Under the pieces are notes generated by a model. That model was not told the DNA's origin. It did no database searches and was given only the letters and a program-made list of their open reading frames with translations. Positions 1 through 64,000 of a DNA stretch of 64,000 nucleotides are shown here, piece after piece. The first letter of the stretch is position 1, and every line of letters begins with the position of its first letter. A program made the translations under genes and the position numbers. The stretch is from Rhodobacter sp. (lineage in GTDB: Bacteria; Pseudomonadota; Alphaproteobacteria; Rhodobacterales; Rhodobacteraceae), in assembly GCA_027484145.1 (NCBI GenBank), contig JAIXUH010000002.1, positions 372,001 to 436,000 on the forward strand, read 5' to 3'.

Positions 1-69
1 GATGGTGGTTACGGGGCGATTGTGCGGGCGATGCAGGCCGACCGTCCAAGCCATGCATCTGATGCATAG
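1..69 (+). CDS. C-terminal end of an unidentified protein (partial)
   Basis: Frame 1 is open from the window edge to a TAG at 67-69, encoding about 22 residues (DGGYGAIVRAMQADRPSHAS...). It is on the same strand as lpdA, 76 bases upstream of it. It is too short to identify. In related genomes lpdA lies near 2-oxoacid dehydrogenase subunits, but nothing in this stub supports such a role, and the open frame could be chance. Confidence 0.3.
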   Translation, partial: DGGYGAIVRAMQADRPSHASDA

Positions 70-145
70 GCCCCCGGCATAGCCTGCGTTGCTTGATTTC
101 GAAATATAGTTTAATGCCAAACTACTTTTTCTGAGGGAGGGAAAG

Positions 146-1543
146 ATGGCTGCCCAAGGCTTTGACGTGATCGTGATCGGTGCAGGACCGGGGGGCTATG
201 TGGCCGCCATCCGCGCGTCGCAACTGGGCCTGAAGGTGGCCATTGTGGAACGTGAACATCTGGGCGGTATCTGCCTGAACTGGGGCTGCATCCCGACCAA
301 GGCGATGCTGCGCAGCGCCGAAGTCTTTCACCTGATGCACCGGGCCAAGGAGTTCGGGCTGGGGGCGACGGGCATCAGCTATGACCTGCCGGCCGTCGTC
401 TCGCGGTCGCGTGGCGTTGCGAAACAACTGTCGGGCGGCATTGGCCATCTGATGAAAAAGAACAAGGTCACGGTGTTTATGGGTGCCGCGACGCTGCCCA
501 AGGCAGGTACGGTTTCCGTCAAAACCGACAAGGGCACGGAAGAGCTGACCGCGCCCCATATCATCCTTGCCACTGGCGCGCGTGCCCGCGAACTGCCGGG
601 GCTGGAGGCGGATGGCGATCTGGTCTGGTCCTACAAGCACGCTTTGGTGGCCAAGCGGATGCCAAAGCGGCTGCTGGTGATCGGGTCGGGTGCCATCGGG
701 ATCGAATTTGCCAGCTTCTTCAACACGCTGGGCGCCGATACGACGGTGGTTGAAGTCATGGACCGTATTCTTCCGGTCGAGGATGCCGAGATTTCGGCCT
801 TTGCCAAGAAATCCTTCCTGAAGCAGGGCATGAAGATTCTGGAAAAGGCGGCCGTCAAGAAACTGGATCGCAAGCCCGGCGTGGGCGTGACCGCGCATAT
901 CGAAGTGGGCGGCAAGGTCGAGACGCAGGATTTTGACACGGTCATTTCCGCCGTCGGCATCGTGGGCAACGTCGAAAACCTTGGGCTAGAGGCTTTGGGC
1001 GTCAAGATCGACCGCACCCATGTGGTCACGGACGAATTCTGCCGCACCGGTGTGCCGGGGCTTTATGCGATTGGTGACATTGCGGGTGCCCCGTGGCTTG
1101 CCCACAAGGCCAGCCACGAGGGCGTGATGGTGGCCGAGTTGATCGCGGGCAAGCACCCGCATCCGATCAAGCCGGGCAGTATTGCCGGCTGCACCTATTG
1201 CCAGCCGCAGATTGCCTCGGTCGGGATGACCGAAGCCAAGGCGAAAGAGGCGGGGTTCGACATCAAGGTTGGCCGCTTCCCCTTTATCGGCAACGGCAAG
1301 GCCATTGCGCTTGGCGAAAGTGAAGGTCTGATCAAGACGATTTTCGATGCCAAGACGGGCGAGCTTTTGGGCGCGCATATGGTGGGGGCCGAAGTGACCG
1401 AGCTGATTCAGGGCTATGTCATCGGGCGCGCGCTGGAGACGACCGAGGAAGATCTGATGAACACGGTCTTCCCGCACCCGACGCTGTCAGAAATGATGCA
1501 CGAGGCCGTGCTGGACGCATACGGCCGCGCGCTGCACTTCTAG
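146..1543 (+). CDS. lpdA: Dihydrolipoyl dehydrogenase (E3)
   Basis: A 465-residue flavoprotein that reoxidises dihydrolipoyl groups of pyruvate/2-oxoglutarate dehydrogenase complexes with NAD+, in the cytoplasm. Visible features are the N-terminal FAD fold GAGPGGYVA (about 12-20), the redox-active CLNWGC disulfide (Cys43/Cys48), a second nucleotide fold GSGAIGIEF, the AIGDIAG FAD motif, and the C-terminal interface HPTLSE with catalytic His444 and Glu449. Length is normal. The start has a strong GGGAGGG site at about 135. An AT-rich stretch at 98-130 probably holds the promoter. Its stop shares bases with the stop of the next gene on the opposite strand. Which dehydrogenase complex it serves cannot be told from this window. 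Confidence 0.96.
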   Translation: MAAQGFDVIVIGAGPGGYVAAIRASQLGLKVAIVEREHLGGICLNWGCIPTKAMLRSAEVFHLMHRAKEFGLGATGISYDLPAVVSRSRGVAKQLSGGIGHLMKKNKVTVFMGAATLPKAGTVSVKTDKGTEELTAPHIILATGARARELPGLEADGDLVWSYKHALVAKRMPKRLLVIGSGAIGIEFASFFNTLGADTTVVEVMDRILPVEDAEISAFAKKSFLKQGMKILEKAAVKKLDRKPGVGVTAHIEVGGKVETQDFDTVISAVGIVGNVENLGLEALGVKIDRTHVVTDEFCRTGVPGLYAIGDIAGAPWLAHKASHEGVMVAELIAGKHPHPIKPGSIAGCTYCQPQIASVGMTEAKAKEAGFDIKVGRFPFIGNGKAIALGESEGLIKTIFDAKTGELLGAHMVGAEVTELIQGYVIGRALETTEEDLMNTVFPHPTLSEMMHEAVLDAYGRALHF

Positions 1544-2016
1544 TAATCCAGATCGCCCGCGCCGCAGGTGCCAAGCTGGTTTGCCAGCATGCGCATCATC
1601 ACCGCGTCGCGCATCAGGCCGTGTGCCTGCAAGAAATCGGCCTGCACATGATAGGCTTCTGCCTCGAGCGCGGCGGGGCAAGGCACGGATTTATCCTTGC
1701 CTGCCCGATACTGCGCGGCATGCACCAGTTCGTGCAGCAGATAGCTTTGGCCGACGACGCTGTTCAGATCCAGATCCGGAGCAAGGTCGATGCGCCCGCT
1801 GCCGGGATGGTAGGCCCCGGCCTGAGACCGGGCCAGACCTGCCTCGACCGGAATGGCAAAGCCGATGGGGGGGCACGATGGTGCTGCCGGGATTCCGGTT
1901 GCCGCCGCAACGGTCATCTCCAGCTTCTGTGCAAGAGTGCAGGCAAGCATGGCTTTGTCGGTGCCAGCCTGCGCAGGCGCGCTGAAAGTGACAAGAAACA
2001 GCCATAAAACCTTCAT
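1540..2016 (-). CDS. Secreted HELVH-motif putative metallopeptidase (DUF6647-like)
   Basis: About 158 residues from the ATG at 2016, where an N-terminal signal peptide (MKVLWLFLVTFSAPAQA) begins; an upstream in-frame start would add 13 hydrophilic residues and is less likely. The mature protein carries HELVHA, an HExxH zinc-binding motif, and a later Glu-rich helix (LEAEAYHVQADFLQ) that could give a third ligand. I recognise it as resembling the small conserved DUF6647 family; no substrate is known. Four Cys residues suggest periplasmic disulfides. The gene is tail-to-tail with lpdA, the stop codons overlapping in the palindrome CTAG. Confidence 0.7.
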   Translation of the reverse strand: MKVLWLFLVTFSAPAQAGTDKAMLACTLAQKLEMTVAAATGIPAAPSCPPIGFAIPVEAGLARSQAGAYHPGSGRIDLAPDLDLNSVVGQSYLLHELVHAAQYRAGKDKSVPCPAALEAEAYHVQADFLQAHGLMRDAVMMRMLANQLGTCGAGDLDY

Positions 2017-2109
2017 GTGATGACGATACGCTGTCATCAAATTATTGCAAAACATTTACGCCGCGCGCGGCTTGCGGCAGGTGGGGCAAAAGAATAGCGT
2101 CGCGCGGCC

Positions 2110-3288
2110 ATGGTCCTGCGCGCATCTTCGCCCCTCATCATCATTCTGCTTTGGTTCGCGGGCCTTGGGGCGGCTGCGCAGTTTGGCAAGATTTCCGTGT
2201 TGTTCGAACAGCTTGGCGTGCATTATGCGGGCCAGTCTGCCGTCGCCATGGGGCTGATCGTTTCTATCGTCGGGGTGGTTGGGCTGGTGTTTGGCACCAC
2301 TGCGGGGCTGGTGATCGCCCGGATCGGGCCGCGACTCGCCATCGTGACGGCGCTGGTCATGGGGGCGGCGATGTCGCTTTTTCAGGCATTGTGGCTACCC
2401 TATCCGCTGATGATTCTGACCCGCGTCGTCGAAGGCGTGTCACATCTGGCCATTGTTGTGGTCGGGCCAACCATGATCGCGGGCCTTGCCAGCGAACGGT
2501 ATCGCGGTTTGGCGATGACCCTGTGGTCCAGCTTCTTTGGCGTCACCTATGCAGCGTTGGCGCTGTTGGCCCCTTGGGTGATTGTACGCTTTGGCGAAAG
2601 CGGAGTGTTTGTCGGGCACGCCGGGTTCATGGCTGTGGTCGGGGTGGGGCTGGCGCTGATTCTGCCCCCTGATCCAAAGGCTGACGGGGTGGCGCGCAAG
2701 GGAGGGCTGTGGGCGCAGCATGTGGAAATCTACGCCTCGCCACGGCTCTCGGCCCCGGCTATGGGATTTTTCTGCTATACATTTCTGTATGTTGCGGTTT
2801 TGACGCTGCTTCCGCCGGAAATTCCTGTGGCGCAGCGCGCGCTTGCCGCAGCGGGTATGCCGCTGATGTCCATCGCCGTGTCGCTGACCCTTGGCGTCTG
2901 GCTGTTGGGCCGGATGCGGGCGGTCAATCTGGTGCAATGGGGCTATGCGGTGTCGGCCCCGGCCTTTGTGCTGCTGGCGATTGGCTGGGGAGATGGCTGG
3001 CTGATGACGCTGGCCGGGTTCTGGCTGTCCAGTGCCTTGGGGCTGGTGCAGGGGGCAAGTTTCGCGTCGATCCCCGAACTGAACGCGTCCGGCGATGACC
3101 GGGCGCGGGCGGCGGGGGCCATTGCACAACTGGGCAACCTTGGCACCACCACCGGAACTCCGGTTCTGGCGGCAGTTCTGGCGGCAGCAGGGCCTTGGGG
3201 CATGGCTGGTGTTGCGGTGGCCGCTGCCGTGCTTGGCATTGGCCTGCACGCCATGCAGGCGCAACGGCGTCAGGCCCGCTCGACCTGA
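2110..3288 (+). CDS. MFS transporter (CynX/NimT-like)
   Basis: 392 residues with about 12 predicted membrane segments and the usual central hydrophilic break (DPKADGVARKGGLWAQH, about 192-208). It belongs to the major facilitator superfamily by its helix pattern and the Gly-rich loop after TM2 (TTAGLVIARIGPR). The substrate is unknown; cyanate/nitroimidazole-type and multidrug carriers look similar. No good Shine-Dalgarno precedes the ATG at 2110, so the start is not certain, although hydrophobic sequence begins within ten residues. The 3' end overlaps the convergent rhodanese gene by 19 bases. Confidence 0.85.
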   Translation: MVLRASSPLIIILLWFAGLGAAAQFGKISVLFEQLGVHYAGQSAVAMGLIVSIVGVVGLVFGTTAGLVIARIGPRLAIVTALVMGAAMSLFQALWLPYPLMILTRVVEGVSHLAIVVVGPTMIAGLASERYRGLAMTLWSSFFGVTYAALALLAPWVIVRFGESGVFVGHAGFMAVVGVGLALILPPDPKADGVARKGGLWAQHVEIYASPRLSAPAMGFFCYTFLYVAVLTLLPPEIPVAQRALAAAGMPLMSIAVSLTLGVWLLGRMRAVNLVQWGYAVSAPAFVLLAIGWGDGWLMTLAGFWLSSALGLVQGASFASIPELNASGDDRARAAGAIAQLGNLGTTTGTPVLAAVLAAAGPWGMAGVAVAAAVLGIGLHAMQAQRRQARST

Positions 3289-3644
3289 CCGCCTGCGGCG
3301 TGCCAGTCGGCAAAGCCGCCAACGTTGTGCACCTGATCATAGCCCAAGGCCTGCAACGCACGCACCGCCATGCCGGACCGGCCCCCGGATGCGCAGTAGA
3401 CGGCAATCGGCAAACCGGCAGGCAATGGGCAGTCGGGGGCCGCCGGATTGGCACGAAGTGACACAAGCGCGAGCGGAATATGATGCGCGCCCTTGGCCTT
3501 GCCTGTGGCGCGCAGTTCGGTTTCTTCGCGCACATCGATTAGGGCCATTCGGCCTTCGCTGACGGCGGTCATGACGTCGCGCAGCGATGGCGCGTGCGAG
3601 GCGGGGTTTGGGCGGAGGTCGTTCAGCATGGCGTGTCCAGTCAT
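3270..3644 (-). CDS. Rhodanese-domain protein (single domain)
   Basis: 124 residues from the ATG at 3644 (an ATG at 3629 is also possible; the longer open frame lacks homology at its N-terminus). One rhodanese fold: LIDVREETEL near 35-44 and the active-site loop CASGGRS with catalytic Cys84, closing with NVGGFADWHAAGG. The loop length is that of sulfurtransferases, not Cdc25-like phosphatases. It probably moves sulfane sulfur in the cytoplasm. It is convergent with the MFS gene and divergent from uvrA, with an AT-rich promoter region upstream. Confidence 0.85.
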   Translation of the reverse strand: MTGHAMLNDLRPNPASHAPSLRDVMTAVSEGRMALIDVREETELRATGKAKGAHHIPLALVSLRANPAAPDCPLPAGLPIAVYCASGGRSGMAVRALQALGYDQVHNVGGFADWHAAGGQVERA

Positions 3645-3659
3645 ATTGGGATGTGCTTT

Positions 3660-3682
3660 ATATATAGAATAAATTGAATGTG
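3660..3682 (-). promoter_or_regulatory. AT-rich promoter/operator upstream of rhodanese gene
   Basis: A strongly AT-rich block, ATATATAGAATAAATTGAAT within 3659-3680, stands out in GC-rich DNA 15-35 bases upstream of the rhodanese ATG. It contains two GAAT direct repeats nine bases apart. Persulfide-sensing ArsR regulators (BigR/SqrR) often use AT-rich sites at rhodanese genes, but I cannot match a defined consensus. It may simply be the -10 region. Confidence 0.3.
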
Positions 3683-3755
3683 TAAAGGGGTGTTCCCCCG
3701 ATGACGCACCACAATCTGCCCGATCCTTGGCCGCGATGCGCATTTTGCTGCGTTT

Positions 3756-3770
3756 GTTTACTTTATGTTC
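3756..3770 (+). promoter_or_regulatory. SOS box (LexA operator) of uvrA
   Basis: GTTTACTTTATGTTC fits the alphaproteobacterial LexA direct repeat GTTC-N7-GTTC with one mismatch in the first half (GTTT). It lies 65 bases upstream of the uvrA ATG, where a LexA site is expected. Confidence 0.7.
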
Positions 3771-3834
3771 TCACTTCTTCATTGGAGACTCGGGCGTTTC
3801 CCTCTATCTGTGACATTGGGTTTTGAGGTGTGAC

Positions 3835-6693
3835 ATGGCCGAGCAGAAGTTCATCGAAGTGCGTGGCGCGCGGGAACACAACCTGAAGGGCGTGGACGTC
3901 GATATTCCGCGCGATCAGTTCGTGGTCATCACAGGGTTGTCCGGGTCGGGCAAGTCGAGCCTCGCCTTTGATACGATCTATGCCGAAGGTCAGCGGCGCT
4001 ATGTCGAAAGCCTGTCGGCCTACGCGCGGCAGTTTCTGGACATGATGGGCAAGCCCGATGTGGACCACATCAGCGGCCTGTCACCCGCCATTTCCATTGA
4101 ACAAAAGACCACCAGCAAGAACCCGCGTTCGACCGTTGGCACGGTGACCGAGATCTATGACTATCTGCGCCTGTTGTTCGCGCGCGTCGGCACACCATTC
4201 AGCCCCGCCACGGGCCTGCCGATCACGGCCATGCAGGTGCAGGACATGGTCGATGCCGTGATGGCGATGGAAGAGGGCACCCGCGCCTATCTGCTGGCGC
4301 CCATCGTCCGGGACCGCAAGGGTGAATACAAGAAAGAGTTTCTGGACCTGCGCAAGCAAGGCTTTCAGCGCATCAAGGTCAACGGTACCTTCTACGAGTT
4401 GGAAGAGCCCCCCGTTCTGGACAAGAAGTTCCGCCACAACATTGATGTGGTCGTTGACCGGATCGTGGTGAAGGAAGGCATCGAGACTCGGCTTGCCGAC
4501 AGTTTCCGCACCGCACTGAACCTTGCCGAGGGGATTGCCGTGATTGAAACGGCGCCGGCAGAGGGCGAACCCGAGCGCATCACCTATTCCGAGAAATTTG
4601 CCTGCCCCGTCTCCGGCTTTACGATTGCCGAGATCGAGCCGCGGCTGTTTTCGTTTAACGCGCCCTTCGGGGCCTGCCCGGTCTGCGATGGCCTTGGGAT
4701 GGAGTTGTTTTTTGACGAACGCCTTGTGGTACCGGACCAAGGCCTGACGCTGATGCAAGGGGCCATCGCGCCATGGGCCAAATCAAAAAGCCCGTACTTT
4801 ACCCAGACCATCGACGCTTTGGCCAAGCACTATGATTTTGACAAGAAAAAGAAATGGAAAGACCTGCCCGAAGCGGTGCAGCAGGTGTTCCTCTATGGCT
4901 CGGGCGGCGCTGAGATCGACTTTCGCTATGACGAGGGTGGCCGCGTCTATCAGGTACGGCGCGTGTTCGAAGGTGTCATCCCGAACATGGAACGGCGCTA
5001 TAAAGAGACTGACAGCACCTGGAGCCGCGAGGATATGGAGCGGTTCCAGAACAACCGCAACTGCGGCAGTTGCCAAGGCTATCGTCTGAAGCCCGAGGCT
5101 TTGGCCGTCAAGATTGCCGGGCTGCACATCGGTCAGGTGGTGCGCATGTCAATTGCCGAGGCGCATGAGTGGATCGGGTCGGTGCCACAGACGCTGGGCA
5201 CGCAAAAGAACGAGATTGCCCGCGCCATCCTGAAGGAAATTCGCGAACGCCTTGGATTCCTTGTGAATGTCGGCCTGAACTATCTGACGATGAGCCGCAA
5301 TGCCGGCACGCTTTCGGGTGGGGAATCGCAGCGCATCCGTCTGGCCAGCCAGATCGGTTCCGGGCTGACGGGCGTGCTTTATGTGCTGGACGAACCCAGC
5401 ATTGGCCTGCACCAACGTGACAACGACCGTCTTTTGACGACGCTGAAACGGCTGCGCGATACTGGGAATTCGGTGCTGGTGGTTGAGCATGACGAAGACG
5501 CGATCCGCGAGGCGGATTATGTGTTCGACATGGGGCCGGGGGCGGGCGTGCATGGCGGCACGGTTGTCGCCCATGGCACACCCGCGCAGATCGCGGCCGA
5601 CCCGGCCAGCCTGACCGGGCAGTACCTGTCCGGCGCGCGTGAGGTTGCCGTGCCGAAGTCGCGGCGCAAGGGCAATGGCAAAAAGCTGACGATCGAGGGC
5701 GCCACCGGCAACAACCTCAAGAACCTGACCGTCGATTTTCCACTGGGCATGTTTGTCTGCGTGACGGGGGTGTCGGGGGGCGGCAAATCCACGCTGACCA
5801 TCGAGACCCTGTTCAAAACGGCGGCGACAAAGCTGAACGGCGCGCATGAAACACCTGCGCCGTGCGAGACGATCCGCGGGTTCGAACATCTGGACAAGGT
5901 GATCGACATTGACCAGCGCGCCATTGGCCGCACGCCACGGTCAAACCCCGCCACCTATACCGGGGCGTTTACCCCGATCCGCGACTGGTTCGCCGGTCTG
6001 CCCGAGGCCAAGGCTCGCGGCTATCAGTCGGGGCGGTTCAGCTTTAACGTCAAGGGCGGGCGGTGTGAGGCCTGTCAGGGTGACGGTGTTCTGAAGATTG
6101 AGATGAACTTTCTGCCCGATGTTTATGTGACCTGCGAAACCTGCAAGGGGCATCGCTATAACCGCGAGACGCTGGAAGTGAAGTTCAAGAACAAGAACAT
6201 ATCCGACGTTCTTGATATGACATGTGAAGAAGCGCAGGTGTTCTTTCAGGCGGTGCCAGCGATCCGCGAAAAGATGGATGCGCTGTGCCAAGTTGGGCTT
6301 GGCTACATCAAGGTGGGGCAGCAGGCCACGACTCTTTCGGGCGGCGAGGCGCAAAGGGTCAAGCTGTCCAAGGAACTGTCACGCCGCGCGACTGGGCGCA
6401 CACTGTATATTCTGGATGAACCGACCACCGGCCTGCACTTTGAAGATGTCCGCAAGCTGTTGGAGGTGCTGCATGAATTGGTCGAGCAGGGCAATACGGT
6501 CGTGGTGATTGAGCATAACCTTGACGTGATCAAGACGGCCGACTGGATCATCGACATTGGCCCGGAAGGCGGCGATGCCGGTGGAGAAATCGTGGCGCAA
6601 GGCACGCCCGAAGCGATTGCCAAGGTAGAGGGCAGCCACACCGGGCGTTATCTGAAAGACATGCTGAAGCCAAAGCGTGTGGCAGCCGAATAG
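3835..6693 (+). CDS. uvrA: Excinuclease ABC subunit A
   Basis: 952 residues, the usual UvrA length. It is the DNA damage-recognition ATPase of nucleotide excision repair, acting as a dimer with UvrB. Two ABC modules are visible: Walker [14 protein letters not shown] near 40 and SGGGKST near 650, signatures [12 protein letters not shown] and [16 protein letters not shown], and D-boxes DEPSIGLH and DEPTTGLH. Zinc modules show as CPVCDGLG and CEACQGDG...CETCKGH. The ATG at 3835 is chosen over an in-frame TTG at 3823 because GAGGTG (3825-3830) sits at correct spacing for the ATG. A LexA-type box upstream indicates SOS control. A strong hairpin follows the stop. Confidence 0.98.
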
Positions 6694-6701
6694 GCGTGCC
6701 G

Positions 6702-6732
6702 TGGCCGGGAAGCCGCTAACGGCCCCCGGCCA
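6702..6732. terminator. Strong hairpin between uvrA and DUF2892 gene
   Basis: Arms TGGCCGGG (6702-6709) and CCCGGCCA (6725-6732) enclose a second GCCG/CGGC stem with loop CTAA. It lies between two convergent genes and could end transcription of both. No T-run follows on either strand, so factor-independent termination may be weak. Confidence 0.5.
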
Positions 6733-6736
6733 AGGG

Positions 6737-6946
6737 TCAGGCCTGTTTCATGGGACAGGTCGACATACCCAGGATCGAATAGAGCGGGCAGGTTGACATC
6801 AAGCCCGTGGCCAGCGGCACGACGCCGATCAGTTTGGCCCAGTGCCAAAAGCCCGCGCCCTGATCCAAGAAGAACCATGCCAACAGCGCAAGACCCACGG
6901 CGATGCGCAGAATGCGGTCGATGCCGCCAACATTTGTTTTGAACAT
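6737..6946 (-). CDS. DUF2892 (YgaP-like) small inner-membrane protein
   Basis: 69 residues from the ATG at 6946, which has AAAGGAAA upstream. The typical DUF2892 layout is visible: a conserved start MFKTNVGGIDRILRI, two hydrophobic segments (about 14-30 and 36-54), and the C-terminal pair CPLYSILGMSTCP. Such proteins are often fused or adjacent to rhodaneses or lie beside redox-responsive Crp/Fnr regulators, as here. Biochemical role is unknown. It probably forms a unit with, or is a target of, the Crp/Fnr gene at 7046-7690 on the same strand. Confidence 0.82.
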   Translation of the reverse strand: MFKTNVGGIDRILRIAVGLALLAWFFLDQGAGFWHWAKLIGVVPLATGLMSTCPLYSILGMSTCPMKQA

Positions 6947-7045
6947 GGCGTTTCCTTTCAAGGGTTTGCACCCGAAGTCTCGGGTGCTTCATGAGGAGAG
7001 GTTACCAAGGTCTTTCACCTTGGTCTGTGACCACATCACACAAGG

Positions 7046-7690
7046 CTAGACCAAAGCCGAGGCCAGATGTCGCAGGGCCTCGACATCGCACAGGTCAACC
7101 TCGCCACGTTCGGTGCGCACCCAGCCTTGGCGCGCAAAGGCATCGAGTTGGCGCGTGACCACCTCGCGCGCCGACCCAATCCGCACCGCCAGATCCGCTT
7201 GTGTGGCGACCACGCGACCTTCCTTGTTCAGGTCCAGCAATGCTGCTGCAAGTCGGCTGTCGATCTTGCCGAACGCCACCCGCTCCAGCAGGCGGGTCAT
7301 GTCATGCATGCGGCGGGCAAAGGCCTGCAGAACAAAGCGGCGAAAGGCGGCATCCTGATCCATCAGGTGCAAGAACAAAGGCTTAGGGATCAGGACCACC
7401 TGTGCATCCGTCGCTGTAATGCCTTCGCCGCCATAGGGTTCATCGCCCATCAGGCCGAGGGTCGTCTGCACACAGGACTGACCGGGTTCGACGCTGTAAA
7501 GCAGGATCTCGCGCCCCGTGGGGCCGGTCAGGAACACGTCAATCCGGCCGGAAACGACGATGACAAAGCCATTTGCCGCGTCGCCCGCACGAAACATTAC
7601 CGTGCCTTTGGCAATCAAGCGGCTGTGAAGGGCCGACAGGCTGACCCGCGCCGTAGGGGAAAGGTAAGCAATCGCATCTGACCAGTTCAT
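7046..7690 (-). CDS. Crp/Fnr-family transcriptional regulator
   Basis: 214 residues from the ATG at 7690. An N-terminal cyclic-nucleotide-binding beta-barrel (about 15-125, with GTVMFRAGDAANGFVIVVSG) is followed by a dimerisation helix and a C-terminal winged helix (about 145-210, ATQADLAVRIGSAREVVTRQL). There is no Fnr N-terminal four-Cys cluster; one Cys lies in EPGQSCVQTT and one near the C-terminus, so oxygen sensing by an iron-sulfur cluster is unlikely. The effector is unknown. The DUF2892 gene lies 99 bases downstream on the same strand and is the obvious candidate target. Confidence 0.9.
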   Translation of the reverse strand: MNWSDAIAYLSPTARVSLSALHSRLIAKGTVMFRAGDAANGFVIVVSGRIDVFLTGPTGREILLYSVEPGQSCVQTTLGLMGDEPYGGEGITATDAQVVLIPKPLFLHLMDQDAAFRRFVLQAFARRMHDMTRLLERVAFGKIDSRLAAALLDLNKEGRVVATQADLAVRIGSAREVVTRQLDAFARQGWVRTERGEVDLCDVEALRHLASALV

Positions 7691-7745
7691 GCTGCCCCCC
7701 GCCATTTGAATGCAAGCCTAAGGCGTGATGACGCCGGAAACAAGA

Positions 7746-7769
7746 CAACCGCCCCGATGGGGGCGGTTG
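7746..7769 (-). terminator. Rho-independent terminator of mmsA
   Basis: A perfect 10-bp stem CAACCGCCCC/GGGGCGGTTG with loop GATG, 25 bases beyond the mmsA stop. On the minus strand it is followed by the T-rich TTGTCTTGTTT. Confidence 0.8.
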
Positions 7770-7793
7770 CATGATTTTGCGATGATGCCTTGC

Positions 7794-9293
7794 TTAGTCC
7801 ATCGGCTTGAAGTTCAGGCTTGCGCCTTCCTTGATGCCCGATGGCCACCGCGCTGTGATGGTCTTGGTGCGCGTGTAAAAGCGGAAGGCATCGGGGCCGT
7901 GCTGGTTCAGGTCCCCAAAGGCCGATTTCTTCCAACCGCCGAAGGTGTGATAGGCCAGCGGCACCGGGATCGGCACGTTGATCCCGATCATGCCCACGTT
8001 CACACGGTTCGCAAAGTCGCGCGCCGTGTCGCCATCGCGGGTAAAAATCGCAGTGCCGTTGCCATATTCATGGTCCATGGCATAGCCCAAGGCCTCTTCG
8101 TAGCTTTTGGCGCGGACGGTCGACAGAACGGGGCCGAAGATTTCCTTGCGGTAAATGTCCATGTCCGTGGTGACGTGGTCAAACAGATGCGGGCCGACAA
8201 AAAAGCCGTCTTCATAGCCCTGCAGCTTGAAGCCACGGCCATCGACCACCAGTTTCGCGCCTTGGGCCACGCCCGATTCCACCAGTTTCAGGATATTGGC
8301 CTTTGCCGCAGCCGTGACGACCGGGCCATAATCCACATCGTTTCCAGCGGTATAGGGGCCGACCTTCAGCTTTTCGATCCGCGGGATCAGCTTGGCGATC
8401 AGCGCATCGGCGGTGGCGTCACCCACCGGAACGGCAACAGAAATCGCCATGCAGCGTTCACCCGCCGCCCCATAGCCTGCGCCCACCAGCGCATCGGCAG
8501 CCTGGTCCAGATCGGCGTCTGGCATGATGATCATGTGGTTCTTGGCGCCGCCAAAGCATTGCACACGCTTGCCGTTCGAACAGCCGCGCCCATAGATGTA
8601 TTCGGCAATGGGGGTCGAGCCGACAAAGCCGATGCCAGAGATGATCGGGTTATCCAGAATCGCATCGACCGATTCCTTGTCACCATTGATGACCTGCAGC
8701 ACGCCATCGGGCAGGCCAGCCTCCTGGAACAACTCGGCCAGCATCAGCGGCACCGAAGGGTCGCGCTCGGATGGCTTCAGGATGAAGGCGTTGCCGCAGG
8801 CAAGGGCGGGGCCCATCTTCCACAGGGGGATCATGGCCGGAAAGTTGAACGGCGTGATTCCAGCCGCAACACCAATGGGTTGGCGCATAGAATACATGTC
8901 AATGCCGGGGCCGGCGCTATCGGTGAATTCGCCTTTGAGCATTTGTGGCGCCCCGATGCAGAATTCGATCACCTCAAGCCCGCGCTGAATGTCGCCCTTG
9001 GCGTCGGGCACGGTCTTGCCATGCTCGCTGGACAACACCTCGGCCAGTTTCTGCATGTCGCGGTTCAGAAGGCGCACGAATTCCATCATCACCCGCGCGC
9101 GGCGCTGCGGGTTGGTGGCGCCCCATTTCACCTGTGCGGCGGCGGCATCCGCAGTGGCGGCGTCAAGCTCTGCCTTGGTGGCCAAGGCCACGCGGGCCTG
9201 AACCTCGCCTGTGGCGGGGTTGAACACATCGGCAAAGCGGCCCGATGTGCCTGCGACATGCTTGCCGTTGATCCAGTGACCGATCTCTTTCAT
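7794..9293 (-). CDS. mmsA: CoA-acylating methylmalonate-semialdehyde dehydrogenase
   Basis: 499 residues from the ATG at 9293 (preceded by AAGGGAGG), normal for MmsA. It converts (methyl)malonate semialdehyde plus CoA and NAD+ to propionyl-CoA or acetyl-CoA in valine, inositol and beta-alanine breakdown. An aldehyde dehydrogenase fold is seen, with PFNFPAMIPLWK near 150 and the catalytic-Cys segment GYGAAGERCMAIS near 285. The 'GERCMA' context and the ending LNFKPMD are typical of MmsA rather than generic aldehyde dehydrogenases. It is divergent from a LysR gene with a dyad-rich 99-base spacer, which suggests local control. Confidence 0.93.
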   Translation of the reverse strand: MKEIGHWINGKHVAGTSGRFADVFNPATGEVQARVALATKAELDAATADAAAAQVKWGATNPQRRARVMMEFVRLLNRDMQKLAEVLSSEHGKTVPDAKGDIQRGLEVIEFCIGAPQMLKGEFTDSAGPGIDMYSMRQPIGVAAGITPFNFPAMIPLWKMGPALACGNAFILKPSERDPSVPLMLAELFQEAGLPDGVLQVINGDKESVDAILDNPIISGIGFVGSTPIAEYIYGRGCSNGKRVQCFGGAKNHMIIMPDADLDQAADALVGAGYGAAGERCMAISVAVPVGDATADALIAKLIPRIEKLKVGPYTAGNDVDYGPVVTAAAKANILKLVESGVAQGAKLVVDGRGFKLQGYEDGFFVGPHLFDHVTTDMDIYRKEIFGPVLSTVRAKSYEEALGYAMDHEYGNGTAIFTRDGDTARDFANRVNVGMIGINVPIPVPLAYHTFGGWKKSAFGDLNQHGPDAFRFYTRTKTITARWPSGIKEGASLNFKPMD

Positions 9294-9359
9294 CGAAAGC
9301 CTCCCTTGCTGTTGGCGCACAATAGCCTTGCACAAACGCCAGATACAGGGGCATCATTT

Positions 9360-9384
9360 CAAAAGCGTTTTGCGTTTTTGCAAA
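9360..9384. promoter_or_regulatory. Overlapping dyads in the mmsA-lysR intergenic region
   Basis: Two palindromes overlap: CAAAAGCGTTTTG (9360-9372) and TTTGC-N6-GCAAA (9369-9384). The second has the T-N11-A spacing of LysR operators. They lie in the 99-base gap between divergent mmsA and the LysR gene, next to the lysR start, as expected for an autoregulatory and activating site. Confidence 0.5.
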
Positions 9385-9392
9385 GGTGTCAG

Positions 9393-10307
9393 ATGGACTG
9401 GGATGATCTGCGGATCTTTCTGGCGGTGGCGCGGGCGGACAGCCTGTCAGGCGCGGGCCGCCGATTGGCGTTGGACCCGGCGACCGTGGGGCGACGGATT
9501 CAGCGGCTGGAGGAGGTAACCGGCGCGCGGCTGTTCGCCAAAAGCCCGCAAGGCTATGCCCTGACGGAGGAGGGCGCGCGGCTGATCCCGCATGCCGAAC
9601 GGGCCGAGGCCGCGATGGAGGGCGCGCGCGAGGCCCTGACTGGACCCGAAGGCCTGTCGGGGCAGATTCGCATCGGTGCGCCGGACGGCTGCGCCAATTA
9701 CCTGTTGCCGCAGGTGCTGGCTGCGATCTGCGACGCAAATCCGGGGCTGGAGGTGCAGATCGTGGCCCTGCCGCGCGTGTTCAACCTGTCCAAGCGCGAG
9801 GCGGACATGGCCATCGCCGTCAGCCGTCCCGAGGCGGGTCGCCTGACAGTGCAAAAGCTGACCGATTACCGCCTGCATCTCGCGGCGCACGAAACCTATC
9901 TGCGGCAGGCCCCCCCGTTGACCAGCCTTGGCGATCTGCGTCTGCACCGGATTGTCGGTTATATCCCCGACATGATCTTTGACAAGGAACTGGATTATCT
10001 CGCGCAGGTGGGCGTGACGTCGGTGCCGATGGCGTCGAACTCGGTTTCGGTGCAACTGAACTGGCTGCGTGCCGGGGCAGGGGTCGGGGTGGTGCATGAT
10101 TTCGCGCTGCCCTTTGCCCCCGGTGTGCAGCGCGTTCTGATGGCCGAGGTCAGCCTGACGCGGGCCTTCTGGCTGATCCGGCACGAAGGCGACGGGCGGG
10201 TGGAACGGCTGAATCGCTTTGCCGACCTGCTGGCGCAAGGCTTGCGGCGCGAGGTGCAGCGTCTGGAATCGCTGACCATGGGGCCGCCTTTTGTTCAGAA
10301 CGCTTGA
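9393..10307 (+). CDS. LysR-family transcriptional regulator
   Basis: 304 residues from ATG 9393. The open frame extends far upstream, but that part is antisense to mmsA and is not coding. The N-terminal winged helix (about 1-60: MDWDDLRIFLAVARADSLSG, then PATVGRRIQRLEEVTGARLF) fits the LysR family, followed by a LysR substrate-binding domain (about 90-295). The helix SLSGAGRRLALDPATVGRRI belongs to the subgroup that starts with MDWDDLR. Its divergent position suggests that it controls mmsA; the effector could be a pathway intermediate, but this is inference. Confidence 0.92.
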   Translation: MDWDDLRIFLAVARADSLSGAGRRLALDPATVGRRIQRLEEVTGARLFAKSPQGYALTEEGARLIPHAERAEAAMEGAREALTGPEGLSGQIRIGAPDGCANYLLPQVLAAICDANPGLEVQIVALPRVFNLSKREADMAIAVSRPEAGRLTVQKLTDYRLHLAAHETYLRQAPPLTSLGDLRLHRIVGYIPDMIFDKELDYLAQVGVTSVPMASNSVSVQLNWLRAGAGVGVVHDFALPFAPGVQRVLMAEVSLTRAFWLIRHEGDGRVERLNRFADLLAQGLRREVQRLESLTMGPPFVQNA

Positions 10308-10361
10308 CAGACGTCTGGGGCAGGAGGACGCTTTGTAAATATTTTGAACGGGAGGCTCAGA

Positions 10362-10796
10362 ATGATTGTTCAGCAGATCTTGAAGTCAAAAGCCGATGAT
10401 GGCGTGGTCACCGTGCCGCCGGGCACCGATGTCAGCCACGTGGCCGAAATCCTTGCAACCCGCAAAATCGGGACGGTGATCGTTTCGGTTGATGGCAAGA
10501 CCATTCTGGGCATCGTGTCCGAACGGGATATCGTTGCCGAAGTGGCGCGCAACGGCAACGTGTGCCTGATTGCCCCGGTTGAGGCGATCATGACCAAAGA
10601 GGTGCAGTGCTGTGACCGTGGCGACAGCGCCGACTCGGTGCTGGAGCGGATGACGGCAGGGCGGTTCCGGCACATGCCGGTTGTCGATGGGGCTGAGATG
10701 GTCGGCCTGATTTCCATCGGTGACGTGGTCAAATCGCGGCTGTCGCAGCTGGCGATGGAAAAAGACGCGCTGGAAGGCATGATCAAAGGCTTTTGA
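10362..10796 (+). CDS. Tandem CBS-domain protein
   Basis: 144 residues from ATG 10362, chosen because GGGAGG ends six bases upstream; an in-frame start 18 bases earlier has no such site. Two CBS motifs fill the protein (about 8-65 with TVIVSVDGKTILGIVSERDI, and 75-130 with RHMPVVDGAEMVGLISIGDV). Stand-alone CBS pairs bind adenine nucleotides and regulate partner enzymes; the partner here is unknown. The coaD gene follows 138 bases downstream on the same strand, but the gap argues against a tight operon. Confidence 0.88.
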   Translation: MIVQQILKSKADDGVVTVPPGTDVSHVAEILATRKIGTVIVSVDGKTILGIVSERDIVAEVARNGNVCLIAPVEAIMTKEVQCCDRGDSADSVLERMTAGRFRHMPVVDGAEMVGLISIGDVVKSRLSQLAMEKDALEGMIKGF

Positions 10797-10934
10797 GCCT
10801 TCGGTCTGCAGACGACCTTGGTGCCGTTTCGCGGTGGCTGTGTGGTTTGGCTCTTGCATCGCCGCGCGCAATATTGTTGCGTGCCGATACGGCGGCCGCG
10901 CGGAACGGCATTGCCCTGACCTTGGGGGACCTGC

Positions 10935-11435
10935 ATGCGGATCGGCCTTTATCCCGGAACCTTTGACCCGGTCACTTTGGGGCATGTAGATATCATCCAG
11001 CGCGCCATGGCCTTGGTGGACAGGCTGGTGATCGGGGTGGCGATCAACCGCGACAAGGGGCCGCTCTTCAGCTTGGAAGAGCGGGTAAAGATGGTTGAGG
11101 CCGAATGTGCTGCGATCATAGCCAAGACGGGGGGCGAGGTTGTCGTGCACCCGTTTGAAAACCTGCTGATTGATTGCGCCCGCGATGTGGGGGCCACGGT
11201 CATCGTGCGCGGTCTGCGGGCGGTTGCTGATTTCGAGTATGAATTTCAGATGGTTGGCATGAACCGCGCCTTGGATGCCAGCATCGAGACGGTGTTCATG
11301 ATGGCCGACGCCCGTCGACAGGCGATTGCGTCGAAACTGGTGAAGGAAATTGCCCGTCTGGGCGGCGACGTTTCAAAGTTCGTGACACCTGCCGTCAATC
11401 AGGCGCTGCGCGACCGCTATCCGATCAAGCCCTGA
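10935..11435 (+). CDS. coaD: Pantetheine-phosphate adenylyltransferase
   Basis: 166 residues, the normal size. It catalyses 4'-phosphopantetheine + ATP to dephospho-CoA, the penultimate step of CoA synthesis. The N-terminal nucleotidyltransferase motif YPGTFDPVTLGH (T/HxGH) is at 6-17; RGLRAVADFEYEFQM near 92-106 and the signature NRALD follow. The start at 10935 has GGGGGA upstream. A hairpin terminator follows immediately, so the gene ends its transcript. Confidence 0.97.
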   Translation: MRIGLYPGTFDPVTLGHVDIIQRAMALVDRLVIGVAINRDKGPLFSLEERVKMVEAECAAIIAKTGGEVVVHPFENLLIDCARDVGATVIVRGLRAVADFEYEFQMVGMNRALDASIETVFMMADARRQAIASKLVKEIARLGGDVSKFVTPAVNQALRDRYPIKP

Positions 11436-11441
11436 TACGAA

Positions 11442-11465
11442 AAAGAGGGGCAGATGCCCCTCTTT
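11442..11465. terminator. Bidirectional terminator after coaD
   Basis: AAAGAGGGGC / GCCCCTCTTT, a perfect 10-bp stem with loop AGAT, starts seven bases after the coaD stop. A T-run on each strand (minus: CTCTTTTTCG) lets it also serve the convergent 57-residue gene at 11553-11726. Confidence 0.85.
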
Positions 11466-11552
11466 CACACAATCGTCGGGCCGGGTCGCCGGCTGACCCT
11501 GTGCCCGTGGCCATCGCCTGATCCCCAGAACAGGCAGGCCGTTCCTATTCCA

Positions 11553-11726
11553 TCAGGCTGCGCGCCCATAGACCGCCAACCTGGCAATCTTTTCGGCATC
11601 CGCCGGATAGATGTTCAGGTCAAGCGCCACATCAAGCGGCAGGTTCGCGATTTCATCGCGGGTTTTGCGATAGCGTGCATAGGTTGCAGCAGCGTCGCGG
11701 ATCAGTCCAATCACAGAGAACATCAT
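11553..11726 (-). CDS. Small DUF1127-related peptide
   Basis: 57 residues from ATG 11726, which has AAGGAGAG upstream. The sequence has an amphipathic start (MMFSVIGLIRDAAATYARYR) and the core TRDEIANLPLDVALDL followed by IYPADAEKIARLAVYGRA, which resembles the short Arg-rich DUF1127 proteins common in Rhodobacterales. Some DUF1127 proteins bind RNA or affect phosphate and carbon metabolism; no role can be assigned here. A half-dyad ATTGCGCTAAC lies about 70 bases upstream, like those at the GAPDH genes. Confidence 0.65.
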   Translation of the reverse strand: MMFSVIGLIRDAAATYARYRKTRDEIANLPLDVALDLNIYPADAEKIARLAVYGRAA

Positions 11727-11793
11727 GTCTCTCCTTTTCATCAGGGCAGCGGACCGGATGTCCTTGCTGCCTGTTCAGTATGTGGGGGAAATG

Positions 11794-11804
11794 ATTGCGC
11801 TAAC
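11794..11804. promoter_or_regulatory. Possible GCGC-centred LacI-type half-dyad
   Basis: ATTGCGCTAAC matches the right side of the GTTA-GCGC-TAAC pattern at 15611 and 16920-16950. It lies upstream of the 57-residue gene. A single degenerate copy is weak evidence. Confidence 0.25.
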
Positions 11805-11845
11805 AACCCGGCGGGCAGGGATGCCGCCATGCGCCTGGCGCATGG

Positions 11846-14407
11846 CTACTGCGTTCGGCGCAACCCTGCACGAAAGCGGTTCAGCCAAGGATCCTCGGAC
11901 GGGGCGCCCAAGGGCAACTGGTCATTGTCCAGCGCCACGCCGCGCTTATGGGCACTGGCCTGCACTGCGGCGCAAAGTTCCGGAGACCGCCGCAGCAGAT
12001 CAATAAAGCGGGCTTCCTCCAGCGACAGCAGGGTGGTGTGGCTGATTGCCGTCACCTTGGCGCGGCGCGGACGTTTGAGAAGCAGCGACAGGTGCCCGAA
12101 CATATCGCCCCGGCCCAAGAGATAGCGGTTGCCCGCCTGTTCCGCCTCGACAGCGCCAGTGGCCACGAACCACACACGGCTCGGCTTATCATCCTTGCCC
12201 ATCAACACATCGCCCGGCTTGGCATAGACGGTGGTCATCCGTGCGGCGAGTTTTGAAAGCGAATCCTCGTCCAGCCCCGAAAACAGAGGAAAGCCCCGCA
12301 CGATATCCACGCGCTGCAACCGCAGATCAAGGCGCGGACGGCGCGACAGTGCGGCGCGCTGGTCGGCATTGCGGGCCTGCAGCGACAGGCGCAGTTCCGG
12401 CCCGATCAGGCCATCTTGCGTCAGTTGATCGTATTCGCGTTCCTCTTGCTGAAAGATCAGGCGGCGGATCAGGCGGCGTTCCAACTCCTCGGCATAGCCG
12501 GGAAACTGGGTGCGCAGACCCTCCAACTCGCGCCCGGTGTCTTCGACGCGGCGTTTGATCAGGTCATGCAGCAGGCCCGCAACCCGGCGGCCGTGGATGC
12601 GCACGATCCGCGCCTCGACAAACCCGGCAAGGGCCTTCAGCATCTGACGATGGCCCACCAGAAACTCGAACCGATCCGCCATAAGCTGCTCCAGCGGGCG
12701 CTTGATGCCGGCGCGGTTGTGCAGCCATTCGGCGGCGCGCAACATGCGCCCCGGCGCAAGCGCGCGGCGGGCCTGTGCGCGATAACCTGCGCGCCCTTCC
12801 AGCCGTGTGGTTTCGATCAGGCGGTCGGCATCGGCCAGCAGGCGGTCGGCCAGCCGGTCGGTGACCAGATCGTTGCGAAAGGCCTGCAGGATCAGGTCAC
12901 GCTCATGCCCGGCAAGGGCGACAAGGCCAAGGGTGACACGGTCTTTGTCGAGGATGTTTTGCGCCTCATCCGCGCGATCGACGGCATCATTCAGCCGGTC
13001 GCCAAAGCGCACAGCCTCTTCGCGGGTGATGGCCGGGGTCAGGTCAAGCTGGCGCGTGGTTTCGGAAACCGTTTCGCGCACCTCTTGCAAGGCGACGGCC
13101 ACCACCTGATCGGAAAGCGCACGGTCCAGCGCTGACAGCCGGTCAAGCCCCAGCCAGCCGATGACCATGCGCAAGGTCGTGCCCTGCACGATCAGCGTGA
13201 ACAGCATGAAGCCGGTGGCAATGATGCCAACCTGACGCTTGGTTTCGACAAAGATGGCGGGGCTTTCGGTCACGCCAAGGGCCAGGGCCAGTGTGACCGC
13301 GCCGCGCAGACCGCCCCACAGAATCGCGATGCGATAGGGCCGTTCCACCCGCGGTGACAGGCGCAATGCAGTCAGAAGTGGCATCAATCCATAGAGGATG
13401 ATCGCCCGCGCCACAAATGCGGCAAAGACGGTGATGGCGATCAGCCCGATGTCAGACAGGCGAATATCGGCAAGGATGCGAGGCACCAAAAGTGCACCCA
13501 AAAGGAAGATCAAGCCGCCCGCCCAATAGGCCAGCAACGACCATGCGCTGCGCAATTGTTCCAGCGCTGGTGGCGACACCCGCCCCGGCGCCGCGAAGTT
13601 GACCGTCATCCCCGCTGCCACCACCGCCACCACACCAGAGGCGCCCGCAAGGTGGTCTGCCACCAGAAAGGCCGAGAACGGCACCGCAAATGACACCGAC
13701 ACCTGCGCCAAGGGCCAAGGGTTCAAAAGGCCCATCAGCATGACCCCCAGCCGCCCCATGACCCCGCCAATCACCGCGCCAGCCCCGATCAGCCATGGCA
13801 GACGCAACAGGGCGGCGGCAATGTCGGGTTCGGTTTCACGTGCGGCAACGGCGGTCACGAACACCGCCGAAAGGGCAATGGCGGCCGCGTCGTTCAGCAG
13901 GCTTTCCCCTTCGACGATGCGGGCCAGCCGTTGCGGCGCGGGTGTTGCGCGAAAGATGCTGACCACCGCAGATGGGTCTGTCGTGGACACGATGGCCCCG
14001 ATCAGCAGGCAGGCGATCAGCGGCAGCGAGGTAAAAGGTTTCAGCGCCATGCCGATCAGGAAGGTGGCCACAATGACAGCGATCACCGCCAGCACAAGAA
14101 TGGGAACCCAATCATCCAGCAGGCGCCGCAAGTTCAGCATCAGCGCAATCTGAAACACCAGAATGGGCAGAAAGACATACAAGAACAGATCGGATGAGAT
14201 CGGCAGCGTCAGGATGGCAAGGGCCATCGGGTTCAGCGCATCGGTGACATCCGTTGTCCAGAACCACGAGGCCGCCGCGCCAAGCCCGATGCCAATGGCG
14301 GCGTGAATCACCGTGCCGGGCAAGCCCAAGCGTTCGGCCAACGGCTCGGACAGCGCGATGGCAACGAAAAGCAATGAAATAATGCCGAGAAGAACAACCA
14401 GATCCAT
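11846..14407 (-). CDS. CPA1 Na+/H+ antiporter with C-terminal cyclic-nucleotide-binding domain
   Basis: 853 residues. Residues 1-420 form the NhaP/NHE-type transporter with about 12 membrane segments and the ion-site motifs STTDPSAV (141-148) and EGESLLNDA (166-174). A long charged, helical cytoplasmic region follows (about 430-690), then a cyclic-nucleotide-binding fold (about 700-820: FPLFSGLDEDSLSKLAARM, then GDVLMGKDDKPSRVWFVATG). This layout matches alphaproteobacterial antiporters gated by cyclic nucleotides or pH (SpNHE-like organisation). It probably exchanges Na+ or K+ for H+ at the inner membrane. Transcribed alone. Confidence 0.9.
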   Translation of the reverse strand: MDLVVLLGIISLLFVAIALSEPLAERLGLPGTVIHAAIGIGLGAAASWFWTTDVTDALNPMALAILTLPISSDLFLYVFLPILVFQIALMLNLRRLLDDWVPILVLAVIAVIVATFLIGMALKPFTSLPLIACLLIGAIVSTTDPSAVVSIFRATPAPQRLARIVEGESLLNDAAAIALSAVFVTAVAARETEPDIAAALLRLPWLIGAGAVIGGVMGRLGVMLMGLLNPWPLAQVSVSFAVPFSAFLVADHLAGASGVVAVVAAGMTVNFAAPGRVSPPALEQLRSAWSLLAYWAGGLIFLLGALLVPRILADIRLSDIGLIAITVFAAFVARAIILYGLMPLLTALRLSPRVERPYRIAILWGGLRGAVTLALALGVTESPAIFVETKRQVGIIATGFMLFTLIVQGTTLRMVIGWLGLDRLSALDRALSDQVVAVALQEVRETVSETTRQLDLTPAITREEAVRFGDRLNDAVDRADEAQNILDKDRVTLGLVALAGHERDLILQAFRNDLVTDRLADRLLADADRLIETTRLEGRAGYRAQARRALAPGRMLRAAEWLHNRAGIKRPLEQLMADRFEFLVGHRQMLKALAGFVEARIVRIHGRRVAGLLHDLIKRRVEDTGRELEGLRTQFPGYAEELERRLIRRLIFQQEEREYDQLTQDGLIGPELRLSLQARNADQRAALSRRPRLDLRLQRVDIVRGFPLFSGLDEDSLSKLAARMTTVYAKPGDVLMGKDDKPSRVWFVATGAVEAEQAGNRYLLGRGDMFGHLSLLLKRPRRAKVTAISHTTLLSLEEARFIDLLRRSPELCAAVQASAHKRGVALDNDQLPLGAPSEDPWLNRFRAGLRRTQ

Positions 14408-14519
14408 GAGATAACGATAGCCAATGTGACGGCGATGAAAAGGAACGCGCAGTCACGATTGATGACTTTTGCGAAACAATAAGCTGGCGCCCGAACTGGG
14501 CTGCCGACGAATGAAAAAA

Positions 14520-14542
14520 CCCGCGGCCGTGGTGGCCGCGGG
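14520..14542 (-). terminator. Rho-independent terminator of gap
   Basis: A perfect 9-bp stem CCCGCGGCC / GGCCGCGGG, loop GTGGT, 28 bases past the gap stop. On the minus strand it is followed by TTTTTTC. Confidence 0.9.
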
Positions 14543-14570
14543 CGTTTGTGCGGGCGGTCAGGCCGTCAGG

Positions 14571-15575
14571 TCAGATCAGCTTGCCCATGGCCACGGCGGT
14601 ATCGGCCATGCGGTTCGAGAAACCCCATTCATTGTCATACCACGACAGGACCGACACAAAGGTGCCGTCCATCACCTTGGTCTGGTCCATGTGGAACACC
14701 GACGAATGCGGATCATGGTTGAAGTCGGCCGAGACGTTCTTGAACTCGGTATAGCCAAGGATGCCTTTCAGCGGGCCTTCGGTGGCGGCAGCCTTGATGG
14801 CGGCGTTGACCTCTTCCACGGTCGTGGCACGTTTGGCGATGAACTTGAGGTCCACGACCGAGACGTTCGGCGTGGGCACGCGGATGGCGAAACCATCGAG
14901 TTTGCCCTTCAGTTCCGGCAGCACCAGACCCACGGCCTTGGCCGCACCCGTGCTGGTCGGGATCATCGACAGGGCGGCGGCACGGCCGCGATACAGATCC
15001 TTGTGCATGGTATCCAGCGTGGGCTGGTCGCCCGTGTAGCTGTGGATCGTGGTCATCATGCCTTTTTCAATACCGATGACATCGTTCACTACCTTGGCAA
15101 AGGGCGACAGGCAGTTGGTGGTGCACGATGCGTTGGACACGATCAGATCGGCGCTGGTCAGCGTGTCATGGTTCACACCATAGACAATCGTCTTGTCTGC
15201 GTTTTCGCCCGGCGCCGAGATCAGCACGCGCTTGGCGCCATTTTCCAGATGCGCCTGGCACTTTTCCTTGCTGGTGAAGATGCCCGTGCATTCCATCACG
15301 ATATCCACATCCGACCATGGCAGGTCGGCGGGGTTCTTCATGGCGGTCACGCGCATCCGGCCGCGGCCCGCATCGATCCAGTCATCCCCCGTGGTCACGG
15401 TGCCTGGAAAACGGCCATGCACGCTGTCAAAGCGCAGAAGGTGGGCGTTGGTTTCCACCGGACCCAGATCGTTGATGGCAATCACCTCGATGTCGGTGCG
15501 ACCCGACTCGATAATGGCACGCAGCACGTTCCGCCCAATGCGGCCAAATCCGTTGATCGCAACTTTGACTGTCAT
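14571..15575 (-). CDS. gap: Glyceraldehyde-3-phosphate dehydrogenase, NAD-type
   Basis: 334 residues. It oxidises glyceraldehyde-3-P to 1,3-bisphosphoglycerate in glycolysis, reversible in gluconeogenesis. Features are the Rossmann motif NGFGRIGR (8-15), the coenzyme-selecting Asp36 in AINDLG, and catalytic Cys151 in SNASCTTNC. Asp at this position favours NAD+. It is paired with a second GAPDH 256 bases upstream on the same strand that lacks this Asp. A dyad TTAGCGCTAA lies 36-45 bases upstream of the start, pointing to LacI-type carbon control. Confidence 0.96.
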
Positions 15576-15610
15576 GGCAATCTCCTATTCCAAGCGACTC
15601 GACTGTTGGT

Positions 15611-15620
15611 TTAGCGCTAA
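15611..15620. promoter_or_regulatory. Perfect 10-bp dyad upstream of gap
   Basis: TTAGCGCTAA in the context GGTTTAGCGCTAACA. The GCGC-centred palindrome is the form used by LacI-family repressors; it resembles what I remember for the alphaproteobacterial central-carbon regulators CceR/PckR. Related sites occur at 16920-16950. Confidence 0.5.
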
Positions 15621-15662
15621 CATCGCCAGATAACGCTGGAACGCAACGGCAGTTTGACGCGA

Positions 15663-15806
15663 TCAGCGCCAGAATGCCATCCATTCCACCATATCAGCGA
15701 ATTTTCGGAGCAGGAATAACATCGCCTGCCCCCCGTTTGCCAGCAGATCTGCCGCGATGGCAGCAAGGATGATCAGGCCAAGGGCCAAGGCGATGCGGTC
15801 TGTCAC
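15663..15806 (-). CDS. 47-residue single-pass membrane peptide between two GAPDH genes
   Basis: A short frame starts at GTG 15806 and ends at TGA 15663-15665. It encodes one hydrophobic segment (IALALGLIILAAIAADLLA) and then an amphipathic tail LLRKFADMVEWMAFWR. AGGA lies four bases before the GTG. I recall near-identical short proteins beside gap in other Rhodobacterales, including the ending FADxVEWxAFWR, which argues that it is real. It lies between gap2 (24 bases upstream) and gap on the same strand. Function is unknown; the tail may sit on the membrane surface. Confidence 0.6.
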   Translation of the reverse strand: MTDRIALALGLIILAAIAADLLANGGQAMLFLLRKFADMVEWMAFWR

Positions 15807-15830
15807 ACGGTCCTCATGGGGCGGGTGCCC

Positions 15831-16832
15831 TTAGTTGAGAAGCCGCCCCATCACGCCTGCCACGTCGGCCATGCGGCAAGAGAAGCCCCATTCATTGTCA
15901 TACCATGCCAGAACGCGGACCGAACGGCCCACAACCTTGGTCTGGTCGGGGGCGAAGATAGACGAATGTGGCGTGTGGTTGAAGTCGATTGAGACCTTGG
16001 GTTCCGGATCATAGGCCATGACCATGCCCATGTAGCCTGCAGCGGCCTCACGCACGATGTCGTTCACATCGGCCACGGTGACGGATTTCTGCGCGATGAA
16101 GGTCAGATCCACGGCCGAGACATTGGGGGTTGGCACGCGGATGGCGGTGCCGTCCAGCTTTCCGGCAAGTTCCGGCAGCACCTCGCCCAAGGCTTTTGCC
16201 GCACCGGTCGAGGTGGGAATCATGGCCATCGCCGCGGCGCGGGCGCGGTAAAGATCGGCATGGCGGCGGTCCAGCGTGGGCTGATCGCCGGTGTAGGAAT
16301 GGATCGTGGTCATGATGCCGGATTCGATGCCGATGGCATCGTTCAGCACCTTGGCCAAGGGGGCAAGGCAGTTGGTCGTGCACGACCCGTTCGACACCAC
16401 CAGATGATCGGGCGCAAGACTGCGGTGATTGACGCCGTAAACCACCGTCTTGTCGGCCCGTTTGGCCGGGGCCGAGATCAGCACCCGTTTGGCCCCGCGC
16501 CCCAGATGCACGGCGGCCTTGTCGCGGTCGTTGAATTGGCCCGTGCATTCCAGCACCACATCGACGCCGTCCCAATCAAGCTCTTGCGGGGTATAGGTCG
16601 ACATCACACGGATTGGCCCGCGCCCAAGGTCCAGCAGGCCTTCGCGCACCCGGACCGTGCCGGGAAAGCGACCGTGCACGCTGTCATATTTCAACAGATG
16701 GGCATTCGTCTCAATCGGGCCGGTGGCATTGATGGCCACGACCTGAACATCGTTGCGGTTTGATTCTGCGATATGGGCCAAAGTGCAGCGCCCGATCCGG
16801 CCAAAGCCGTTGATGCCGACGGTGATGGTCAT
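15831..16832 (-). CDS. Second glyceraldehyde-3-phosphate dehydrogenase, probably NADP-accepting
   Basis: 333 residues from ATG 16832, preceded by AGGGGC; an upstream in-frame ATG would add a 20-residue non-homologous tail. Catalytic Cys151 lies in SNGSCTTNC, and the Rossmann motif NGFGRIGR is present. The NAD-selecting Asp of gap is replaced: AINATG has Ala36. In Bacillus subtilis GapB the same change goes with NADP use and a gluconeogenic role, so I infer an anabolic enzyme. It could also be an erythrose-4-phosphate dehydrogenase. It is about 60% similar to gap by eye. Dyads lie 88-118 bases upstream. Confidence 0.9.
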   Translation of the reverse strand: MTITVGINGFGRIGRCTLAHIAESNRNDVQVVAINATGPIETNAHLLKYDSVHGRFPGTVRVREGLLDLGRGPIRVMSTYTPQELDWDGVDVVLECTGQFNDRDKAAVHLGRGAKRVLISAPAKRADKTVVYGVNHRSLAPDHLVVSNGSCTTNCLAPLAKVLNDAIGIESGIMTTIHSYTGDQPTLDRRHADLYRARAAAMAMIPTSTGAAKALGEVLPELAGKLDGTAIRVPTPNVSAVDLTFIAQKSVTVADVNDIVREAAAGYMGMVMAYDPEPKVSIDFNHTPHSSIFAPDQTKVVGRSVRVLAWYDNEWGFSCRMADVAGVMGRLLN

Positions 16833-16919
16833 GGTTGTGCCCCTGTTTCCTGCGGTCAGGCCCCGGCTTAGCGCCCCTTTCTGCATGTGCAAAGTATAAA
16901 ATATGCGCTATTTCATGGT

Positions 16920-16950
16920 GTTAGCGCAAACCTTGGGTGGTTGCGCTAAC
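16920..16950. promoter_or_regulatory. Paired GCGC dyads between gap2 and the DUF808 gene
   Basis: GTTA-GCGC-AAAC (16920-16931) and GGTT-GCGC-TAAC (16939-16950) form one long imperfect inverted repeat. Each is also a degenerate copy of the GTTA-GCGC-TAAC pattern whose palindromic core is at 15611. Centres are about 20 bases apart, so a dimer could bind each on the same helix face. They lie between divergent promoters, and either gene could be the target. Confidence 0.5.
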
Positions 16951-17014
16951 GGCGGCCTTTGCCTTGGGCGCAATGCCACGCTACAAAGCAGGAATTAAAC
17001 CGGGGGATGACTGC

Positions 17015-17986
17015 ATGAGCGGACTGCTGGCTTTGCTGGATGACGTGGCCGCGATTGCCAAGGTCGCCGCGTCTTCGGTGGATGATATCGCGGCAGCGGC
17101 GGCCAAGGCCGGGTCAAAGGCGGCAGGGGTCGTCATTGACGACGCAGCCGTGACGCCAAAATATGTCACAGGCTTTTCCGCTGAACGCGAGTTGCCGATC
17201 ATCTGGCGCATCTCGCTGGGGTCGTTGAAGAACAAGCTTATCTTGCTGTTGCCAGGTCTTTTGCTGCTGGAGCAGTTCCTGCCGCAGGCGATCACGCCGC
17301 TCTTGATGATCGGTGGGGCCTATCTGTGCTTTGAAGGCGCGGAAAAGGTCTTCCACAAACTGTTCCCGCATGGCGACGACACGGTCGAGAAGGATTTTGA
17401 AACCGGCGATCCGGCCCATCTGGAGGAAGAAAAGGTCGCGGGCGCCATCAAGACCGACTTCATTCTGTCGGCCGAGATCATGACCATTGCATTGGCCGAA
17501 ATTCCGCAATCGAACCTGTGGACGGAGGCGATTACGCTGGCGGTTGTGGGTATCTTGATCACGGTCGTGGTTTACGGCGCGGTGGCGCTGATCGTTAAAA
17601 TGGATGACATCGGCCTGCATCTGGCCAAGACGGGCCGCACCGGGGCAGGGCGCGCCATTGGGCGCGGGCTGGTGACGGGCATGCCAAAGCTTTTGGCCGT
17701 TCTGTCCACCGTCGGCACGCTGGCGATGCTGTGGGTGGGCGGGTCGATCGTTGTGCATGGGCTGGAGGTTCTGGGTTGGCCGTGGCTGGGCCATCTGATC
17801 CACGACTGGGCCCTTGCTGTGGCGCATCTGGTGCCGCAAGCGACAGGCTTTGTCGAATGGCTGGCCAAGGCGGCCATGGATGGTGTGATTGGTCTGGCCT
17901 TGGGGATCGTGCTGATTCCCGTGGCGACCCGCATCATCTTGCCCGCCTATGCGATGGTGACGGGCAAAAAGACGGCAGATCACTAA
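17015..17986 (+). CDS. yedI: DUF808 (YedI-like) inner-membrane protein
   Basis: 323 residues from ATG 17015, with GGGGGATGA just upstream. Start MSGLLALLDDVAAIAKVAA and segments VTPKYVTGFSAERELPIIW and FEGAEKV are characteristic of the DUF808/YedI family. Several hydrophobic segments lie at about 65-90, 160-185, 220-250 and 280-310, with a hydrophilic loop near 105-140. Function in any organism is unknown to me. It is divergent from gap2 and convergent with the NsrR-like gene. Confidence 0.9.
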   Translation: MSGLLALLDDVAAIAKVAASSVDDIAAAAAKAGSKAAGVVIDDAAVTPKYVTGFSAERELPIIWRISLGSLKNKLILLLPGLLLLEQFLPQAITPLLMIGGAYLCFEGAEKVFHKLFPHGDDTVEKDFETGDPAHLEEEKVAGAIKTDFILSAEIMTIALAEIPQSNLWTEAITLAVVGILITVVVYGAVALIVKMDDIGLHLAKTGRTGAGRAIGRGLVTGMPKLLAVLSTVGTLAMLWVGGSIVVHGLEVLGWPWLGHLIHDWALAVAHLVPQATGFVEWLAKAAMDGVIGLALGIVLIPVATRIILPAYAMVTGKKTADH

Positions 17987-17992
17987 GGCAGT

Positions 17993-18427
17993 TCAGGCAA
18001 CCTTCAGCAACCCGTGCAACTGGGTGTTGTCTTTCATCAGATCGGCAAGGGTGACACTGTCAAGCTTGGCATAAAAGGCGGCCAAAGCATCGCTCAGAAG
18101 GCATTTCAGGCGGCATGCACACGCCAGCGGACAATGGTTTTCGGCGCCAGCAAAGCATTCGGCAAAGGGCAACACCGCCTCAAAGGCCCGAAACACCTCG
18201 CCCACGCGGATCTTTTCGGTCGGGCGCCCCAGCATCAGCCCGCCGGACCGGCCGCGGATGGTCTTGAGAAACCCTTTCTGCGCCAAAAGGTGAATCACCT
18301 GCGCCAGATGGTTTTCACTGGCGTTGCAGGCATGGGCCACCTCTTGCTTGCGCACGATCCTGTCCGGGTTCGCGGCGCAGACCATCAAGGTCCTCATGGC
18401 AAGATTGGTTCGTGTGGTCAATCGCAT
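17993..18427 (-). CDS. nsrR: Rrf2-family regulator, NsrR-like
   Basis: 144 residues from ATG 18427; the 17 residues of the longer frame do not look like the family. A winged helix (about 1-75: RLTTRTNLAMRTLM and SENHLAQVIHLLAQKGF) is followed by three spaced Cys (ECFAGAENHCPLACACRL; a fourth Cys lies in the same stretch) that would hold an iron-sulfur cluster. The tail SDALAAFYAKLDSVTLADL is typical of NsrR, the nitric-oxide-sensing repressor, rather than IscR. No NO-detoxification gene is adjacent, so its targets lie elsewhere or in this window's NosP locus (untested). Confidence 0.8.
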   Translation of the reverse strand: MRLTTRTNLAMRTLMVCAANPDRIVRKQEVAHACNASENHLAQVIHLLAQKGFLKTIRGRSGGLMLGRPTEKIRVGEVFRAFEAVLPFAECFAGAENHCPLACACRLKCLLSDALAAFYAKLDSVTLADLMKDNTQLHGLLKVA

Positions 18428-18815
18428 GAAAGGCCCCCCACAGCTTCTGACGGCGATGGGAACAAGACCTAGCGGCACCCGCAGGTTCTGCGTTGATCTG
18501 GATCATGCCGCGCGAAAACATGCGCCGAATCCCTTTCTTTTGCGTCGCCGCTGTGACAGTTTTTTCACCCGAGCCACGCAGAACCGCGCAAGATTGCTGC
18601 AGGCTGGCTGTTTTCGCTGCACTGTGCCGGGTTCAAATCAGACGTTGCCGAAGAACAGCGAGAATGACCCTGCTGAAGTTCCAAAGCGCTTTGAAACGTA
18701 TAATTCATTGAAATATAAGTAATTTATTATCGTGCTTTCGCAGGTTGTTTGCGGTAACACTTGTGGGAAGGGCATCGTGCCAACGTGATGGCGGCGGGGT
18801 GTCGGAACAACGGGC
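18428..18815 (+). promoter_or_regulatory. Glycogen-operon promoter region with CAAAGCGCTTTG dyad
   Basis: 388 bases without a convincing gene. A perfect 12-bp palindrome CAAAGCGCTTTG at 18682-18693 is followed by a conspicuously AT-rich stretch (18698-18732), the likely promoter of the glg operon. The dyad has the GCGC-centred form of LacI-family operators for sugar regulons. The nsrR promoter must lie at the left end. Short open frames here have no recognisable start sites or homology. Confidence 0.5.
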
Positions 18816-21293
18816 ATGCTTGACCCCGGCGCGACGGGACGTAGCCTTTGGTGCAATGCATCCGGCCAATACATGGCCGCCCTGATGGTGGATTTCGAAT
18901 TGAACGACCTTAGCCTTTCCCCAAACCTTCTCAAGTCAGACATTCTGCGGCATCTGACCTTTACGCTGGGCAAGGACGCTGACCATGCCAGCCTGTATGA
19001 TTGGCGCATGGCGCTGTCCTATGCCTTGCGTGACCGGATTGTCGAGCCGTGGTTTGCCTCAACCCGCAAGACGTGGGCGACCGCGCACAAGCGCGTCTAT
19101 TACCTGTCGATGGAGTTTCTGATTGGCCGTATCATGGAAGATGCGACGGTTAATCTGGGGCTGCGCGACATGGCCGAAGAGGCGATGGCAAGCTTTGGGC
19201 AGGACTTCCGCCTGATGGTCGAGGATGAACCCGACGCCGCCCTTGGCAACGGCGGTCTGGGTCGTCTGGCCGCCTGCTTTATGGAAAGCATGGCAACGCT
19301 GGGGTGCCCGGCCTATGGCTATGGCATCCGGTATGAACATGGCCTGTTCCGTCAGCGGTTCGAAGCGGGCCGTCAGGTGGAAACCCCCGAAGACTGGCTG
19401 AAGCAGACCCATCCTTGGGAATTTGCCCGTCCCGAGGCCGCCTATACCATCCCGTTCAAGGGGGTGATCGAGCATCGGGGCGGCAAGGACATCTGGGTGC
19501 CGGGCGAGACCGTTATTGCCAGTGCCCATGACACGCCCGTGATCGGCTGGCAGGGGAAATGGGCCAATACGCTGCGCCTGTGGGCCGCACAGCCCACCAC
19601 GATGTTTGATCTGGAGCGGTTCAACCGTGGAGACTATGCCGCCGCTGCGGAACCTGAAGCCTTGGCGCGGACATTGTCGCGCGTGCTGTATCCTGATGAC
19701 ACCACCTATCAGGGCAAGGAATTGCGCCTGAAGCAGGAATTCTTCCTGACCTCGGCCGCGCTGCAAGACATTTTGCGCCGTTTCCTTGCGTCGAACACAG
19801 ATCTGCGCCAATTGCCGAACTTTGTCGCCATCCAGATGAACGACACCCATCCGGCCATCGCCGGGCCGGAACTGATCCGTCTGCTGGTGGATGACCATGG
19901 CATGACATTCGAAGAGGCGCTGCCGATTGCGCGCGCCTGCCTTGGCTATACCAACCATACCCTGCTGCCCGAGGCGTTGGAGCGGTGGGCCACCTTTACC
20001 TTTGGCAACGTGTTGCCGCGCCATATGCAGATCGTCGAACAGATCGACCATTGGCACAAAGACGAATACCACTCTCGCCCGCATTATGTGGGCATCGTCA
20101 AGCACCACGAAGTGCGGATGGGCGAGTTGGCCTTTGTGATGTCGCACAAGGTGAACGGTGTCTCGGCGCTGCATTCCGATCTGGTCAAGAAGAACCTGTT
20201 CCCGGAATTGCACGCCCTGCACCCGGACCGCATCATTAACCAGACCAATGGCGTGACCCCGCGCCGCTGGCTGAAAATGTGCAACCGCCCGCTGTCCAAG
20301 CTGATCACCAAGACGATTGGCGATGGTTGGGAAGATGACCTTGATCGCCTGAAGGGTTTGGAAAAGGCCATCGGAACCAAGACCTTCCGCAAGGAGTTTG
20401 ACGCAGCCAAACGCGCCAACAAGGTGCAGTTGTCGAACTGGATCGCCCAGACCCAAGGGGTCAAGGTGAGCCCCGACGCGCTGTTTGATGTGCAGATCAA
20501 GCGCATTCATGAATACAAGCGTCAGTTGCTGAACATTCTGGAAACCATCGCGCATTGGCAGAAAATCCGGGAAAACCCGAATGCAAACTGGGTGCCGCGG
20601 GTCAAGATTTTTGGCGGCAAAGCGGCCCCCGGCTATGCCGTGGCCAAGGAAATCATCCGCCTGATCAATGACGTGGCAACCGTTGTGAACAATGATGCCG
20701 CAACCGGCGACCTGCTGAAGATCATCTATCCGGCCAACTATAACGTCAGCATGGCCGAACGTCTGGTTCCAGCCGCCGACCTGTCGGAACAGATTTCGAC
20801 TGCGGGCAAGGAAGCGTCGGGCACCGGCAACATGAAGTTCATGATGAACGGCGCGCCGACCATCGGCACGCTTGACGGGGCCAATGTGGAAATCCTGCAA
20901 GAGGTTGGGGCCGAAAACTTCTTCCTGTTTGGGCTGACCGCTGAGGAAGTGATGATCCGTCGCCAAGACCCGGACCATTCGCGCAAGGCGATCGAGGCCA
21001 GCAAGCCGCTGCAGGACGTGCTGCAGATGATTGCCGAAGGTCGCTTTTCGCCGGATCAGAAAGATCGCTACCATGATCTGGTGCACCGTGTCTGGCACCA
21101 CGACTATTTCCTCGTGGCAGCGGATTTCGATGCCTATCACGCGGCCCAGAACGAGGTTGACGCGGCTTTTGCCGACCGTGACCGCTGGATCCGGATGGCA
21201 GCGATGAACACGGCCCGGTCAGGCTTCTTTTCGTCGGATCGCACGATCCGCAGCTACATGGATGAGATTTGGTCCGTCACATCTGCGCTGTAG
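18816..21293 (+). CDS. glgP: Glycogen phosphorylase
   Basis: 825 residues. It releases glucose-1-phosphate from glycogen with a pyridoxal-phosphate cofactor. Typical motifs are RVYYLSMEFLIGR, EPDAALGNGGLGRLAACFMES, NQTNGVTPRRWL and the PLP-lysine segment EASGTGNMKFMMNGA. The N-terminal start is uncertain: ATGs at 18816, 18873 and 18885 are in frame and none has a clear Shine-Dalgarno; homology is obvious only from about residue 30 (SPNLLKSDILRHLTFTLGKD). First gene of glgP-B-C-A-X-pgm, so breakdown and synthesis enzymes share one transcript. Confidence 0.96.
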   Translation: MLDPGATGRSLWCNASGQYMAALMVDFELNDLSLSPNLLKSDILRHLTFTLGKDADHASLYDWRMALSYALRDRIVEPWFASTRKTWATAHKRVYYLSMEFLIGRIMEDATVNLGLRDMAEEAMASFGQDFRLMVEDEPDAALGNGGLGRLAACFMESMATLGCPAYGYGIRYEHGLFRQRFEAGRQVETPEDWLKQTHPWEFARPEAAYTIPFKGVIEHRGGKDIWVPGETVIASAHDTPVIGWQGKWANTLRLWAAQPTTMFDLERFNRGDYAAAAEPEALARTLSRVLYPDDTTYQGKELRLKQEFFLTSAALQDILRRFLASNTDLRQLPNFVAIQMNDTHPAIAGPELIRLLVDDHGMTFEEALPIARACLGYTNHTLLPEALERWATFTFGNVLPRHMQIVEQIDHWHKDEYHSRPHYVGIVKHHEVRMGELAFVMSHKVNGVSALHSDLVKKNLFPELHALHPDRIINQTNGVTPRRWLKMCNRPLSKLITKTIGDGWEDDLDRLKGLEKAIGTKTFRKEFDAAKRANKVQLSNWIAQTQGVKVSPDALFDVQIKRIHEYKRQLLNILETIAHWQKIRENPNANWVPRVKIFGGKAAPGYAVAKEIIRLINDVATVVNNDAATGDLLKIIYPANYNVSMAERLVPAADLSEQISTAGKEASGTGNMKFMMNGAPTIGTLDGANVEILQEVGAENFFLFGLTAEEVMIRRQDPDHSRKAIEASKPLQDVLQMIAEGRFSPDQKDRYHDLVHRVWHHDYFLVAADFDAYHAAQNEVDAAFADRDRWIRMAAMNTARSGFFSSDRTIRSYMDEIWSVTSAL

Positions 21294-21337
21294 GACAGCG
21301 TTGATTGACGGACGGCTGGACTTTGGGAGGAGGCAGC

Positions 21338-23509
21338 ATGGCCGACACTTTGATCGACGACAGCGCAGCTTGGGCGATTGTTGAAGGGCGGCATGGTGAT
21401 CCGTTTTCGGTGCTGGGCTTGCACCAGCGCGGGGGCAGTTGGGTCGTTACGGCCTTTGTTCCCGGCGCTGAAAAGCTGTGGGTGCTGACGGGCAAGGCCG
21501 CCAAGCCACATGAGGCCCAGCATTGGGGGCAGGGGCTGTTTGTCTGCGCGCTGCCGCGCAAGGCCGATTATCGCCTGCGTGCCGAAGGGCATGGCACGAC
21601 GTGGGAGTTTGATGATCCCTTTGCCTTTGGCCCGGTGTTGGGCGAGTTGGACGAATATCTGCTGGGCGAGGGTACGCTGCAACGCCTGTGGAAAGTGCTT
21701 GGCGCGCATCTGATCACACATGAGGGAGTCGAGGGTACGCGCTTTGCGGTCTGGGCCCCGAATGCGGAGCGGGTTTCGGTGGTGGGCGATTTCAACATCT
21801 GGGATGGCCGCCGCCACCCGATGCGCCGCCGCGGGGCCACGGGCGTGTGGGAAATTTTCGTGCCCGGATTGGGCGAGGGCGCCACCTACAAATACGAAAT
21901 TCGTGGCCCCGGTGGCATGCTTTTGCCGCTGAAGGCCGATCCTGTGGGCTTTGGGTCCGAACATCCGCCAGCGAATGCGTCGGTGGTGCGGCGTATCGCC
22001 GGGAGGTTCCACGATGAGGCATGGATGGCCTCACGTCACAAGCGGCAGAACGTGGATGCGCCGATTTCGGTTTACGAGGTGCATCTTGGCAGTTGGCGGC
22101 GGGCACCCGGCGACCGGATGCTTTCGTATCATGAACTGGCCGACCAACTGGTGACGTATGCCGCCGAGATGGGGTTCACGCATATCGAACTTCTGCCGGT
22201 GTCTGAGTTTCCGTTCGACGGCAGCTGGGGCTATCAGCCGGTTGGCCTGTTTGCGCCGACCATCCGCCACGGCACGCCCGAGGAATTCCGCGCTTTTGTT
22301 GATGCTGCGCACCGCAAGGGGCTGGGTATCCTGCTGGATTGGGTGCCGGGCCATTTTCCGACCGATGCCCATGGCCTTGGCCACTTTGACGGCACCGCAC
22401 TTTATGAACATCAAGACCCGCGCGAAGGCTTTCATCAGGACTGGAACACCCTGATCTACAACTACGGCCGGACCGAGGTGCAAAACTTCCTCGTGTCCAA
22501 CGCATTGTATTGGCTGGAGGAATACCACGTCGATGGGCTGCGCGTGGATGCTGTCGCCTCCATGCTCTATCGCGACTACAGCCGCAAAAGTGGCGAGTGG
22601 ATTCCCAACCGTGATGGCGGGCGCGAAAATTACGAAGCCATCGCCATGCTGCAGCGCATGAACATCGTGGCCTATGGCGAAAGCCCCGGTGTGATGACGG
22701 TGGCCGAAGAAAGCACGGCATTTCCCGGTGTGTCGCGCCCGGTGAACCATGGGGGCCTTGGCTTTGGGTTCAAGTGGAACATGGGGTGGATGAACGACAC
22801 CCTATCCTACATGCAGAAAGACCCGATCTATCGCCGCCATCATCACCACCAGATGACCTTTGGCCTGCATTACGCGTGGTCGGAAAACTATATCCTGCCG
22901 ATCAGCCATGATGAGGTTGTGCACGGCAAGGGCAGCATGCTGGGCAAGATGCCGGGGGATGGTGAACAAAAGTTCGCAAACTTGCGCGCCTATTACGGGT
23001 TCATGTGGGCGCATCCGGGCAAAAAGCTTTTGTTCATGGGGCAAGAGTTTGCCCAAGGCGCGGAGTGGAACCACAACCAAAGCCTTGACTGGCATCAGCT
23101 TGAGGTGCCGGCCCATGCCGGGGTCAAGGCGCTGGTCAGTGATCTGAACCGCGTCTATCGCGATACGCCCGCGCTTTACCGCAACGATTGCCGCGCCGAG
23201 GGGTTCGAGTGGATCGAATCCAACGATGCCGATGCCTCGGTCTATGCTTGGGTCCGCAAGGGCACTGTTGATGACCCGATGGTGGTGGCGATTGTGAACA
23301 TGACCCCGGTCGAACGGCGCTATCGCGTGGGTCTGCCCGCGCTTGGGCACTGGTCCGAGCTTTTGAACACCGATGCTGAGGTTTACGGCGGCCACAACCG
23401 CGGAAATCTGGGGGGGGTCACGGCAGAGGAGGTGCCGTGGCACGGCAGGCCACACTCGGCGCTTGTCACGCTGCCGCCGCTTTCGGCAGTGTATCTGAAA
23501 CAGGGCTGA
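21338..23509 (+). CDS. glgB: 1,4-alpha-glucan branching enzyme
   Basis: 723 residues from ATG 21338, with GGGAGGAGG just upstream. It makes alpha-1,6 branches in glycogen. It has an N-terminal carbohydrate-binding module (about 10-110), a CBM48 (about 115-205, [21 protein letters not shown]) and the GH13 barrel with [20 protein letters not shown] (nucleophile Asp), EESTAFP (acid Glu) and [13 protein letters not shown]. The C-terminal all-beta domain ends at VYLKQG. The gene follows glgP by 44 bases. Confidence 0.97.
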
Positions 23510-23525
23510 CCAATTTGGGATGACG

Positions 23526-23540
23526 GGCGGCGCAGCCGCC
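23526..23540 (+). other. Intercistronic hairpin glgB-glgC
   Basis: GGCGGC-GCA-GCCGCC lies immediately before the glgC ribosome-binding site (AAGGGAGGGG at 23543-23552). It has no T-run, so RNA processing or stability control is more likely than termination. Confidence 0.45.
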
Positions 23541-23555
23541 TTAAGGGAGGGGATC

Positions 23556-24827
23556 ATGAAGGCAAGAGCAAACCAGAGGTTGTCAAGCCAGGCTATGGCA
23601 TTCGTGCTGGCAGGTGGGCGCGGCAGCCGGTTGAAGGAACTGACCGACAGGCGCGCAAAGCCGGCGGTCTATTTCGGCGGCAAGACGCGGATCATCGATT
23701 TCGCGCTGTCAAATGCCCTGAACAGTGGCATCCGCAAAATGGCCGTGGCCACCCAATACAAGGCGCACAGCCTGATCCGGCATTGCCAGCGAGGCTGGAA
23801 CTTCTTCCGCGCCGAGCGGAACGAATACCTCGACATCCTGCCCGCCAGTCAGCGGATGGATGAGACGAACTGGTATCGCGGCACCGCCGATGCTGTGGCG
23901 CAGAACATCGACATCATCGACAGCTATGGCATCAAGTATGTCGTGGTTCTGGCGGGTGACCATATCTACAAAATGGATTACGAGATCATGCTGCGCCAGC
24001 ATGTCGATACTGGCGCCGATGTGACCATCGGCTGCCTGACCGTGCCGCGCATGGAAGCGACCGCCTTTGGTGTGATGCATGTGGACAAGGATATGCGGAT
24101 CACGCAATTCCTTGAAAAACCCAAGGATCCGCCCGCCATTCCGGGCGATCCGGACCATGCGCTTGCCTCGATGGGCATCTATGTCTTTGACTGGGCCTTC
24201 CTGCGCGATCTGCTTTTGCGCGATATGCAGGACGACAATTCCAGCCATGATTTCGGCAACGACCTGATCCCCGAGATCGTGAAGAACGGCAAGGCGATGG
24301 CGCACAAGTTCTCTGACAGCTGCGTCACCAGCGGGCTGGAGGATGAGCCATACTGGCGCGATGTGGGAACGATCGATGCCTTCTGGCAGGCCAACATCGA
24401 CCTGACCGATTTCGTGCCAAAGCTGGACATCTACGACAACTCCTGGCCGATCTGGACCTATTCCGAAATCGTGCCACCCGCCAAGTTCATCCATGACGAA
24501 GATGACCGGCGCGGCATGGCTGTGTCCTCGCTGATTTCGGGCGATTGCATCGTGTCGGGGTCCGAGGTGCGCAATAGCCTGCTGTTCACCGGCTGCCGGA
24601 CCCATTCGTTCAGCAGCCTTGAATATGTGGTGGCGCTGCCGCGCGTGATCGTGAACCGCAAGGTCGAGTTGCGCAATTGCGTGATCGACAGTGGTGTGAT
24701 CATTCCCGAAGGCCTTGTCGTCGGGCAAGACCCGGTGGAAGATGCCAAGTGGTTCCGGCGGACGGAAACAGGTATCGTGCTGATCACGCAAGACATGCTT
24801 GATGCGCGCGCCCGCGCGATGTCTTGA
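23556..24827 (+). CDS. glgC: Glucose-1-phosphate adenylyltransferase
   Basis: 423 residues from ATG 23556, set by AAGGGAGGGG. It makes ADP-glucose from glucose-1-P and ATP, the committed and allosterically controlled step of glycogen synthesis. The nucleotidyltransferase signature [12 protein letters not shown] (about 14-25) is present, then [27 protein letters not shown] split across the fold, [20 protein letters not shown], and a C-terminal left-handed beta-helix (about 300-420). Hairpins on both sides (23526 and 24836) set it apart within the operon mRNA. Confidence 0.97.
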
Positions 24828-24835
24828 GTGACCAC

Positions 24836-24876
24836 GGAGATGGCTTGCGTGGGCAATTGCCCGCCCGGCCATCTCC
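24836..24876 (+). other. Nested hairpin between glgC and glgA
   Basis: Outer arms GGAGATGGC (24836-24844) and GCCATCTCC (24868-24876) enclose a perfect 12-base palindrome GGGCAATTGCCC (24851-24862). It lies in the 100-base gap between two genes of one operon. No T-run follows. It may be an RNA-processing or stabilising element, or a partial attenuator. Confidence 0.45.
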
Positions 24877-24927
24877 GGCCACAAGTGGCGCGCGGCGATT
24901 TTGAACAACAGCAAGACGGGGACGGGC

Positions 24928-26354
24928 ATGCAGATCAGGGGTCGGGTTCTTTCGGTGGCCTCGGAATGTGTGCCGTTCATCAAGACCGGCGGATTGGCCG
25001 ATGTGGTCGGCGCCTTGCCTTCGGCCCTTGCCGGGGCGGGTTGGGAAACGCGCGTGCTGATTCCGGCCTATCGCGCCCTGCGCGGCCATCTGGCAGCGAT
25101 GGAGGAGGTCTGGCACGAAGGCGCTTTGTTCGGCGGTGACGGTCGGGTGTACTTTGGCCGCATCGATGGGGTTGACCTTTACCTTCTGGATGCGCCGCAT
25201 CTCTATGACCGCGACGGCGGCCCCTACAGCGGGCCGGGCGGCGACTGGTGGGATAACCCGCAGCGGTTTGCCGCCCTGTCTTGGGTGGGCGCGCGGATGG
25301 CCCGCGAAGGGGTTTCCGGCTGGAAGCCCGATGTGCTGCATGCGCATGACTGGCAGGCCGGTTTCGCTCCGGCCTATCTGGCCTATCATGGGGCGGGCGG
25401 CGTCAAGTCGGTTCTGACCATTCACAACATCGCCTTTCAAGGCTGGGCAAATGTGGGGTTGCTGTCCGACCTGCGCCTGCCGCGAGAACAATTCCATCCC
25501 GGCGCGCTGGAGTATTTCGGCAATCTGTCGAGCCTGAAGGCGGGGTTGGTTACGGCAGACTGGATCACCACCGTTTCACCCACCTATGCCGAGGAGTTGA
25601 TGCGCCCTGCCTTTGGCATGGGGCTGGAAGGGGTGATTGCTGCGCGCCGCGACCGGGTGTCGGGTATTCTGAACGGGGTCGATACCGCCGTCTGGTCGCC
25701 CGAGGCTGAAGAGCCCGCGTTTTCAGTCAAGACCCTGTCGGGAAAGGCCAAGGCGCGTGCCGCCCTTTCGGCTGAATTTGGCGTGGATGTACCGGGGCCG
25801 CTGGCGATTGTGGTCAGCCGCCTGACCGACCAAAAGGGCATTGACCTGTTGCCGCTGGTCATCCCAGACTTTGTGGCGGCGGGGGGCGGTCTGATCGTGC
25901 TGGGGTCAGGCGATCCAGCACTGGAAGGCGCAATGCGCGCGCTTGCCGCGCGGCATCCGGGCCGCGTGGCCGTGCGGATCGGCTATGATGAGGGGCTGTC
26001 GCACCGCCTGTTTTCAGGGGCCGATGCGGTGCTGGTGCCCAGCCGGTTTGAACCCTGTGGCCTGACCCAGATGTACGGGCTGCGCTATGGCACGTTGCCC
26101 GTGGTTGCGGCAACCGGGGGGCTGGCCGATACGGTGATCAGCGCATCGCCCGCGACACTTGCGGCGGGCGTTGCCACCGGCATCACCTTTTACCCGACCG
26201 ATGCCTTGGCCTTTGGGCAGGCGCTGTCGAAGCTGCTGGCCTTGCACGCCGATGCAAAGGCCTGGGCGCAGACGCAAAAGAACGCCATGCGCCACCCGGT
26301 GGGCTGGGAAACCTCGGCCGCGGCCTATGCTGACCTGTTTGCAGGGCTGGTCCG

Positions 26355-26358
<4 letters not shown>
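24928..26358 (+). CDS. glgA: Glycogen synthase (ADP-glucose, GT5)
   Basis: 476 residues from ATG 24928, the usual GlgA length. A TTG at 24901 in frame would add nine residues and has no ribosome-binding site. It elongates alpha-1,4 chains from ADP-glucose. Motifs are the N-terminal KTGGLADVVGALP (about 19-31), DVLHAHDWQAGFAP, the GT-B hinge, NGVDTAVWSPE, and the C-terminal donor site PSRFEPCGLTQMYGLRYG. Its stop overlaps the glgX start (GTGA). Confidence 0.96.
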
Positions 26359-30118
<3,760 letters not shown>

Positions 30119-30171
30119 CGCCTTTTCGTGTATCCGCGCACCCAAGGGCGCGAACAGACCTTTAACCGTCG

Positions 30172-30203
30172 CGCCCGATGCGGACTTGGCCCCGCATCGG
30201 GCG
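30172..30203 (+). terminator. Terminator of the glycogen operon
   Basis: A perfect 12-bp stem CGCCCGATGCGG / CCGCATCGGGCG with an 8-base loop, 53 bases past the pgm stop, followed by TTGTCATTG. The T-run is weak but the stem is very stable. Confidence 0.75.
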
Positions 30204-30235
30204 TTGTCATTGGGGGCAGGCATAGGGGGGTGGCG

Positions 30236-31768
30236 ATGAACGAACAACGCGCAAGATCGGGTCGTCAGGCACGGCAGGCCGAACGGGCCCAAAAGGGCAC
30301 CAAGCCGGGGCACCCCTATATCATTCGCAACATCCCGACCTATGACATTCTGTCCGAAGAAAACCTGCTGCGGATCGAAGCCGCGGCAGACCGTATTCTG
30401 GCCGAAACCGGGATCGAGTTCCGCGATGACCCGGTGGCCTTGGAGTTGTGGCGCCGTGCAGGTGCCGATGTGCAGGGGCTGTTGGTGAAGTTCCCGCCCG
30501 GCCTTTTGCGCGAAGTGCTGAAAACAGCGCCGCCCGAGTTTACCCAGCATGCCCGCAACCCGGCAAATTCGGTGCAGATCGGTGGCCGGAACGTCGTGTT
30601 CTCGCCCGCCTATGGCAGCCCCTTCGTGATGGATCTCGACCGGGGCCGCCGCTTTGGCACGCTGGAGGATTTCCGGAACTTCATCAAGCTGGCGCAATCC
30701 AGCCCCAACTTTCACCATTCCGGCGGCACGATCTGCGAGCCGACGGATGTGGCGGTGAACAAGCGCCATCTGGACATGGTGATGGCGCATATCGAACTCA
30801 GCGACCGGCCCTTTATGGGGTCTGTTACCGCCGAAGAACGGTCGGAAGACAATATCGAGATGTGCCGCATTCTGTTCGGCGCTGATTTCGTTGATCAGAA
30901 TTGTGTCATCCTTGGCAATGTGAACGTAAATTCACCATTGGTCTGGGATGGCACCATGACCAAATCGCTGCGCGCCTATGCGCGGGCCAATCAGGCGGCG
31001 GTGGTGGTGCCCTTCATCCTTGGCGGGGCCATGGGGCCGGTGACGAATGCCGGTGGCATCGCCCAATCCTTGGCCGAAACCATGGTGGGCTGCGCGCTGA
31101 CGCAGCTGGAACGCCCCGGCGCGCCTGTGATCTTTGGCAACTTCCTGTCGTCGATGTCGCTCCGCTCGGGCAGCCCCACCTTTGGCACGCCGGAACCGGC
31201 GATCGGCAGCATGGTCATTGGCCAGCTTGCGCGGCGGCTGAACCTGCCCTTGCGCTGTTCGGGCAACTTTACAACGTCAAAACTGCCCGATGCGCAGGCG
31301 ATGATGGAGGGCACGATGAGCATGCTGGCCGCCATCCATTGCGGGGCTAATTTCATCCTGCATTCGGCGGGGTTCCTCGACGGCCTGCTGAGCATGTCCT
31401 ACGAGAAGTTCATGTTGGACGCTGACCTGTGCGGGTCGCTGCACAGCTATCTTGATGGCGTGAAGATCGACGACGACCAACTGGCAGTAGACGCTTTTGC
31501 CGAAGTCGGCCCCGGCAACCATTTCTTTGGCTGCAGTCATACCATGGCGCATTATCAGACGGCGTTCTGGGATTCCGACCTGTCGGACAACGAACCCTTC
31601 GAGAAATGGGAGGCTGCTGGCAGCACCGATGCCGCCACGCGCGCCAATCGCTTGTGGAAAAGGCGGCTGGCCGAGTATGAGGCCCCGCTGCTGGATGCCG
31701 GCATCAAGGATGGATTGCGCGATTTCATCGCCCGAAAGAAGGCGTCAGCCCCCGATGCCTGGTACTGA
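30236..31768 (+). CDS. MttB-family (trimethylamine methyltransferase-like) protein without pyrrolysine
   Basis: 510 residues from ATG 30236 (AGGGGGGTGG upstream). It resembles the COG5598 MttB superfamily through its TIM-barrel-like body, with RILAETGIEFRDDPVALEL near 40-60 and LHSYLDGVKIDDDQLAVD and AFAEVGPGNHFFGCSHTM near the C-terminus. The frame runs without an internal amber codon, so it is not a Pyl-dependent trimethylamine enzyme. Non-Pyl members such as MtgB demethylate quaternary amines (for example glycine betaine) to a corrinoid protein. No corrinoid protein or methyltransferase partner is adjacent, so the substrate is open. Confidence 0.85.
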   Translation: MNEQRARSGRQARQAERAQKGTKPGHPYIIRNIPTYDILSEENLLRIEAAADRILAETGIEFRDDPVALELWRRAGADVQGLLVKFPPGLLREVLKTAPPEFTQHARNPANSVQIGGRNVVFSPAYGSPFVMDLDRGRRFGTLEDFRNFIKLAQSSPNFHHSGGTICEPTDVAVNKRHLDMVMAHIELSDRPFMGSVTAEERSEDNIEMCRILFGADFVDQNCVILGNVNVNSPLVWDGTMTKSLRAYARANQAAVVVPFILGGAMGPVTNAGGIAQSLAETMVGCALTQLERPGAPVIFGNFLSSMSLRSGSPTFGTPEPAIGSMVIGQLARRLNLPLRCSGNFTTSKLPDAQAMMEGTMSMLAAIHCGANFILHSAGFLDGLLSMSYEKFMLDADLCGSLHSYLDGVKIDDDQLAVDAFAEVGPGNHFFGCSHTMAHYQTAFWDSDLSDNEPFEKWEAAGSTDAATRANRLWKRRLAEYEAPLLDAGIKDGLRDFIARKKASAPDAWY

Positions 31769-31770
31769 TC

Positions 31771-31777
31771 TACGACC
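31771..31777 (+). promoter_or_regulatory. TACGACC motif upstream of Sel1-repeat gene
   Basis: CTACGACCA, 60 bases upstream of the gene at 31837, copies the motif at 34135, 34159, 34754 and 46692 in the alcohol-oxidation promoters. A single copy without a dyad partner; chance is possible. Confidence 0.3.
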
Positions 31778-31836
31778 ATCGCAGGGGTGATCGGCGGCCC
31801 GCTTTGCTTTAGCCTGATGGCAGCGGAGGACCGAAC

Positions 31837-32364
31837 ATGCGCCTGACCCTTGCCATCTGCCTCTTGGCCTTTCCGGCCTGTGCCGAAACGGACCTCGGCA
31901 CGCTGAACCCCGACGAGATGAGCCTTGGTCGCGTGCTGGACGGAATCGCTCAAGGCGAGACCAGCATGACCAATTGCGCGGCGGGCTACATGATTACCAA
32001 GTCAGGCCGCCACGATCAGGCGCGCGCGGTGTTCGGGGCCTGTGCCGACGCAGGCTATACAGGTGCCATGACATGGATGAGCCAGCTGGATGACAACGGT
32101 CTGGGGGCATCGGAGGACCCTGATGCCGCCGCCATGTGGGACCGCCGTGCGGCTGAGGCGGGCGATCCGGTGGGTATGTTCAACCACGGGCTTGACCTGA
32201 TGCGCGGGCGGGGGGTCGTGCAGGATGTAGACGCGGGCAAGCGCATGGTGGACCGGGCGGCCAGCCTTGGCCTGCCGGTCGCCAAACGCCTGCAAGGCGC
32301 GGGCTATGATCTGGATGAAGTGACGCCCGACGCTGACAACTGGAAATACGCGCCGATGTTCTGA
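31837..32364 (+). CDS. Periplasmic Sel1-repeat protein
   Basis: 175 residues with a signal peptide (MRLTLAICLLAFPACA). Two to three Sel1-like TPR units are visible (AGYTGAMTWMSQLDDNGLGA, DPVGMFNHGLDLMRGRGVVQ, GLPVAKRLQGAGYDL), which make a small helical protein-binding surface. There are two Cys in the mature N-terminal part. It lies at the left edge of the alcohol-oxidation locus, convergent with the orphan ABC genes 39 bases away, and has a TACGACC motif upstream; a link to that locus is inference. Confidence 0.8.
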   Translation: MRLTLAICLLAFPACAETDLGTLNPDEMSLGRVLDGIAQGETSMTNCAAGYMITKSGRHDQARAVFGACADAGYTGAMTWMSQLDDNGLGASEDPDAAAMWDRRAAEAGDPVGMFNHGLDLMRGRGVVQDVDAGKRMVDRAASLGLPVAKRLQGAGYDLDEVTPDADNWKYAPMF

Positions 32365-32381
32365 CGTGGGTGGGCCGGGCG

Positions 32382-32425
32382 CAAAATCCTTCAAAGGATT
32401 TTGTCAATTTCCTCGCAGGAAATTG
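32382..32425. repeat. Tandem pair of AT-rich hairpins straddling a stop codon
   Basis: Two adjacent palindromes: CAAAATCCTT-CA-AAGGATTTTG (32382-32403) and CAATTTCCT-CGC-AGGAAATTG (32405-32425). The second lies inside the last seven codons of the ABC ATPase gene and encodes its TNFLRGN tail; the first lies just after its stop. They could terminate both convergent genes, but two AT-rich perfect palindromes side by side in GC-rich DNA look like a mobile or REP-like unit. No second copy was seen in the window. Confidence 0.6.
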
Positions 32426-33054
32426 GTGCTCTGCACCTCTGGCGGCTGCTGGGCGGTGACGGTAGCAGGGGTTCCGGCCAAGCGCAGGGTCCGTGTCGCC
32501 AGTCGTCTGGCTTCCGCCTCGGAATGTGTGACAAGAACCGTTGCCACGGGCCGCGCCGCGCGCAGGGTTTCGAACAGTGTCATCATCTCATCCGCCAGTT
32601 GCGGGTCGAGTGAGACGAAGGGTTCATCCATCAAGAGCACATCAGGACTCGCGCCAAAAGCGCGGGCCAGTGACAGCCGCCGCTGCTGGCCGCCAGACAG
32701 AGCGCCCGGATAGCGGTCTTCCAGATCTGCCAGCCCAACCTCGGCCAAAAGGTCGCGGGCCACGTCGGGCGTGCAGCCCAGCGTCAGTTCAAGGTTTTCG
32801 GCGGCTGTCCGCCATGGCATGAGCACCGGGTCTTGGAACACCATCGCAATGCGACCGGGCAACGTCAGCGTGCCGCGCCAAGTGGCATGCAATCCGGCGA
32901 TGATCCGCAGCAGCGTGGTCTTGCCCACACCTGAGGGGCCGGTGACGGCAACGGTTTCTCCGGGCAAGACATCGAGGGCAAGGCCCCCGAGGATATGGGC
33001 CTTGCCATGGCTTGCCGAGATCAACTGCAAGGACAGCGCGGGGGATGCGGCCAT
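32404..33054 (-). CDS. ABC transporter ATPase (nitrate/sulfonate/taurine type), permease partner missing
   Basis: 216 residues. Walker A GPSGVGKTT (about 38-46), Q-loop FQDPVLMPW, signature LSGGQQRRLSLARA and Walker B VLLMDEPFVSLD are all present, so it should be an active ATPase of the SsuB/TauB type. It is some 30 residues shorter at the C-terminus than usual family members, and its final residues are encoded by a palindrome. Its start overlaps the binding-protein stop (TGATG). No membrane component lies on either side; the next gene is the Sel1 protein. Confidence 0.85.
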   Translation of the reverse strand: MAASPALSLQLISASHGKAHILGGLALDVLPGETVAVTGPSGVGKTTLLRIIAGLHATWRGTLTLPGRIAMVFQDPVLMPWRTAAENLELTLGCTPDVARDLLAEVGLADLEDRYPGALSGGQQRRLSLARAFGASPDVLLMDEPFVSLDPQLADEMMTLFETLRAARPVATVLVTHSEAEARRLATRTLRLAGTPATVTAQQPPEVQSTNFLRGN

Positions 33055-34034
33055 CAGCTGCCCGGCTGCACGAAGACGCCCGCAGGCAGCGTCGTGGTCT
33101 TGCCCATCAACTCTTCGCCGCCCAACTGCGCCATAATTTCCAGCATTTTCGCGGCGGCGGCTTCGTCGACCGGGCCTGCCGCCGGAATGCCGGCACGGAA
33201 GCCCGCCTTTAGCGCGGCAAACTGGGCGTCATCCTTGGCGTTCATGATCGGGCGCAGTGCGTCCCATGCAGCATCATCCGTGGCCAGAATGTCCTTCGCC
33301 GCGCGGCTGGCCGCTGCAAGGCCTGCGACCAATTCCGGCTTTTCGCGCAAAAGATCGCCGGTGACGACATATCCCAGCAGTGGCGTATCGGGCGACAGGC
33401 CCAAGGCGGCGGCCGCCTCGCTGACCGTGATCAGGGGGCGCATTCCGGCGGCTTCGGCCTTGGCGTTGAAGTGCCAGAAGTTGATTGCCCCATCCGTTTC
33501 GCCCGACAATGCCGTTTCAAAGATCAGTGGCGGCGCGCCGAACACCTGTTCGGTTTCACCCGCCAAATCCATGCCCTGCGATTGCGCAAAGGCGCGCAGG
33601 ATCAGCCAGCTTTTGTCGACCGGGCCACCTGCGATGCCGATTTTCTTGCCTGCAAGGTCAGACAGGCTCTTGGCCGGGCTATCGGCCTTGACCATCAGGG
33701 CGCCAACAGCGCGGGAATAGGGGATGAACACATAGTCCGCCCCTTCGGCACGCTGCCGCGCCACCCAAAGCCAGTCAGACACGATCACATCCGCCTCGCC
33801 GCCCTGAAAGGCCACCTGCGCGGCCGGGCCAGCGGCCACATCCTGCACGACCATCGTAAAGCCATTGGCCTTGTCCAGCCCGTTTGCGGCGATCGTGGTC
33901 AGTTCCCAGTTTACCGTGCCCGAAACCTGCGTTGCGATGCGAAGGGTGGCATCCTGCGCAAAGGCCACGCTGCCATAGGCCAGCACACCTGCACATAGGA
34001 ATCCGCGCCCAAGGGCTCTGCGTGTCAGCGTCAT
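33054..34034 (-). CDS. Periplasmic substrate-binding protein, NitT/TauT type
   Basis: 326 residues from ATG 34034. The signal peptide contains twin Arg (TLTRRALGRGFLCAGVLAYGSVAFA). A two-lobed binding fold with TQVSGTVNWELTTIAANGL near 32-50 and LAGKKIGIAGGPVDKSW resembles the SsuA/TauA-like proteins found next to quinoprotein alcohol dehydrogenases. The substrate is not known; lanthanide chelate, cofactor or alcohol-derived acids are all guesses. It is divergent from the cytochrome c gene across a TACGACC-rich promoter region. Confidence 0.8.
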   Translation of the reverse strand: MTLTRRALGRGFLCAGVLAYGSVAFAQDATLRIATQVSGTVNWELTTIAANGLDKANGFTMVVQDVAAGPAAQVAFQGGEADVIVSDWLWVARQRAEGADYVFIPYSRAVGALMVKADSPAKSLSDLAGKKIGIAGGPVDKSWLILRAFAQSQGMDLAGETEQVFGAPPLIFETALSGETDGAINFWHFNAKAEAAGMRPLITVSEAAAALGLSPDTPLLGYVVTGDLLREKPELVAGLAAASRAAKDILATDDAAWDALRPIMNAKDDAQFAALKAGFRAGIPAAGPVDEAAAAKMLEIMAQLGGEELMGKTTTLPAGVFVQPGS

Positions 34035-34134
34035 GATGATCTCCTCCCGATCCTTGATGGGCACCCTATCAGCCCGTGGCAAGTGCGAAATGCGACCTTC
34101 GCAGGGGGAGCGCAGGGCAAGCACCGTGACGTTC

Positions 34135-34165
34135 TACGACCTTGGTCGGGGCAGGGCCTACGACC
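34135..34165. promoter_or_regulatory. Double TACGACC site with CGACC-TT-GGTCG dyad
   Basis: TACGACC occurs at 34135-34141 and again at 34159-34165, 24 bases apart. The first extends into a perfect 12-base palindrome CGACCTTGGTCG (34137-34148). A weaker TGCGACC lies at 34091. The sites sit between the divergent ABC and cytochrome genes. This is the densest copy of the candidate operator of the locus. Confidence 0.55.
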
Positions 34166-34254
34166 ACGCCGCCCGGTTCATTTGACCTGCATCAAGTTGC
34201 TGGGCGCGGTGCGGGTTCATCAAGACAGGACGAGGGGTCAAAAAGGAGAGACAG

Positions 34255-34641
34255 ATGAAACGGATGCTTACGGCGCTGCTGCTGGTGACAGCGGCCCCTG
34301 CCTTGGCTGACGAGCCAAAGGTTTTTGACCAGATCAAGGTCAATGCAGGGGCAGCCCTGTTTGATGCCGAATGTCGGCGCTGCCATGCAACGGATGCAGA
34401 CCGCGCCTCTTACGGTCCGCCGCTGGAAGGTGTGATCGGGCGGGCGGCAGGCTCGGTGGCGGGCTATCCCTATTCGCCTGCGCTGCAATCTGCGGCCTTT
34501 GTCTGGACGCGGCCCGCCCTCAAGGCATGGATCGAGGACAATCAGGGCTTTGTTCCGGGCACCAAGATGCGCCATGTCGGCATCACGGACCCCGTCGTGC
34601 AAGACTTCATTCTGGCCTATCTCGCCTCGGTTCCGCAGTGA
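34255..34641 (+). CDS. Periplasmic class I cytochrome c
   Basis: 128 residues with signal peptide ([18 protein letters not shown]), one haem site Cys40-Arg-Arg-Cys43-His44 and a likely Met105 axial ligand in PGTKM. The segment [11 protein letters not shown] and the ending [12 protein letters not shown] are usual for small class I c-type cytochromes. It lies 236 bases upstream of the quinoprotein dehydrogenase on the same strand, so it is a good candidate to carry electrons from the PQQ enzyme to the oxidase. Confidence 0.9.
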
Positions 34642-34748
34642 GGCGGGGCTCTGCGCCTTTGTCTGAGGGACGGGTCTGGTCGATGCTCCGACAGTGTCGC
34701 CAGCCCTTGGGCCTGTCCGTCATGGGCGGGCCTGCCGCCCTGTCCAAT

Positions 34749-34760
34749 GGTCTTACGACC
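34749..34760. promoter_or_regulatory. GGTC-TTAC-GACC dyad upstream of the PQQ dehydrogenase
   Basis: GGTCTTACGACC contains TACGACC (34754-34760) and an inverted GGTC. It lies 118-129 bases upstream of the dehydrogenase ATG, in the 236-base gap after the cytochrome gene. It has the same half-site as 34135 and 46692 but reversed dyad order and a 4-base spacer. Confidence 0.45.
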
Positions 34761-34877
34761 AATGTGCAATACCCCGAAACAGCGGCGACGCGGATGATGC
34801 CGCCAGACCGGGGCTCTTCGCAAGAGGGGGCAAAGTGGCCGCCTGTCATCACGGAACAACCCGAGGGAGGAGACCGG

Positions 34878-36647
34878 ATGAACCGCTTTATCATCGCCGT
34901 CACTGCTGCACTGATTGCCGGAACACCGGCATTTTCGGCTGGCGTGACCGAAGAAGACATCGCCAATGACGCCACGACGGTGGGCGACGTTGTGACCAAT
35001 GGCATGGGCCGCACCTTGCAGCGGTTCAGCCCGCTGGCCACGCTGAACAAGGACAACGTCAAGAACCTTGTCCCGGCATGGGCCTTCAGCCTTGGCGGCG
35101 AAAAGCAGCGCGGGCAGGAAACCCAGCCGCTGGTGCGCGATGGCGTGATGTATATCACCGGCTCTTACAGCCGCCTTTATGCCATCGACATCAAGACCGG
35201 CAAAGAGCTGTGGCAGTATGATGCCCGCTTGCCCGAAGGCATTCTGCCCTGCTGCGACGTGGTCAACCGTGGGGCGGCACTTTATGGCGACAACATCTAT
35301 TTCGGCACGCTGGATGCCCGGATGGTGGCGCTGAATGCGGCCACGGGTGATGTGGTCTGGAACAAGAAAATCGCGGAATACAAGGAAGGCTATTCCTACA
35401 CCGCAGCGCCGCTGATCGTGAACGGGCTGGTGATCACCGGCAATTCGGGCGGTGAGTTCGGCATTGTGGGCGAAGTGCAGGCGCGTGACGCGCTGACGGG
35501 TGAGACTGTCTGGACCCGCCCGGTGATCGAAGGCCACATGGGCACGCTGAACGGCAAGGAAAGCACCATGACCGGGACGCTGAACGCGACTTGGCCGGGA
35601 GATCTGTGGAAGACCGGGGGCGGGGCCACATGGCTTGGCGGCTCGTATGACATTGAAACCGATACGCTGGTGTTTGGCGCAGGCAACCCGGCACCTTGGA
35701 ACAGCCACCTGCGCAACGCAGGCGCGCCGACCGAAGGCAATGTGGGTGACAACCTTTATGCGGCCGGCCGCATCGGGCTTGACCCCAAGACGGGCGAGAT
35801 CAAGTGGCACTTCCAAAGCACGCCGCGCGAAGGCTGGGACTATGACGGCGTGAACGAAGTGGTGGCCTTTGCCGACAAGGATGGCGCCAAGAAATTCGCC
35901 ACGGCCGACCGGAACGGCTTTTTCTATGTTCTGAACCGCGAGGATGGCAAGTTCCAGAACGCATGGCCTTTTGTGAAAGACATCACCTGGGCCAGCGGGA
36001 TCGATGAGAATGGCCGCCCGATCTATGTCGAGGAAAACCGCCCCGGCGATCCGGCCAAGGCCGCTGACGGTGCCAAGGGCGATGTGGTGTTTTCCTCGCC
36101 CTCCTTCCTCGGTGGCAAGAACTGGATGCCGATGGCCTATAGCCAGAACACGGGCCTGTTCTATGTGCCCTCCAACGAATGGGGCATGGATATCTGGAAC
36201 GAGCCGATCACTTACAAGAAAGGTGCCGCCTACCTTGGGTCGGGCTTTACCATCAAGCCGAACTACGAAGACCACATCGGCAGCCTGAAGGCGATTGATC
36301 CGGCCACGGGCGAATGGAAGTGGGAATACAAGAACGAGGCCCCGCTTTGGGGTGGCGTGATGACCACGGCGGGTGGCCTTGTGTTCTTCGGCACGCCCGA
36401 GGGTGAGTTCCTTGCGCTGGATGATACCACCGGCGAAACCCTGTGGTCGTTCCAGACCGGGTCGGGCATCGTGGGCCAGCCCGTCACATGGGAGCAGGAC
36501 GGCGAGCAGTACGTGACCGTCGTGTCGGGCTGGGGTGGCGCTGTTCCGCTGTGGGGCGGCGAAGTGGCCAAAAAGGTCAACTACCTCAATCAGGGTGGCA
36601 TGGTCTGGACGTTCCGCCTGCCGAAACAACTTGCCATGGCGGACTGA
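34878..36647 (+). CDS. PQQ-dependent alcohol dehydrogenase, predicted lanthanide type (ExaA/PedH-like)
   Basis: 589 residues from ATG 34878 (GGGAGGAG upstream; the open frame extends further but without homology). A signal peptide is followed by an eight-bladed propeller. Landmarks are [18 protein letters not shown], the stretch [19 protein letters not shown] characteristic of quinoprotein ethanol dehydrogenases, and the vicinal disulfide Cys125-Cys126. Metal ligands are Glu193 (GGEFG), Asn270 (GAGNPAPW) and catalytic Asp321. Asp323 in WDYD is the extra acidic ligand that marks lanthanide-dependent members (XoxF, ExaF, PedH); calcium enzymes have a non-acidic residue there. It oxidises alcohols in the periplasm and passes electrons to cytochrome c. 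No pqq genes are in the window. Confidence 0.93.
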
Positions 36648-36675
36648 TCCCCTCTGATCAGGCTGGTGCGGCAGG

Positions 36676-36701
36676 GCGCGCCTCGGGAAACCGGGGCGCG
36701 C
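36676..36701 (+). terminator. Terminator of the PQQ dehydrogenase gene
   Basis: An 11-bp stem GCGCGCCTCGG / CCGGGGCGCGC (one G-U pair) with GAAA tetraloop, 28 bases after the stop, followed by TTTGCCTTTGGG. Confidence 0.8.
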
Positions 36702-36716
36702 TTTGCCTTTGGGTGT

Positions 36717-37778
36717 TTATGTGGAGGGATCGGTGTACGTATGCTGTTTGCCTTGCGGGTCGGTCACAACCCATGCTGCGCCATCCGCCTGCACATAGCC
36801 CGGACCAATCGGCACCTTGCCGTGACCACCCGGAATATCAAGGACATAGGTCGGCAGGCAGGTTCCCGATAGCCGTCCGCGCAGGGCCGCCATCAGCGCT
36901 TGCCCTTGCGCGATCGTGGTGCGGAAATGCCCGGCCCCGCGCGCCATGTCGCAATGATGCAGGTAATAGGGTTTGACGCGCAGCCGGATCAGGGCACGGA
37001 ACAGATCCTCCAGCGCGGCCACGTTGTCATTCACCCCGCGCAACAGCACCGATTGCGACAAAAGCGGGATGCCGGCCCTGACCAGCCGTTGCAACGCCGC
37101 TGCGGCATTGGGGGTCAGTTCATCGGCGTGGTTTGTGTGCACCACGACCCATACTGCCAGCCGCGAGTCGAGCGCTGCCAGCAAAGCATCGTTGATCCGC
37201 TGGGGGGCCACCACCGGCACGCGGGTGTGCAGGCGCACCACCTGCACATGGGCAATCGCCTCCAGCCGCCGCAACAGATCAGCGATTCGGCGCGGCGACA
37301 ACACCAGCGGATCGCCCCCTGTCAGAATAACCTCCCAGATCGCGGGGGTGGCGGCGATATGATTCAGCGCCCGGTCAAGCGCGTCGGGCGGCAGATGCCC
37401 CGTGTCGCCCACGGTTTCGCGGCGAAAGCAAAAGCGACAATAGACCTCGCATGTCTTGGTCACATGCAGGATGGCACGGTCCGGGTAGCGGTGCGTCAGA
37501 CCGGGCACCGGGGCGTGCACGTCATCGCCAATGGGGTCGGCCATATCTTCGGGCCGCACCAGCAACTCATCCGCCGATGGCACAAACTGCCGTGCGACAC
37601 CTGCAGATGTGGCGGCCTCCAGCATCTCTGGCGTGATCCGTAGCCGGAAATCCTGCGCCACGCGCTCCAGTACTTGGGCCTGAGCGGGCAGGGCAAATCC
37701 ATGCTGCACAAGATCACGCACAGAGACGATGGCACGCCCGGAGGTGGCCTCGTCCGCCAGATCGTTGGAAAATCCCAT
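36717..37778 (-). CDS. Lysine 2,3-aminomutase family radical SAM enzyme (KamA/EpmB)
   Basis: 353 residues from ATG 37778. The radical-SAM cluster motif CEVYCRFC (Cys110, Cys114, Cys117) and the PLP-lysine motif PGGHGK (Lys321) identify a lysine 2,3-aminomutase. Its length fits either the KamA-like proteins or EpmB, which makes (R)-beta-lysine for elongation factor P modification. The PLP motif is PGGHGK rather than PGGGGK. efp and epmA are not adjacent. Its start overlaps the stop of the lytic transglycosylase gene (TGATG), so the two are co-transcribed. Confidence 0.88.
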   Translation of the reverse strand: MGFSNDLADEATSGRAIVSVRDLVQHGFALPAQAQVLERVAQDFRLRITPEMLEAATSAGVARQFVPSADELLVRPEDMADPIGDDVHAPVPGLTHRYPDRAILHVTKTCEVYCRFCFRRETVGDTGHLPPDALDRALNHIAATPAIWEVILTGGDPLVLSPRRIADLLRRLEAIAHVQVVRLHTRVPVVAPQRINDALLAALDSRLAVWVVVHTNHADELTPNAAAALQRLVRAGIPLLSQSVLLRGVNDNVAALEDLFRALIRLRVKPYYLHHCDMARGAGHFRTTIAQGQALMAALRGRLSGTCLPTYVLDIPGGHGKVPIGPGYVQADGAAWVVTDPQGKQHTYTDPST

Positions 37779-38248
37779 CAGCTGCGCAGGCCGGTTTCTT
37801 CCAGAAGGCCAAGGCGCTTGGCTTCGTAATAATAGCCGCTGGCATACCACTTCACCGCGCGCTCTTCTGACCCGTTCGATACCAGCCACGCGCCACGCAG
37901 GTATTTGCCCGCGTATTTCAGGTTGGTTTCGGCATCCAGCAATTCAGACGCTGGCCCGCGATGCCCCATGGTGCGGGCGGTTTGCGGCAAGATCTGCATC
38001 AACCCCCAGTAAGGTCCGTTGCGCGCGCCGGGGTTATAGTCACTTTCGCGCTGCACCACACGGTGTATCAGGCTGGCGGGAATGTCATATTCGGTGGCAT
38101 AGCGGTTGATCAGCGCGCGCAGTTCCGGTGTTTCCCCCGGATGCAGGGCGCCCCGATGCGCGGTATCGTCAGTGCTGCGCGGCCGCCCGCAGGCCGACAA
38201 GGCGGCAGCAAGGGCAAGCGACAGGGCGGCGCGGCGGCTCAGCAGCAT
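37778..38248 (-). CDS. Lytic transglycosylase (SLT) lipoprotein
   Basis: 156 residues from ATG 38248. The N-terminal lipobox LSAC marks a lipoprotein after a signal segment with RR. One SLT domain has catalytic Glu in VVQRESDYNP and the conserved GLMQILPQTARTMG and NLKYAGKYL. It cleaves the murein glycan strand to 1,6-anhydromuramyl ends. Small size suggests a specialised role. It is upstream of kamA in a two-gene unit; the link between the two is unclear. Confidence 0.88.
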   Translation of the reverse strand: MLLSRRAALSLALAAALSACGRPRSTDDTAHRGALHPGETPELRALINRYATEYDIPASLIHRVVQRESDYNPGARNGPYWGLMQILPQTARTMGHRGPASELLDAETNLKYAGKYLRGAWLVSNGSEERAVKWYASGYYYEAKRLGLLEETGLRS

Positions 38249-38413
38249 AGGGTCCTCCTTGGTTTTCCGCGCTATAGCGCAAGGTCCGGGCGTGCTCCAC
38301 CCCGCGTGGCGGTCGCTTGCGGAAAACCGCAAAGCCTATAGGACTTAAGCCGTGCTTTGCCACAACCTCGATGCTTGCTAGCATGGCGGCAGAGTAAGGA
38401 TGAAAGGCATATC

Positions 38414-39109
38414 ATGACCGCGCATCCGGGGTTCGGGGAACGCCAATTGAATTCAGCCTTGATCGTGGACGATCATCCGCTGTTCTGTGACGCCTTGTCG
38501 ATGACACTGAAGGCCGTTGCCGGAATCCTGCGCATCGAAACCGCAGACCGGCTGGAAAGCGCCATCGAGCGGCTGGACCGTGCGCCATTTCCCGATGTGG
38601 TGGTGCTGGACCTGAACCTGCCCGATGTCGATGGGCTTGATGGGTTGATCCGCCTGAAATCAGTCGTGGGGGCAGTGCCGGTGGTGGTGGTGTCGTCGCT
38701 GGCCGATAACCGGGTCATCGGCGCGGCCTTGCGGGCTGGTGCGGCGGGCTTTGTGCCCAAGCATAGCCATCGCGATGTGTTCCGCGCCGCGTTTGAAACC
38801 ATCCGGCAGGGCGGGGCCTATGTGCCCGACGGCTTTACCCCACAGAATGACCCGAACACCCCGGCTAGCCAACGCGAGGCCGCGATTGCACGGTTGTCGC
38901 TGCTGACCCGCCAACAGGCCAAGATCCTGCAACTGATCTGCGAGGGGATGCTGAACAAGCAAATCGCCTATGATCTGTCGATTGCGGAAACAACGGTAAA
39001 GGCGCATGTGACGGCAATCATGCGCAAACTTGGGGTGCAAAGCCGGACACAAGCCGTTCTGATCTCGCGGGGGGCGAGTTTCGAAAGCCTGATGCCGGAA
39101 AACGACTAA
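38414..39109 (+). CDS. NarL/LuxR-type response regulator
   Basis: 231 residues from ATG 38414. The receiver domain (about 12-135) has acidic pocket Asp19-Asp20, phosphoacceptor Asp66 (VVVLDLNLPDVDG) and Lys116. The LuxR helix-turn-helix is at 162-218 (LLTRQQAKILQLICEGMLN and AETTVKAHVTAIMRKLGV). The family includes AgmR/ErbR, EraR and ExaE, which control PQQ alcohol oxidation in pseudomonads. It is followed by the FIST sensor and hybrid kinase on the same strand, its likely partners. I infer that it binds the TACGACC sites of the locus. Confidence 0.9.
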   Translation: MTAHPGFGERQLNSALIVDDHPLFCDALSMTLKAVAGILRIETADRLESAIERLDRAPFPDVVVLDLNLPDVDGLDGLIRLKSVVGAVPVVVVSSLADNRVIGAALRAGAAGFVPKHSHRDVFRAAFETIRQGGAYVPDGFTPQNDPNTPASQREAAIARLSLLTRQQAKILQLICEGMLNKQIAYDLSIAETTVKAHVTAIMRKLGVQSRTQAVLISRGASFESLMPEND

Positions 39110-39171
39110 GGCCCGCACGGCAGGGCACATAACCGGCAGGCCAGAACCTGCCGGACGGGGGGGAGAATCGG

Positions 39172-40392
39172 TTGGACGAGGCGTGGGATCAAGGCCCCGC
39201 GACGCCATCCCGCGCGCCATCAGGTGCTGCGGGCCTTTCGGCGTTTCCCTTGGTTTGCACCGCATCGGTTTCAGCCCGCGCGCCCGACGCGGCCCAACAG
39301 TTGCGCGCGGCGCTTGGACCCGGCCCCTTTGCCCAAGTGATCGTGTTCATCTCGCCCGAGGCAGACCTGACCGCCCTGAACCAACAATTGCAACAAGCCT
39401 TCGCGCAGGATCTGGTGATTGGCTGCACCACGGCGGGCGAGATTTCCGCCCAAGGCTATGCCGAAGGCGAAATTGTCGCCGTTGCTCTACCCTGCGCGCA
39501 TTTCGCAACCGATTGCCTGCTGATTCCGGACCTGACGGCGATCGACCCGCAGGCCCTGATCGGGCAACTGATCCGGCGGCGGGCAGCATTGACAGCCGCA
39601 CACGAAGGGTGGGATCACGAATTTGCCTTTCTGCTGGTGGATGGCCTGTCCACGCGCGAAGATGAGTTGACCTCGGCGCTTGCGTCGGGACTGGGGCCCT
39701 TGCCACTCTTTGGCGGGTCCGCGGGCGATGGCACCAACTTTGCTGCCACCTTCATTCTCTATCAGGGCCAAGTCCTTGGAAACGCGGCCGTCCTGATGCT
39801 GACGCGGACAGATTGCCGCGTCAGGGTGTTCAACCTTGACCATCTGGTGCCCACCGACCGCCGCATGGTGGTGACCGAGGCTGATCCAAGACGACGCATC
39901 GTCCGCCAGATCAATGCCGAGCCCGCCGCACGTGAATATGCGCGCCTGTTGGGCAAGGATCCGGGCCAGTTGACCACCTTTACGTTTGCCGCGCACCCCG
40001 TGGTGGTGCGGATTGGCGGCAAGCACCATGTCCGCGCAATTCAGCGGGTGGATGAAAACGGCGATCTGATCTTTTTCTCGGCCATAGACGAAGGGCTGGT
40101 GCTGACCCTTGCCGAGCCGCAGGACATGGTCGCGCATCTGGATCACGAATTGTCGCGCCTGTCCGAAGGGGGGGCACCTGCGGCCATTCTGGCCTGCGAC
40201 TGCATCTTGCGGCGGATGGAGGCGCTGGAGAAACAAAAATACGGCGCTTTGTCGAAAGTGTTGCAAGATCATAATGTTGTCGGGTTTTCTACATATGGCG
40301 AGCAGTGGAATTCCATGCATGTCAACCAGACGATGACAGGGGTCGCCATCTATCCGCCCCCGGAACCACAGGCGGGGCCTGCGGATGATTGA
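39172..40392 (+). CDS. nosP: FIST-domain sensor protein, NosP-like
   Basis: 406 residues from TTG 39172, with GGGGGGGAG six bases before it; no ATG fits better. FIST_N (about 50-240: GCTTAGEISAQGY, PLFGGSAGDGTNF) is followed by FIST_C (about 250-390: ILACDCILRRMEALE, VVGFSTYGEQWNSMHVNQTM). This matches the NosP family, haem proteins that bind nitric oxide and regulate a co-encoded histidine kinase. The next gene is such a kinase, overlapping by eight bases. In Pseudomonas aeruginosa NosP-NahK (PA1975-PA1976) also sits beside the ethanol-oxidation genes, which supports the call. Whether this protein binds haem is untested. Confidence 0.85.
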   Translation: MDEAWDQGPATPSRAPSGAAGLSAFPLVCTASVSARAPDAAQQLRAALGPGPFAQVIVFISPEADLTALNQQLQQAFAQDLVIGCTTAGEISAQGYAEGEIVAVALPCAHFATDCLLIPDLTAIDPQALIGQLIRRRAALTAAHEGWDHEFAFLLVDGLSTREDELTSALASGLGPLPLFGGSAGDGTNFAATFILYQGQVLGNAAVLMLTRTDCRVRVFNLDHLVPTDRRMVVTEADPRRRIVRQINAEPAAREYARLLGKDPGQLTTFTFAAHPVVVRIGGKHHVRAIQRVDENGDLIFFSAIDEGLVLTLAEPQDMVAHLDHELSRLSEGGAPAAILACDCILRRMEALEKQKYGALSKVLQDHNVVGFSTYGEQWNSMHVNQTMTGVAIYPPPEPQAGPADD

Positions 40393-42586
40393 CACGCTGA
40401 TCAACCCCGCCGATCCGCCGCAGCGGCAGATGGAAAAGCTGCTGACGATTGCGCAGGTCCTGATGCGCCGCGTGGAACAGGCCACCGATGACGGCGGTGC
40501 CGCCTATGCCCAGTTTCAGCGCGCCGCCATGCTGGAGGATCAGGTCCGCGACCGCACGCGCGATCTGGAACGCGCGCTTGACCTTTTGAACGAATCGAAT
40601 GCCCGACTGGGCGAGGCGAACCGCAGCGCCGAGGCCGCGCGCCAGAACCTTGCCAACGCGATCGAGACGATTCAGGAAGGCTTTGCCCTGTTTGATGCCG
40701 CCGATGTGCTGGTGCTGTGCAACTCTCGCTTTGGCACGCATATGGTTGATATCCATGAGGATCTGAAGCCAGGCCTGACGTTTGATGCCTATGTCGACCG
40801 GGTGAGTCGTTCCCGCTATCTGGCCTTGCCCGACAATGAACGCCCCGAAGACTGGGCCGTGCGGCGCAAGCGGCGGCATCAGGATCGCCACGTCATCTTT
40901 AACGTGCGCATGATCTGGGACCGCTGGATGCAGGTCAGCGAACACCGCACGCTGGATGGTGGCACGGTGATCTTGCAGACGGATGTCACCGATATCATCC
41001 GCGCCGAACGGCATGAGCGTGGCAAGATGCTGGACGATCAGGCCCGCGTCATCCGCGCCACGCTGGACCACATCAATCAGGGCGTGTCGATCTTTGACCT
41101 GCAGGCGCGTCTGGTGGGTTGGAACGAACGGCTGGGCCAGTTGCTGGCGATTCCGATGGCGCGGTTCCGTATCGGGGCCTCGTTTGACTATCTCCTGCAG
41201 CGGTTCCGCGCCGAGATCGGGTTTTCCGATGGCATGACCGACGACATGTTGGAGGAATGGGTGCATGGCGCGCGCGGGCGCGCCCCCTTGTCGTTCGAGG
41301 TGCGTCGCGGCGATGATCTGATCTTGGCGGTCTTTGCGCAGGAAATGCCCGACGGTGGCTTTGTGATGAGCTTTACCGACGTTACCGCAGAGCGCGCCGC
41401 GATCGAGGCGCTGAGTCGCGCCAATGAAACGCTTGAGGCCCGCGTGATGGAGCGCACGCTGGAACTGGAAGATGCGCTTGGCAATGCCGAACGCGCCAAT
41501 GCCAGCCGATCCCGTTTTGTGGCGGCGGCCAGCCATGACCTGCTGCAACCGTTGTCTGCGGCCAAACTGTTCATCTCCTCGATCGGGGATGAAGCGATTG
41601 CCCCGCAGGCGCGTGAGGCGCTGGAAAAGGCCCAGAATGCGCTGGTGTCGGTCGAAGGCATTCTGGATGCGCTGCTGGATATCTCAAAGCTAGAATCGGG
41701 CCGCGCCGCCGTATCGGTGGGGCATGTGTCGCTGGGCCGCTTGCTGTCGCAACTGCGCGAGGAATTCGGCGCCATCGCGGCGGCCAAGGGGCTGCGCCTG
41801 ACCATCCGCCCGGTGGATGCAGTAGTGGTATCTGACCCGGCCTATCTTCGCCGTATCCTGCAAAATCTGATCGGCAATGCCATCCGTTATACCATGCGCG
41901 GCCGAGTGCTGGTGGGCGCGCGCAAACGGGGCGGTATGGTCCGGCTGGAGGTTTGGGATACCGGCCCCGGCATTCCCGAAGAGGAACAGGACAATATCTT
42001 CAAGGAGTTCCACCGTCTGAACGCCCGCGCCTCGGCCAGCGAAGGCATGGGGCTTGGCCTTGCCATCGTTGAACGCGCCTGCGCGCTGCTGGGGCATCCC
42101 TTGGGCCTGGCCTCGACCGTTGGAAAGGGCACCTGCTTTATGCTGCAGGTGCCGCTGGCCGACGTCGGCGAAAGCCATTTCGCCCGTCCGGCCCCACATG
42201 TGCCCGAACCCCGCGTGAACCTGCACGACAAGATCGGCTTTCTGGTCGAGAATGACGAAGATTTGCGCCGGGCGATGTCGCTGTTGCTGGAAAAATGGGG
42301 CATCAGCGTTCTGGATGCCAGCAACGGCGAAGAAGCTCTTGCACTGATTGAAGAGTTGGGGATCTTGCCCGACTTTTTCCTTGTCGATCATCAGTTGGGC
42401 GACGGGATCACGGGCGTTGATTTCATTCTGGCGGTGCGCGCGCGCTATGGCGACGTGCCCTCACGCCTTGTCACGGCCAACCGCAGCGCCGAGGTGCGCA
42501 ACATGGCCCGCGCCGCCGGGGTAGAGATGCTGATGAAACCCATCGACGCGCGCGCTCTTGAGGCGTTTCTGAGCGCCCTGTCCTAA
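40385..42586 (+). CDS. Hybrid sensor histidine kinase, NahK/ErcS'-like
   Basis: 733 residues. No membrane segments, so cytoplasmic. An N-terminal coiled coil (about 45-90) precedes two PAS-like domains (about 92-205 and 224-335, each with NAIETIQEGFALFD or ATLDHINQGVSIFD), then coiled coil 335-370. HisKA has His384 (ASHDLLQPL), HATPase has Asn494, DTGPGI (525-530) and GMGLGLA (554-560), and a C-terminal receiver (616-731) has Asp668 and Lys718. PAS helices of the IxxGFALFD/INQGVSIFD type fit the NahK/ErcS' group. It overlaps the FIST gene by eight bases; that protein is its likely input partner and the NarL-type regulator a likely output. Confidence 0.92.
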   Translation: MIDTLINPADPPQRQMEKLLTIAQVLMRRVEQATDDGGAAYAQFQRAAMLEDQVRDRTRDLERALDLLNESNARLGEANRSAEAARQNLANAIETIQEGFALFDAADVLVLCNSRFGTHMVDIHEDLKPGLTFDAYVDRVSRSRYLALPDNERPEDWAVRRKRRHQDRHVIFNVRMIWDRWMQVSEHRTLDGGTVILQTDVTDIIRAERHERGKMLDDQARVIRATLDHINQGVSIFDLQARLVGWNERLGQLLAIPMARFRIGASFDYLLQRFRAEIGFSDGMTDDMLEEWVHGARGRAPLSFEVRRGDDLILAVFAQEMPDGGFVMSFTDVTAERAAIEALSRANETLEARVMERTLELEDALGNAERANASRSRFVAAASHDLLQPLSAAKLFISSIGDEAIAPQAREALEKAQNALVSVEGILDALLDISKLESGRAAVSVGHVSLGRLLSQLREEFGAIAAAKGLRLTIRPVDAVVVSDPAYLRRILQNLIGNAIRYTMRGRVLVGARKRGGMVRLEVWDTGPGIPEEEQDNIFKEFHRLNARASASEGMGLGLAIVERACALLGHPLGLASTVGKGTCFMLQVPLADVGESHFARPAPHVPEPRVNLHDKIGFLVENDEDLRRAMSLLLEKWGISVLDASNGEEALALIEELGILPDFFLVDHQLGDGITGVDFILAVRARYGDVPSRLVTANRSAEVRNMARAAGVEMLMKPIDARALEAFLSALS

Positions 42587-43375
42587 TCAGGCCTTGGCCT
42601 TCATCTGGCCGCGCACCGGATCATACCCCCACAAGGCCGCCGCGCCAAAGATGACCGTCGCCAGCAAGGTCCAGCCAAGGGCGGGCAGATTGGCCTGCGC
42701 ATAAAGGGCAAAACGGATCATCTCGACCGCTTGGGTAAAGGGGTTCAGCGCGCAGGCAGTTGCCAAAGCGGGCGAGGCTTCGGCCATTTTCCAAAGCGGG
42801 TATAGGGCCGAAGACAGGAAGAACATCGGAAAGATCACAAAGTTCATGACACCGGCAAAGTTCTCAAGCTGCTGGATCAGCGATGACAACAACAGCCCAA
42901 GAGCCCCCAGCATCAGCCCTGACAGCAGCAACGCCGGGACAATCGTCAGAAAGCCCAAGGGCGGCACGCGCACCCCCCACAGGGCCGCGATCCCCAGAAA
43001 GGCCATGCATTGCAGCAATGACACCACGGTGCCCGCCAGCAACTTGCTGAACAGCAGCCACCAGCGTGGCAAGGGAGAGGTCAGCAACAGCCGCATCGAC
43101 CCCATCTCGCGGTCGTAGACCAGTGAAAGAGACGACTGCATGCCGTTGAAAAGGCATATCATTCCCAAAAGTCCAGGCACGATGTAAGTCTCATAGGTGA
43201 TATAGGTCTGATAGGGCGGCGTGATCGAAAGTCCAAGCGCCGCCCGAAACCCGGCGGCAAAGATGAAAAGCCATACCAAAGGCCGCACCATTGCGGCAAC
43301 CAGCCGCCCCTTTTGGCCAACAAAGCGCAAGGCCTCACGGTGCAGAATGGCGCGCAGGGCGATCAGCGCGGTCAT
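42587..43375 (-). CDS. ABC-2 type permease of PQQ-alcohol system (TIGR03861-like)
   Basis: 262 residues with six hydrophobic segments and the ABC-2 features YIVPGLLGMICLFNGMQSS, the coupling region YDREMGSMRLLLTSPLPR and FPMFFLSSALYPLWKM. It resembles the alcohol ABC transporter permeases of PQQ-linked clusters. ABC-2 permeases usually export, and the substrate is unknown. It ends directly against the hybrid kinase gene (convergent, no gap) and overlaps the ATPase gene by four bases. Confidence 0.88.
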   Translation of the reverse strand: MTALIALRAILHREALRFVGQKGRLVAAMVRPLVWLFIFAAGFRAALGLSITPPYQTYITYETYIVPGLLGMICLFNGMQSSLSLVYDREMGSMRLLLTSPLPRWWLLFSKLLAGTVVSLLQCMAFLGIAALWGVRVPPLGFLTIVPALLLSGLMLGALGLLLSSLIQQLENFAGVMNFVIFPMFFLSSALYPLWKMAEASPALATACALNPFTQAVEMIRFALYAQANLPALGWTLLATVIFGAAALWGYDPVRGQMKAKA

Positions 43376-44082
43376 GCGGGGGCACCTGTCAGCGCCAGAA
43401 ACGTCTCGGTCAGCGGGCGACCCGCGGCGATGGCGCGCGCAGTGTCATCGGCCAGAATCCGCCCCTTGTGCAGGATCAGCAGACCGTCATCCGGGCGCAC
43501 CTCATCGGTCAGATGGGTGGCCCACAGAACCGTCAGCCCCTCGGCCGCAAGGTCATGCACATGATCCACGATGGCGGCCCGCGACGCCGCGTCCAGCCCC
43601 ACGGTTGGTTCATCCAGCAACAGAACGGCGGGCCTGTGAATCAAGGCGCGCGCTATCTCCATCCGGCGGCGATGACCGCCGTTCAGCGCGCGCGCAGGTT
43701 CATTTGCACGCTCTGCCATCCCAAGGCGTTCCAGCGTGGCCTGGATGCGCAGGTCTGCCTCGCGCCCTGCGATGCCATGCAGGGCGGCGAAATACACAAG
43801 ATTGCGCCGTACGGTCAGGTCAAGGTCGATGGTGGGCTGCTGAAACACCACACCCATCCGGGCAAGGGCCGCGCGTGGCGCACGTGCCAGATCATGCCCG
43901 GCCATCACGATGATTCCCGAAGGCGCGGTGAACAGCCGGGTCAACAGACCAAACAGCGTGGATTTGCCCGCTCCGTTCGGCCCCAGCAGCGCCGTAAACC
44001 CCGGCGCAACCGAAAAGCTGACCTGATCCAGCGCCAGTTTTGCGCCATAGCGGAACGACAGGCCTGTGACCGCGATTGTCAC
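43372..44082 (-). CDS. ABC transporter ATPase of PQQ-alcohol system (TIGR03864-like)
   Basis: 236 residues. Walker A GPNGAGKST (about 35-43), Q-loop VFQQPTIDLDLTV, Walker B VLLLDEPTVGLD. The signature is LNGGHRRRMEIA rather than LSGGQ, a variant I associate with this quinoprotein-linked ATPase subgroup. It partners the ABC-2 permease downstream with a four-base overlap, and overlaps the 142-residue secreted protein upstream by four bases, so the set is translationally coupled. Confidence 0.9.
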   Translation of the reverse strand: MTIAVTGLSFRYGAKLALDQVSFSVAPGFTALLGPNGAGKSTLFGLLTRLFTAPSGIIVMAGHDLARAPRAALARMGVVFQQPTIDLDLTVRRNLVYFAALHGIAGREADLRIQATLERLGMAERANEPARALNGGHRRRMEIARALIHRPAVLLLDEPTVGLDAASRAAIVDHVHDLAAEGLTVLWATHLTDEVRPDDGLLILHKGRILADDTARAIAAGRPLTETFLALTGAPA

Positions 44083-44507
44083 TGGATCGTTATCTCAAGA
44101 CGCTGGCTGTTGCCGGTCGATCCGGGCACCTTCAGGGCATAGGTGCCGGGTTTGATGGCGATAAAGCCGATTTCCATGGTGCCAGCCTCATCAAATTCGA
44201 TCGAGTCGAGGGCTAAGGGGCGGATTTCCAAGCCTTCGACCACGATCTCGTCGATCCAAATCGCCCGAAAGAACTCTGCCCCTGCCAGACCCAGTTCCTG
44301 TGAGCCGTCGCCCTGAATTTCAACGTCGTAATAGCGGCCCGATTGCAGAACCCAAGGGGCAGACGTCAGCGGCGCGCCCGCCGACAGAATGATGGGTTCA
44401 AGGTCCGCCTTGTTGCTGCCCGACAGCAGGCCCGCGAGGCCCATTTCCTCTTGCGCCCAGAGTGTTGCAGGAAGAAGTGACAGCGCCGTAGCAAGAAGGA
44501 TACGCAT
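44079..44507 (-). CDS. Secreted 142-residue protein of the alcohol-oxidation cluster, unknown function
   Basis: Signal peptide (MRILLATALSLLPATLWA) then about 124 residues rich in beta-strand patterns: GAPLTSAPWVLQSGRYYDVE, EFFRAIWIDEIVVEGLEIRP, and a closing GTYALKVPG. The pattern suggests a cupredoxin-like or immunoglobulin-like periplasmic fold, but there are no Cys or His copper ligands. It is coupled to the ABC ATPase gene by overlap and lies three bases after the beta-propeller gene. I do not recognise a named family. Plausible role: periplasmic adaptor of the ABC system (inference). Confidence 0.7.
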   Translation of the reverse strand: MRILLATALSLLPATLWAQEEMGLAGLLSGSNKADLEPIILSAGAPLTSAPWVLQSGRYYDVEIQGDGSQELGLAGAEFFRAIWIDEIVVEGLEIRPLALDSIEFDEAGTMEIGFIAIKPGTYALKVPGSTGNSQRLEITIQ

Positions 44508-44510
44508 GTT

Positions 44511-45473
44511 TCAGCCTTTTGTTGGCCGCATCGCGGCACCCCATGGAAAACGCCCGACCTTGATGGATTTGATCGCCTGACGTGATGCGACATCAATCAC
44601 CGTCACATCGCCCGATACACCGTTGGTTGTGAACAGTTTTGTATGGTCGGGGGAAAAGGCCATGTGCCAGACGCGGCGGCCGACCAGAATATAGCTCTCA
44701 ACCTGCAGGGTCTTTGCATTGACCACGGCCACATGGTTCGACGGCCCAAGGGCGACGAAGGCGGTGGCTTCATCCGGGGTGAATTCGAACCCGACCGGTT
44801 GGATCAGATCCGCGTTCACGCCATTGATTTCAAAACGGATCTTGCCCTTTTCCGTCTGGTCGGCGGTGTTGAAGACCGTCACCGTACCGCCGATTTCAGA
44901 ACTGACCCACAATTCCTGCCCCCCTGCCGCGAATTCGGCGTGTCTGGGGCGGCTGTCCACCAGGGTGTTGGCAAACAGCTTTTGGGTTGCCGTATCGATC
45001 CAATGCGCCATGTTCGTCGTTTCAGACGTGGTAATGGCCACCTTGCCATCGGGGGACACGGCCATGCCTTCGGGTTCGATGCCCACATTGATTTGAGCCA
45101 CGACCGTGCGGGTTTGCGTGTCCACAACTGTGGTTACCGCATCATCTTCATTCGCGATGTAAAGGTGGCGGTCATCGGGGTGCAGCACGAATTGCTCGGG
45201 GTCTTCGCCCGACGGCAGGTCGTAAAGAACCTCGCCCGTTGTCGGGTCCATCACCTGAACGGTGTCGCTATCGGACGCGCAGATGTAGACGCGGCTGAAA
45301 TCTTGCGAAAACGTAATCCCGCGCGGGCGCTCGCCGGTCGGGATGGTGCGGGTAACTTCCAGCGTGTCGACATCTATCACGCTGATCGTGTCATCCTTTT
45401 CATTCGTGACCCAGATTTCGCCCGCGCTGAGCGGCAGGGCCACGGTGGTCAGCAACAGTGCAAGTTTCAGCAT
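44511..45473 (-). CDS. Periplasmic YVTN beta-propeller protein (PQQ-associated, TIGR03866-like)
   Basis: 320 residues from ATG 45473, where a signal peptide MLKLALLLTTVALPLSAG begins; the longer frame has none. About seven repeated blades of the type IWVTNEKDDTISVIDVDTLEV, with GERPRGITFSQDFSRVYIC, GIEPEGMAVSPDGKVAITTS and similar. These propellers accompany PQQ alcohol dehydrogenases, with unknown function. It is the second gene of the minus-strand unit running from 46644 to 42587. Confidence 0.9.
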   Translation of the reverse strand: MLKLALLLTTVALPLSAGEIWVTNEKDDTISVIDVDTLEVTRTIPTGERPRGITFSQDFSRVYICASDSDTVQVMDPTTGEVLYDLPSGEDPEQFVLHPDDRHLYIANEDDAVTTVVDTQTRTVVAQINVGIEPEGMAVSPDGKVAITTSETTNMAHWIDTATQKLFANTLVDSRPRHAEFAAGGQELWVSSEIGGTVTVFNTADQTEKGKIRFEINGVNADLIQPVGFEFTPDEATAFVALGPSNHVAVVNAKTLQVESYILVGRRVWHMAFSPDHTKLFTTNGVSGDVTVIDVASRQAIKSIKVGRFPWGAAMRPTKG

Positions 45474-45474
45474 T

Positions 45475-46644
45475 TCATCCCCCAAAGGCTGTGCAGCCGC
45501 TTTCCGGCTGGTCAAGGCCAAGGCTGTCCGTCTCGTTGCGCTGATGCAGGAACCCGTCGACCGGGGCCAAAGCCACAAGGGCGCGCGCGTTGACCACGGC
45601 AATGGGCTGGCGCAACTGTCCGTTCCATGTGCGAAAGGTCAGTGCCCGGCCCTTGAAGCCATCCAACTGGAACGCATCGCCCAGCATGAAGGCGCGCAGC
45701 GTTGCCGGATCGGCGCTGTTGGTCCGCGTAACCGCCTCTCCCACCGCGCGAATGGCCAGCCATGCGGCATAGTCGCGGCTTTTCATGGGGCGGGCGTGAT
45801 CGTCCTCAAAGCGGTTTTGCAACTGCACTGCACCCCATGCCTCGATCACAGAGGCCCAGCCTTCGGCGTGCAACCCGTCGCTGCCCGCAACCGGGCGCGG
45901 CAGCCAGGTGTTGTGTTCGACATAGCGGCCGAAATCATCAGTCGGATCGGCCAGCAGCAGCACGTCGTGATCCGGAAAATCCTGCGTGAACCGGGGAATT
46001 TCCTGCATGGTCGATTCGCGAAGATCGGTGTCAAAGGTCCAGGCCTTTTCTGCCGCGATCGTCATGCCGAACTTGGTGGCAGAGGACCGCAGCGCATCGG
46101 CAAAGGCTGCATCGGCGGGGTGCGGGCCGATGATCATCACCAGATCCTGCCATTGCTTGGCCACCAGAACCTGCATCAGCGCATCGGTGCGGGCCGCATC
46201 TTCGACGACCGTGTGCAACAGGTTCTTCCGGCAATCGCCTGATCGCAGGTTCGCATCCCCCGATGAGACATTGAACAAAAGCGCATGTTCCGCAGCCGGC
46301 AGATCGGCCACCGACAACATCTGTGCGGCAGGGGCGTCGAGCAAAAGGATCTGCGACCGGGTCAGCGCCTCACGGGCCGCGGCCAGCACATCACCCCCCG
46401 GCGCAACCGACATTACCTCCAGCGCATAGGCATGCCCCAGAAAGCTGCCTGTCGTCAGGTTGTCCTTCAGCGCCACGGCGGCACCGGCAAGGCCAAGGTC
46501 CTGCGGCACGGGGTCAAGGTTCGACAGGACCGGTGGCTGTTCCACCTCGGCCCGCAGATAGATGATCGGAACATCGGTCTGCGCGACCGCCATGGATGGC
46601 AGCAGCATCGCGGCGCAGGCCATGGTGCGAATGGCGTGGTTCAT
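45475..46644 (-). CDS. Branched-chain-type periplasmic binding protein (PQQ-associated, TIGR03863-like)
   Basis: 389 residues from ATG 46644 with signal peptide (MNHAIRTMACAAMLLPSMAVA). A family-1 periplasmic binding fold is suggested by IIYLRAEVEQPP, LLLDAPAAQML, the linker LVMIIGPHPADAAFADALR and VLLLADPTDDFG. It is the first gene of the five-gene minus-strand unit (binding protein, propeller, unknown, ATPase, ABC-2 permease). A binding protein of an import type combined with an exporter-type permease is unusual. Ligand unknown. Confidence 0.85.
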   Translation of the reverse strand: MNHAIRTMACAAMLLPSMAVAQTDVPIIYLRAEVEQPPVLSNLDPVPQDLGLAGAAVALKDNLTTGSFLGHAYALEVMSVAPGGDVLAAAREALTRSQILLLDAPAAQMLSVADLPAAEHALLFNVSSGDANLRSGDCRKNLLHTVVEDAARTDALMQVLVAKQWQDLVMIIGPHPADAAFADALRSSATKFGMTIAAEKAWTFDTDLRESTMQEIPRFTQDFPDHDVLLLADPTDDFGRYVEHNTWLPRPVAGSDGLHAEGWASVIEAWGAVQLQNRFEDDHARPMKSRDYAAWLAIRAVGEAVTRTNSADPATLRAFMLGDAFQLDGFKGRALTFRTWNGQLRQPIAVVNARALVALAPVDGFLHQRNETDSLGLDQPESGCTAFGG

Positions 46645-46691
46645 CCGGTCCTCCCTGCGGGCAACATGGTCGCGATCGAGGTGGCCGGGAA

Positions 46692-46704
46692 TACGACCAT
46701 GGTC
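46692..46704. promoter_or_regulatory. TACGACC-AT-GGTC dyad between divergent units
   Basis: TACGACCATGGTC contains the perfect palindrome GACCATGGTC (46695-46704). A second half-site in reverse (GGTCGAA) is at 46734-46740. It lies between the divergent binding-protein operon (start 46644) and the cytochrome c gene (start 46800), like the site at 34135. Confidence 0.55.
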
Positions 46705-46799
46705 TGACATGGTTTTGCCGCAGGGGACACCAAGGTCGAATGGCGCAAGAGGGCAGGGCGGCGCTATCCCGAAAAGGCGACAGGATGGAGGAGCGCCGC

Positions 46800-47480
46800 A
46801 TGACCCGCCGTAACACGACAGCACGCATGACCCTTGGCCTTGTGCTGGTGGCGTCACTGGCCCACGCCCATGGCGACGTAAGCCCGCAGCCGGTGAACAC
46901 CGATGCCCTGCCCGAGGTGGGCGAGGAATGGCTGACCGAAAACCCCTATCGCGCGGCCAAGGCGGGCGATGACGTCTGGTGGCAAGCGGTGGTCATCGGC
47001 GACTCGGGCTATAACCAGAACTGCGCGCGCTGCCATGGTCTGGGCGTGGTTTCAGGTGGCCTTGCCCCGGACCTGCGCTTTCTGGAAGCCGAGGAATATG
47101 GGGACGAGTGGTTCATGGAACGCTTTCAGCACGGCTATACGCAGGAAGGCACCACAAAGATGCCGGCCTTTGGCGAGGTCTTGGGCCAAAAGGCGGCATG
47201 GGCCATCCGCACCTACATTGAGACGCGCCCCGAGGATGGCGCGTTGGATGCCCATCAGGACCGTCTGTCGGCCATTCGCGATGATTTGGTTGCCGGAAAT
47301 GGCGACGAGACTGCCCTGAAGGCCGAGTTGATGGAGATTGCCGGGCAGGTGGTGACGGCATCTGGGGCACCAAAGGCAGATTCGGCGGCCCTGCGCGCGG
47401 CCCTTGCCCTGAACGGCACGCCCGAGGCGAAAAAGCATGCCGGAGAGATGTTGACCATCGGCCTTTCGGCGGCACACTGA
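46800..47480 (+). CDS. Cytochrome c-550 of PedF type
   Basis: 226 residues from ATG 46800 (GGAGGAG upstream). Signal peptide to about residue 24, then QPVNTDALPEVGEEWLTENPYR typical of the PedF-type cytochromes of PQQ-alcohol clusters. One haem site Cys75-Ala-Arg-Cys78-His79 and likely Met121 ligand (TTKMPAFG). The C-terminal 70 residues are helical and Ala-rich. It probably accepts electrons from the quinoprotein. The MxaJ-like gene follows four bases later. Confidence 0.9.
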   Translation: MTRRNTTARMTLGLVLVASLAHAHGDVSPQPVNTDALPEVGEEWLTENPYRAAKAGDDVWWQAVVIGDSGYNQNCARCHGLGVVSGGLAPDLRFLEAEEYGDEWFMERFQHGYTQEGTTKMPAFGEVLGQKAAWAIRTYIETRPEDGALDAHQDRLSAIRDDLVAGNGDETALKAELMEIAGQVVTASGAPKADSAALRAALALNGTPEAKKHAGEMLTIGLSAAH

Positions 47481-47484
47481 CGCC

Positions 47485-48402
47485 ATGCTGCGCGCGTTGG
47501 TCCTGTGTCTTGCCTTGCTGCCCGGTCTGGCTTTTGCCCGGTGCGAAGGGGTTGTACCGGGACAGCGCCCGCAAAACACATCGCGCGAGTTTGTGGGCCA
47601 TACGCTGGACGAGATCGTGGCACGCGGCTGGATCGAGTTTGCGGTCTATGAGGCGTTTCCCCCTTACAGCTGGGACGATTCTGGCAACCCGCGCGGCATC
47701 GACATCGAGGTGGGCAAGGTCATCGCGAAAAGCCTTGGCGTGGCCCCGCGCTTTCGGTTTGTGCAGGCGGGCGAGACGCTGGAGGCCGATCTTCTGAACT
47801 ATGTCTGGAAAGGCGCGGCAGTGGACGGGCGTGTTTCGAACGTCATGCTGCGGGTGCCTTACAATTCCGACTTTACCTGCCGCGTCGAACAGGTGGTGTT
47901 TACGGGGCAATATGGGGCCGAAGAAATCGGGATTGCCTATGCCCTGGCCGCCTACCCTGATGCTGTGCAGACGCCGGGCGAAGATGGCCGTCATCCCGAT
48001 GCTCCGATACCGGCATTCTTTCGCTATGATACGGTTGCGGTCGAGAACGATTCGATTGCAGACTTTTATCTGACGTCGTTGCCGGGGGGTGGTTTGGCCG
48101 ACAAGATCAAGCGCTTTCCCACGATGCAGGCCGCGATGGCGGCGCTGAACGCGGGTGACGTGATGGCCGCCATGGGCCCGATGGCACAGTTGCAGGCTGA
48201 TGCCGGACCGGGCGTTGCCGTACACCGCCCACCGATGCCGGGCTTTGCGGCGGGGCACTGGACCTTGGGTCTGGCCGTGCATCACAGCCATCGCGATCTG
48301 GGCTATGCCGTTGATGATGCGGTGGCGGCGGCACTGGCGGATGGCACGATGGCGCGTATCTTTGCCGGCTATGGGGTTGATTTTCGTCCGCCCGACCGTT
48401 GA
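47485..48402 (+). CDS. XoxJ/MxaJ-like periplasmic protein (TIGR03871-like)
   Basis: 305 residues with signal peptide (MLRALVLCLALLPGLAFA). A family-3 binding fold with VARGWIEFAVYEAFPPYSWD (about 45-65), GNPRGIDIEVGKVIAKSLGV, and VMLRVPYNSDFTCRVEQVVFTG near 120-140. Such XoxJ/MxaJ proteins accompany quinoprotein alcohol dehydrogenases and probably activate the apoenzyme (cofactor or metal insertion) rather than transport. Co-transcribed with the PedF-like cytochrome. It stands some 11 kb from the dehydrogenase gene but is linked by the shared candidate operator. Confidence 0.88.
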   Translation: MLRALVLCLALLPGLAFARCEGVVPGQRPQNTSREFVGHTLDEIVARGWIEFAVYEAFPPYSWDDSGNPRGIDIEVGKVIAKSLGVAPRFRFVQAGETLEADLLNYVWKGAAVDGRVSNVMLRVPYNSDFTCRVEQVVFTGQYGAEEIGIAYALAAYPDAVQTPGEDGRHPDAPIPAFFRYDTVAVENDSIADFYLTSLPGGGLADKIKRFPTMQAAMAALNAGDVMAAMGPMAQLQADAGPGVAVHRPPMPGFAAGHWTLGLAVHHSHRDLGYAVDDAVAAALADGTMARIFAGYGVDFRPPDR

Positions 48403-48472
48403 ACCAAGACTTTAGTTTCATAGCGGGGTGCGGGTGTGCGCCTTAAGCTAGCGTCCCAAGGGAGAACCACCG

Positions 48473-49012
48473 ATGCAGATGAGTGACACGCGTGAGATCA
48501 AGGCCAGTCCGTCGGATGTCTGGGCCGCGATCTTGAACCCCGAGGTGCTGAAGGCCTGCATTCCTGGCTGCACCGACATCACCGGATCACCCGAAGCCGG
48601 GTTCGAGGCGACGGTGACGCAAAAGGTCGGGCCGGTGAAAGCAACCTTCAAGGGTGTGGTCACGCTGTCGGATATGGTGGTGAATCAGGGCCTGAAAATC
48701 TCGGGCGAGGGCAAGGGTGGACCTGCCGGGTTTGCCAAAGGCGGCGCGATCGTCGGTCTTGCCGCAATCGAGGGGGGCACGCGGCTGACCTATGAGGTTG
48801 ACGCACAGGTGGGTGGCAAGATCGCCCAGTTGGGCAGCCGGATCATCGACGGATTTGCCAAGAAGATGGCGGATGAGTTTTTCAACCGGTTTCAGGAGGC
48901 CGTCGAAGGCCCCGATGCCGAAGATGCCGCAGAAGAAGCTGTTGCCGAAACGGCCGAAGGCGGCGAAGGTGGTGCCAAAAAAGGATGGTTCAAACGCCTG
49001 ATCGGCGGCTGA
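48473..49012 (+). CDS. coxG: CoxG-like SRPBCC protein
   Basis: 179 residues from ATG 48473 (AAGGGAG upstream). The CoxG fold start, [18 protein letters not shown], continues with [18 protein letters not shown] and ends with a positively charged KKGWFKRL tail after an Asp/Glu-rich linker. CoxG is thought to attach molybdenum hydroxylases to the membrane. It heads coxG-coxS-coxL-coxM, with 40 bases to coxS. Confidence 0.9.
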
Positions 49013-49052
49013 ACCGGATAAGAGACCTAGGGAAATTCCAAGGGAGGAATCC

Positions 49053-49538
49053 ATGACGAAAGTCACGATGACCGTGAACGGCAAGTCCGTTTCGGCCGAA
49101 ACCGAAGGGCGGACCTTGCTGTCGTCCTACCTGCGCGAAGGGCTGGGGCTGACCGGCACCCATATCGGCTGCGACACCAGCCAATGCGGTGCCTGTGTGG
49201 TTCATCTGAACGGCCGGGCCGTGAAATCCTGCACCGTGTTTGCGCAGGATGTGGCAGGTGCCGAGGTGCGCACGATCGAAGGTATGGCCAATGCGGATGG
49301 CAGCCTTGGCGTGGTGCAGCAGGCGTTTCAGGACCACCACGGATTGCAGTGCGGGTTCTGCACGCCGGGCATGGTGATGGCGTCGGCTGCCCTTCTGGCC
49401 GAAAACCCCAAGCCGACCGAGGCAGAAGTGCGCCACGGGCTTGAGGGCAATATCTGCCGCTGCACGGGCTATCATAACATCGTCAAGGCAGTGCTTGCTG
49501 CGTCCGGTCAGGACGTGGCCGCCGTTGCTGCCGAATAA
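49053..49538 (+). CDS. coxS: Molybdenum hydroxylase small [2Fe-2S] subunit (CoxS-like)
   Basis: 161 residues. Plant-type [2Fe-2S] cluster Cys in [16 protein letters not shown] and a later Cys, and a second cluster in CGFCTPGM and [10 protein letters not shown]. It transfers electrons between the Mo subunit and FAD subunit. Start 49053 has AAGGGAGG upstream. Followed by coxL ten bases later. Confidence 0.95.
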
Positions 49539-49548
49539 GGGGGAAAAG

Positions 49549-51927
<2,379 letters not shown>

Positions 51928-51941
51928 GGGGAGGGATCACC

Positions 51942-52730
51942 ATGCATAACTTCGAATTCGTCAAACCCTCCACCATCGCCGATGCGGTGAAAGCTATGGC
52001 TCAGGACGGCGCTCAGGCGTTGTCCGGTGGCCAGACCCTGCTGCCCACGATGAAGCAGCGCCTTGCACAACCGGAAACGCTGGTCTCGCTGACCGGTATT
52101 CCAGAGATGCAGGGCGTCTGCATGGGCGAAGGTGGTCTGCACGTCGGTGCGGCCACTTTGCACGTCACCGTCGCGCAGGACGCCAAGGCCCTTTATCCGG
52201 CGCTGTCGACCCTTGCCGGTGGCATTGGTGACCCGGCCGTGCGCAACCGTGGCACGATCGGCGGCAGCCTTGCCAACAACGACCCCGCAGCTTGCTATCC
52301 GGCGGCAGTGTTGGCCTCGGGGGCAACCGTGGTGACCAACAAACGGAAGATTGCAGCGGATGACTACTTTCAGGGCATGTTCACGACGGCCCTTGATGAC
52401 GGCGAGATCATCACCTCGGTGATCTTTCCGGTTCCGCAAAAGGCGGCCTATGTGAAGTTCAACCAGCCCGCCAGCCGCTTTGCCCTGACCGCCGTGTTTG
52501 TGGCCAAGCATGCGGGTGGTGTTCGGGTTGCGGTGACTGGCGCCTCGAATGATGGCGTGTTCCGCTGGACCGAGGCGGAAACCGCCCTGTCGGCAGACTT
52601 CTCGCCTTCGGCCATTTCCGGGCTGACGGTGGACCCGACCGGCATGATCGCCGATCTGCATGGCACAGCCGCTTATCGCGCCAATCTGGTCAAGGTTCTG
52701 ACCGGTCGCGCGGTGGCAGCCGCCCACTAA
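51942..52730 (+). CDS. coxM: Molybdenum hydroxylase FAD subunit (CoxM-like)
   Basis: 262 residues from ATG 51942 (GGGGAGGG upstream). FAD-binding motifs ALSGGQTLLPTMKQRL (near 32-47) and VRNRGTIGGSLANNDPAACYP (in two halves) are as in CoxM. The C-terminal CO dehydrogenase flavoprotein domain follows. It completes the S-L-M set. No coxDEF (MoxR AAA+, VWA) maturation genes follow: the cluster ends at a terminator. Confidence 0.93.
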   Translation: MHNFEFVKPSTIADAVKAMAQDGAQALSGGQTLLPTMKQRLAQPETLVSLTGIPEMQGVCMGEGGLHVGAATLHVTVAQDAKALYPALSTLAGGIGDPAVRNRGTIGGSLANNDPAACYPAAVLASGATVVTNKRKIAADDYFQGMFTTALDDGEIITSVIFPVPQKAAYVKFNQPASRFALTAVFVAKHAGGVRVAVTGASNDGVFRWTEAETALSADFSPSAISGLTVDPTGMIADLHGTAAYRANLVKVLTGRAVAAAH

Positions 52731-52752
52731 GCAACGCGATCAAAACAGAAAG

Positions 52753-52780
52753 AAACCCCCGGTCAAAAGGCCGGGGGTTT
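52753..52780. terminator. Bidirectional terminator between coxM and dCTP deaminase
   Basis: AAACCCCCGG / CCGGGGGTTT, a 10-bp stem with an 8-base loop, followed by TTTTG; T-rich on the minus side too (GTTTCTTTCTG). Confidence 0.9.
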
Positions 52781-52799
52781 TGCTTTGCCTTGCGTCAGA

Positions 52800-53885
52800 T
52801 CAGCGGAACTGTTTGGCCAGTTTCAGGCCCTGGCCTTGATAATTGGAGGCGATCTTTTCACCATAGAGCGCATCCGGGCGTTCGGCCATTCGCTCATAGA
52901 CCAGACGGCCCACCACCTGCCCATGCTCCAGGACGAAGGGCGCTTCGTGGCAGCGCACCTCCAGCACACCGCGGCTGCCCGCGCCACCTGCCGCCGCATG
53001 GCCAAAGCCGGGGTCAAAGAAACCAGCGTAGTGCACACGGAATTCCCCGACCATCGCCAGATATGGCGCCATTTCGGCGGCGTAATCGGGGGGAATGGTC
53101 ACTGCCTCACGGCTGACAAGAATGTAGAACGCGCCGGGGTCAAGGATGATGCGCCCCTCGGTGGTGCGAATCTCCTCCCAGAACTCGGCCGCCGGATAGT
53201 GGCCGATCCGGTCCAGATCTACGACTCCAGCATGGGGTTTGGCGCGATAGCCGACCAGATCACCCGTCCTGGGGCGCAGATCGACGGAAAATCCCAAACC
53301 TTCGGAAATGACCGCCTGACCCGATACCAGAGGTTCGGCGGCGTGAAGCGTGGTCAGTTCGGCATCTGACAGCACGGCCTGACCGTGGCGAAAGCGGATC
53401 TGGTTCAGCCGCTGCCCCGCGCGCACCAGCACGCTGAACGAACGGGGGCACACTTCGGCATACAAGGGGCCATCATACCCATCGGGGATGCGGTCAAATT
53501 CGGTGCCGCCATCGGTGATTGTCCGCGTCAGCAGGTCCAGCCGCCCGGTCGAGCTTTTGGCATTGGCCACAGCAGACAGGCCCGCAGGCAAACGCAACCG
53601 CTCCATCAGGGGGATCACATAGACGCAGCCCTTTTCCAGAACGGCGCCGTCGGTCAGGTCCATACGGTGCATCTCGAATTCGGCCAGACGCTCTGCCACC
53701 GGGCGACCTTTGCCCGCCAGAAATGAGGCGCGCACGCGGTAAGCCACGGGCCCCAACCGCAGGTCAAGGCTGGCGGGCTGGATCTGCGCCGGGATGATCG
53801 GGGTGTCTGCCGACAGCCCCTCCGATGCGATCAGTGCCCTGAGTGCCTGAGCAGGCAGGACGCCGGTGCCAATGGTCACGGTCAT
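52800..53885 (-). CDS. dcd: 2'-deoxycytidine 5'-triphosphate deaminase (double-length, alphaproteobacterial type)
   Basis: 361 residues from ATG 53885, set by GAGGTG eight bases upstream; a TTG six bases earlier is too close to that site. About twice the size of E. coli Dcd: the first half contains PAQIQPASLDLRLG and NAKSSTGRLDLLTRTITDGG, the second GFFDPGFGHAAAGGAGSRGVLEVR, so two dUTPase-like folds. This form is typical of alphaproteobacteria. It deaminates dCTP to dUTP for thymidylate synthesis. It is downstream of tRNA-Pro on the same strand. Confidence 0.9.
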   Translation of the reverse strand: MTVTIGTGVLPAQALRALIASEGLSADTPIIPAQIQPASLDLRLGPVAYRVRASFLAGKGRPVAERLAEFEMHRMDLTDGAVLEKGCVYVIPLMERLRLPAGLSAVANAKSSTGRLDLLTRTITDGGTEFDRIPDGYDGPLYAEVCPRSFSVLVRAGQRLNQIRFRHGQAVLSDAELTTLHAAEPLVSGQAVISEGLGFSVDLRPRTGDLVGYRAKPHAGVVDLDRIGHYPAAEFWEEIRTTEGRIILDPGAFYILVSREAVTIPPDYAAEMAPYLAMVGEFRVHYAGFFDPGFGHAAAGGAGSRGVLEVRCHEAPFVLEHGQVVGRLVYERMAERPDALYGEKIASNYQGQGLKLAKQFR

Positions 53886-53970
53886 GGTCAAGACACCTCA
53901 TCCAGTCAAAGATCGGCAGGGCCAAAAAGGAACCGCCCGCAAGGCCGGGGGCCAAGCGGGCGGGTTTCTT

Positions 53971-54048
53971 TGGTCGGGCCGGTGAGATTCGAACTCACGA
54001 CCTCCCGCCCCCCAGACGGACGCGCTAACCAGGCTGCGCTACGGCCCG
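53971..54048 (-). tRNA. tRNA-Pro (GGG)
   Basis: The minus strand folds as a 75-base cloverleaf plus encoded CCA: acceptor CGGGCCG/CGGCCCG, D-arm GCGC-AGCCTGGTTA-GCGC, anticodon stem TCCGT/GCGGG with loop CTGGGGG (anticodon GGG), T-arm GTGAG-TTCGAAT-CTCAC and discriminator A. Confidence 0.97.
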
Positions 54049-54141
54049 ACACGCGGGATACATACTGATATTCCCGGGCGGCACAAGCGATAAAGCGACG
54101 GAAAAGGCCACCAAATCTTTGCCCTGCCATCCTGTGCCGTG

Positions 54142-55005
54142 TCACCCTCTCATGGCGGTGGACAACGCGCGAACGCGGCCCAAAAGCGCAAAAAGATCAG
54201 CCCGTGCTGCACCGTCCACATCGGCGGGCCGCATCGACCGCAACCGCCGTGCCATCTGCGGCAAATCGTGAAGAGGGGCCTCTGCGCTGTCAGACGGACC
54301 TTCGGGGGCTGTATCTGCCATGTCGGCCACTGCGGCCTCCATGGGGGGCCCCACAGGCTCTGGCGATGCTACAACATCCGGCGCAGGCGCCTCGGAAACC
54401 GGGGCTTCGGTGACTGGGGCGGAAGGTGCGATGATGCGGGTGATTTTCAGCGTCGTCGGCGCTGATGGCGCAGGCACGGGGTCTTCAGGCGCTTCGGCCC
54501 AGACCTCCATTGGGGCCTCTTCGGCGGGTGTCTCGGGAACCAGCGCCTCGAACAGGCTGGCCTGCACCAGACGCGGCTGGGCGGCCTCAGCCTCGGGATG
54601 GCGCAGGGCGGATTGCAGGGCAATGATCTGGGCCGTCTCGGCTTCGGCCGGGGGCAGGGTGGGGGCCATGGCCTCATCCGGCAGGGCGGCAACAAGCGCG
54701 GCCTCGATGGCGGCATCGTCATCGGCGACGGAACTGTCATCGATGGCACCGGCAACATGGCGCACGCCCTGTTCGCGCAGAATCTTCTGCACACCGCGGA
54801 TTGTCATACCTTCGTCGTGCAGCAGCCGCTTGATGCCGGTCAGCAACGACACATCAGCGGGGCGGTAATACCGCCGCCCGCCTGCGCGCTTGACCGGACG
54901 GATTTGCGGAAAACGACTTTCCCAGAACCGCAGCACATGTGCCGGGGTTTCTAGCAGTTCAGCGACTTCACTGATCGTGCGGAACGCGTCTGGCGATTTT
55001 TCCAT
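54142..55005 (-). CDS. MerR-family regulator with long Ala/Pro-rich tail
   Basis: 287 residues. An N-terminal MerR helix-turn-helix (about 8-76: [36 protein letters not shown]) is followed by a long Ala/Pro/Glu-rich low-complexity region (about 95-250) and a short ordered end. It resembles the MerR proteins that follow ihfA in many alphaproteobacteria. It is 15 bases downstream of ihfA on the same strand, hence the same operon. Targets are unknown. Confidence 0.9.
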
Positions 55006-55020
55006 GCGCCCCGGACCCCG

Positions 55021-55323
55021 TTACTTCTTCTTGCCGGCAGCGACCTGATCCCGCATCAGATGCGACGGGCGAAAGGTCAGAACGCGGCGCGGGCTGATCG
55101 GCACCTCGTCGCCGGTTTTCGGGTTGCGGCCAACACGGGCCGACTTGTCGCGCACCGAGAAGGTCCCGAAGGATGAGATCTTGACCTGTTCCCCCTGAAC
55201 AAGCGCGTCGGACATGTGCTGCAGCACTGCTTCGACAAGTTGTGCCGATTCATTTCGGCTCAGTCCAACCTCGCGGAACACCGCTTCGGACAGATCCATA
55301 CGCGTCAAGGTCTTTTCGCTCAT
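55021..55323 (-). CDS. ihfA: Integration host factor alpha subunit
   Basis: 100 residues from ATG 55323, with GGGGGGG six to seven bases upstream. HU/IHF fold with [20 protein letters not shown] at the N-terminus and the DNA-bending arm [19 protein letters not shown]. It forms a heterodimer with IhfB to bend DNA. Downstream of fabH in the usual alphaproteobacterial order. Confidence 0.96.
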
Positions 55324-55414
55324 TCGCAATCCCCCCCGGGCTGTTGCACGCCAAGATGCGCCGGGGAAATTTGCGAGTCAATATCAGAGGCTTGGGCGAC
55401 GTAGTTGAAATGCA

Positions 55415-56386
55415 CTACCAGCGCAAAAGCACCGATCCCCAAGCAAGGCCACCACCAATGGCCTCGGTCACGATCAGATCGCCGGCCTTGATCTGCCCGC
55501 GCGTCTTGCCCACCGACAGTGCGAGGGGAATCGATGCGGCCGATGTGTTGCCGTGATCTTGCACGGTCACAACCACCCGATCCATCGCCACCTGCATGCG
55601 TTTTGCGGTGGCTTCGATGATGCGAATATTGGCCTGATGAGGCACGATCCAGTCAACATCATCACTGGTCAGACCCGCCTTATCAAGGGCGGTATGGGCT
55701 GTTTCTGCAAGCTTTTCAACGGCATGGCGGAAAACTTCTTTCCCGGCCATCCGCAGGTGCCCGGTCGTGCCGGTGCTGGTGCCACCGTCGACGTAAAGAA
55801 TATCCTTAAAGCGGCCGTCCGAATGCAGGTCGGTCGCCAGAATGCCCCGGTCAGACGGCGCACCGGTGCCTGTGGCCGCCTCCAGAATCAGGGCCCCCGC
55901 GCCATCGCCGAACAGAACGCAGGTCGTGCGGTCAGTCCAGTCCATCAGGCGGCTGAAGGTTTCAGCCCCGATCACCAGCACGCGCGTCGCCTGCCCCGAC
56001 AGGATCAGTGCGTTGGCATTGGCCATCGCATAAACGAATCCCGCACAGACGGCCTGCACGTCAAAGGCAAAGCCGCGGGTCATGCCCAAGGCCGCCTGCA
56101 CCATTGTGGCGGCAGAGGGAAAGGTCAGATCGGCGGTCGAGGTTGCCAGCACGATGGCGTCAATGTCATCGGCCTGTATTCCGGCATCGGCAAGGGCGGC
56201 ACGCGCGGCATGGGTGGCCAGCATCGATGTTGTCTCGCCTTCGGCCGCAAAGTGACGCCGCTCAATCCCGGAACGGCTGCGAATCCACTCATCCGTGGTG
56301 TCCACCAGCGACTCGAGTTCGACATTGGGAACAACCCGCGCGGGCAGATAATGCCCGACACCCCTGACAACGGCGCGTATCGTCAT
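55415..56386 (-). CDS. fabH: 3-oxoacyl-[ACP] synthase III (KAS III)
   Basis: 323 residues. It starts fatty acid synthesis by condensing acetyl-CoA with malonyl-ACP. The catalytic triad is Cys114 (DVQAVCAGF), His250 (VPHQAN) and Asn280 (DHGNTSAAS). Overlaps plsX by four bases. Confidence 0.97.
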
Positions 56387-57540
56387 TCGCTTTTACCGTC
56401 TCCTCGGGCGTCTTTGGACAGCAACGCAGGGCCGCCCATTATTTCAGCATTCTGCCCTGCACGACCCGCCGATGCAACCCGTGCCGCAAGACGCTCGACA
56501 AAGCCGCTTTGCGACAGCCGGATCGCCAGTTCGATGGCCGCCGCCACGCCGGTTTCGTCGGCAGAGCCGTGTGATTTGACCACCGTGCCGTTCAGGCCAA
56601 GGAAAACGCCGCCGTTCACCCGGCGCGGATCAATCCGCCGTTGCAGCCGTTTCAACGAGTTCATCGCCAAAAGGGCGGCAAACTTTGACAAAAGGCCTGC
56701 ATTGAACGCCTCGCGCAGAAAATCTGCGATCAGTTTGGCCGTGCCTTCGCCGGTTTTCAGCGCGATGTTCCCAGTAAAACCATCGGTCACGATCACATCA
56801 ACCCGGCCCGAAGGGATATCGCCGCCTTCGACAAAGCCCACGAAATCATAGCCACCCGCCTCGGCCGCAGTCGCCATCCGGTCATGCGCCAGCTTCAGTT
56901 CGGCGCGGCCCTTGTGTTCTTCGGTGCCAACGTTCAGCAGGCCCACGCGCGGGCGTTCCAGCGACAGCCCATCGCGGGCATAGGACGCGCCCATGGCAGC
57001 AAACTGCAACAGGTCCGTGGCATCCGCCTCGATCCCGGCGCCCACATCCAGCATCACGTTAAAGCCACCGGGGCTGCGGCTGGGCCAGAGGCAGGCAATG
57101 GCGGGGCGGTTCAGGCCGGCAATCTTGCGCAACCGCACCATGGCCACGGCCATCAGCGCGCCCGTATTGCCGCAGGACACAGCGGCCTGCGCCTGCCCTT
57201 GCTTGACGCTGTCAATCGTGGACCACATTGAGGTGCCGTCGCCATGGCGCATCACCTGGCTGGGCTTGTCACTCATGGTGACGATCCGTTCGGCGTGAAT
57301 CACACTGACGCGGCCTGCAATATCCGATTGCTTGGCCAACAGGCGGTTCAGAACCGCTTGATCGCCATGCAAAAGGAACCGGACACCCGGATTGCGGCGC
57401 GCACAAATGCCAAGGCCGGCGACAACAGCCGCCGGGCCACGGTCGCCGCCCATGGCGTCAACCGATACGACAATGGCTTGTGGCACGGCAGCCCCAACGT
57501 GAAGGCCTCCGGTCGTCGGATTTTCAGGTCCGTTCGCCAT
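56383..57540 (-). CDS. plsX: Phosphate acyltransferase
   Basis: 385 residues. It makes acyl-phosphate from acyl-ACP for phospholipid synthesis with PlsY. Motifs are [31 protein letters not shown] and [16 protein letters not shown]. About 20 N-terminal residues precede the conserved SVDAMGGD, slightly longer than usual; a later start is possible. Order rpmF-plsX-fabH is standard. Confidence 0.96.
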
Positions 57541-57563
57541 GGGCGGGGGCTGCGTGGAGCGGC

Positions 57564-57770
57564 TTACGCCGCGTCCTCGTCCAGATCGACTTCTTTCGCG
57601 GTCGCCACAACTTCGCGCGCGTCATAATGGCCGCAAGCGCCGCAGACGTGGTGCGGGCGCTTCAGCTCGCCGCAGTTGGAGCATTCTGCCGGGTTTCCGG
57701 CGACAAGCGCATCATGCGCACGACGCATGTTGCGGCGGGATTTGGTGACTCGGTTCTGAGGGACAGCCAT
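57564..57770 (-). CDS. rpmF: 50S ribosomal protein L32
   Basis: 68 residues from ATG 57770. [19 protein letters not shown] start and the zinc-type Cys pairs [20 protein letters not shown] are diagnostic. A 23-base gap to plsX. Confidence 0.97.
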
Positions 57771-57935
57771 GTCGCATCCTCGGGGTAGCGGGGACATGCC
57801 CCTGATTTCTTTGACGTTTCACAAGCGGACAAAGCCGCCGGGGGCGTGTTTCCACACCCCGGATGAGGCGCGGAACATACCCGGATTCCGGCGCGGTGCA
57901 AGCCCTATTCTGGCCTGTCCGAACCAGCCTTGCCA

Positions 57936-58517
57936 TCAGCCGTCATCCTTGCTTTCCAGCTGCTGTTTCAGGGCGGCCAAACCGGCAAAGGGCTTAAGAT
58001 CATCATCACGCAGGGGTTCTGCACCGGGGGGGGCAAACACCGCTTCGCCCAGATCAACCCCCTCGGCGCGCGGATAAAGCGGCAGGCCCAGCAGCAAAGC
58101 CTCCATCGCGACGCCGCCCACATCAATCACCTCGGGTACGGGTTCAAAGCTGTCGTCCTCGGGCATTTCCACTTCATCCGCCTCGGGCTCGACCCAATCG
58201 GCAAGATAGCGGCGCAGGGCGGTTTCCTTCAGGCCGGACTTGACCGGCGCAAGGCTGATGGAACACGCCTGCACCACCGTCGCCTCCAGCACCGCCTCCA
58301 GCATAAAGTCGCGGTGGCCGGCGGGGCGGATTTCGCCCTTGAACCGAAAGTATGGCAGGTCGATCAGCCCAAGCTCTTGCGCCATCGCCTTGCGGGTGGC
58401 GGCGTCGGGGGCCAGATCGAACCGCGTCGGCTTGCGCGTCGACAGGGCGCCAGTGCGCAGCGGGTGGCTGAGGGCAAGCGCAGGGGTCTGTTCACGGGTC
58501 GGGTCGGTCTGGGCCAT
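57936..58517 (-). CDS. yceD: YceD/DUF177 family protein
   Basis: 193 residues from ATG 58517. Typical placement directly upstream of rpmF (165 bases) and motif LEATVVQACSISLAPVKSGL with an acidic patch EPEADEVEMPEDD. In plants and bacteria members take part in 23S rRNA maturation or accumulation. One Cys in the core replaces the usual Cys region. The gap to rpmF may contain its own promoter; I see no clear hairpin in it. Confidence 0.9.
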   Translation of the reverse strand: MAQTDPTREQTPALALSHPLRTGALSTRKPTRFDLAPDAATRKAMAQELGLIDLPYFRFKGEIRPAGHRDFMLEAVLEATVVQACSISLAPVKSGLKETALRRYLADWVEPEADEVEMPEDDSFEPVPEVIDVGGVAMEALLLGLPLYPRAEGVDLGEAVFAPPGAEPLRDDDLKPFAGLAALKQQLESKDDG

Positions 58518-58770
58518 TGTTCTGTTGTCCTTCGGACGGGCAACGGCAACTTGCCGCCGTCGTGTGCGCGTTCCATTCTTGAACCGGCACGCTTCCTTCT
58601 GTAAGCCTTTATCCAAGGAGGCGGTCCGTCATCCGGCAGGTAAGCGGCCATGGGCCGGTTGGCAAGCCGGAAGGGACCGCAAACCGGCACAGGGCCGATG
58701 GCTGGGCCGGAACGTGTTGCAAGGTAGGGCAGGAATGGCTTTCAGAACGGGTGCAGGCGGGCGGGGGCCA

Positions 58771-59232
58771 ATGATGGCAGGCGCACGCATTTGGCTGCGC
58801 GGCCTTTTTCTGGGCCTGATCGCCGCGACTTTGGTGGCCTGCTCTCCGGTGTATCGCAACCATGGCTATGTGCCGAACGAAGAGGAACTTGCCTCTTTGG
58901 TGGTGGGCAAGGATACGCGCGAGACGGCCGCGCCCAAGGTGGGCCGCCCCTCTGCTGCGGGTCTGCTGAATGATACCGGCTGGTATTTCGTGCAAAGCCG
59001 GTGGGAGCACAAAGGGGCCTTCCCGCCCAAAGAGCTTGACCGTCAGGTTGTGGCGCTGACCTTCAGCGAAAACGGTGTGCTGCAAAACGTCGAACGGTTT
59101 GGCCTTGAACGCGGGCAGATTGTGCCGCTGTCACGCCGCGTCACCGAAAGCAGCGTCAAGGGCATGAGCATCCTGCGCCAGCTCTTCTCGAACTTCGGGC
59201 GGCTGAATGCCGGGGCCTTGTTGGACAACTGA
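58771..59232 (+). CDS. bamE: BamE/SmpA outer-membrane assembly lipoprotein
   Basis: 153 residues from ATG 58771; a second ATG follows directly. A signal peptide with lipobox LVAC gives a lipoprotein. YVPNEEELASLVVGKDTRETAAPKVGRPS and WYFVQSRWEHKGAFPP match BamE, part of the BAM complex. Divergent from yceD. A GC-rich region of 253 bases precedes it; I see only an interrupted GCGGTCC/GGACCGC repeat there. Confidence 0.92.
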   Translation: MMAGARIWLRGLFLGLIAATLVACSPVYRNHGYVPNEEELASLVVGKDTRETAAPKVGRPSAAGLLNDTGWYFVQSRWEHKGAFPPKELDRQVVALTFSENGVLQNVERFGLERGQIVPLSRRVTESSVKGMSILRQLFSNFGRLNAGALLDN

Positions 59233-59239
59233 TAGGTGC

Positions 59240-59271
59240 TGCGGGCGCAAGGGTATAGCTTGGCGCCCGCA
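59240..59271. terminator. Hairpin between convergent bamE and msrB
   Basis: Arms TGCGGGCGC (59240-59248) and GCGCCCGCA (59263-59271) extend inward through AAG/CTT with one bulged base. Located eight bases after bamE and 11 bases after the msrB stop; probably bidirectional although T-runs are weak. Confidence 0.6.
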
Positions 59272-59282
59272 AGCATTTGATC

Positions 59283-59675
59283 TTATTCCGTTTCGTCGAA
59301 CTTCAGGGCAACGCCGTTGATGCAGTAGCGCAGACCTGTCGGGGCCGGGCCATCGGGAAAGACGTGGCCCAGATGGGCATCGCATCGGTTGCAGTGAACT
59401 TCGGTCCGGCGCATGAAAAAGCTGCGATCCACCGTTTCACCCACCATTTCGGCATCCACCGGTGCCCAGAACGACGGCCAACCCGTGCCCGACTCGAACT
59501 TGGTGGCCGCATCAAACAACGGGGCGTCGCAGCAGATGCAGCGGAACATGCCCGGTGCCTTGGGAAAATTGTCGTGGGTAAACGCACGTTCGGTGGCGTG
59601 CTTACGGGTCACCTTGAAGGCCAACTCGGACAAGGCACCACGCCATTCGTCATCAGACTTTACGATTTTCTCCAT
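59283..59675 (-). CDS. msrB: Peptide-methionine (R)-S-oxide reductase
   Basis: 130 residues. Zinc Cys46/Cys49 and Cys95/Cys98, catalytic Cys118 (RYCINGVAL), and FESGTGWPSFW and HLGHVFPDGP are diagnostic. It repairs methionine-R-sulfoxide in proteins. Length fits the single-domain enzyme. ATG 59675 has AAGGAGA upstream. Confidence 0.97.
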   Translation of the reverse strand: MEKIVKSDDEWRGALSELAFKVTRKHATERAFTHDNFPKAPGMFRCICCDAPLFDAATKFESGTGWPSFWAPVDAEMVGETVDRSFFMRRTEVHCNRCDAHLGHVFPDGPAPTGLRYCINGVALKFDETE

Positions 59676-59854
59676 AGACTTCTCCTTGGTGGGGCGAGAG
59701 TTCCGTCAGGCCGGTCCGGGGTTCATCCGGGCAGGCGCCGGTGTGGCTCGCAGGGTCGGGCGACAGACTGGCGGCTTGTCAGCGATGCGCGTCCGTGACG
59801 AAATGCAATGTAGGGTGCGCGGCTTCGGTCGCCAAGGAGCGAAAGGGGAATGCG

Positions 59855-60598
59855 GTGCAGGCACTGACGCGCGGGCGCTATGTTGCGCGCCTGGCACGAT
59901 CCGCCGATGATCTGGAGGCCGCCCAACGGCTGCGGCATCTGGCGTTTCACGCGGCGCGCGGGCGCGCGGTTGCGGATGGCCGCGACAGCGACAACTTTGA
60001 TGAACAGGCGCGCCACATGCTGATTCTTGATCCGGCGGGGCGCGGCCCTGTGGCCTGCTATCGGTTGCAATGCTTTCGCGGTGCCGGGGTTGCCGACAGC
60101 TATTCGGCGCAGTTCTATGATTTGTCGCGCTTGTCGGTCTTTCCGGGGCCGATGATGGAACTGGGCCGGTTCTGCCTGCACCCCGAGGTGCATGACCCGG
60201 ATGTTCTGCGTCTGGCATGGGCGGCGATGACGCGTCTGGTGGACGCGGAGGGGATCGCGCTTTTGTTCGGGTGTTCCAGTTTCGCAGGTGCGGACCCTGC
60301 CGTGCATGCCGTGGCCCTGTCATCCCTTGGCACGCGGGCCGCGCCTGACCAGTGGCGCCCGGGGGCCCGCGCGTCAGACCGGGTCAGCCTTGGGCAACAG
60401 CCAATGTCGCCGATTGCCCTTGCCGGAGTGCCGCCTTTGCTGCGCACCTATCTGTCAATGGGGGGCTGGGTCAGCGACCATGCGGTGATTGATCGGGCAA
60501 TGGATACGCTGCATGTCTTTACCGGGGTCGAGATTGCCGCAATTCCGGCGGCGCGGGCACAGGCGCTGCGCCTGATCGCCGGTCAATCAGTGGGGTAA
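59855..60598 (+). CDS. olsB: L-ornithine N-alpha-acyltransferase (OlsB-like)
   Basis: 247 residues from GTG 59855, with AAAGGGGA upstream; the earlier part of the open frame lacks homology. GNAT-like acyltransferase with VARLARSADDLEAAQRLRHLAFH and RDSDNFDEQARHMLILDP at the N-terminus and MMELGRFCLHPE, typical of OlsB, which adds a 3-hydroxyacyl group to ornithine for ornithine lipids. The second enzyme OlsA is not adjacent. Confidence 0.88.
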   Translation: MQALTRGRYVARLARSADDLEAAQRLRHLAFHAARGRAVADGRDSDNFDEQARHMLILDPAGRGPVACYRLQCFRGAGVADSYSAQFYDLSRLSVFPGPMMELGRFCLHPEVHDPDVLRLAWAAMTRLVDAEGIALLFGCSSFAGADPAVHAVALSSLGTRAAPDQWRPGARASDRVSLGQQPMSPIALAGVPPLLRTYLSMGGWVSDHAVIDRAMDTLHVFTGVEIAAIPAARAQALRLIAGQSVG

Positions 60599-60655
60599 TA
60601 TGATACCTTTTATGTAAGTATATGTTTTTCAATACTATTTTGTAACTTGTTACTC

Positions 60656-60684
60656 TTGACGATGCGCGGTGCATCGGCGATAAG
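60656..60684 (+). promoter_or_regulatory. Promoter of rplM-rpsI
   Basis: TTGACG, a 17-base spacer and GATAAG, 55-83 bases upstream of the rplM ATG. A long AT-rich stretch (60599-60655) lies upstream and may act as an UP element. Confidence 0.5.
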
Positions 60685-60716
60685 CCCCCATCCGAGATTC
60701 CGGGGGCCAACCCCCG
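60684..60716 (+). promoter_or_regulatory. Competing hairpins in the rplM leader
   Basis: GGGGG at 60702-60706 can pair with upstream CCCCC (60685-60689) or with downstream CCCCC (60711-60715, loop CCAA). The two folds exclude each other and lie just before the ribosome-binding region. This could be an L13-type autoregulatory leader or only a structured 5' UTR. Confidence 0.35.
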
Positions 60717-60738
60717 CCATTCCTCATGGGACACGACG

Positions 60739-61203
60739 ATGAAAACCTTTACCGCTACTCCGGCGGACATCGAGAAGAAGTGGATCCTGATCGACGCTGA
60801 AGGCGTTGTTCTGGGCCGCCTTGCCACGATCGTCGCCAACATTCTGCGCGGCAAGAACAAGCCGACATTCACACCGCACATGGATATGGGCGACAATGTG
60901 ATCATCATCAACGCCGACAAGGTGCAGATGACTGGCAACAAGCGCAACGACAAGATCTACTACTGGCACACCGGCCACCCGGGCGGTATCAAGCAGCGCA
61001 CCGCGCGCCAAGTGCTTGAGGGCAACCACCCCGAGCGTGTGGTCGTCAAAGCCGTTGAGCGTATGATCACCCGCAACCGTCTGGGCCGCCAGCAGATGAC
61101 CAACCTGCGCGTTTACGCCGGGGTCGCACATCCGCACGAAGCCCAGCAGCCCACTGTTCTGGACCTCAAGGTCCTGAACCCGAAGAACACCCGGAGCGCG
61201 TGA
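60739..61203 (+). CDS. rplM: 50S ribosomal protein L13
   Basis: 154 residues. [36 protein letters not shown] and [17 protein letters not shown] are characteristic of L13. Followed two bases later by rpsI, the conserved pair. Confidence 0.98.
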
Positions 61204-61205
61204 TC

Positions 61206-61697
61206 ATGGCTGACATCAAATCCCTCGACGATCTGAAATCCGCCGTTGCCGGCGCTTCGGCCGATCCGGTTGCTGCTGTTGCCGCACCGCGCACCCCGGT
61301 TCGCGATGCCTTGGGCCGCTCCTATGCGACGGGCAAGCGCAAGAACGCCGTCGCCCGCGTCTGGGTCAAGCCCGGCACTGGCAAGGTTGTGGTGAACGGC
61401 AAGGAAATGGCAGCTTACTTTGCGCGCCCCGTGCTGCAGATGATCCTGAAGCAGCCCTTCACGATTGCCAATGTCGAAGGCCAGTTCGACGTGATGGCCA
61501 CGGTTGTTGGCGGTGGTCTGTCGGGCCAGGCTGGTGCTGTCAAGCACGGCATCTCCAAGGCGCTGCAGCTTTATGAACCCGGCCTGCGTGCCGCGCTCAA
61601 GGCCGCTGGCTTCCTGACCCGCGACAGCCGCGTTGTGGAACGCAAGAAGTACGGCAAGCGCAAGGCCCGCCGGTCCTTCCAGTTCTCGAAGCGCTGA
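61206..61697 (+). CDS. rpsI: 30S ribosomal protein S9
   Basis: 163 residues from ATG 61206. A 35-residue Ala-rich N-terminal extension typical of alphaproteobacteria precedes the S9 core ([18 protein letters not shown]), which ends in the tRNA-contacting [17 protein letters not shown]. Terminator follows. Confidence 0.98.
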
Positions 61698-61714
61698 TCG
61701 GTTCAACATTCCGG

Positions 61715-61744
61715 AAAGGCCCGCTCCCCTGTGGCGGGCCTTTT
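61715..61744 (+). terminator. Rho-independent terminator of rplM-rpsI
   Basis: AAAGGCCCGC / GCGGGCCTTT with a 9-base loop and TTTTC, 18 bases past the stop. Confidence 0.92.
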
Positions 61745-61845
61745 CATTTGCATACACCTGTTTGCGGTCAAGCCGCAAAAGCAAATGGCGCGCCCTTGTT
61801 GGGGCGCACCACTTTTCTACTTGCGGCTCTGGCAGGTGCTGGGGG

Positions 61846-62058
61846 CTATTCGCGCCAGAACGGGCGCGACGCCTCGGCCGCGGCCGACATCGGGTCAAGG
61901 CCAATATCACGCAAAAGATGGGCATCCAGCCGTTTCAGGCCCTGTCGGGTGCGGTGGCGTGTCTCCCACGTCACAACGCGGACCGCAGCGGCCAGAACCA
62001 GCCGCGACAGCGGTGGAAGCGAGGCGGGGCGGAAAACCAGCGTTTCGGCGGGAGACAT
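61846..62058 (-). CDS. DUF1127 peptide
   Basis: 70 residues. The Arg-rich DUF1127 core is clear: TRQGLKRLDAHLLRDIGLDP, ending in ASRPFWRE; a hydrophobic stretch (LPPLSRLVLAAAVRVV) precedes it. It is divergent from the MocR gene, and GATACAA repeats fill the spacer, so it may be a target of that regulator. Role unknown. Confidence 0.85.
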   Translation of the reverse strand: MSPAETLVFRPASLPPLSRLVLAAAVRVVTWETRHRTRQGLKRLDAHLLRDIGLDPMSAAAEASRPFWRE

Positions 62059-62079
62059 GATATGGACCTTTTTTGTGTT

Positions 62080-62162
62080 GATACAATCGGCGAACTTGCC
62101 GTAAGTTAAGGATACAAAATCCCGTGAGTGAATCGCCAGAGGAACATTGTGGCTGATACAAT
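62080..62162. promoter_or_regulatory. Three GATACAA direct repeats at the MocR promoter
   Basis: GATACAAT at 62080-62087, GATACAAA at 62111-62118 and GATACAAT at 62155-62162, spaced 31 and 44 bases. MocR regulators often bind direct repeats; these lie between the divergent DUF1127 and MocR genes and extend into the MocR start. Confidence 0.5.
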
Positions 62163-63549
62163 ATGGTGCCCTGATCTATCACAGCAGGATGGTCCGAAGT
62201 ATTTGGCGCTGACCCGCGCCTTGCGCGATGCCATTCGTTCAGGGGATCTGGCCGAGGGCGCGCAGTTACCCACGGTGCGCGATCTGGCGTGGCACCTGAA
62301 GGTAACCCCCGGAACGGTAGCGCGGGCCTATAGCCTTGCCACGCAAGAGGGGATGTTGGCGGCCACGGTCGGGCGCGGCACCTTTGTGGCCTCGCGCGCA
62401 CCCCGCCTTGGCCCGACGCAACCCCTTTACATTGAACGCGATCCGGCGATGGACCGTGGCCGGGCTGATCTGCGCGCGCCGATTTTGCCGGATGTGGGGC
62501 AGGGTGAGGCGATTTCCGCCGCGCTGCGCGCCATCGCCGATCAGCCGCATGACTGGATTGATTACCCCAGCCAGCGGGCCGAACTGCCCTTGCGCGATGC
62601 GGTCTGCGGCTGGCTGTCTGACCGCGTTCTGGGCAGTTTCGGGCCAGATGACATTGTGCTGACACATGGCGGGCAGAATGCGATCAATCTGATCTTCTTG
62701 TGTTGCTTGCGCGGGGATCGCCCTGTCGTGCTGACCGAAGAACTGGCCTATCCGGGGTTCCGCCACGCGGCCCGTCTGGCGCGGGCCGAGGTTGTGGCGG
62801 TCGAGATGGATGGCGAAGGCGTGATCCCTGCCGCGCTGGAACAAGCCTGCCGTCGCCATGGCGCGCAGGTCCTGTGCCTGACGACCGAGGCGCAGAACCC
62901 CACCACTGGCCGCATGAGCCCTGAGCGGCGGATGCAGGTGGCCGCGATCGCACGGCGGCATGATCTGCAGATCATCGAGGATGACTGCTATTCCCTGTCG
63001 CACAGCAACTGGCCCTCGATCCGCGCGCTGATCCCCGAGCGGACGTGGCACGTTGGCAGCCTGTCCAAGACCATTTCGGCGGGCCTGCGCTTTGGCTATA
63101 TCGTGGCACCCACGGGGATGGGGCAGGCGGGACGTCTGACGGCGCAACATGCCTTCTTTGCGCTTGCTCGTCCGATCGAGGCTTTGGTGACCCATCTGCT
63201 GGAGTCGGGTGCCGCGGCCCGTCTACGGGGGCTTGTCCAAGATGATCTGGACGCGCGGTTGCAGGAAACTGTGAATGCTTTGGGCGCGTTTGATCTGCTC
63301 TGGCAACCTGGTCTGCGCTTTGTTTTCCTGCGTCTGCCCTCGGGCTGGCGGGCGTCGACCTTTGTGCTGCGGGCCGAAGGCGAGGGGGTTCTGGTGCGGT
63401 CTGCCGATGAATATGCGTTAGTGCACGGGCGGGCGCCGAATGCCGTCCGGCTGGCACTTGCAGGCAACTTGTCGATGCCAGCCTTTACAGCGGCCTTGCA
63501 ACGGTTGGCACGGCTGTTGGCGCAGCCACCGTCCGACCTGATGGTCTGA
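62149..63549 (+). CDS. MocR-type GntR regulator with aminotransferase domain
   Basis: 466 residues from GTG 62149 (AGAGGA five bases before); GTG 62128 is in frame but has no ribosome-binding site. A GntR winged helix (about 18-85: YLALTRALRDAIRSGDLAEG, PTVRDLAWHLKVTPGTVARAY) is fused to a fold-type-I aminotransferase domain (about 110-460) with the PLP lysine Lys307 (SLSKTISAGLRFGY). MocR proteins sense PLP or amino compounds and often control the divergent gene; here that is the DUF1127 peptide. Effector unknown. Confidence 0.9.
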   Translation: MADTIWCPDLSQQDGPKYLALTRALRDAIRSGDLAEGAQLPTVRDLAWHLKVTPGTVARAYSLATQEGMLAATVGRGTFVASRAPRLGPTQPLYIERDPAMDRGRADLRAPILPDVGQGEAISAALRAIADQPHDWIDYPSQRAELPLRDAVCGWLSDRVLGSFGPDDIVLTHGGQNAINLIFLCCLRGDRPVVLTEELAYPGFRHAARLARAEVVAVEMDGEGVIPAALEQACRRHGAQVLCLTTEAQNPTTGRMSPERRMQVAAIARRHDLQIIEDDCYSLSHSNWPSIRALIPERTWHVGSLSKTISAGLRFGYIVAPTGMGQAGRLTAQHAFFALARPIEALVTHLLESGAAARLRGLVQDDLDARLQETVNALGAFDLLWQPGLRFVFLRLPSGWRASTFVLRAEGEGVLVRSADEYALVHGRAPNAVRLALAGNLSMPAFTAALQRLARLLAQPPSDLMV

Positions 63550-63765
63550 TCCGGCCCCGCGTCTGAATATGGCTGAAATGTGGCATCGATATGTCGCATG
63601 TATGACCGTTCTGGCCCGTCTGTTGCCAAAGGGGCGCAATCTGGCGACGCAGCGTCACCTGTTGGGGCCGCATGCTTGACCAGTGCCGCGAAATGGCCTC
63701 ATTTTCAAAGGTATAAAGAGCAGCAGCGCGCAACGTCGTGCAAGAATAACAGGACAAACCCACAC

Positions 63766-64000
63766 ATGGGACATCAGGCATCCTTTCATGCCCCACATGG
63801 GGGCGCGGATTTTCTCGGCTGGCGTCGTCGCGCCGGAACCACGGAAATCGTCTATGATGATGGCGTGGCGCGCCGGATGATCTGGCGGGTGGCGGGCGAT
63901 GTGGCCAACAACAGCGCCAGCGAAGAGCGTTTGTCAGATGCCTTGCGGGCGGCTGTCGGGTCTGTGCGCGTGGTGCCGTCGCTGTATGACGAGTTGAAAA
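63766..64000 (+). CDS. Start of an unrecognised protein (partial at right edge)
   Basis: Frame open from ATG 63766 to the window end, 78 residues. The start MGHQASFHAPHGGADFLGWR is followed by TEIVYDDGVARRMIWRVAGD and a helical segment ERLSDALRAAVGSVRVVPSL. Codon use is like the neighbours'. AGGAC lies 10 bases before the ATG. No family recognised. The 216 bases between the MocR stop and this start hold no gene or clear hairpin that I can support. Confidence 0.45.
   Translation, partial: MGHQASFHAPHGGADFLGWRRRAGTTEIVYDDGVARRMIWRVAGDVANNSASEERLSDALRAAVGSVRVVPSLYDELK

Follow-up and report, generated by a model that had tools for sequence, protein, structure and literature searches.

What unites the promoters of a PQQ-dependent alcohol-oxidation locus whose units lie up to 12 kb apart, and which regulator would read them? 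The heptamer TACGACC recurs upstream of several genes in the window (the whole 64-kb stretch of DNA analyzed here), and a first-pass annotation had proposed that it marks an operator for the NarL-type response regulator encoded in the same locus. Our analysis indicates that the motif is very probably the operator of this regulator, which would control the promoters of the PQQ locus as one regulon.

Genes of the locus

31837 to 32364, + strand: gene for a Sel1-repeat-like protein (Pfam Sel1, 24.1 bits, below the 30.7 cut-off)
32404 to 33054, - strand: ABC ATPase gene, within the unit 32404 to 34034
33054 to 34034, - strand: NMT1/THI5-like binding-protein gene, start at 34034
34255 to 34641, + strand: cytochrome c gene (Pfam Cytochrom_C, above cut-off)
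34878 to 36647, + strand: PQQ-dependent alcohol dehydrogenase gene (TIGR03075, 762.6 bits, cut-off 480)
38414 to 39109, + strand: NarL/LuxR-type response regulator gene, the proposed binder (Pfam Response_reg and GerE, above cut-off)
39172 to 40392, + strand: FIST-domain protein gene, NosP-like (FIST and FIST_C, above cut-off)
40385 to 42586, + strand: hybrid histidine kinase gene, NahK/ErcS'-like (below model cut-offs)
42587 to 46644, - strand: PQQ-associated ABC unit (TIGR03861, TIGR03864, TIGR03866, and TIGR03863, above cut-off)
46785 to 48402, + strand: cytochrome c-550 PedF and SBP_bac_3 binding-protein genes (TIGR04494, 189.3 bits, cut-off 122; PF00497)
48473 to 51927, + strand: coxG, coxS, and coxL-like molybdenum hydroxylase genes (Pfam, above cut-off)

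With the PQQ alcohol dehydrogenase, PedF, and the PQQ-associated ABC proteins over their model cut-offs, the locus is a ped-type PQQ alcohol-oxidation cluster. The top PDB matches of the dehydrogenase are 6zcv and 6zcw, which we take to be PedH structures. The ABC unit comprises a PedC permease, an ATPase, a small protein (44082 to 44507) that matched no model in the family model search, a beta-propeller protein, and a binding protein, while the coxGSL-like genes match COXG, Fer2/Fer2_2, MoCoBD_1/2, and Ald_Xan_dh_C above cut-off.

The heptamer is half of a longer site

The five promoter copies of TACGACC reported earlier are indeed found at 31771, 34135, 34159, 34754, and 46692. The window holds eight copies in all, the remaining three (28382 +, 43111 -, and 45218 -) being coding. 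Dinucleotide shuffles yield 1.9 copies, so the earlier chance estimate of about eight per 64 kb was too high; the whole genome carries 187 copies in 4.97 Mb, or about 2.4 per 64 kb. The bare palindrome GACC-N2-GGTC was dropped as evidence, since its three occurrences in the window (34138, 46695, and 23302) are matched by 9 of 100 shuffles. Perfect palindromes had been described at 34137 and 46695; the latter (GACCATGGTC) is one, whereas CGACCTTGGTCG, at 34137, has perfect 5-bp arms but a central TT that is not self-complementary, so it is only an inverted repeat.

A matrix built de novo from 57 promoters of relatives, with the window left out, gave the consensus TACGACCATnGTnnnA. TACGACC is the better-conserved half of this ~16-bp site, which explains why the diverged sites at 34091, 34740, 46725, and 48405 were missed earlier. 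The earlier inference is thus amended: the predicted operator is ~16 bp long and, in relatives, also lies at coxG. The sites and related elements in the window are as follows.

31771 to 31786, + strand: predicted operator, Sel1-repeat gene promoter (12.8 bits)
34091 to 34106, + strand: diverged predicted operator (TGCGACC), 57 to 72 bp upstream of the NMT1-like binding-protein start (7.2 bits)
34135 to 34150, + strand: predicted operator, inverted repeat CGACC-TT-GGTCG, between divergent units (16.9 bits)
34159 to 34165, + strand: isolated TACGACC half-site upstream of cytochrome c, lacking the remainder of the ~16-bp site (-2.2 bits as a full site)
34740 to 34755, - strand: predicted operator, back to back with the 34754 site (16.8 bits)
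34754 to 34769, + strand: main predicted operator, PQQ dehydrogenase promoter (24.5 bits)
34793 to 34798, + strand: predicted -10 element GATGAT, 39 bp from the start of the 34754 site
46692 to 46707, + strand: predicted operator with the palindromic core at 46695, between the divergent PQQ-binding-protein and PedF genes (21.6 bits)
46725 to 46740, - strand: second predicted operator in the PQQ-binding-protein/PedF intergenic region, 33 bp from the 46692 site (11.7 bits)
48405 to 48420, + strand: degenerate predicted operator at the orthologous position of the coxG promoter, -68 from coxG (6.5 bits)

All six of the top-scoring matrix matches in the 64 kb fall between genes of the PQQ locus, and the main site at 34754 scores highest of the 127,970 positions scored. 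The reversed half-sites noted earlier at 34749 (GGTC-N4-GACC) are real and form the junction of the two back-to-back sites at 34740 and 34754. Counting against our main explanation, the regulator gene's own promoter in the window reaches at best 4.6 bits.

Distribution across the genome

If the motif were special to these promoters, it should not be equally frequent inside unrelated genes, as the first-pass annotation had pointed out. Elsewhere in the genome TACGACCW is not promoter-bound: 72 of 82 copies are coding and 10 are intergenic, which does not exceed the roughly 15% non-coding share of the stretches; genes were called by our own codon-usage caller, checked by eye only against the window genes. 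Within the locus, 5 of 6 copies are intergenic (P = 4e-4 versus the outside sites, Fisher's test). Of the 10 outside intergenic copies, 3 lie in stretches where the caller found no gene and only 2 (L162 and L191) reach 12 bits, and a genome-wide regulon in this genome was rejected on that basis; L137 is the sole further intergenic match outside the window. The acs gene was likewise rejected as a target in this genome, its best score being 3.4 bits in a 4.9-kb stretch (L192).

Could the copies be chance 7-mers noticed after the fact? Besides the unenriched bare palindrome, it would speak for this that TNCGACCWWNGT is not enriched genome-wide (30 matches versus 36 in the reversed control). Against it, 4 of these 30 matches fall in the PQQ locus, all of them intergenic, and 6 of the 88 TACGACCW copies fall within its 15 kb (binomial 3e-7, uncorrected for picking the locus after the fact). 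The de novo motif, the coxG promoters, and the cross-genus conservation described below also contradict chance, to which we give practically no credence.

Conservation in the promoters of relatives

Conservation in orthologous promoters, which the operator proposal implies, is mostly seen. Sites of at least 12 bits occur upstream of the PQQ dehydrogenase in 20/20 relatives' loci, in the PedF/PQQ-binding-protein intergenic region in 17/17, and upstream of cytochrome c in 11/11, the NMT1-like protein in 7/8, and the Sel1 gene in 6/11, most of these loci having also trained the matrix. Finer features recur as well: a pair of sites scoring 8 bits or more and separated by 20 bp or more in the PedF/PQQ-binding-protein region (15/17 relatives), GGTC-N4-GACC upstream of the PQQ dehydrogenase (8/20), and a GGTCG half-site at -48 to -57 of the NMT1-like binding-protein gene (6/8). 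Near-duplicate loci (L001 to L010) were dropped before these counts; L074, L075, L086, L090, L095, and L099 were also dropped for motif discovery and the -10 spacing counts, and L011 further for motif discovery. When 26 further PQQ dehydrogenase upstreams were drawn regardless of the regulator, 24 reached 12 bits and the other two scored 8.5 and 11.8, although several of the test genomes had also supplied training loci. None of 4 upstreams of distant PQQ dehydrogenase homologues reached 12 bits. The relatives' regulator upstreams count against our main explanation, as only 30 of 90 reach 12 bits.

Among coxG promoters, none of which entered matrix training, 52 of the 56 from loci with the regulator score 12 bits or more; in 48 of the 56 listed loci such a site lies between -64 and -74. 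That the coxG promoter of the window itself has a degenerate site counts against our main explanation. In a draw by coxG, the one shared gene at which regulator-negative genomes were compared, sites of at least 10 bits were found in 16/20 regulator-positive versus 0/20 regulator-negative genomes (P = 1.5e-7); the 4 positive genomes without such a site also count against it. The 20 regulator-negative genomes were those with the best coxG matches, taken in listed order, and the 20 positive ones were taken in list order, leaving out G143, G065, and G025 (scores of 21.6, 22.0, and 17.7) as well as G016, G127, G158, and G086, which have a distant regulator only.

The distance from site to -10 element is fixed, at 39 in 13/17 aligned PQQ dehydrogenase promoters and 39 to 40 in 43/45 coxG promoters, which would place the site near -51 to -36 of the predicted transcription start; for the PQQ dehydrogenase this start is predicted at about 34805, 51 bp beyond the first base of the 34754 site. 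Given this constant distance and its position just upstream of -35, the conserved block could be read not as an operator but as part of the basal promoter, namely an extended -35. However, the coxG promoters of regulator-negative genomes lack the motif, the motif is found in either orientation and also in pairs, and the heptamer is mostly coding genome-wide; we regard a basal element as very improbable.

Co-occurrence with the regulator

A PQQ dehydrogenase with 78% identity or more is present in 30 of 149 family genomes, this one included, and all 30 encode the regulator, compared with 26 of the 119 genomes without the dehydrogenase (P = 3e-16, Fisher's test); the genomes represent roughly one per genus, and these co-occurrence statistics ignore the tree and so partly reflect shared ancestry. 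In one genome (G143), the PQQ cluster and the regulator-coxG locus lie 0.9 Mb apart, with sites at both. Motif and regulator co-occur and persist together when unlinked, which supports the proposed attribution to the regulator. Regulator loci without PQQ genes contain 91 sites, compared with 10 to 15 in Markov controls and 47 in the reversed-sequence control; since the latter is so high, position rather than count carries the argument in these loci. A match that recurs within the FIST gene, around +1770 relative to the regulator's start, lies in coding sequence and was left out of the operators.

NarL-type regulators are numerous (34 matches to the regulator in this genome at E values up to 0.001), and similar sites may serve close paralogues, so that the operator might belong to another LuxR-type regulator encoded elsewhere and distributed over the same genomes. 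Yet the next best matches in this genome are 36 to 38% identical and score about 100 bits with the ErdR model, versus 159 for the regulator itself, and the coxG site separates regulator-positive from regulator-negative genomes. We therefore consider another regulator unlikely.

Relation to known regulators and operators

The nearest NCBIfam model to the regulator is ErdR (NF041830; 159 bits, below the cut-off of 390), which proteins in 11 of 299 phylum genomes exceed. In our tree, the window regulator falls within a 27-row Rhodobacteraceae set (99/95) outside the ErdR clade, 5 of the 11 ErdR proteins over the cut-off forming a separate 100/100 set. It also lies outside a 100/100 set of 8 AgmR-type rows, which we labeled from gene neighborhood; no branching order between the AgmR-type and window sets was settled in this tree, whose long branches may include false joins. 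By its sequence, the regulator is thus placed in the ErdR/AgmR neighborhood of the NarL type, as a predicted third lineage beside ErdR and AgmR.

The motif resembles the ACTU motif of CrbR/ErdR, whose acs site in Pseudomonas fluorescens (TACTACCATCGTCGAAT) is described as an imperfect inverted repeat with equal spacing and a near-identical core, located at -52 to -36; both lie just upstream of -35, and both are paired with a LuxR-type response regulator (PMC5715377). The operator predicted here likewise is an inverted repeat that fits the ACTU consensus and lies at the matching place, near -51 to -36 of a predicted transcription start. Scored with the Rhodobacteraceae matrix softened with 10% background, the four ACTU target sites taken from the text as experimental genes lie above chance in register (0, 1, 8, and 0 of 4000 shuffles), and 0 of 3000 shuffled sets score as high as the set; seven more ACTU sites, chosen by eye, were scored but form no part of this evidence. 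The targets differ: ACTU serves acetate-use genes (P. fluorescens acs, actP, and others) under the SLC5-linked kinase CrbS (PMC5715377), whereas the locus here serves PQQ alcohol oxidation and a molybdenum hydroxylase, and acs lacks a site. A strict ACTU-like expression was rejected, with 0 matches in 16 ErdR-type or close stretches and 8 AgmR-type loci; over all 36 loci it gave 1 match, in a Rhodobacteraceae locus.

The gene neighborhood recalls AgmR/ErbR/PedR1 of Pseudomonas, a reported activator of the ped/exa cluster, which likewise adjoins nosP-like and nahK/pedS1-like genes and shares its cluster with a PQQ alcohol dehydrogenase, PedF, and PedABC (PMC12997753). The window regulator stands beside nosP-nahK-type genes in such a cluster, and 7 of 8 AgmR-type loci have both FIST and kinase homologues within the fetched stretch. 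The AgmR-type protein, in contrast, is only about 40 to 42% identical to the window regulator, and only 2 places in the 8 AgmR-type loci score 11 bits or more with the Rhodobacteraceae motif; the operator is therefore not generally common to them. The FIST protein scores 399.7 bits with the NosP model (cut-off, 450), and the kinase scores 400.5 with NF041831 (cut-off, 1500) and 358.8 with NF041832 (cut-off, 400), all below cut-off.

Proposed mechanism

We propose that phosphorylated regulator dimers would bind the imperfect inverted repeat, whose ideal form is TACGACC-WW-GGTCGTA, at about -51 to -36, where the bound site would abut the -35 region and control initiation. The regulon would comprise the Sel1, NMT1-like/ABC, cytochrome c, PQQ dehydrogenase, PedABC-type, and PedF promoters, with coxGSL probably added in relatives and perhaps weakly in the window. 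The NosP-like FIST protein and the NahK-like hybrid kinase would most likely pass phosphate to the regulator upon some signal, and the regulator most likely activates. Repression is also possible, since most tested targets of P. aeruginosa ErdR are described as rising upon erdR deletion (PMC9927353). According to a review of the ped cluster, it is unresolved where alcohol control enters and whether kinases signal directly to AgmR (PMC12997753); with regulator, NosP/NahK-like neighbors, and predicted operator together in harmless environmental bacteria, a kinase-to-regulator-to-promoter chain is directly testable here.

More tentatively, and with rather more doubt than confidence, this may be a third, Rhodobacteraceae-wide switch of the ErdR/AgmR type, gated by the NosP/NahK-like (NO- or redox-sensing) pair, with coxGSL as its older core target. 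The PQQ cluster would have joined when it gained this operator as well, placing alcohol oxidation and the next, aldehyde-oxidizing step under one regulator; the modules would then be fused into one locus in the window and still be 0.9 Mb apart in G143. The predicted operator also offers a sequence-only means to find further regulon members and suggests a role for the family's widespread coxGSL-like hydroxylases in regulator-bearing genomes.

We found no description of this operator in Rhodobacteraceae among titles and abstract openings, a coverage mostly outside subscription journals. FlhRS of Paracoccus denitrificans, a related alphaproteobacterium, exerts two-component control of C1 oxidation; compared by description only, its targets are mxa, mau, and glutathione-dependent formaldehyde genes (PMC8879981). 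RpuR/MctR of rhizobia is likewise described as a response regulator of the LuxR type. Its mapped promoter motif at mctP is an imperfect direct repeat, in contrast to the inverted repeat of the window (PMC9100948).

A conserved motif marks promoters of the PQQ locus

The first-pass annotation had reported TACGACC at five promoter positions of the PQQ locus, and all five copies were confirmed in the window sequence. The window contains eight copies of this heptamer, compared with a mean of 1.9 in shuffled sequences (none of 100 shuffles reached eight), and the whole source genome (G000; 4.97 Mb, 39 contigs) contains 187. The extended form TACGACCW occurs 88 times genome-wide. When genes around all 82 copies outside the window were called with the codon model of the analysis itself, 72 copies were coding and 10 were intergenic; given that ~85% of those stretches is coding, the heptamer outside the locus behaves as chance. 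In contrast, five of the six copies inside the window are intergenic (the sole coding copy is at 45218), so the proposed promoter placement withstood the comparison of coding with intergenic sequence. A longer form, TNCGACCWWNGT, was not enriched genome-wide (30 copies versus 36 for the reversed control), and 4 of its 30 genomic copies fall in the PQQ locus.

De novo expectation-maximization on 57 upstream stretches from relatives, with the window excluded and no seed from the initial finding, produced the motif TACGACCATnGTnnnA (18.9 bits). Its six best matches among 127,970 window positions (34754, 46692, 34135, 34740 on the minus strand, 31771, and 46725 on the minus strand) are all intergenic and all within the PQQ locus. 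Orthologs were mapped across 100 loci and their upstream stretches compared, which bore out the expectation that the motif is conserved in orthologous promoters.

Relatives' loci with a site of at least 12 bits (most of these loci also supplied the matrix training set)
PQQ dehydrogenase, upstream: 20 of 20
PedF/PQQ-binding protein: 17 of 17
Cytochrome c gene: 11 of 11
NMT1-like protein gene: 7 of 8
Sel1 gene: 6 of 11

In a draw of 149 family genomes made without regard to the regulator (about one per genus), 30 encoded the PQQ dehydrogenase at ≥78% identity. Sites of at least 12 bits were present in 24 of 26 further PQQ dehydrogenase upstream stretches, from genomes some of which had also supplied training loci; the other two scored 8.5 and 11.8 bits. 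None of the upstream stretches of four distant PQQ dehydrogenase homologues carried a site. The motif sites in these promoters are almost certainly genuine cis-regulatory sites.

coxG is a predicted independent target

A recurrent site was also observed ~4.1 to 4.3 kb past the regulator start in 63 regulator loci that lack PQQ genes, where it coincides with the promoter of a coxGSL-like Mo-hydroxylase gene set that begins with coxG. The coxG upstream stretches were not used in matrix training. Of 56 listed loci, 52 carried a site scoring 12 bits or more within 200 bp, located at -64 to -74 in 48 of these 52. The coxG gene is present in 124 of the 149 family genomes. With kinship ignored, 16 of 20 regulator-positive genomes had a coxG site of at least 10 bits (13 of 20 at least 12 bits), and 0 of 20 regulator-negative genomes did (best score, 7.2). 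The coxG site of the window is at the orthologous position but degenerate (CAAGACTTTAGTTTCA, 6.5 bits). Because coxG closely follows PedF and the binding-protein gene there, it may be transcribed from the PedF promoter.

The regulator co-occurs with the sites

A profile search identified receiver and LuxR-type DNA-binding domains in the regulator. It was found (E values up to 1e-40) in all 30 genomes with the PQQ dehydrogenase, the source genome included, versus 26 of 119 family genomes without it (P = 3e-16, kinship ignored). In 7 of the 30 (G143, G164, G138, G163, G169, G092, and G137), regulator and dehydrogenase are on separate contigs or several hundred kilobases apart, with distance on a single contig proven for G143 and G164 only; all seven retain a site scoring 12 bits or more (hand tally). 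In G143, 0.9 Mb separates the PQQ cluster from the regulator-FIST-kinase-coxGSL locus, and sites occur at the PQQ dehydrogenase, PedF/PQQ-binding protein, NMT1-like/cytochrome c, coxG, and regulator genes; near Sel1, no site in that stretch reached 12 bits. It is very likely, on these comparative grounds, that the regulator encoded at 38414-39109 binds the sites, as had been proposed.

Since sites scoring 12 bits or more occur up to 200 bp upstream of the regulator gene in 30 of 90 relatives, autoregulation may occur in some of them. In the window, the regulator gene is preceded, at a distance of ~75 bp, by a weak site (38339-38354, 4.6 bits).

Promoter geometry favors activation

Promoters were aligned on the site and scanned for a TAnnnT -10 element. 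Among the PQQ dehydrogenase promoters, 13 of 17 had this element beginning 39 bp from the site start; among the coxG promoters, 43 of 45 had it beginning at 39 to 40 bp. If the -10 element spans -12 to -7, the site would occupy about -51 to -36 relative to the predicted start. According to PMC5715377, the ACTU motif needed for CrbR activation of acs is at -52 to -36. Four target-gene ACTU sites scored above shuffles in register with the Rhodobacteraceae matrix. This geometry and the likeness to ACTU favor activation from a site adjoining RNA polymerase. For Pseudomonas aeruginosa, PMC9927353 describes in vitro binding of ErdR to 13 of 15 promoters and increased expression of most tested genes in an erdR mutant, which counts against a simple activation reading. 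We regard activation by the regulator as probable but less sure than the operator itself.

Relation to ErdR and AgmR

As described in PMC12997753, AgmR of the Pseudomonas ped cluster has the same neighborhood as the window regulator, namely a NosP-like FIST protein, a NahK-like hybrid kinase, and PedABC/PedF/PQQ dehydrogenase genes. The predicted operator is that of ErdR/CrbR. Six of eight AgmR-type loci lacked a motif of at least 11 bits. ErdR is the nearest NCBIfam model, with a score under the cut-off, and the tree places the regulator inside neither the ErdR nor the AgmR clade. The regulator is predicted to act on ACTU-like sites in the manner of an ErdR-type regulator. Membership tests did not justify the labels ErdR, AgmR, NosP, or NahK for window proteins. 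A single strong site (L291:18865-18880, 22.2 bits) lies near a ped-type cluster in a genome from a family whose members carry over-cut-off ErdR.

PQQ enzyme and additional sites

The PQQ dehydrogenase (34878-36647) reads WDYDG, versus WDFDG in 6zcv/6zcw and WDFSG in 1flg. The extra aspartate characterizes enzymes that use lanthanides, such as PedH. Since G000, rated 100% complete, has no PqqE over the cut-off of 381 (best, 42.6 bits), this enzyme may depend on outside PQQ; control genomes likewise had none over the cut-off, and PqqE was the only pqq gene searched. The ABC ATPase and NMT1-like binding protein genes (32404-34034) have no adjoining permease gene among the mapped genes.

Further sites were observed past the regulator in other loci: L228:10342-10357 (22.5 bits, 8 kb past the regulator, in a genome without the window-type PQQ dehydrogenase), L229:9363-9378 (20.4 bits, ~6 kb past the regulator start), and a pair in L079 (20.6 and 17.0 bits), 14 bp apart and ~9.0 kb past the regulator.
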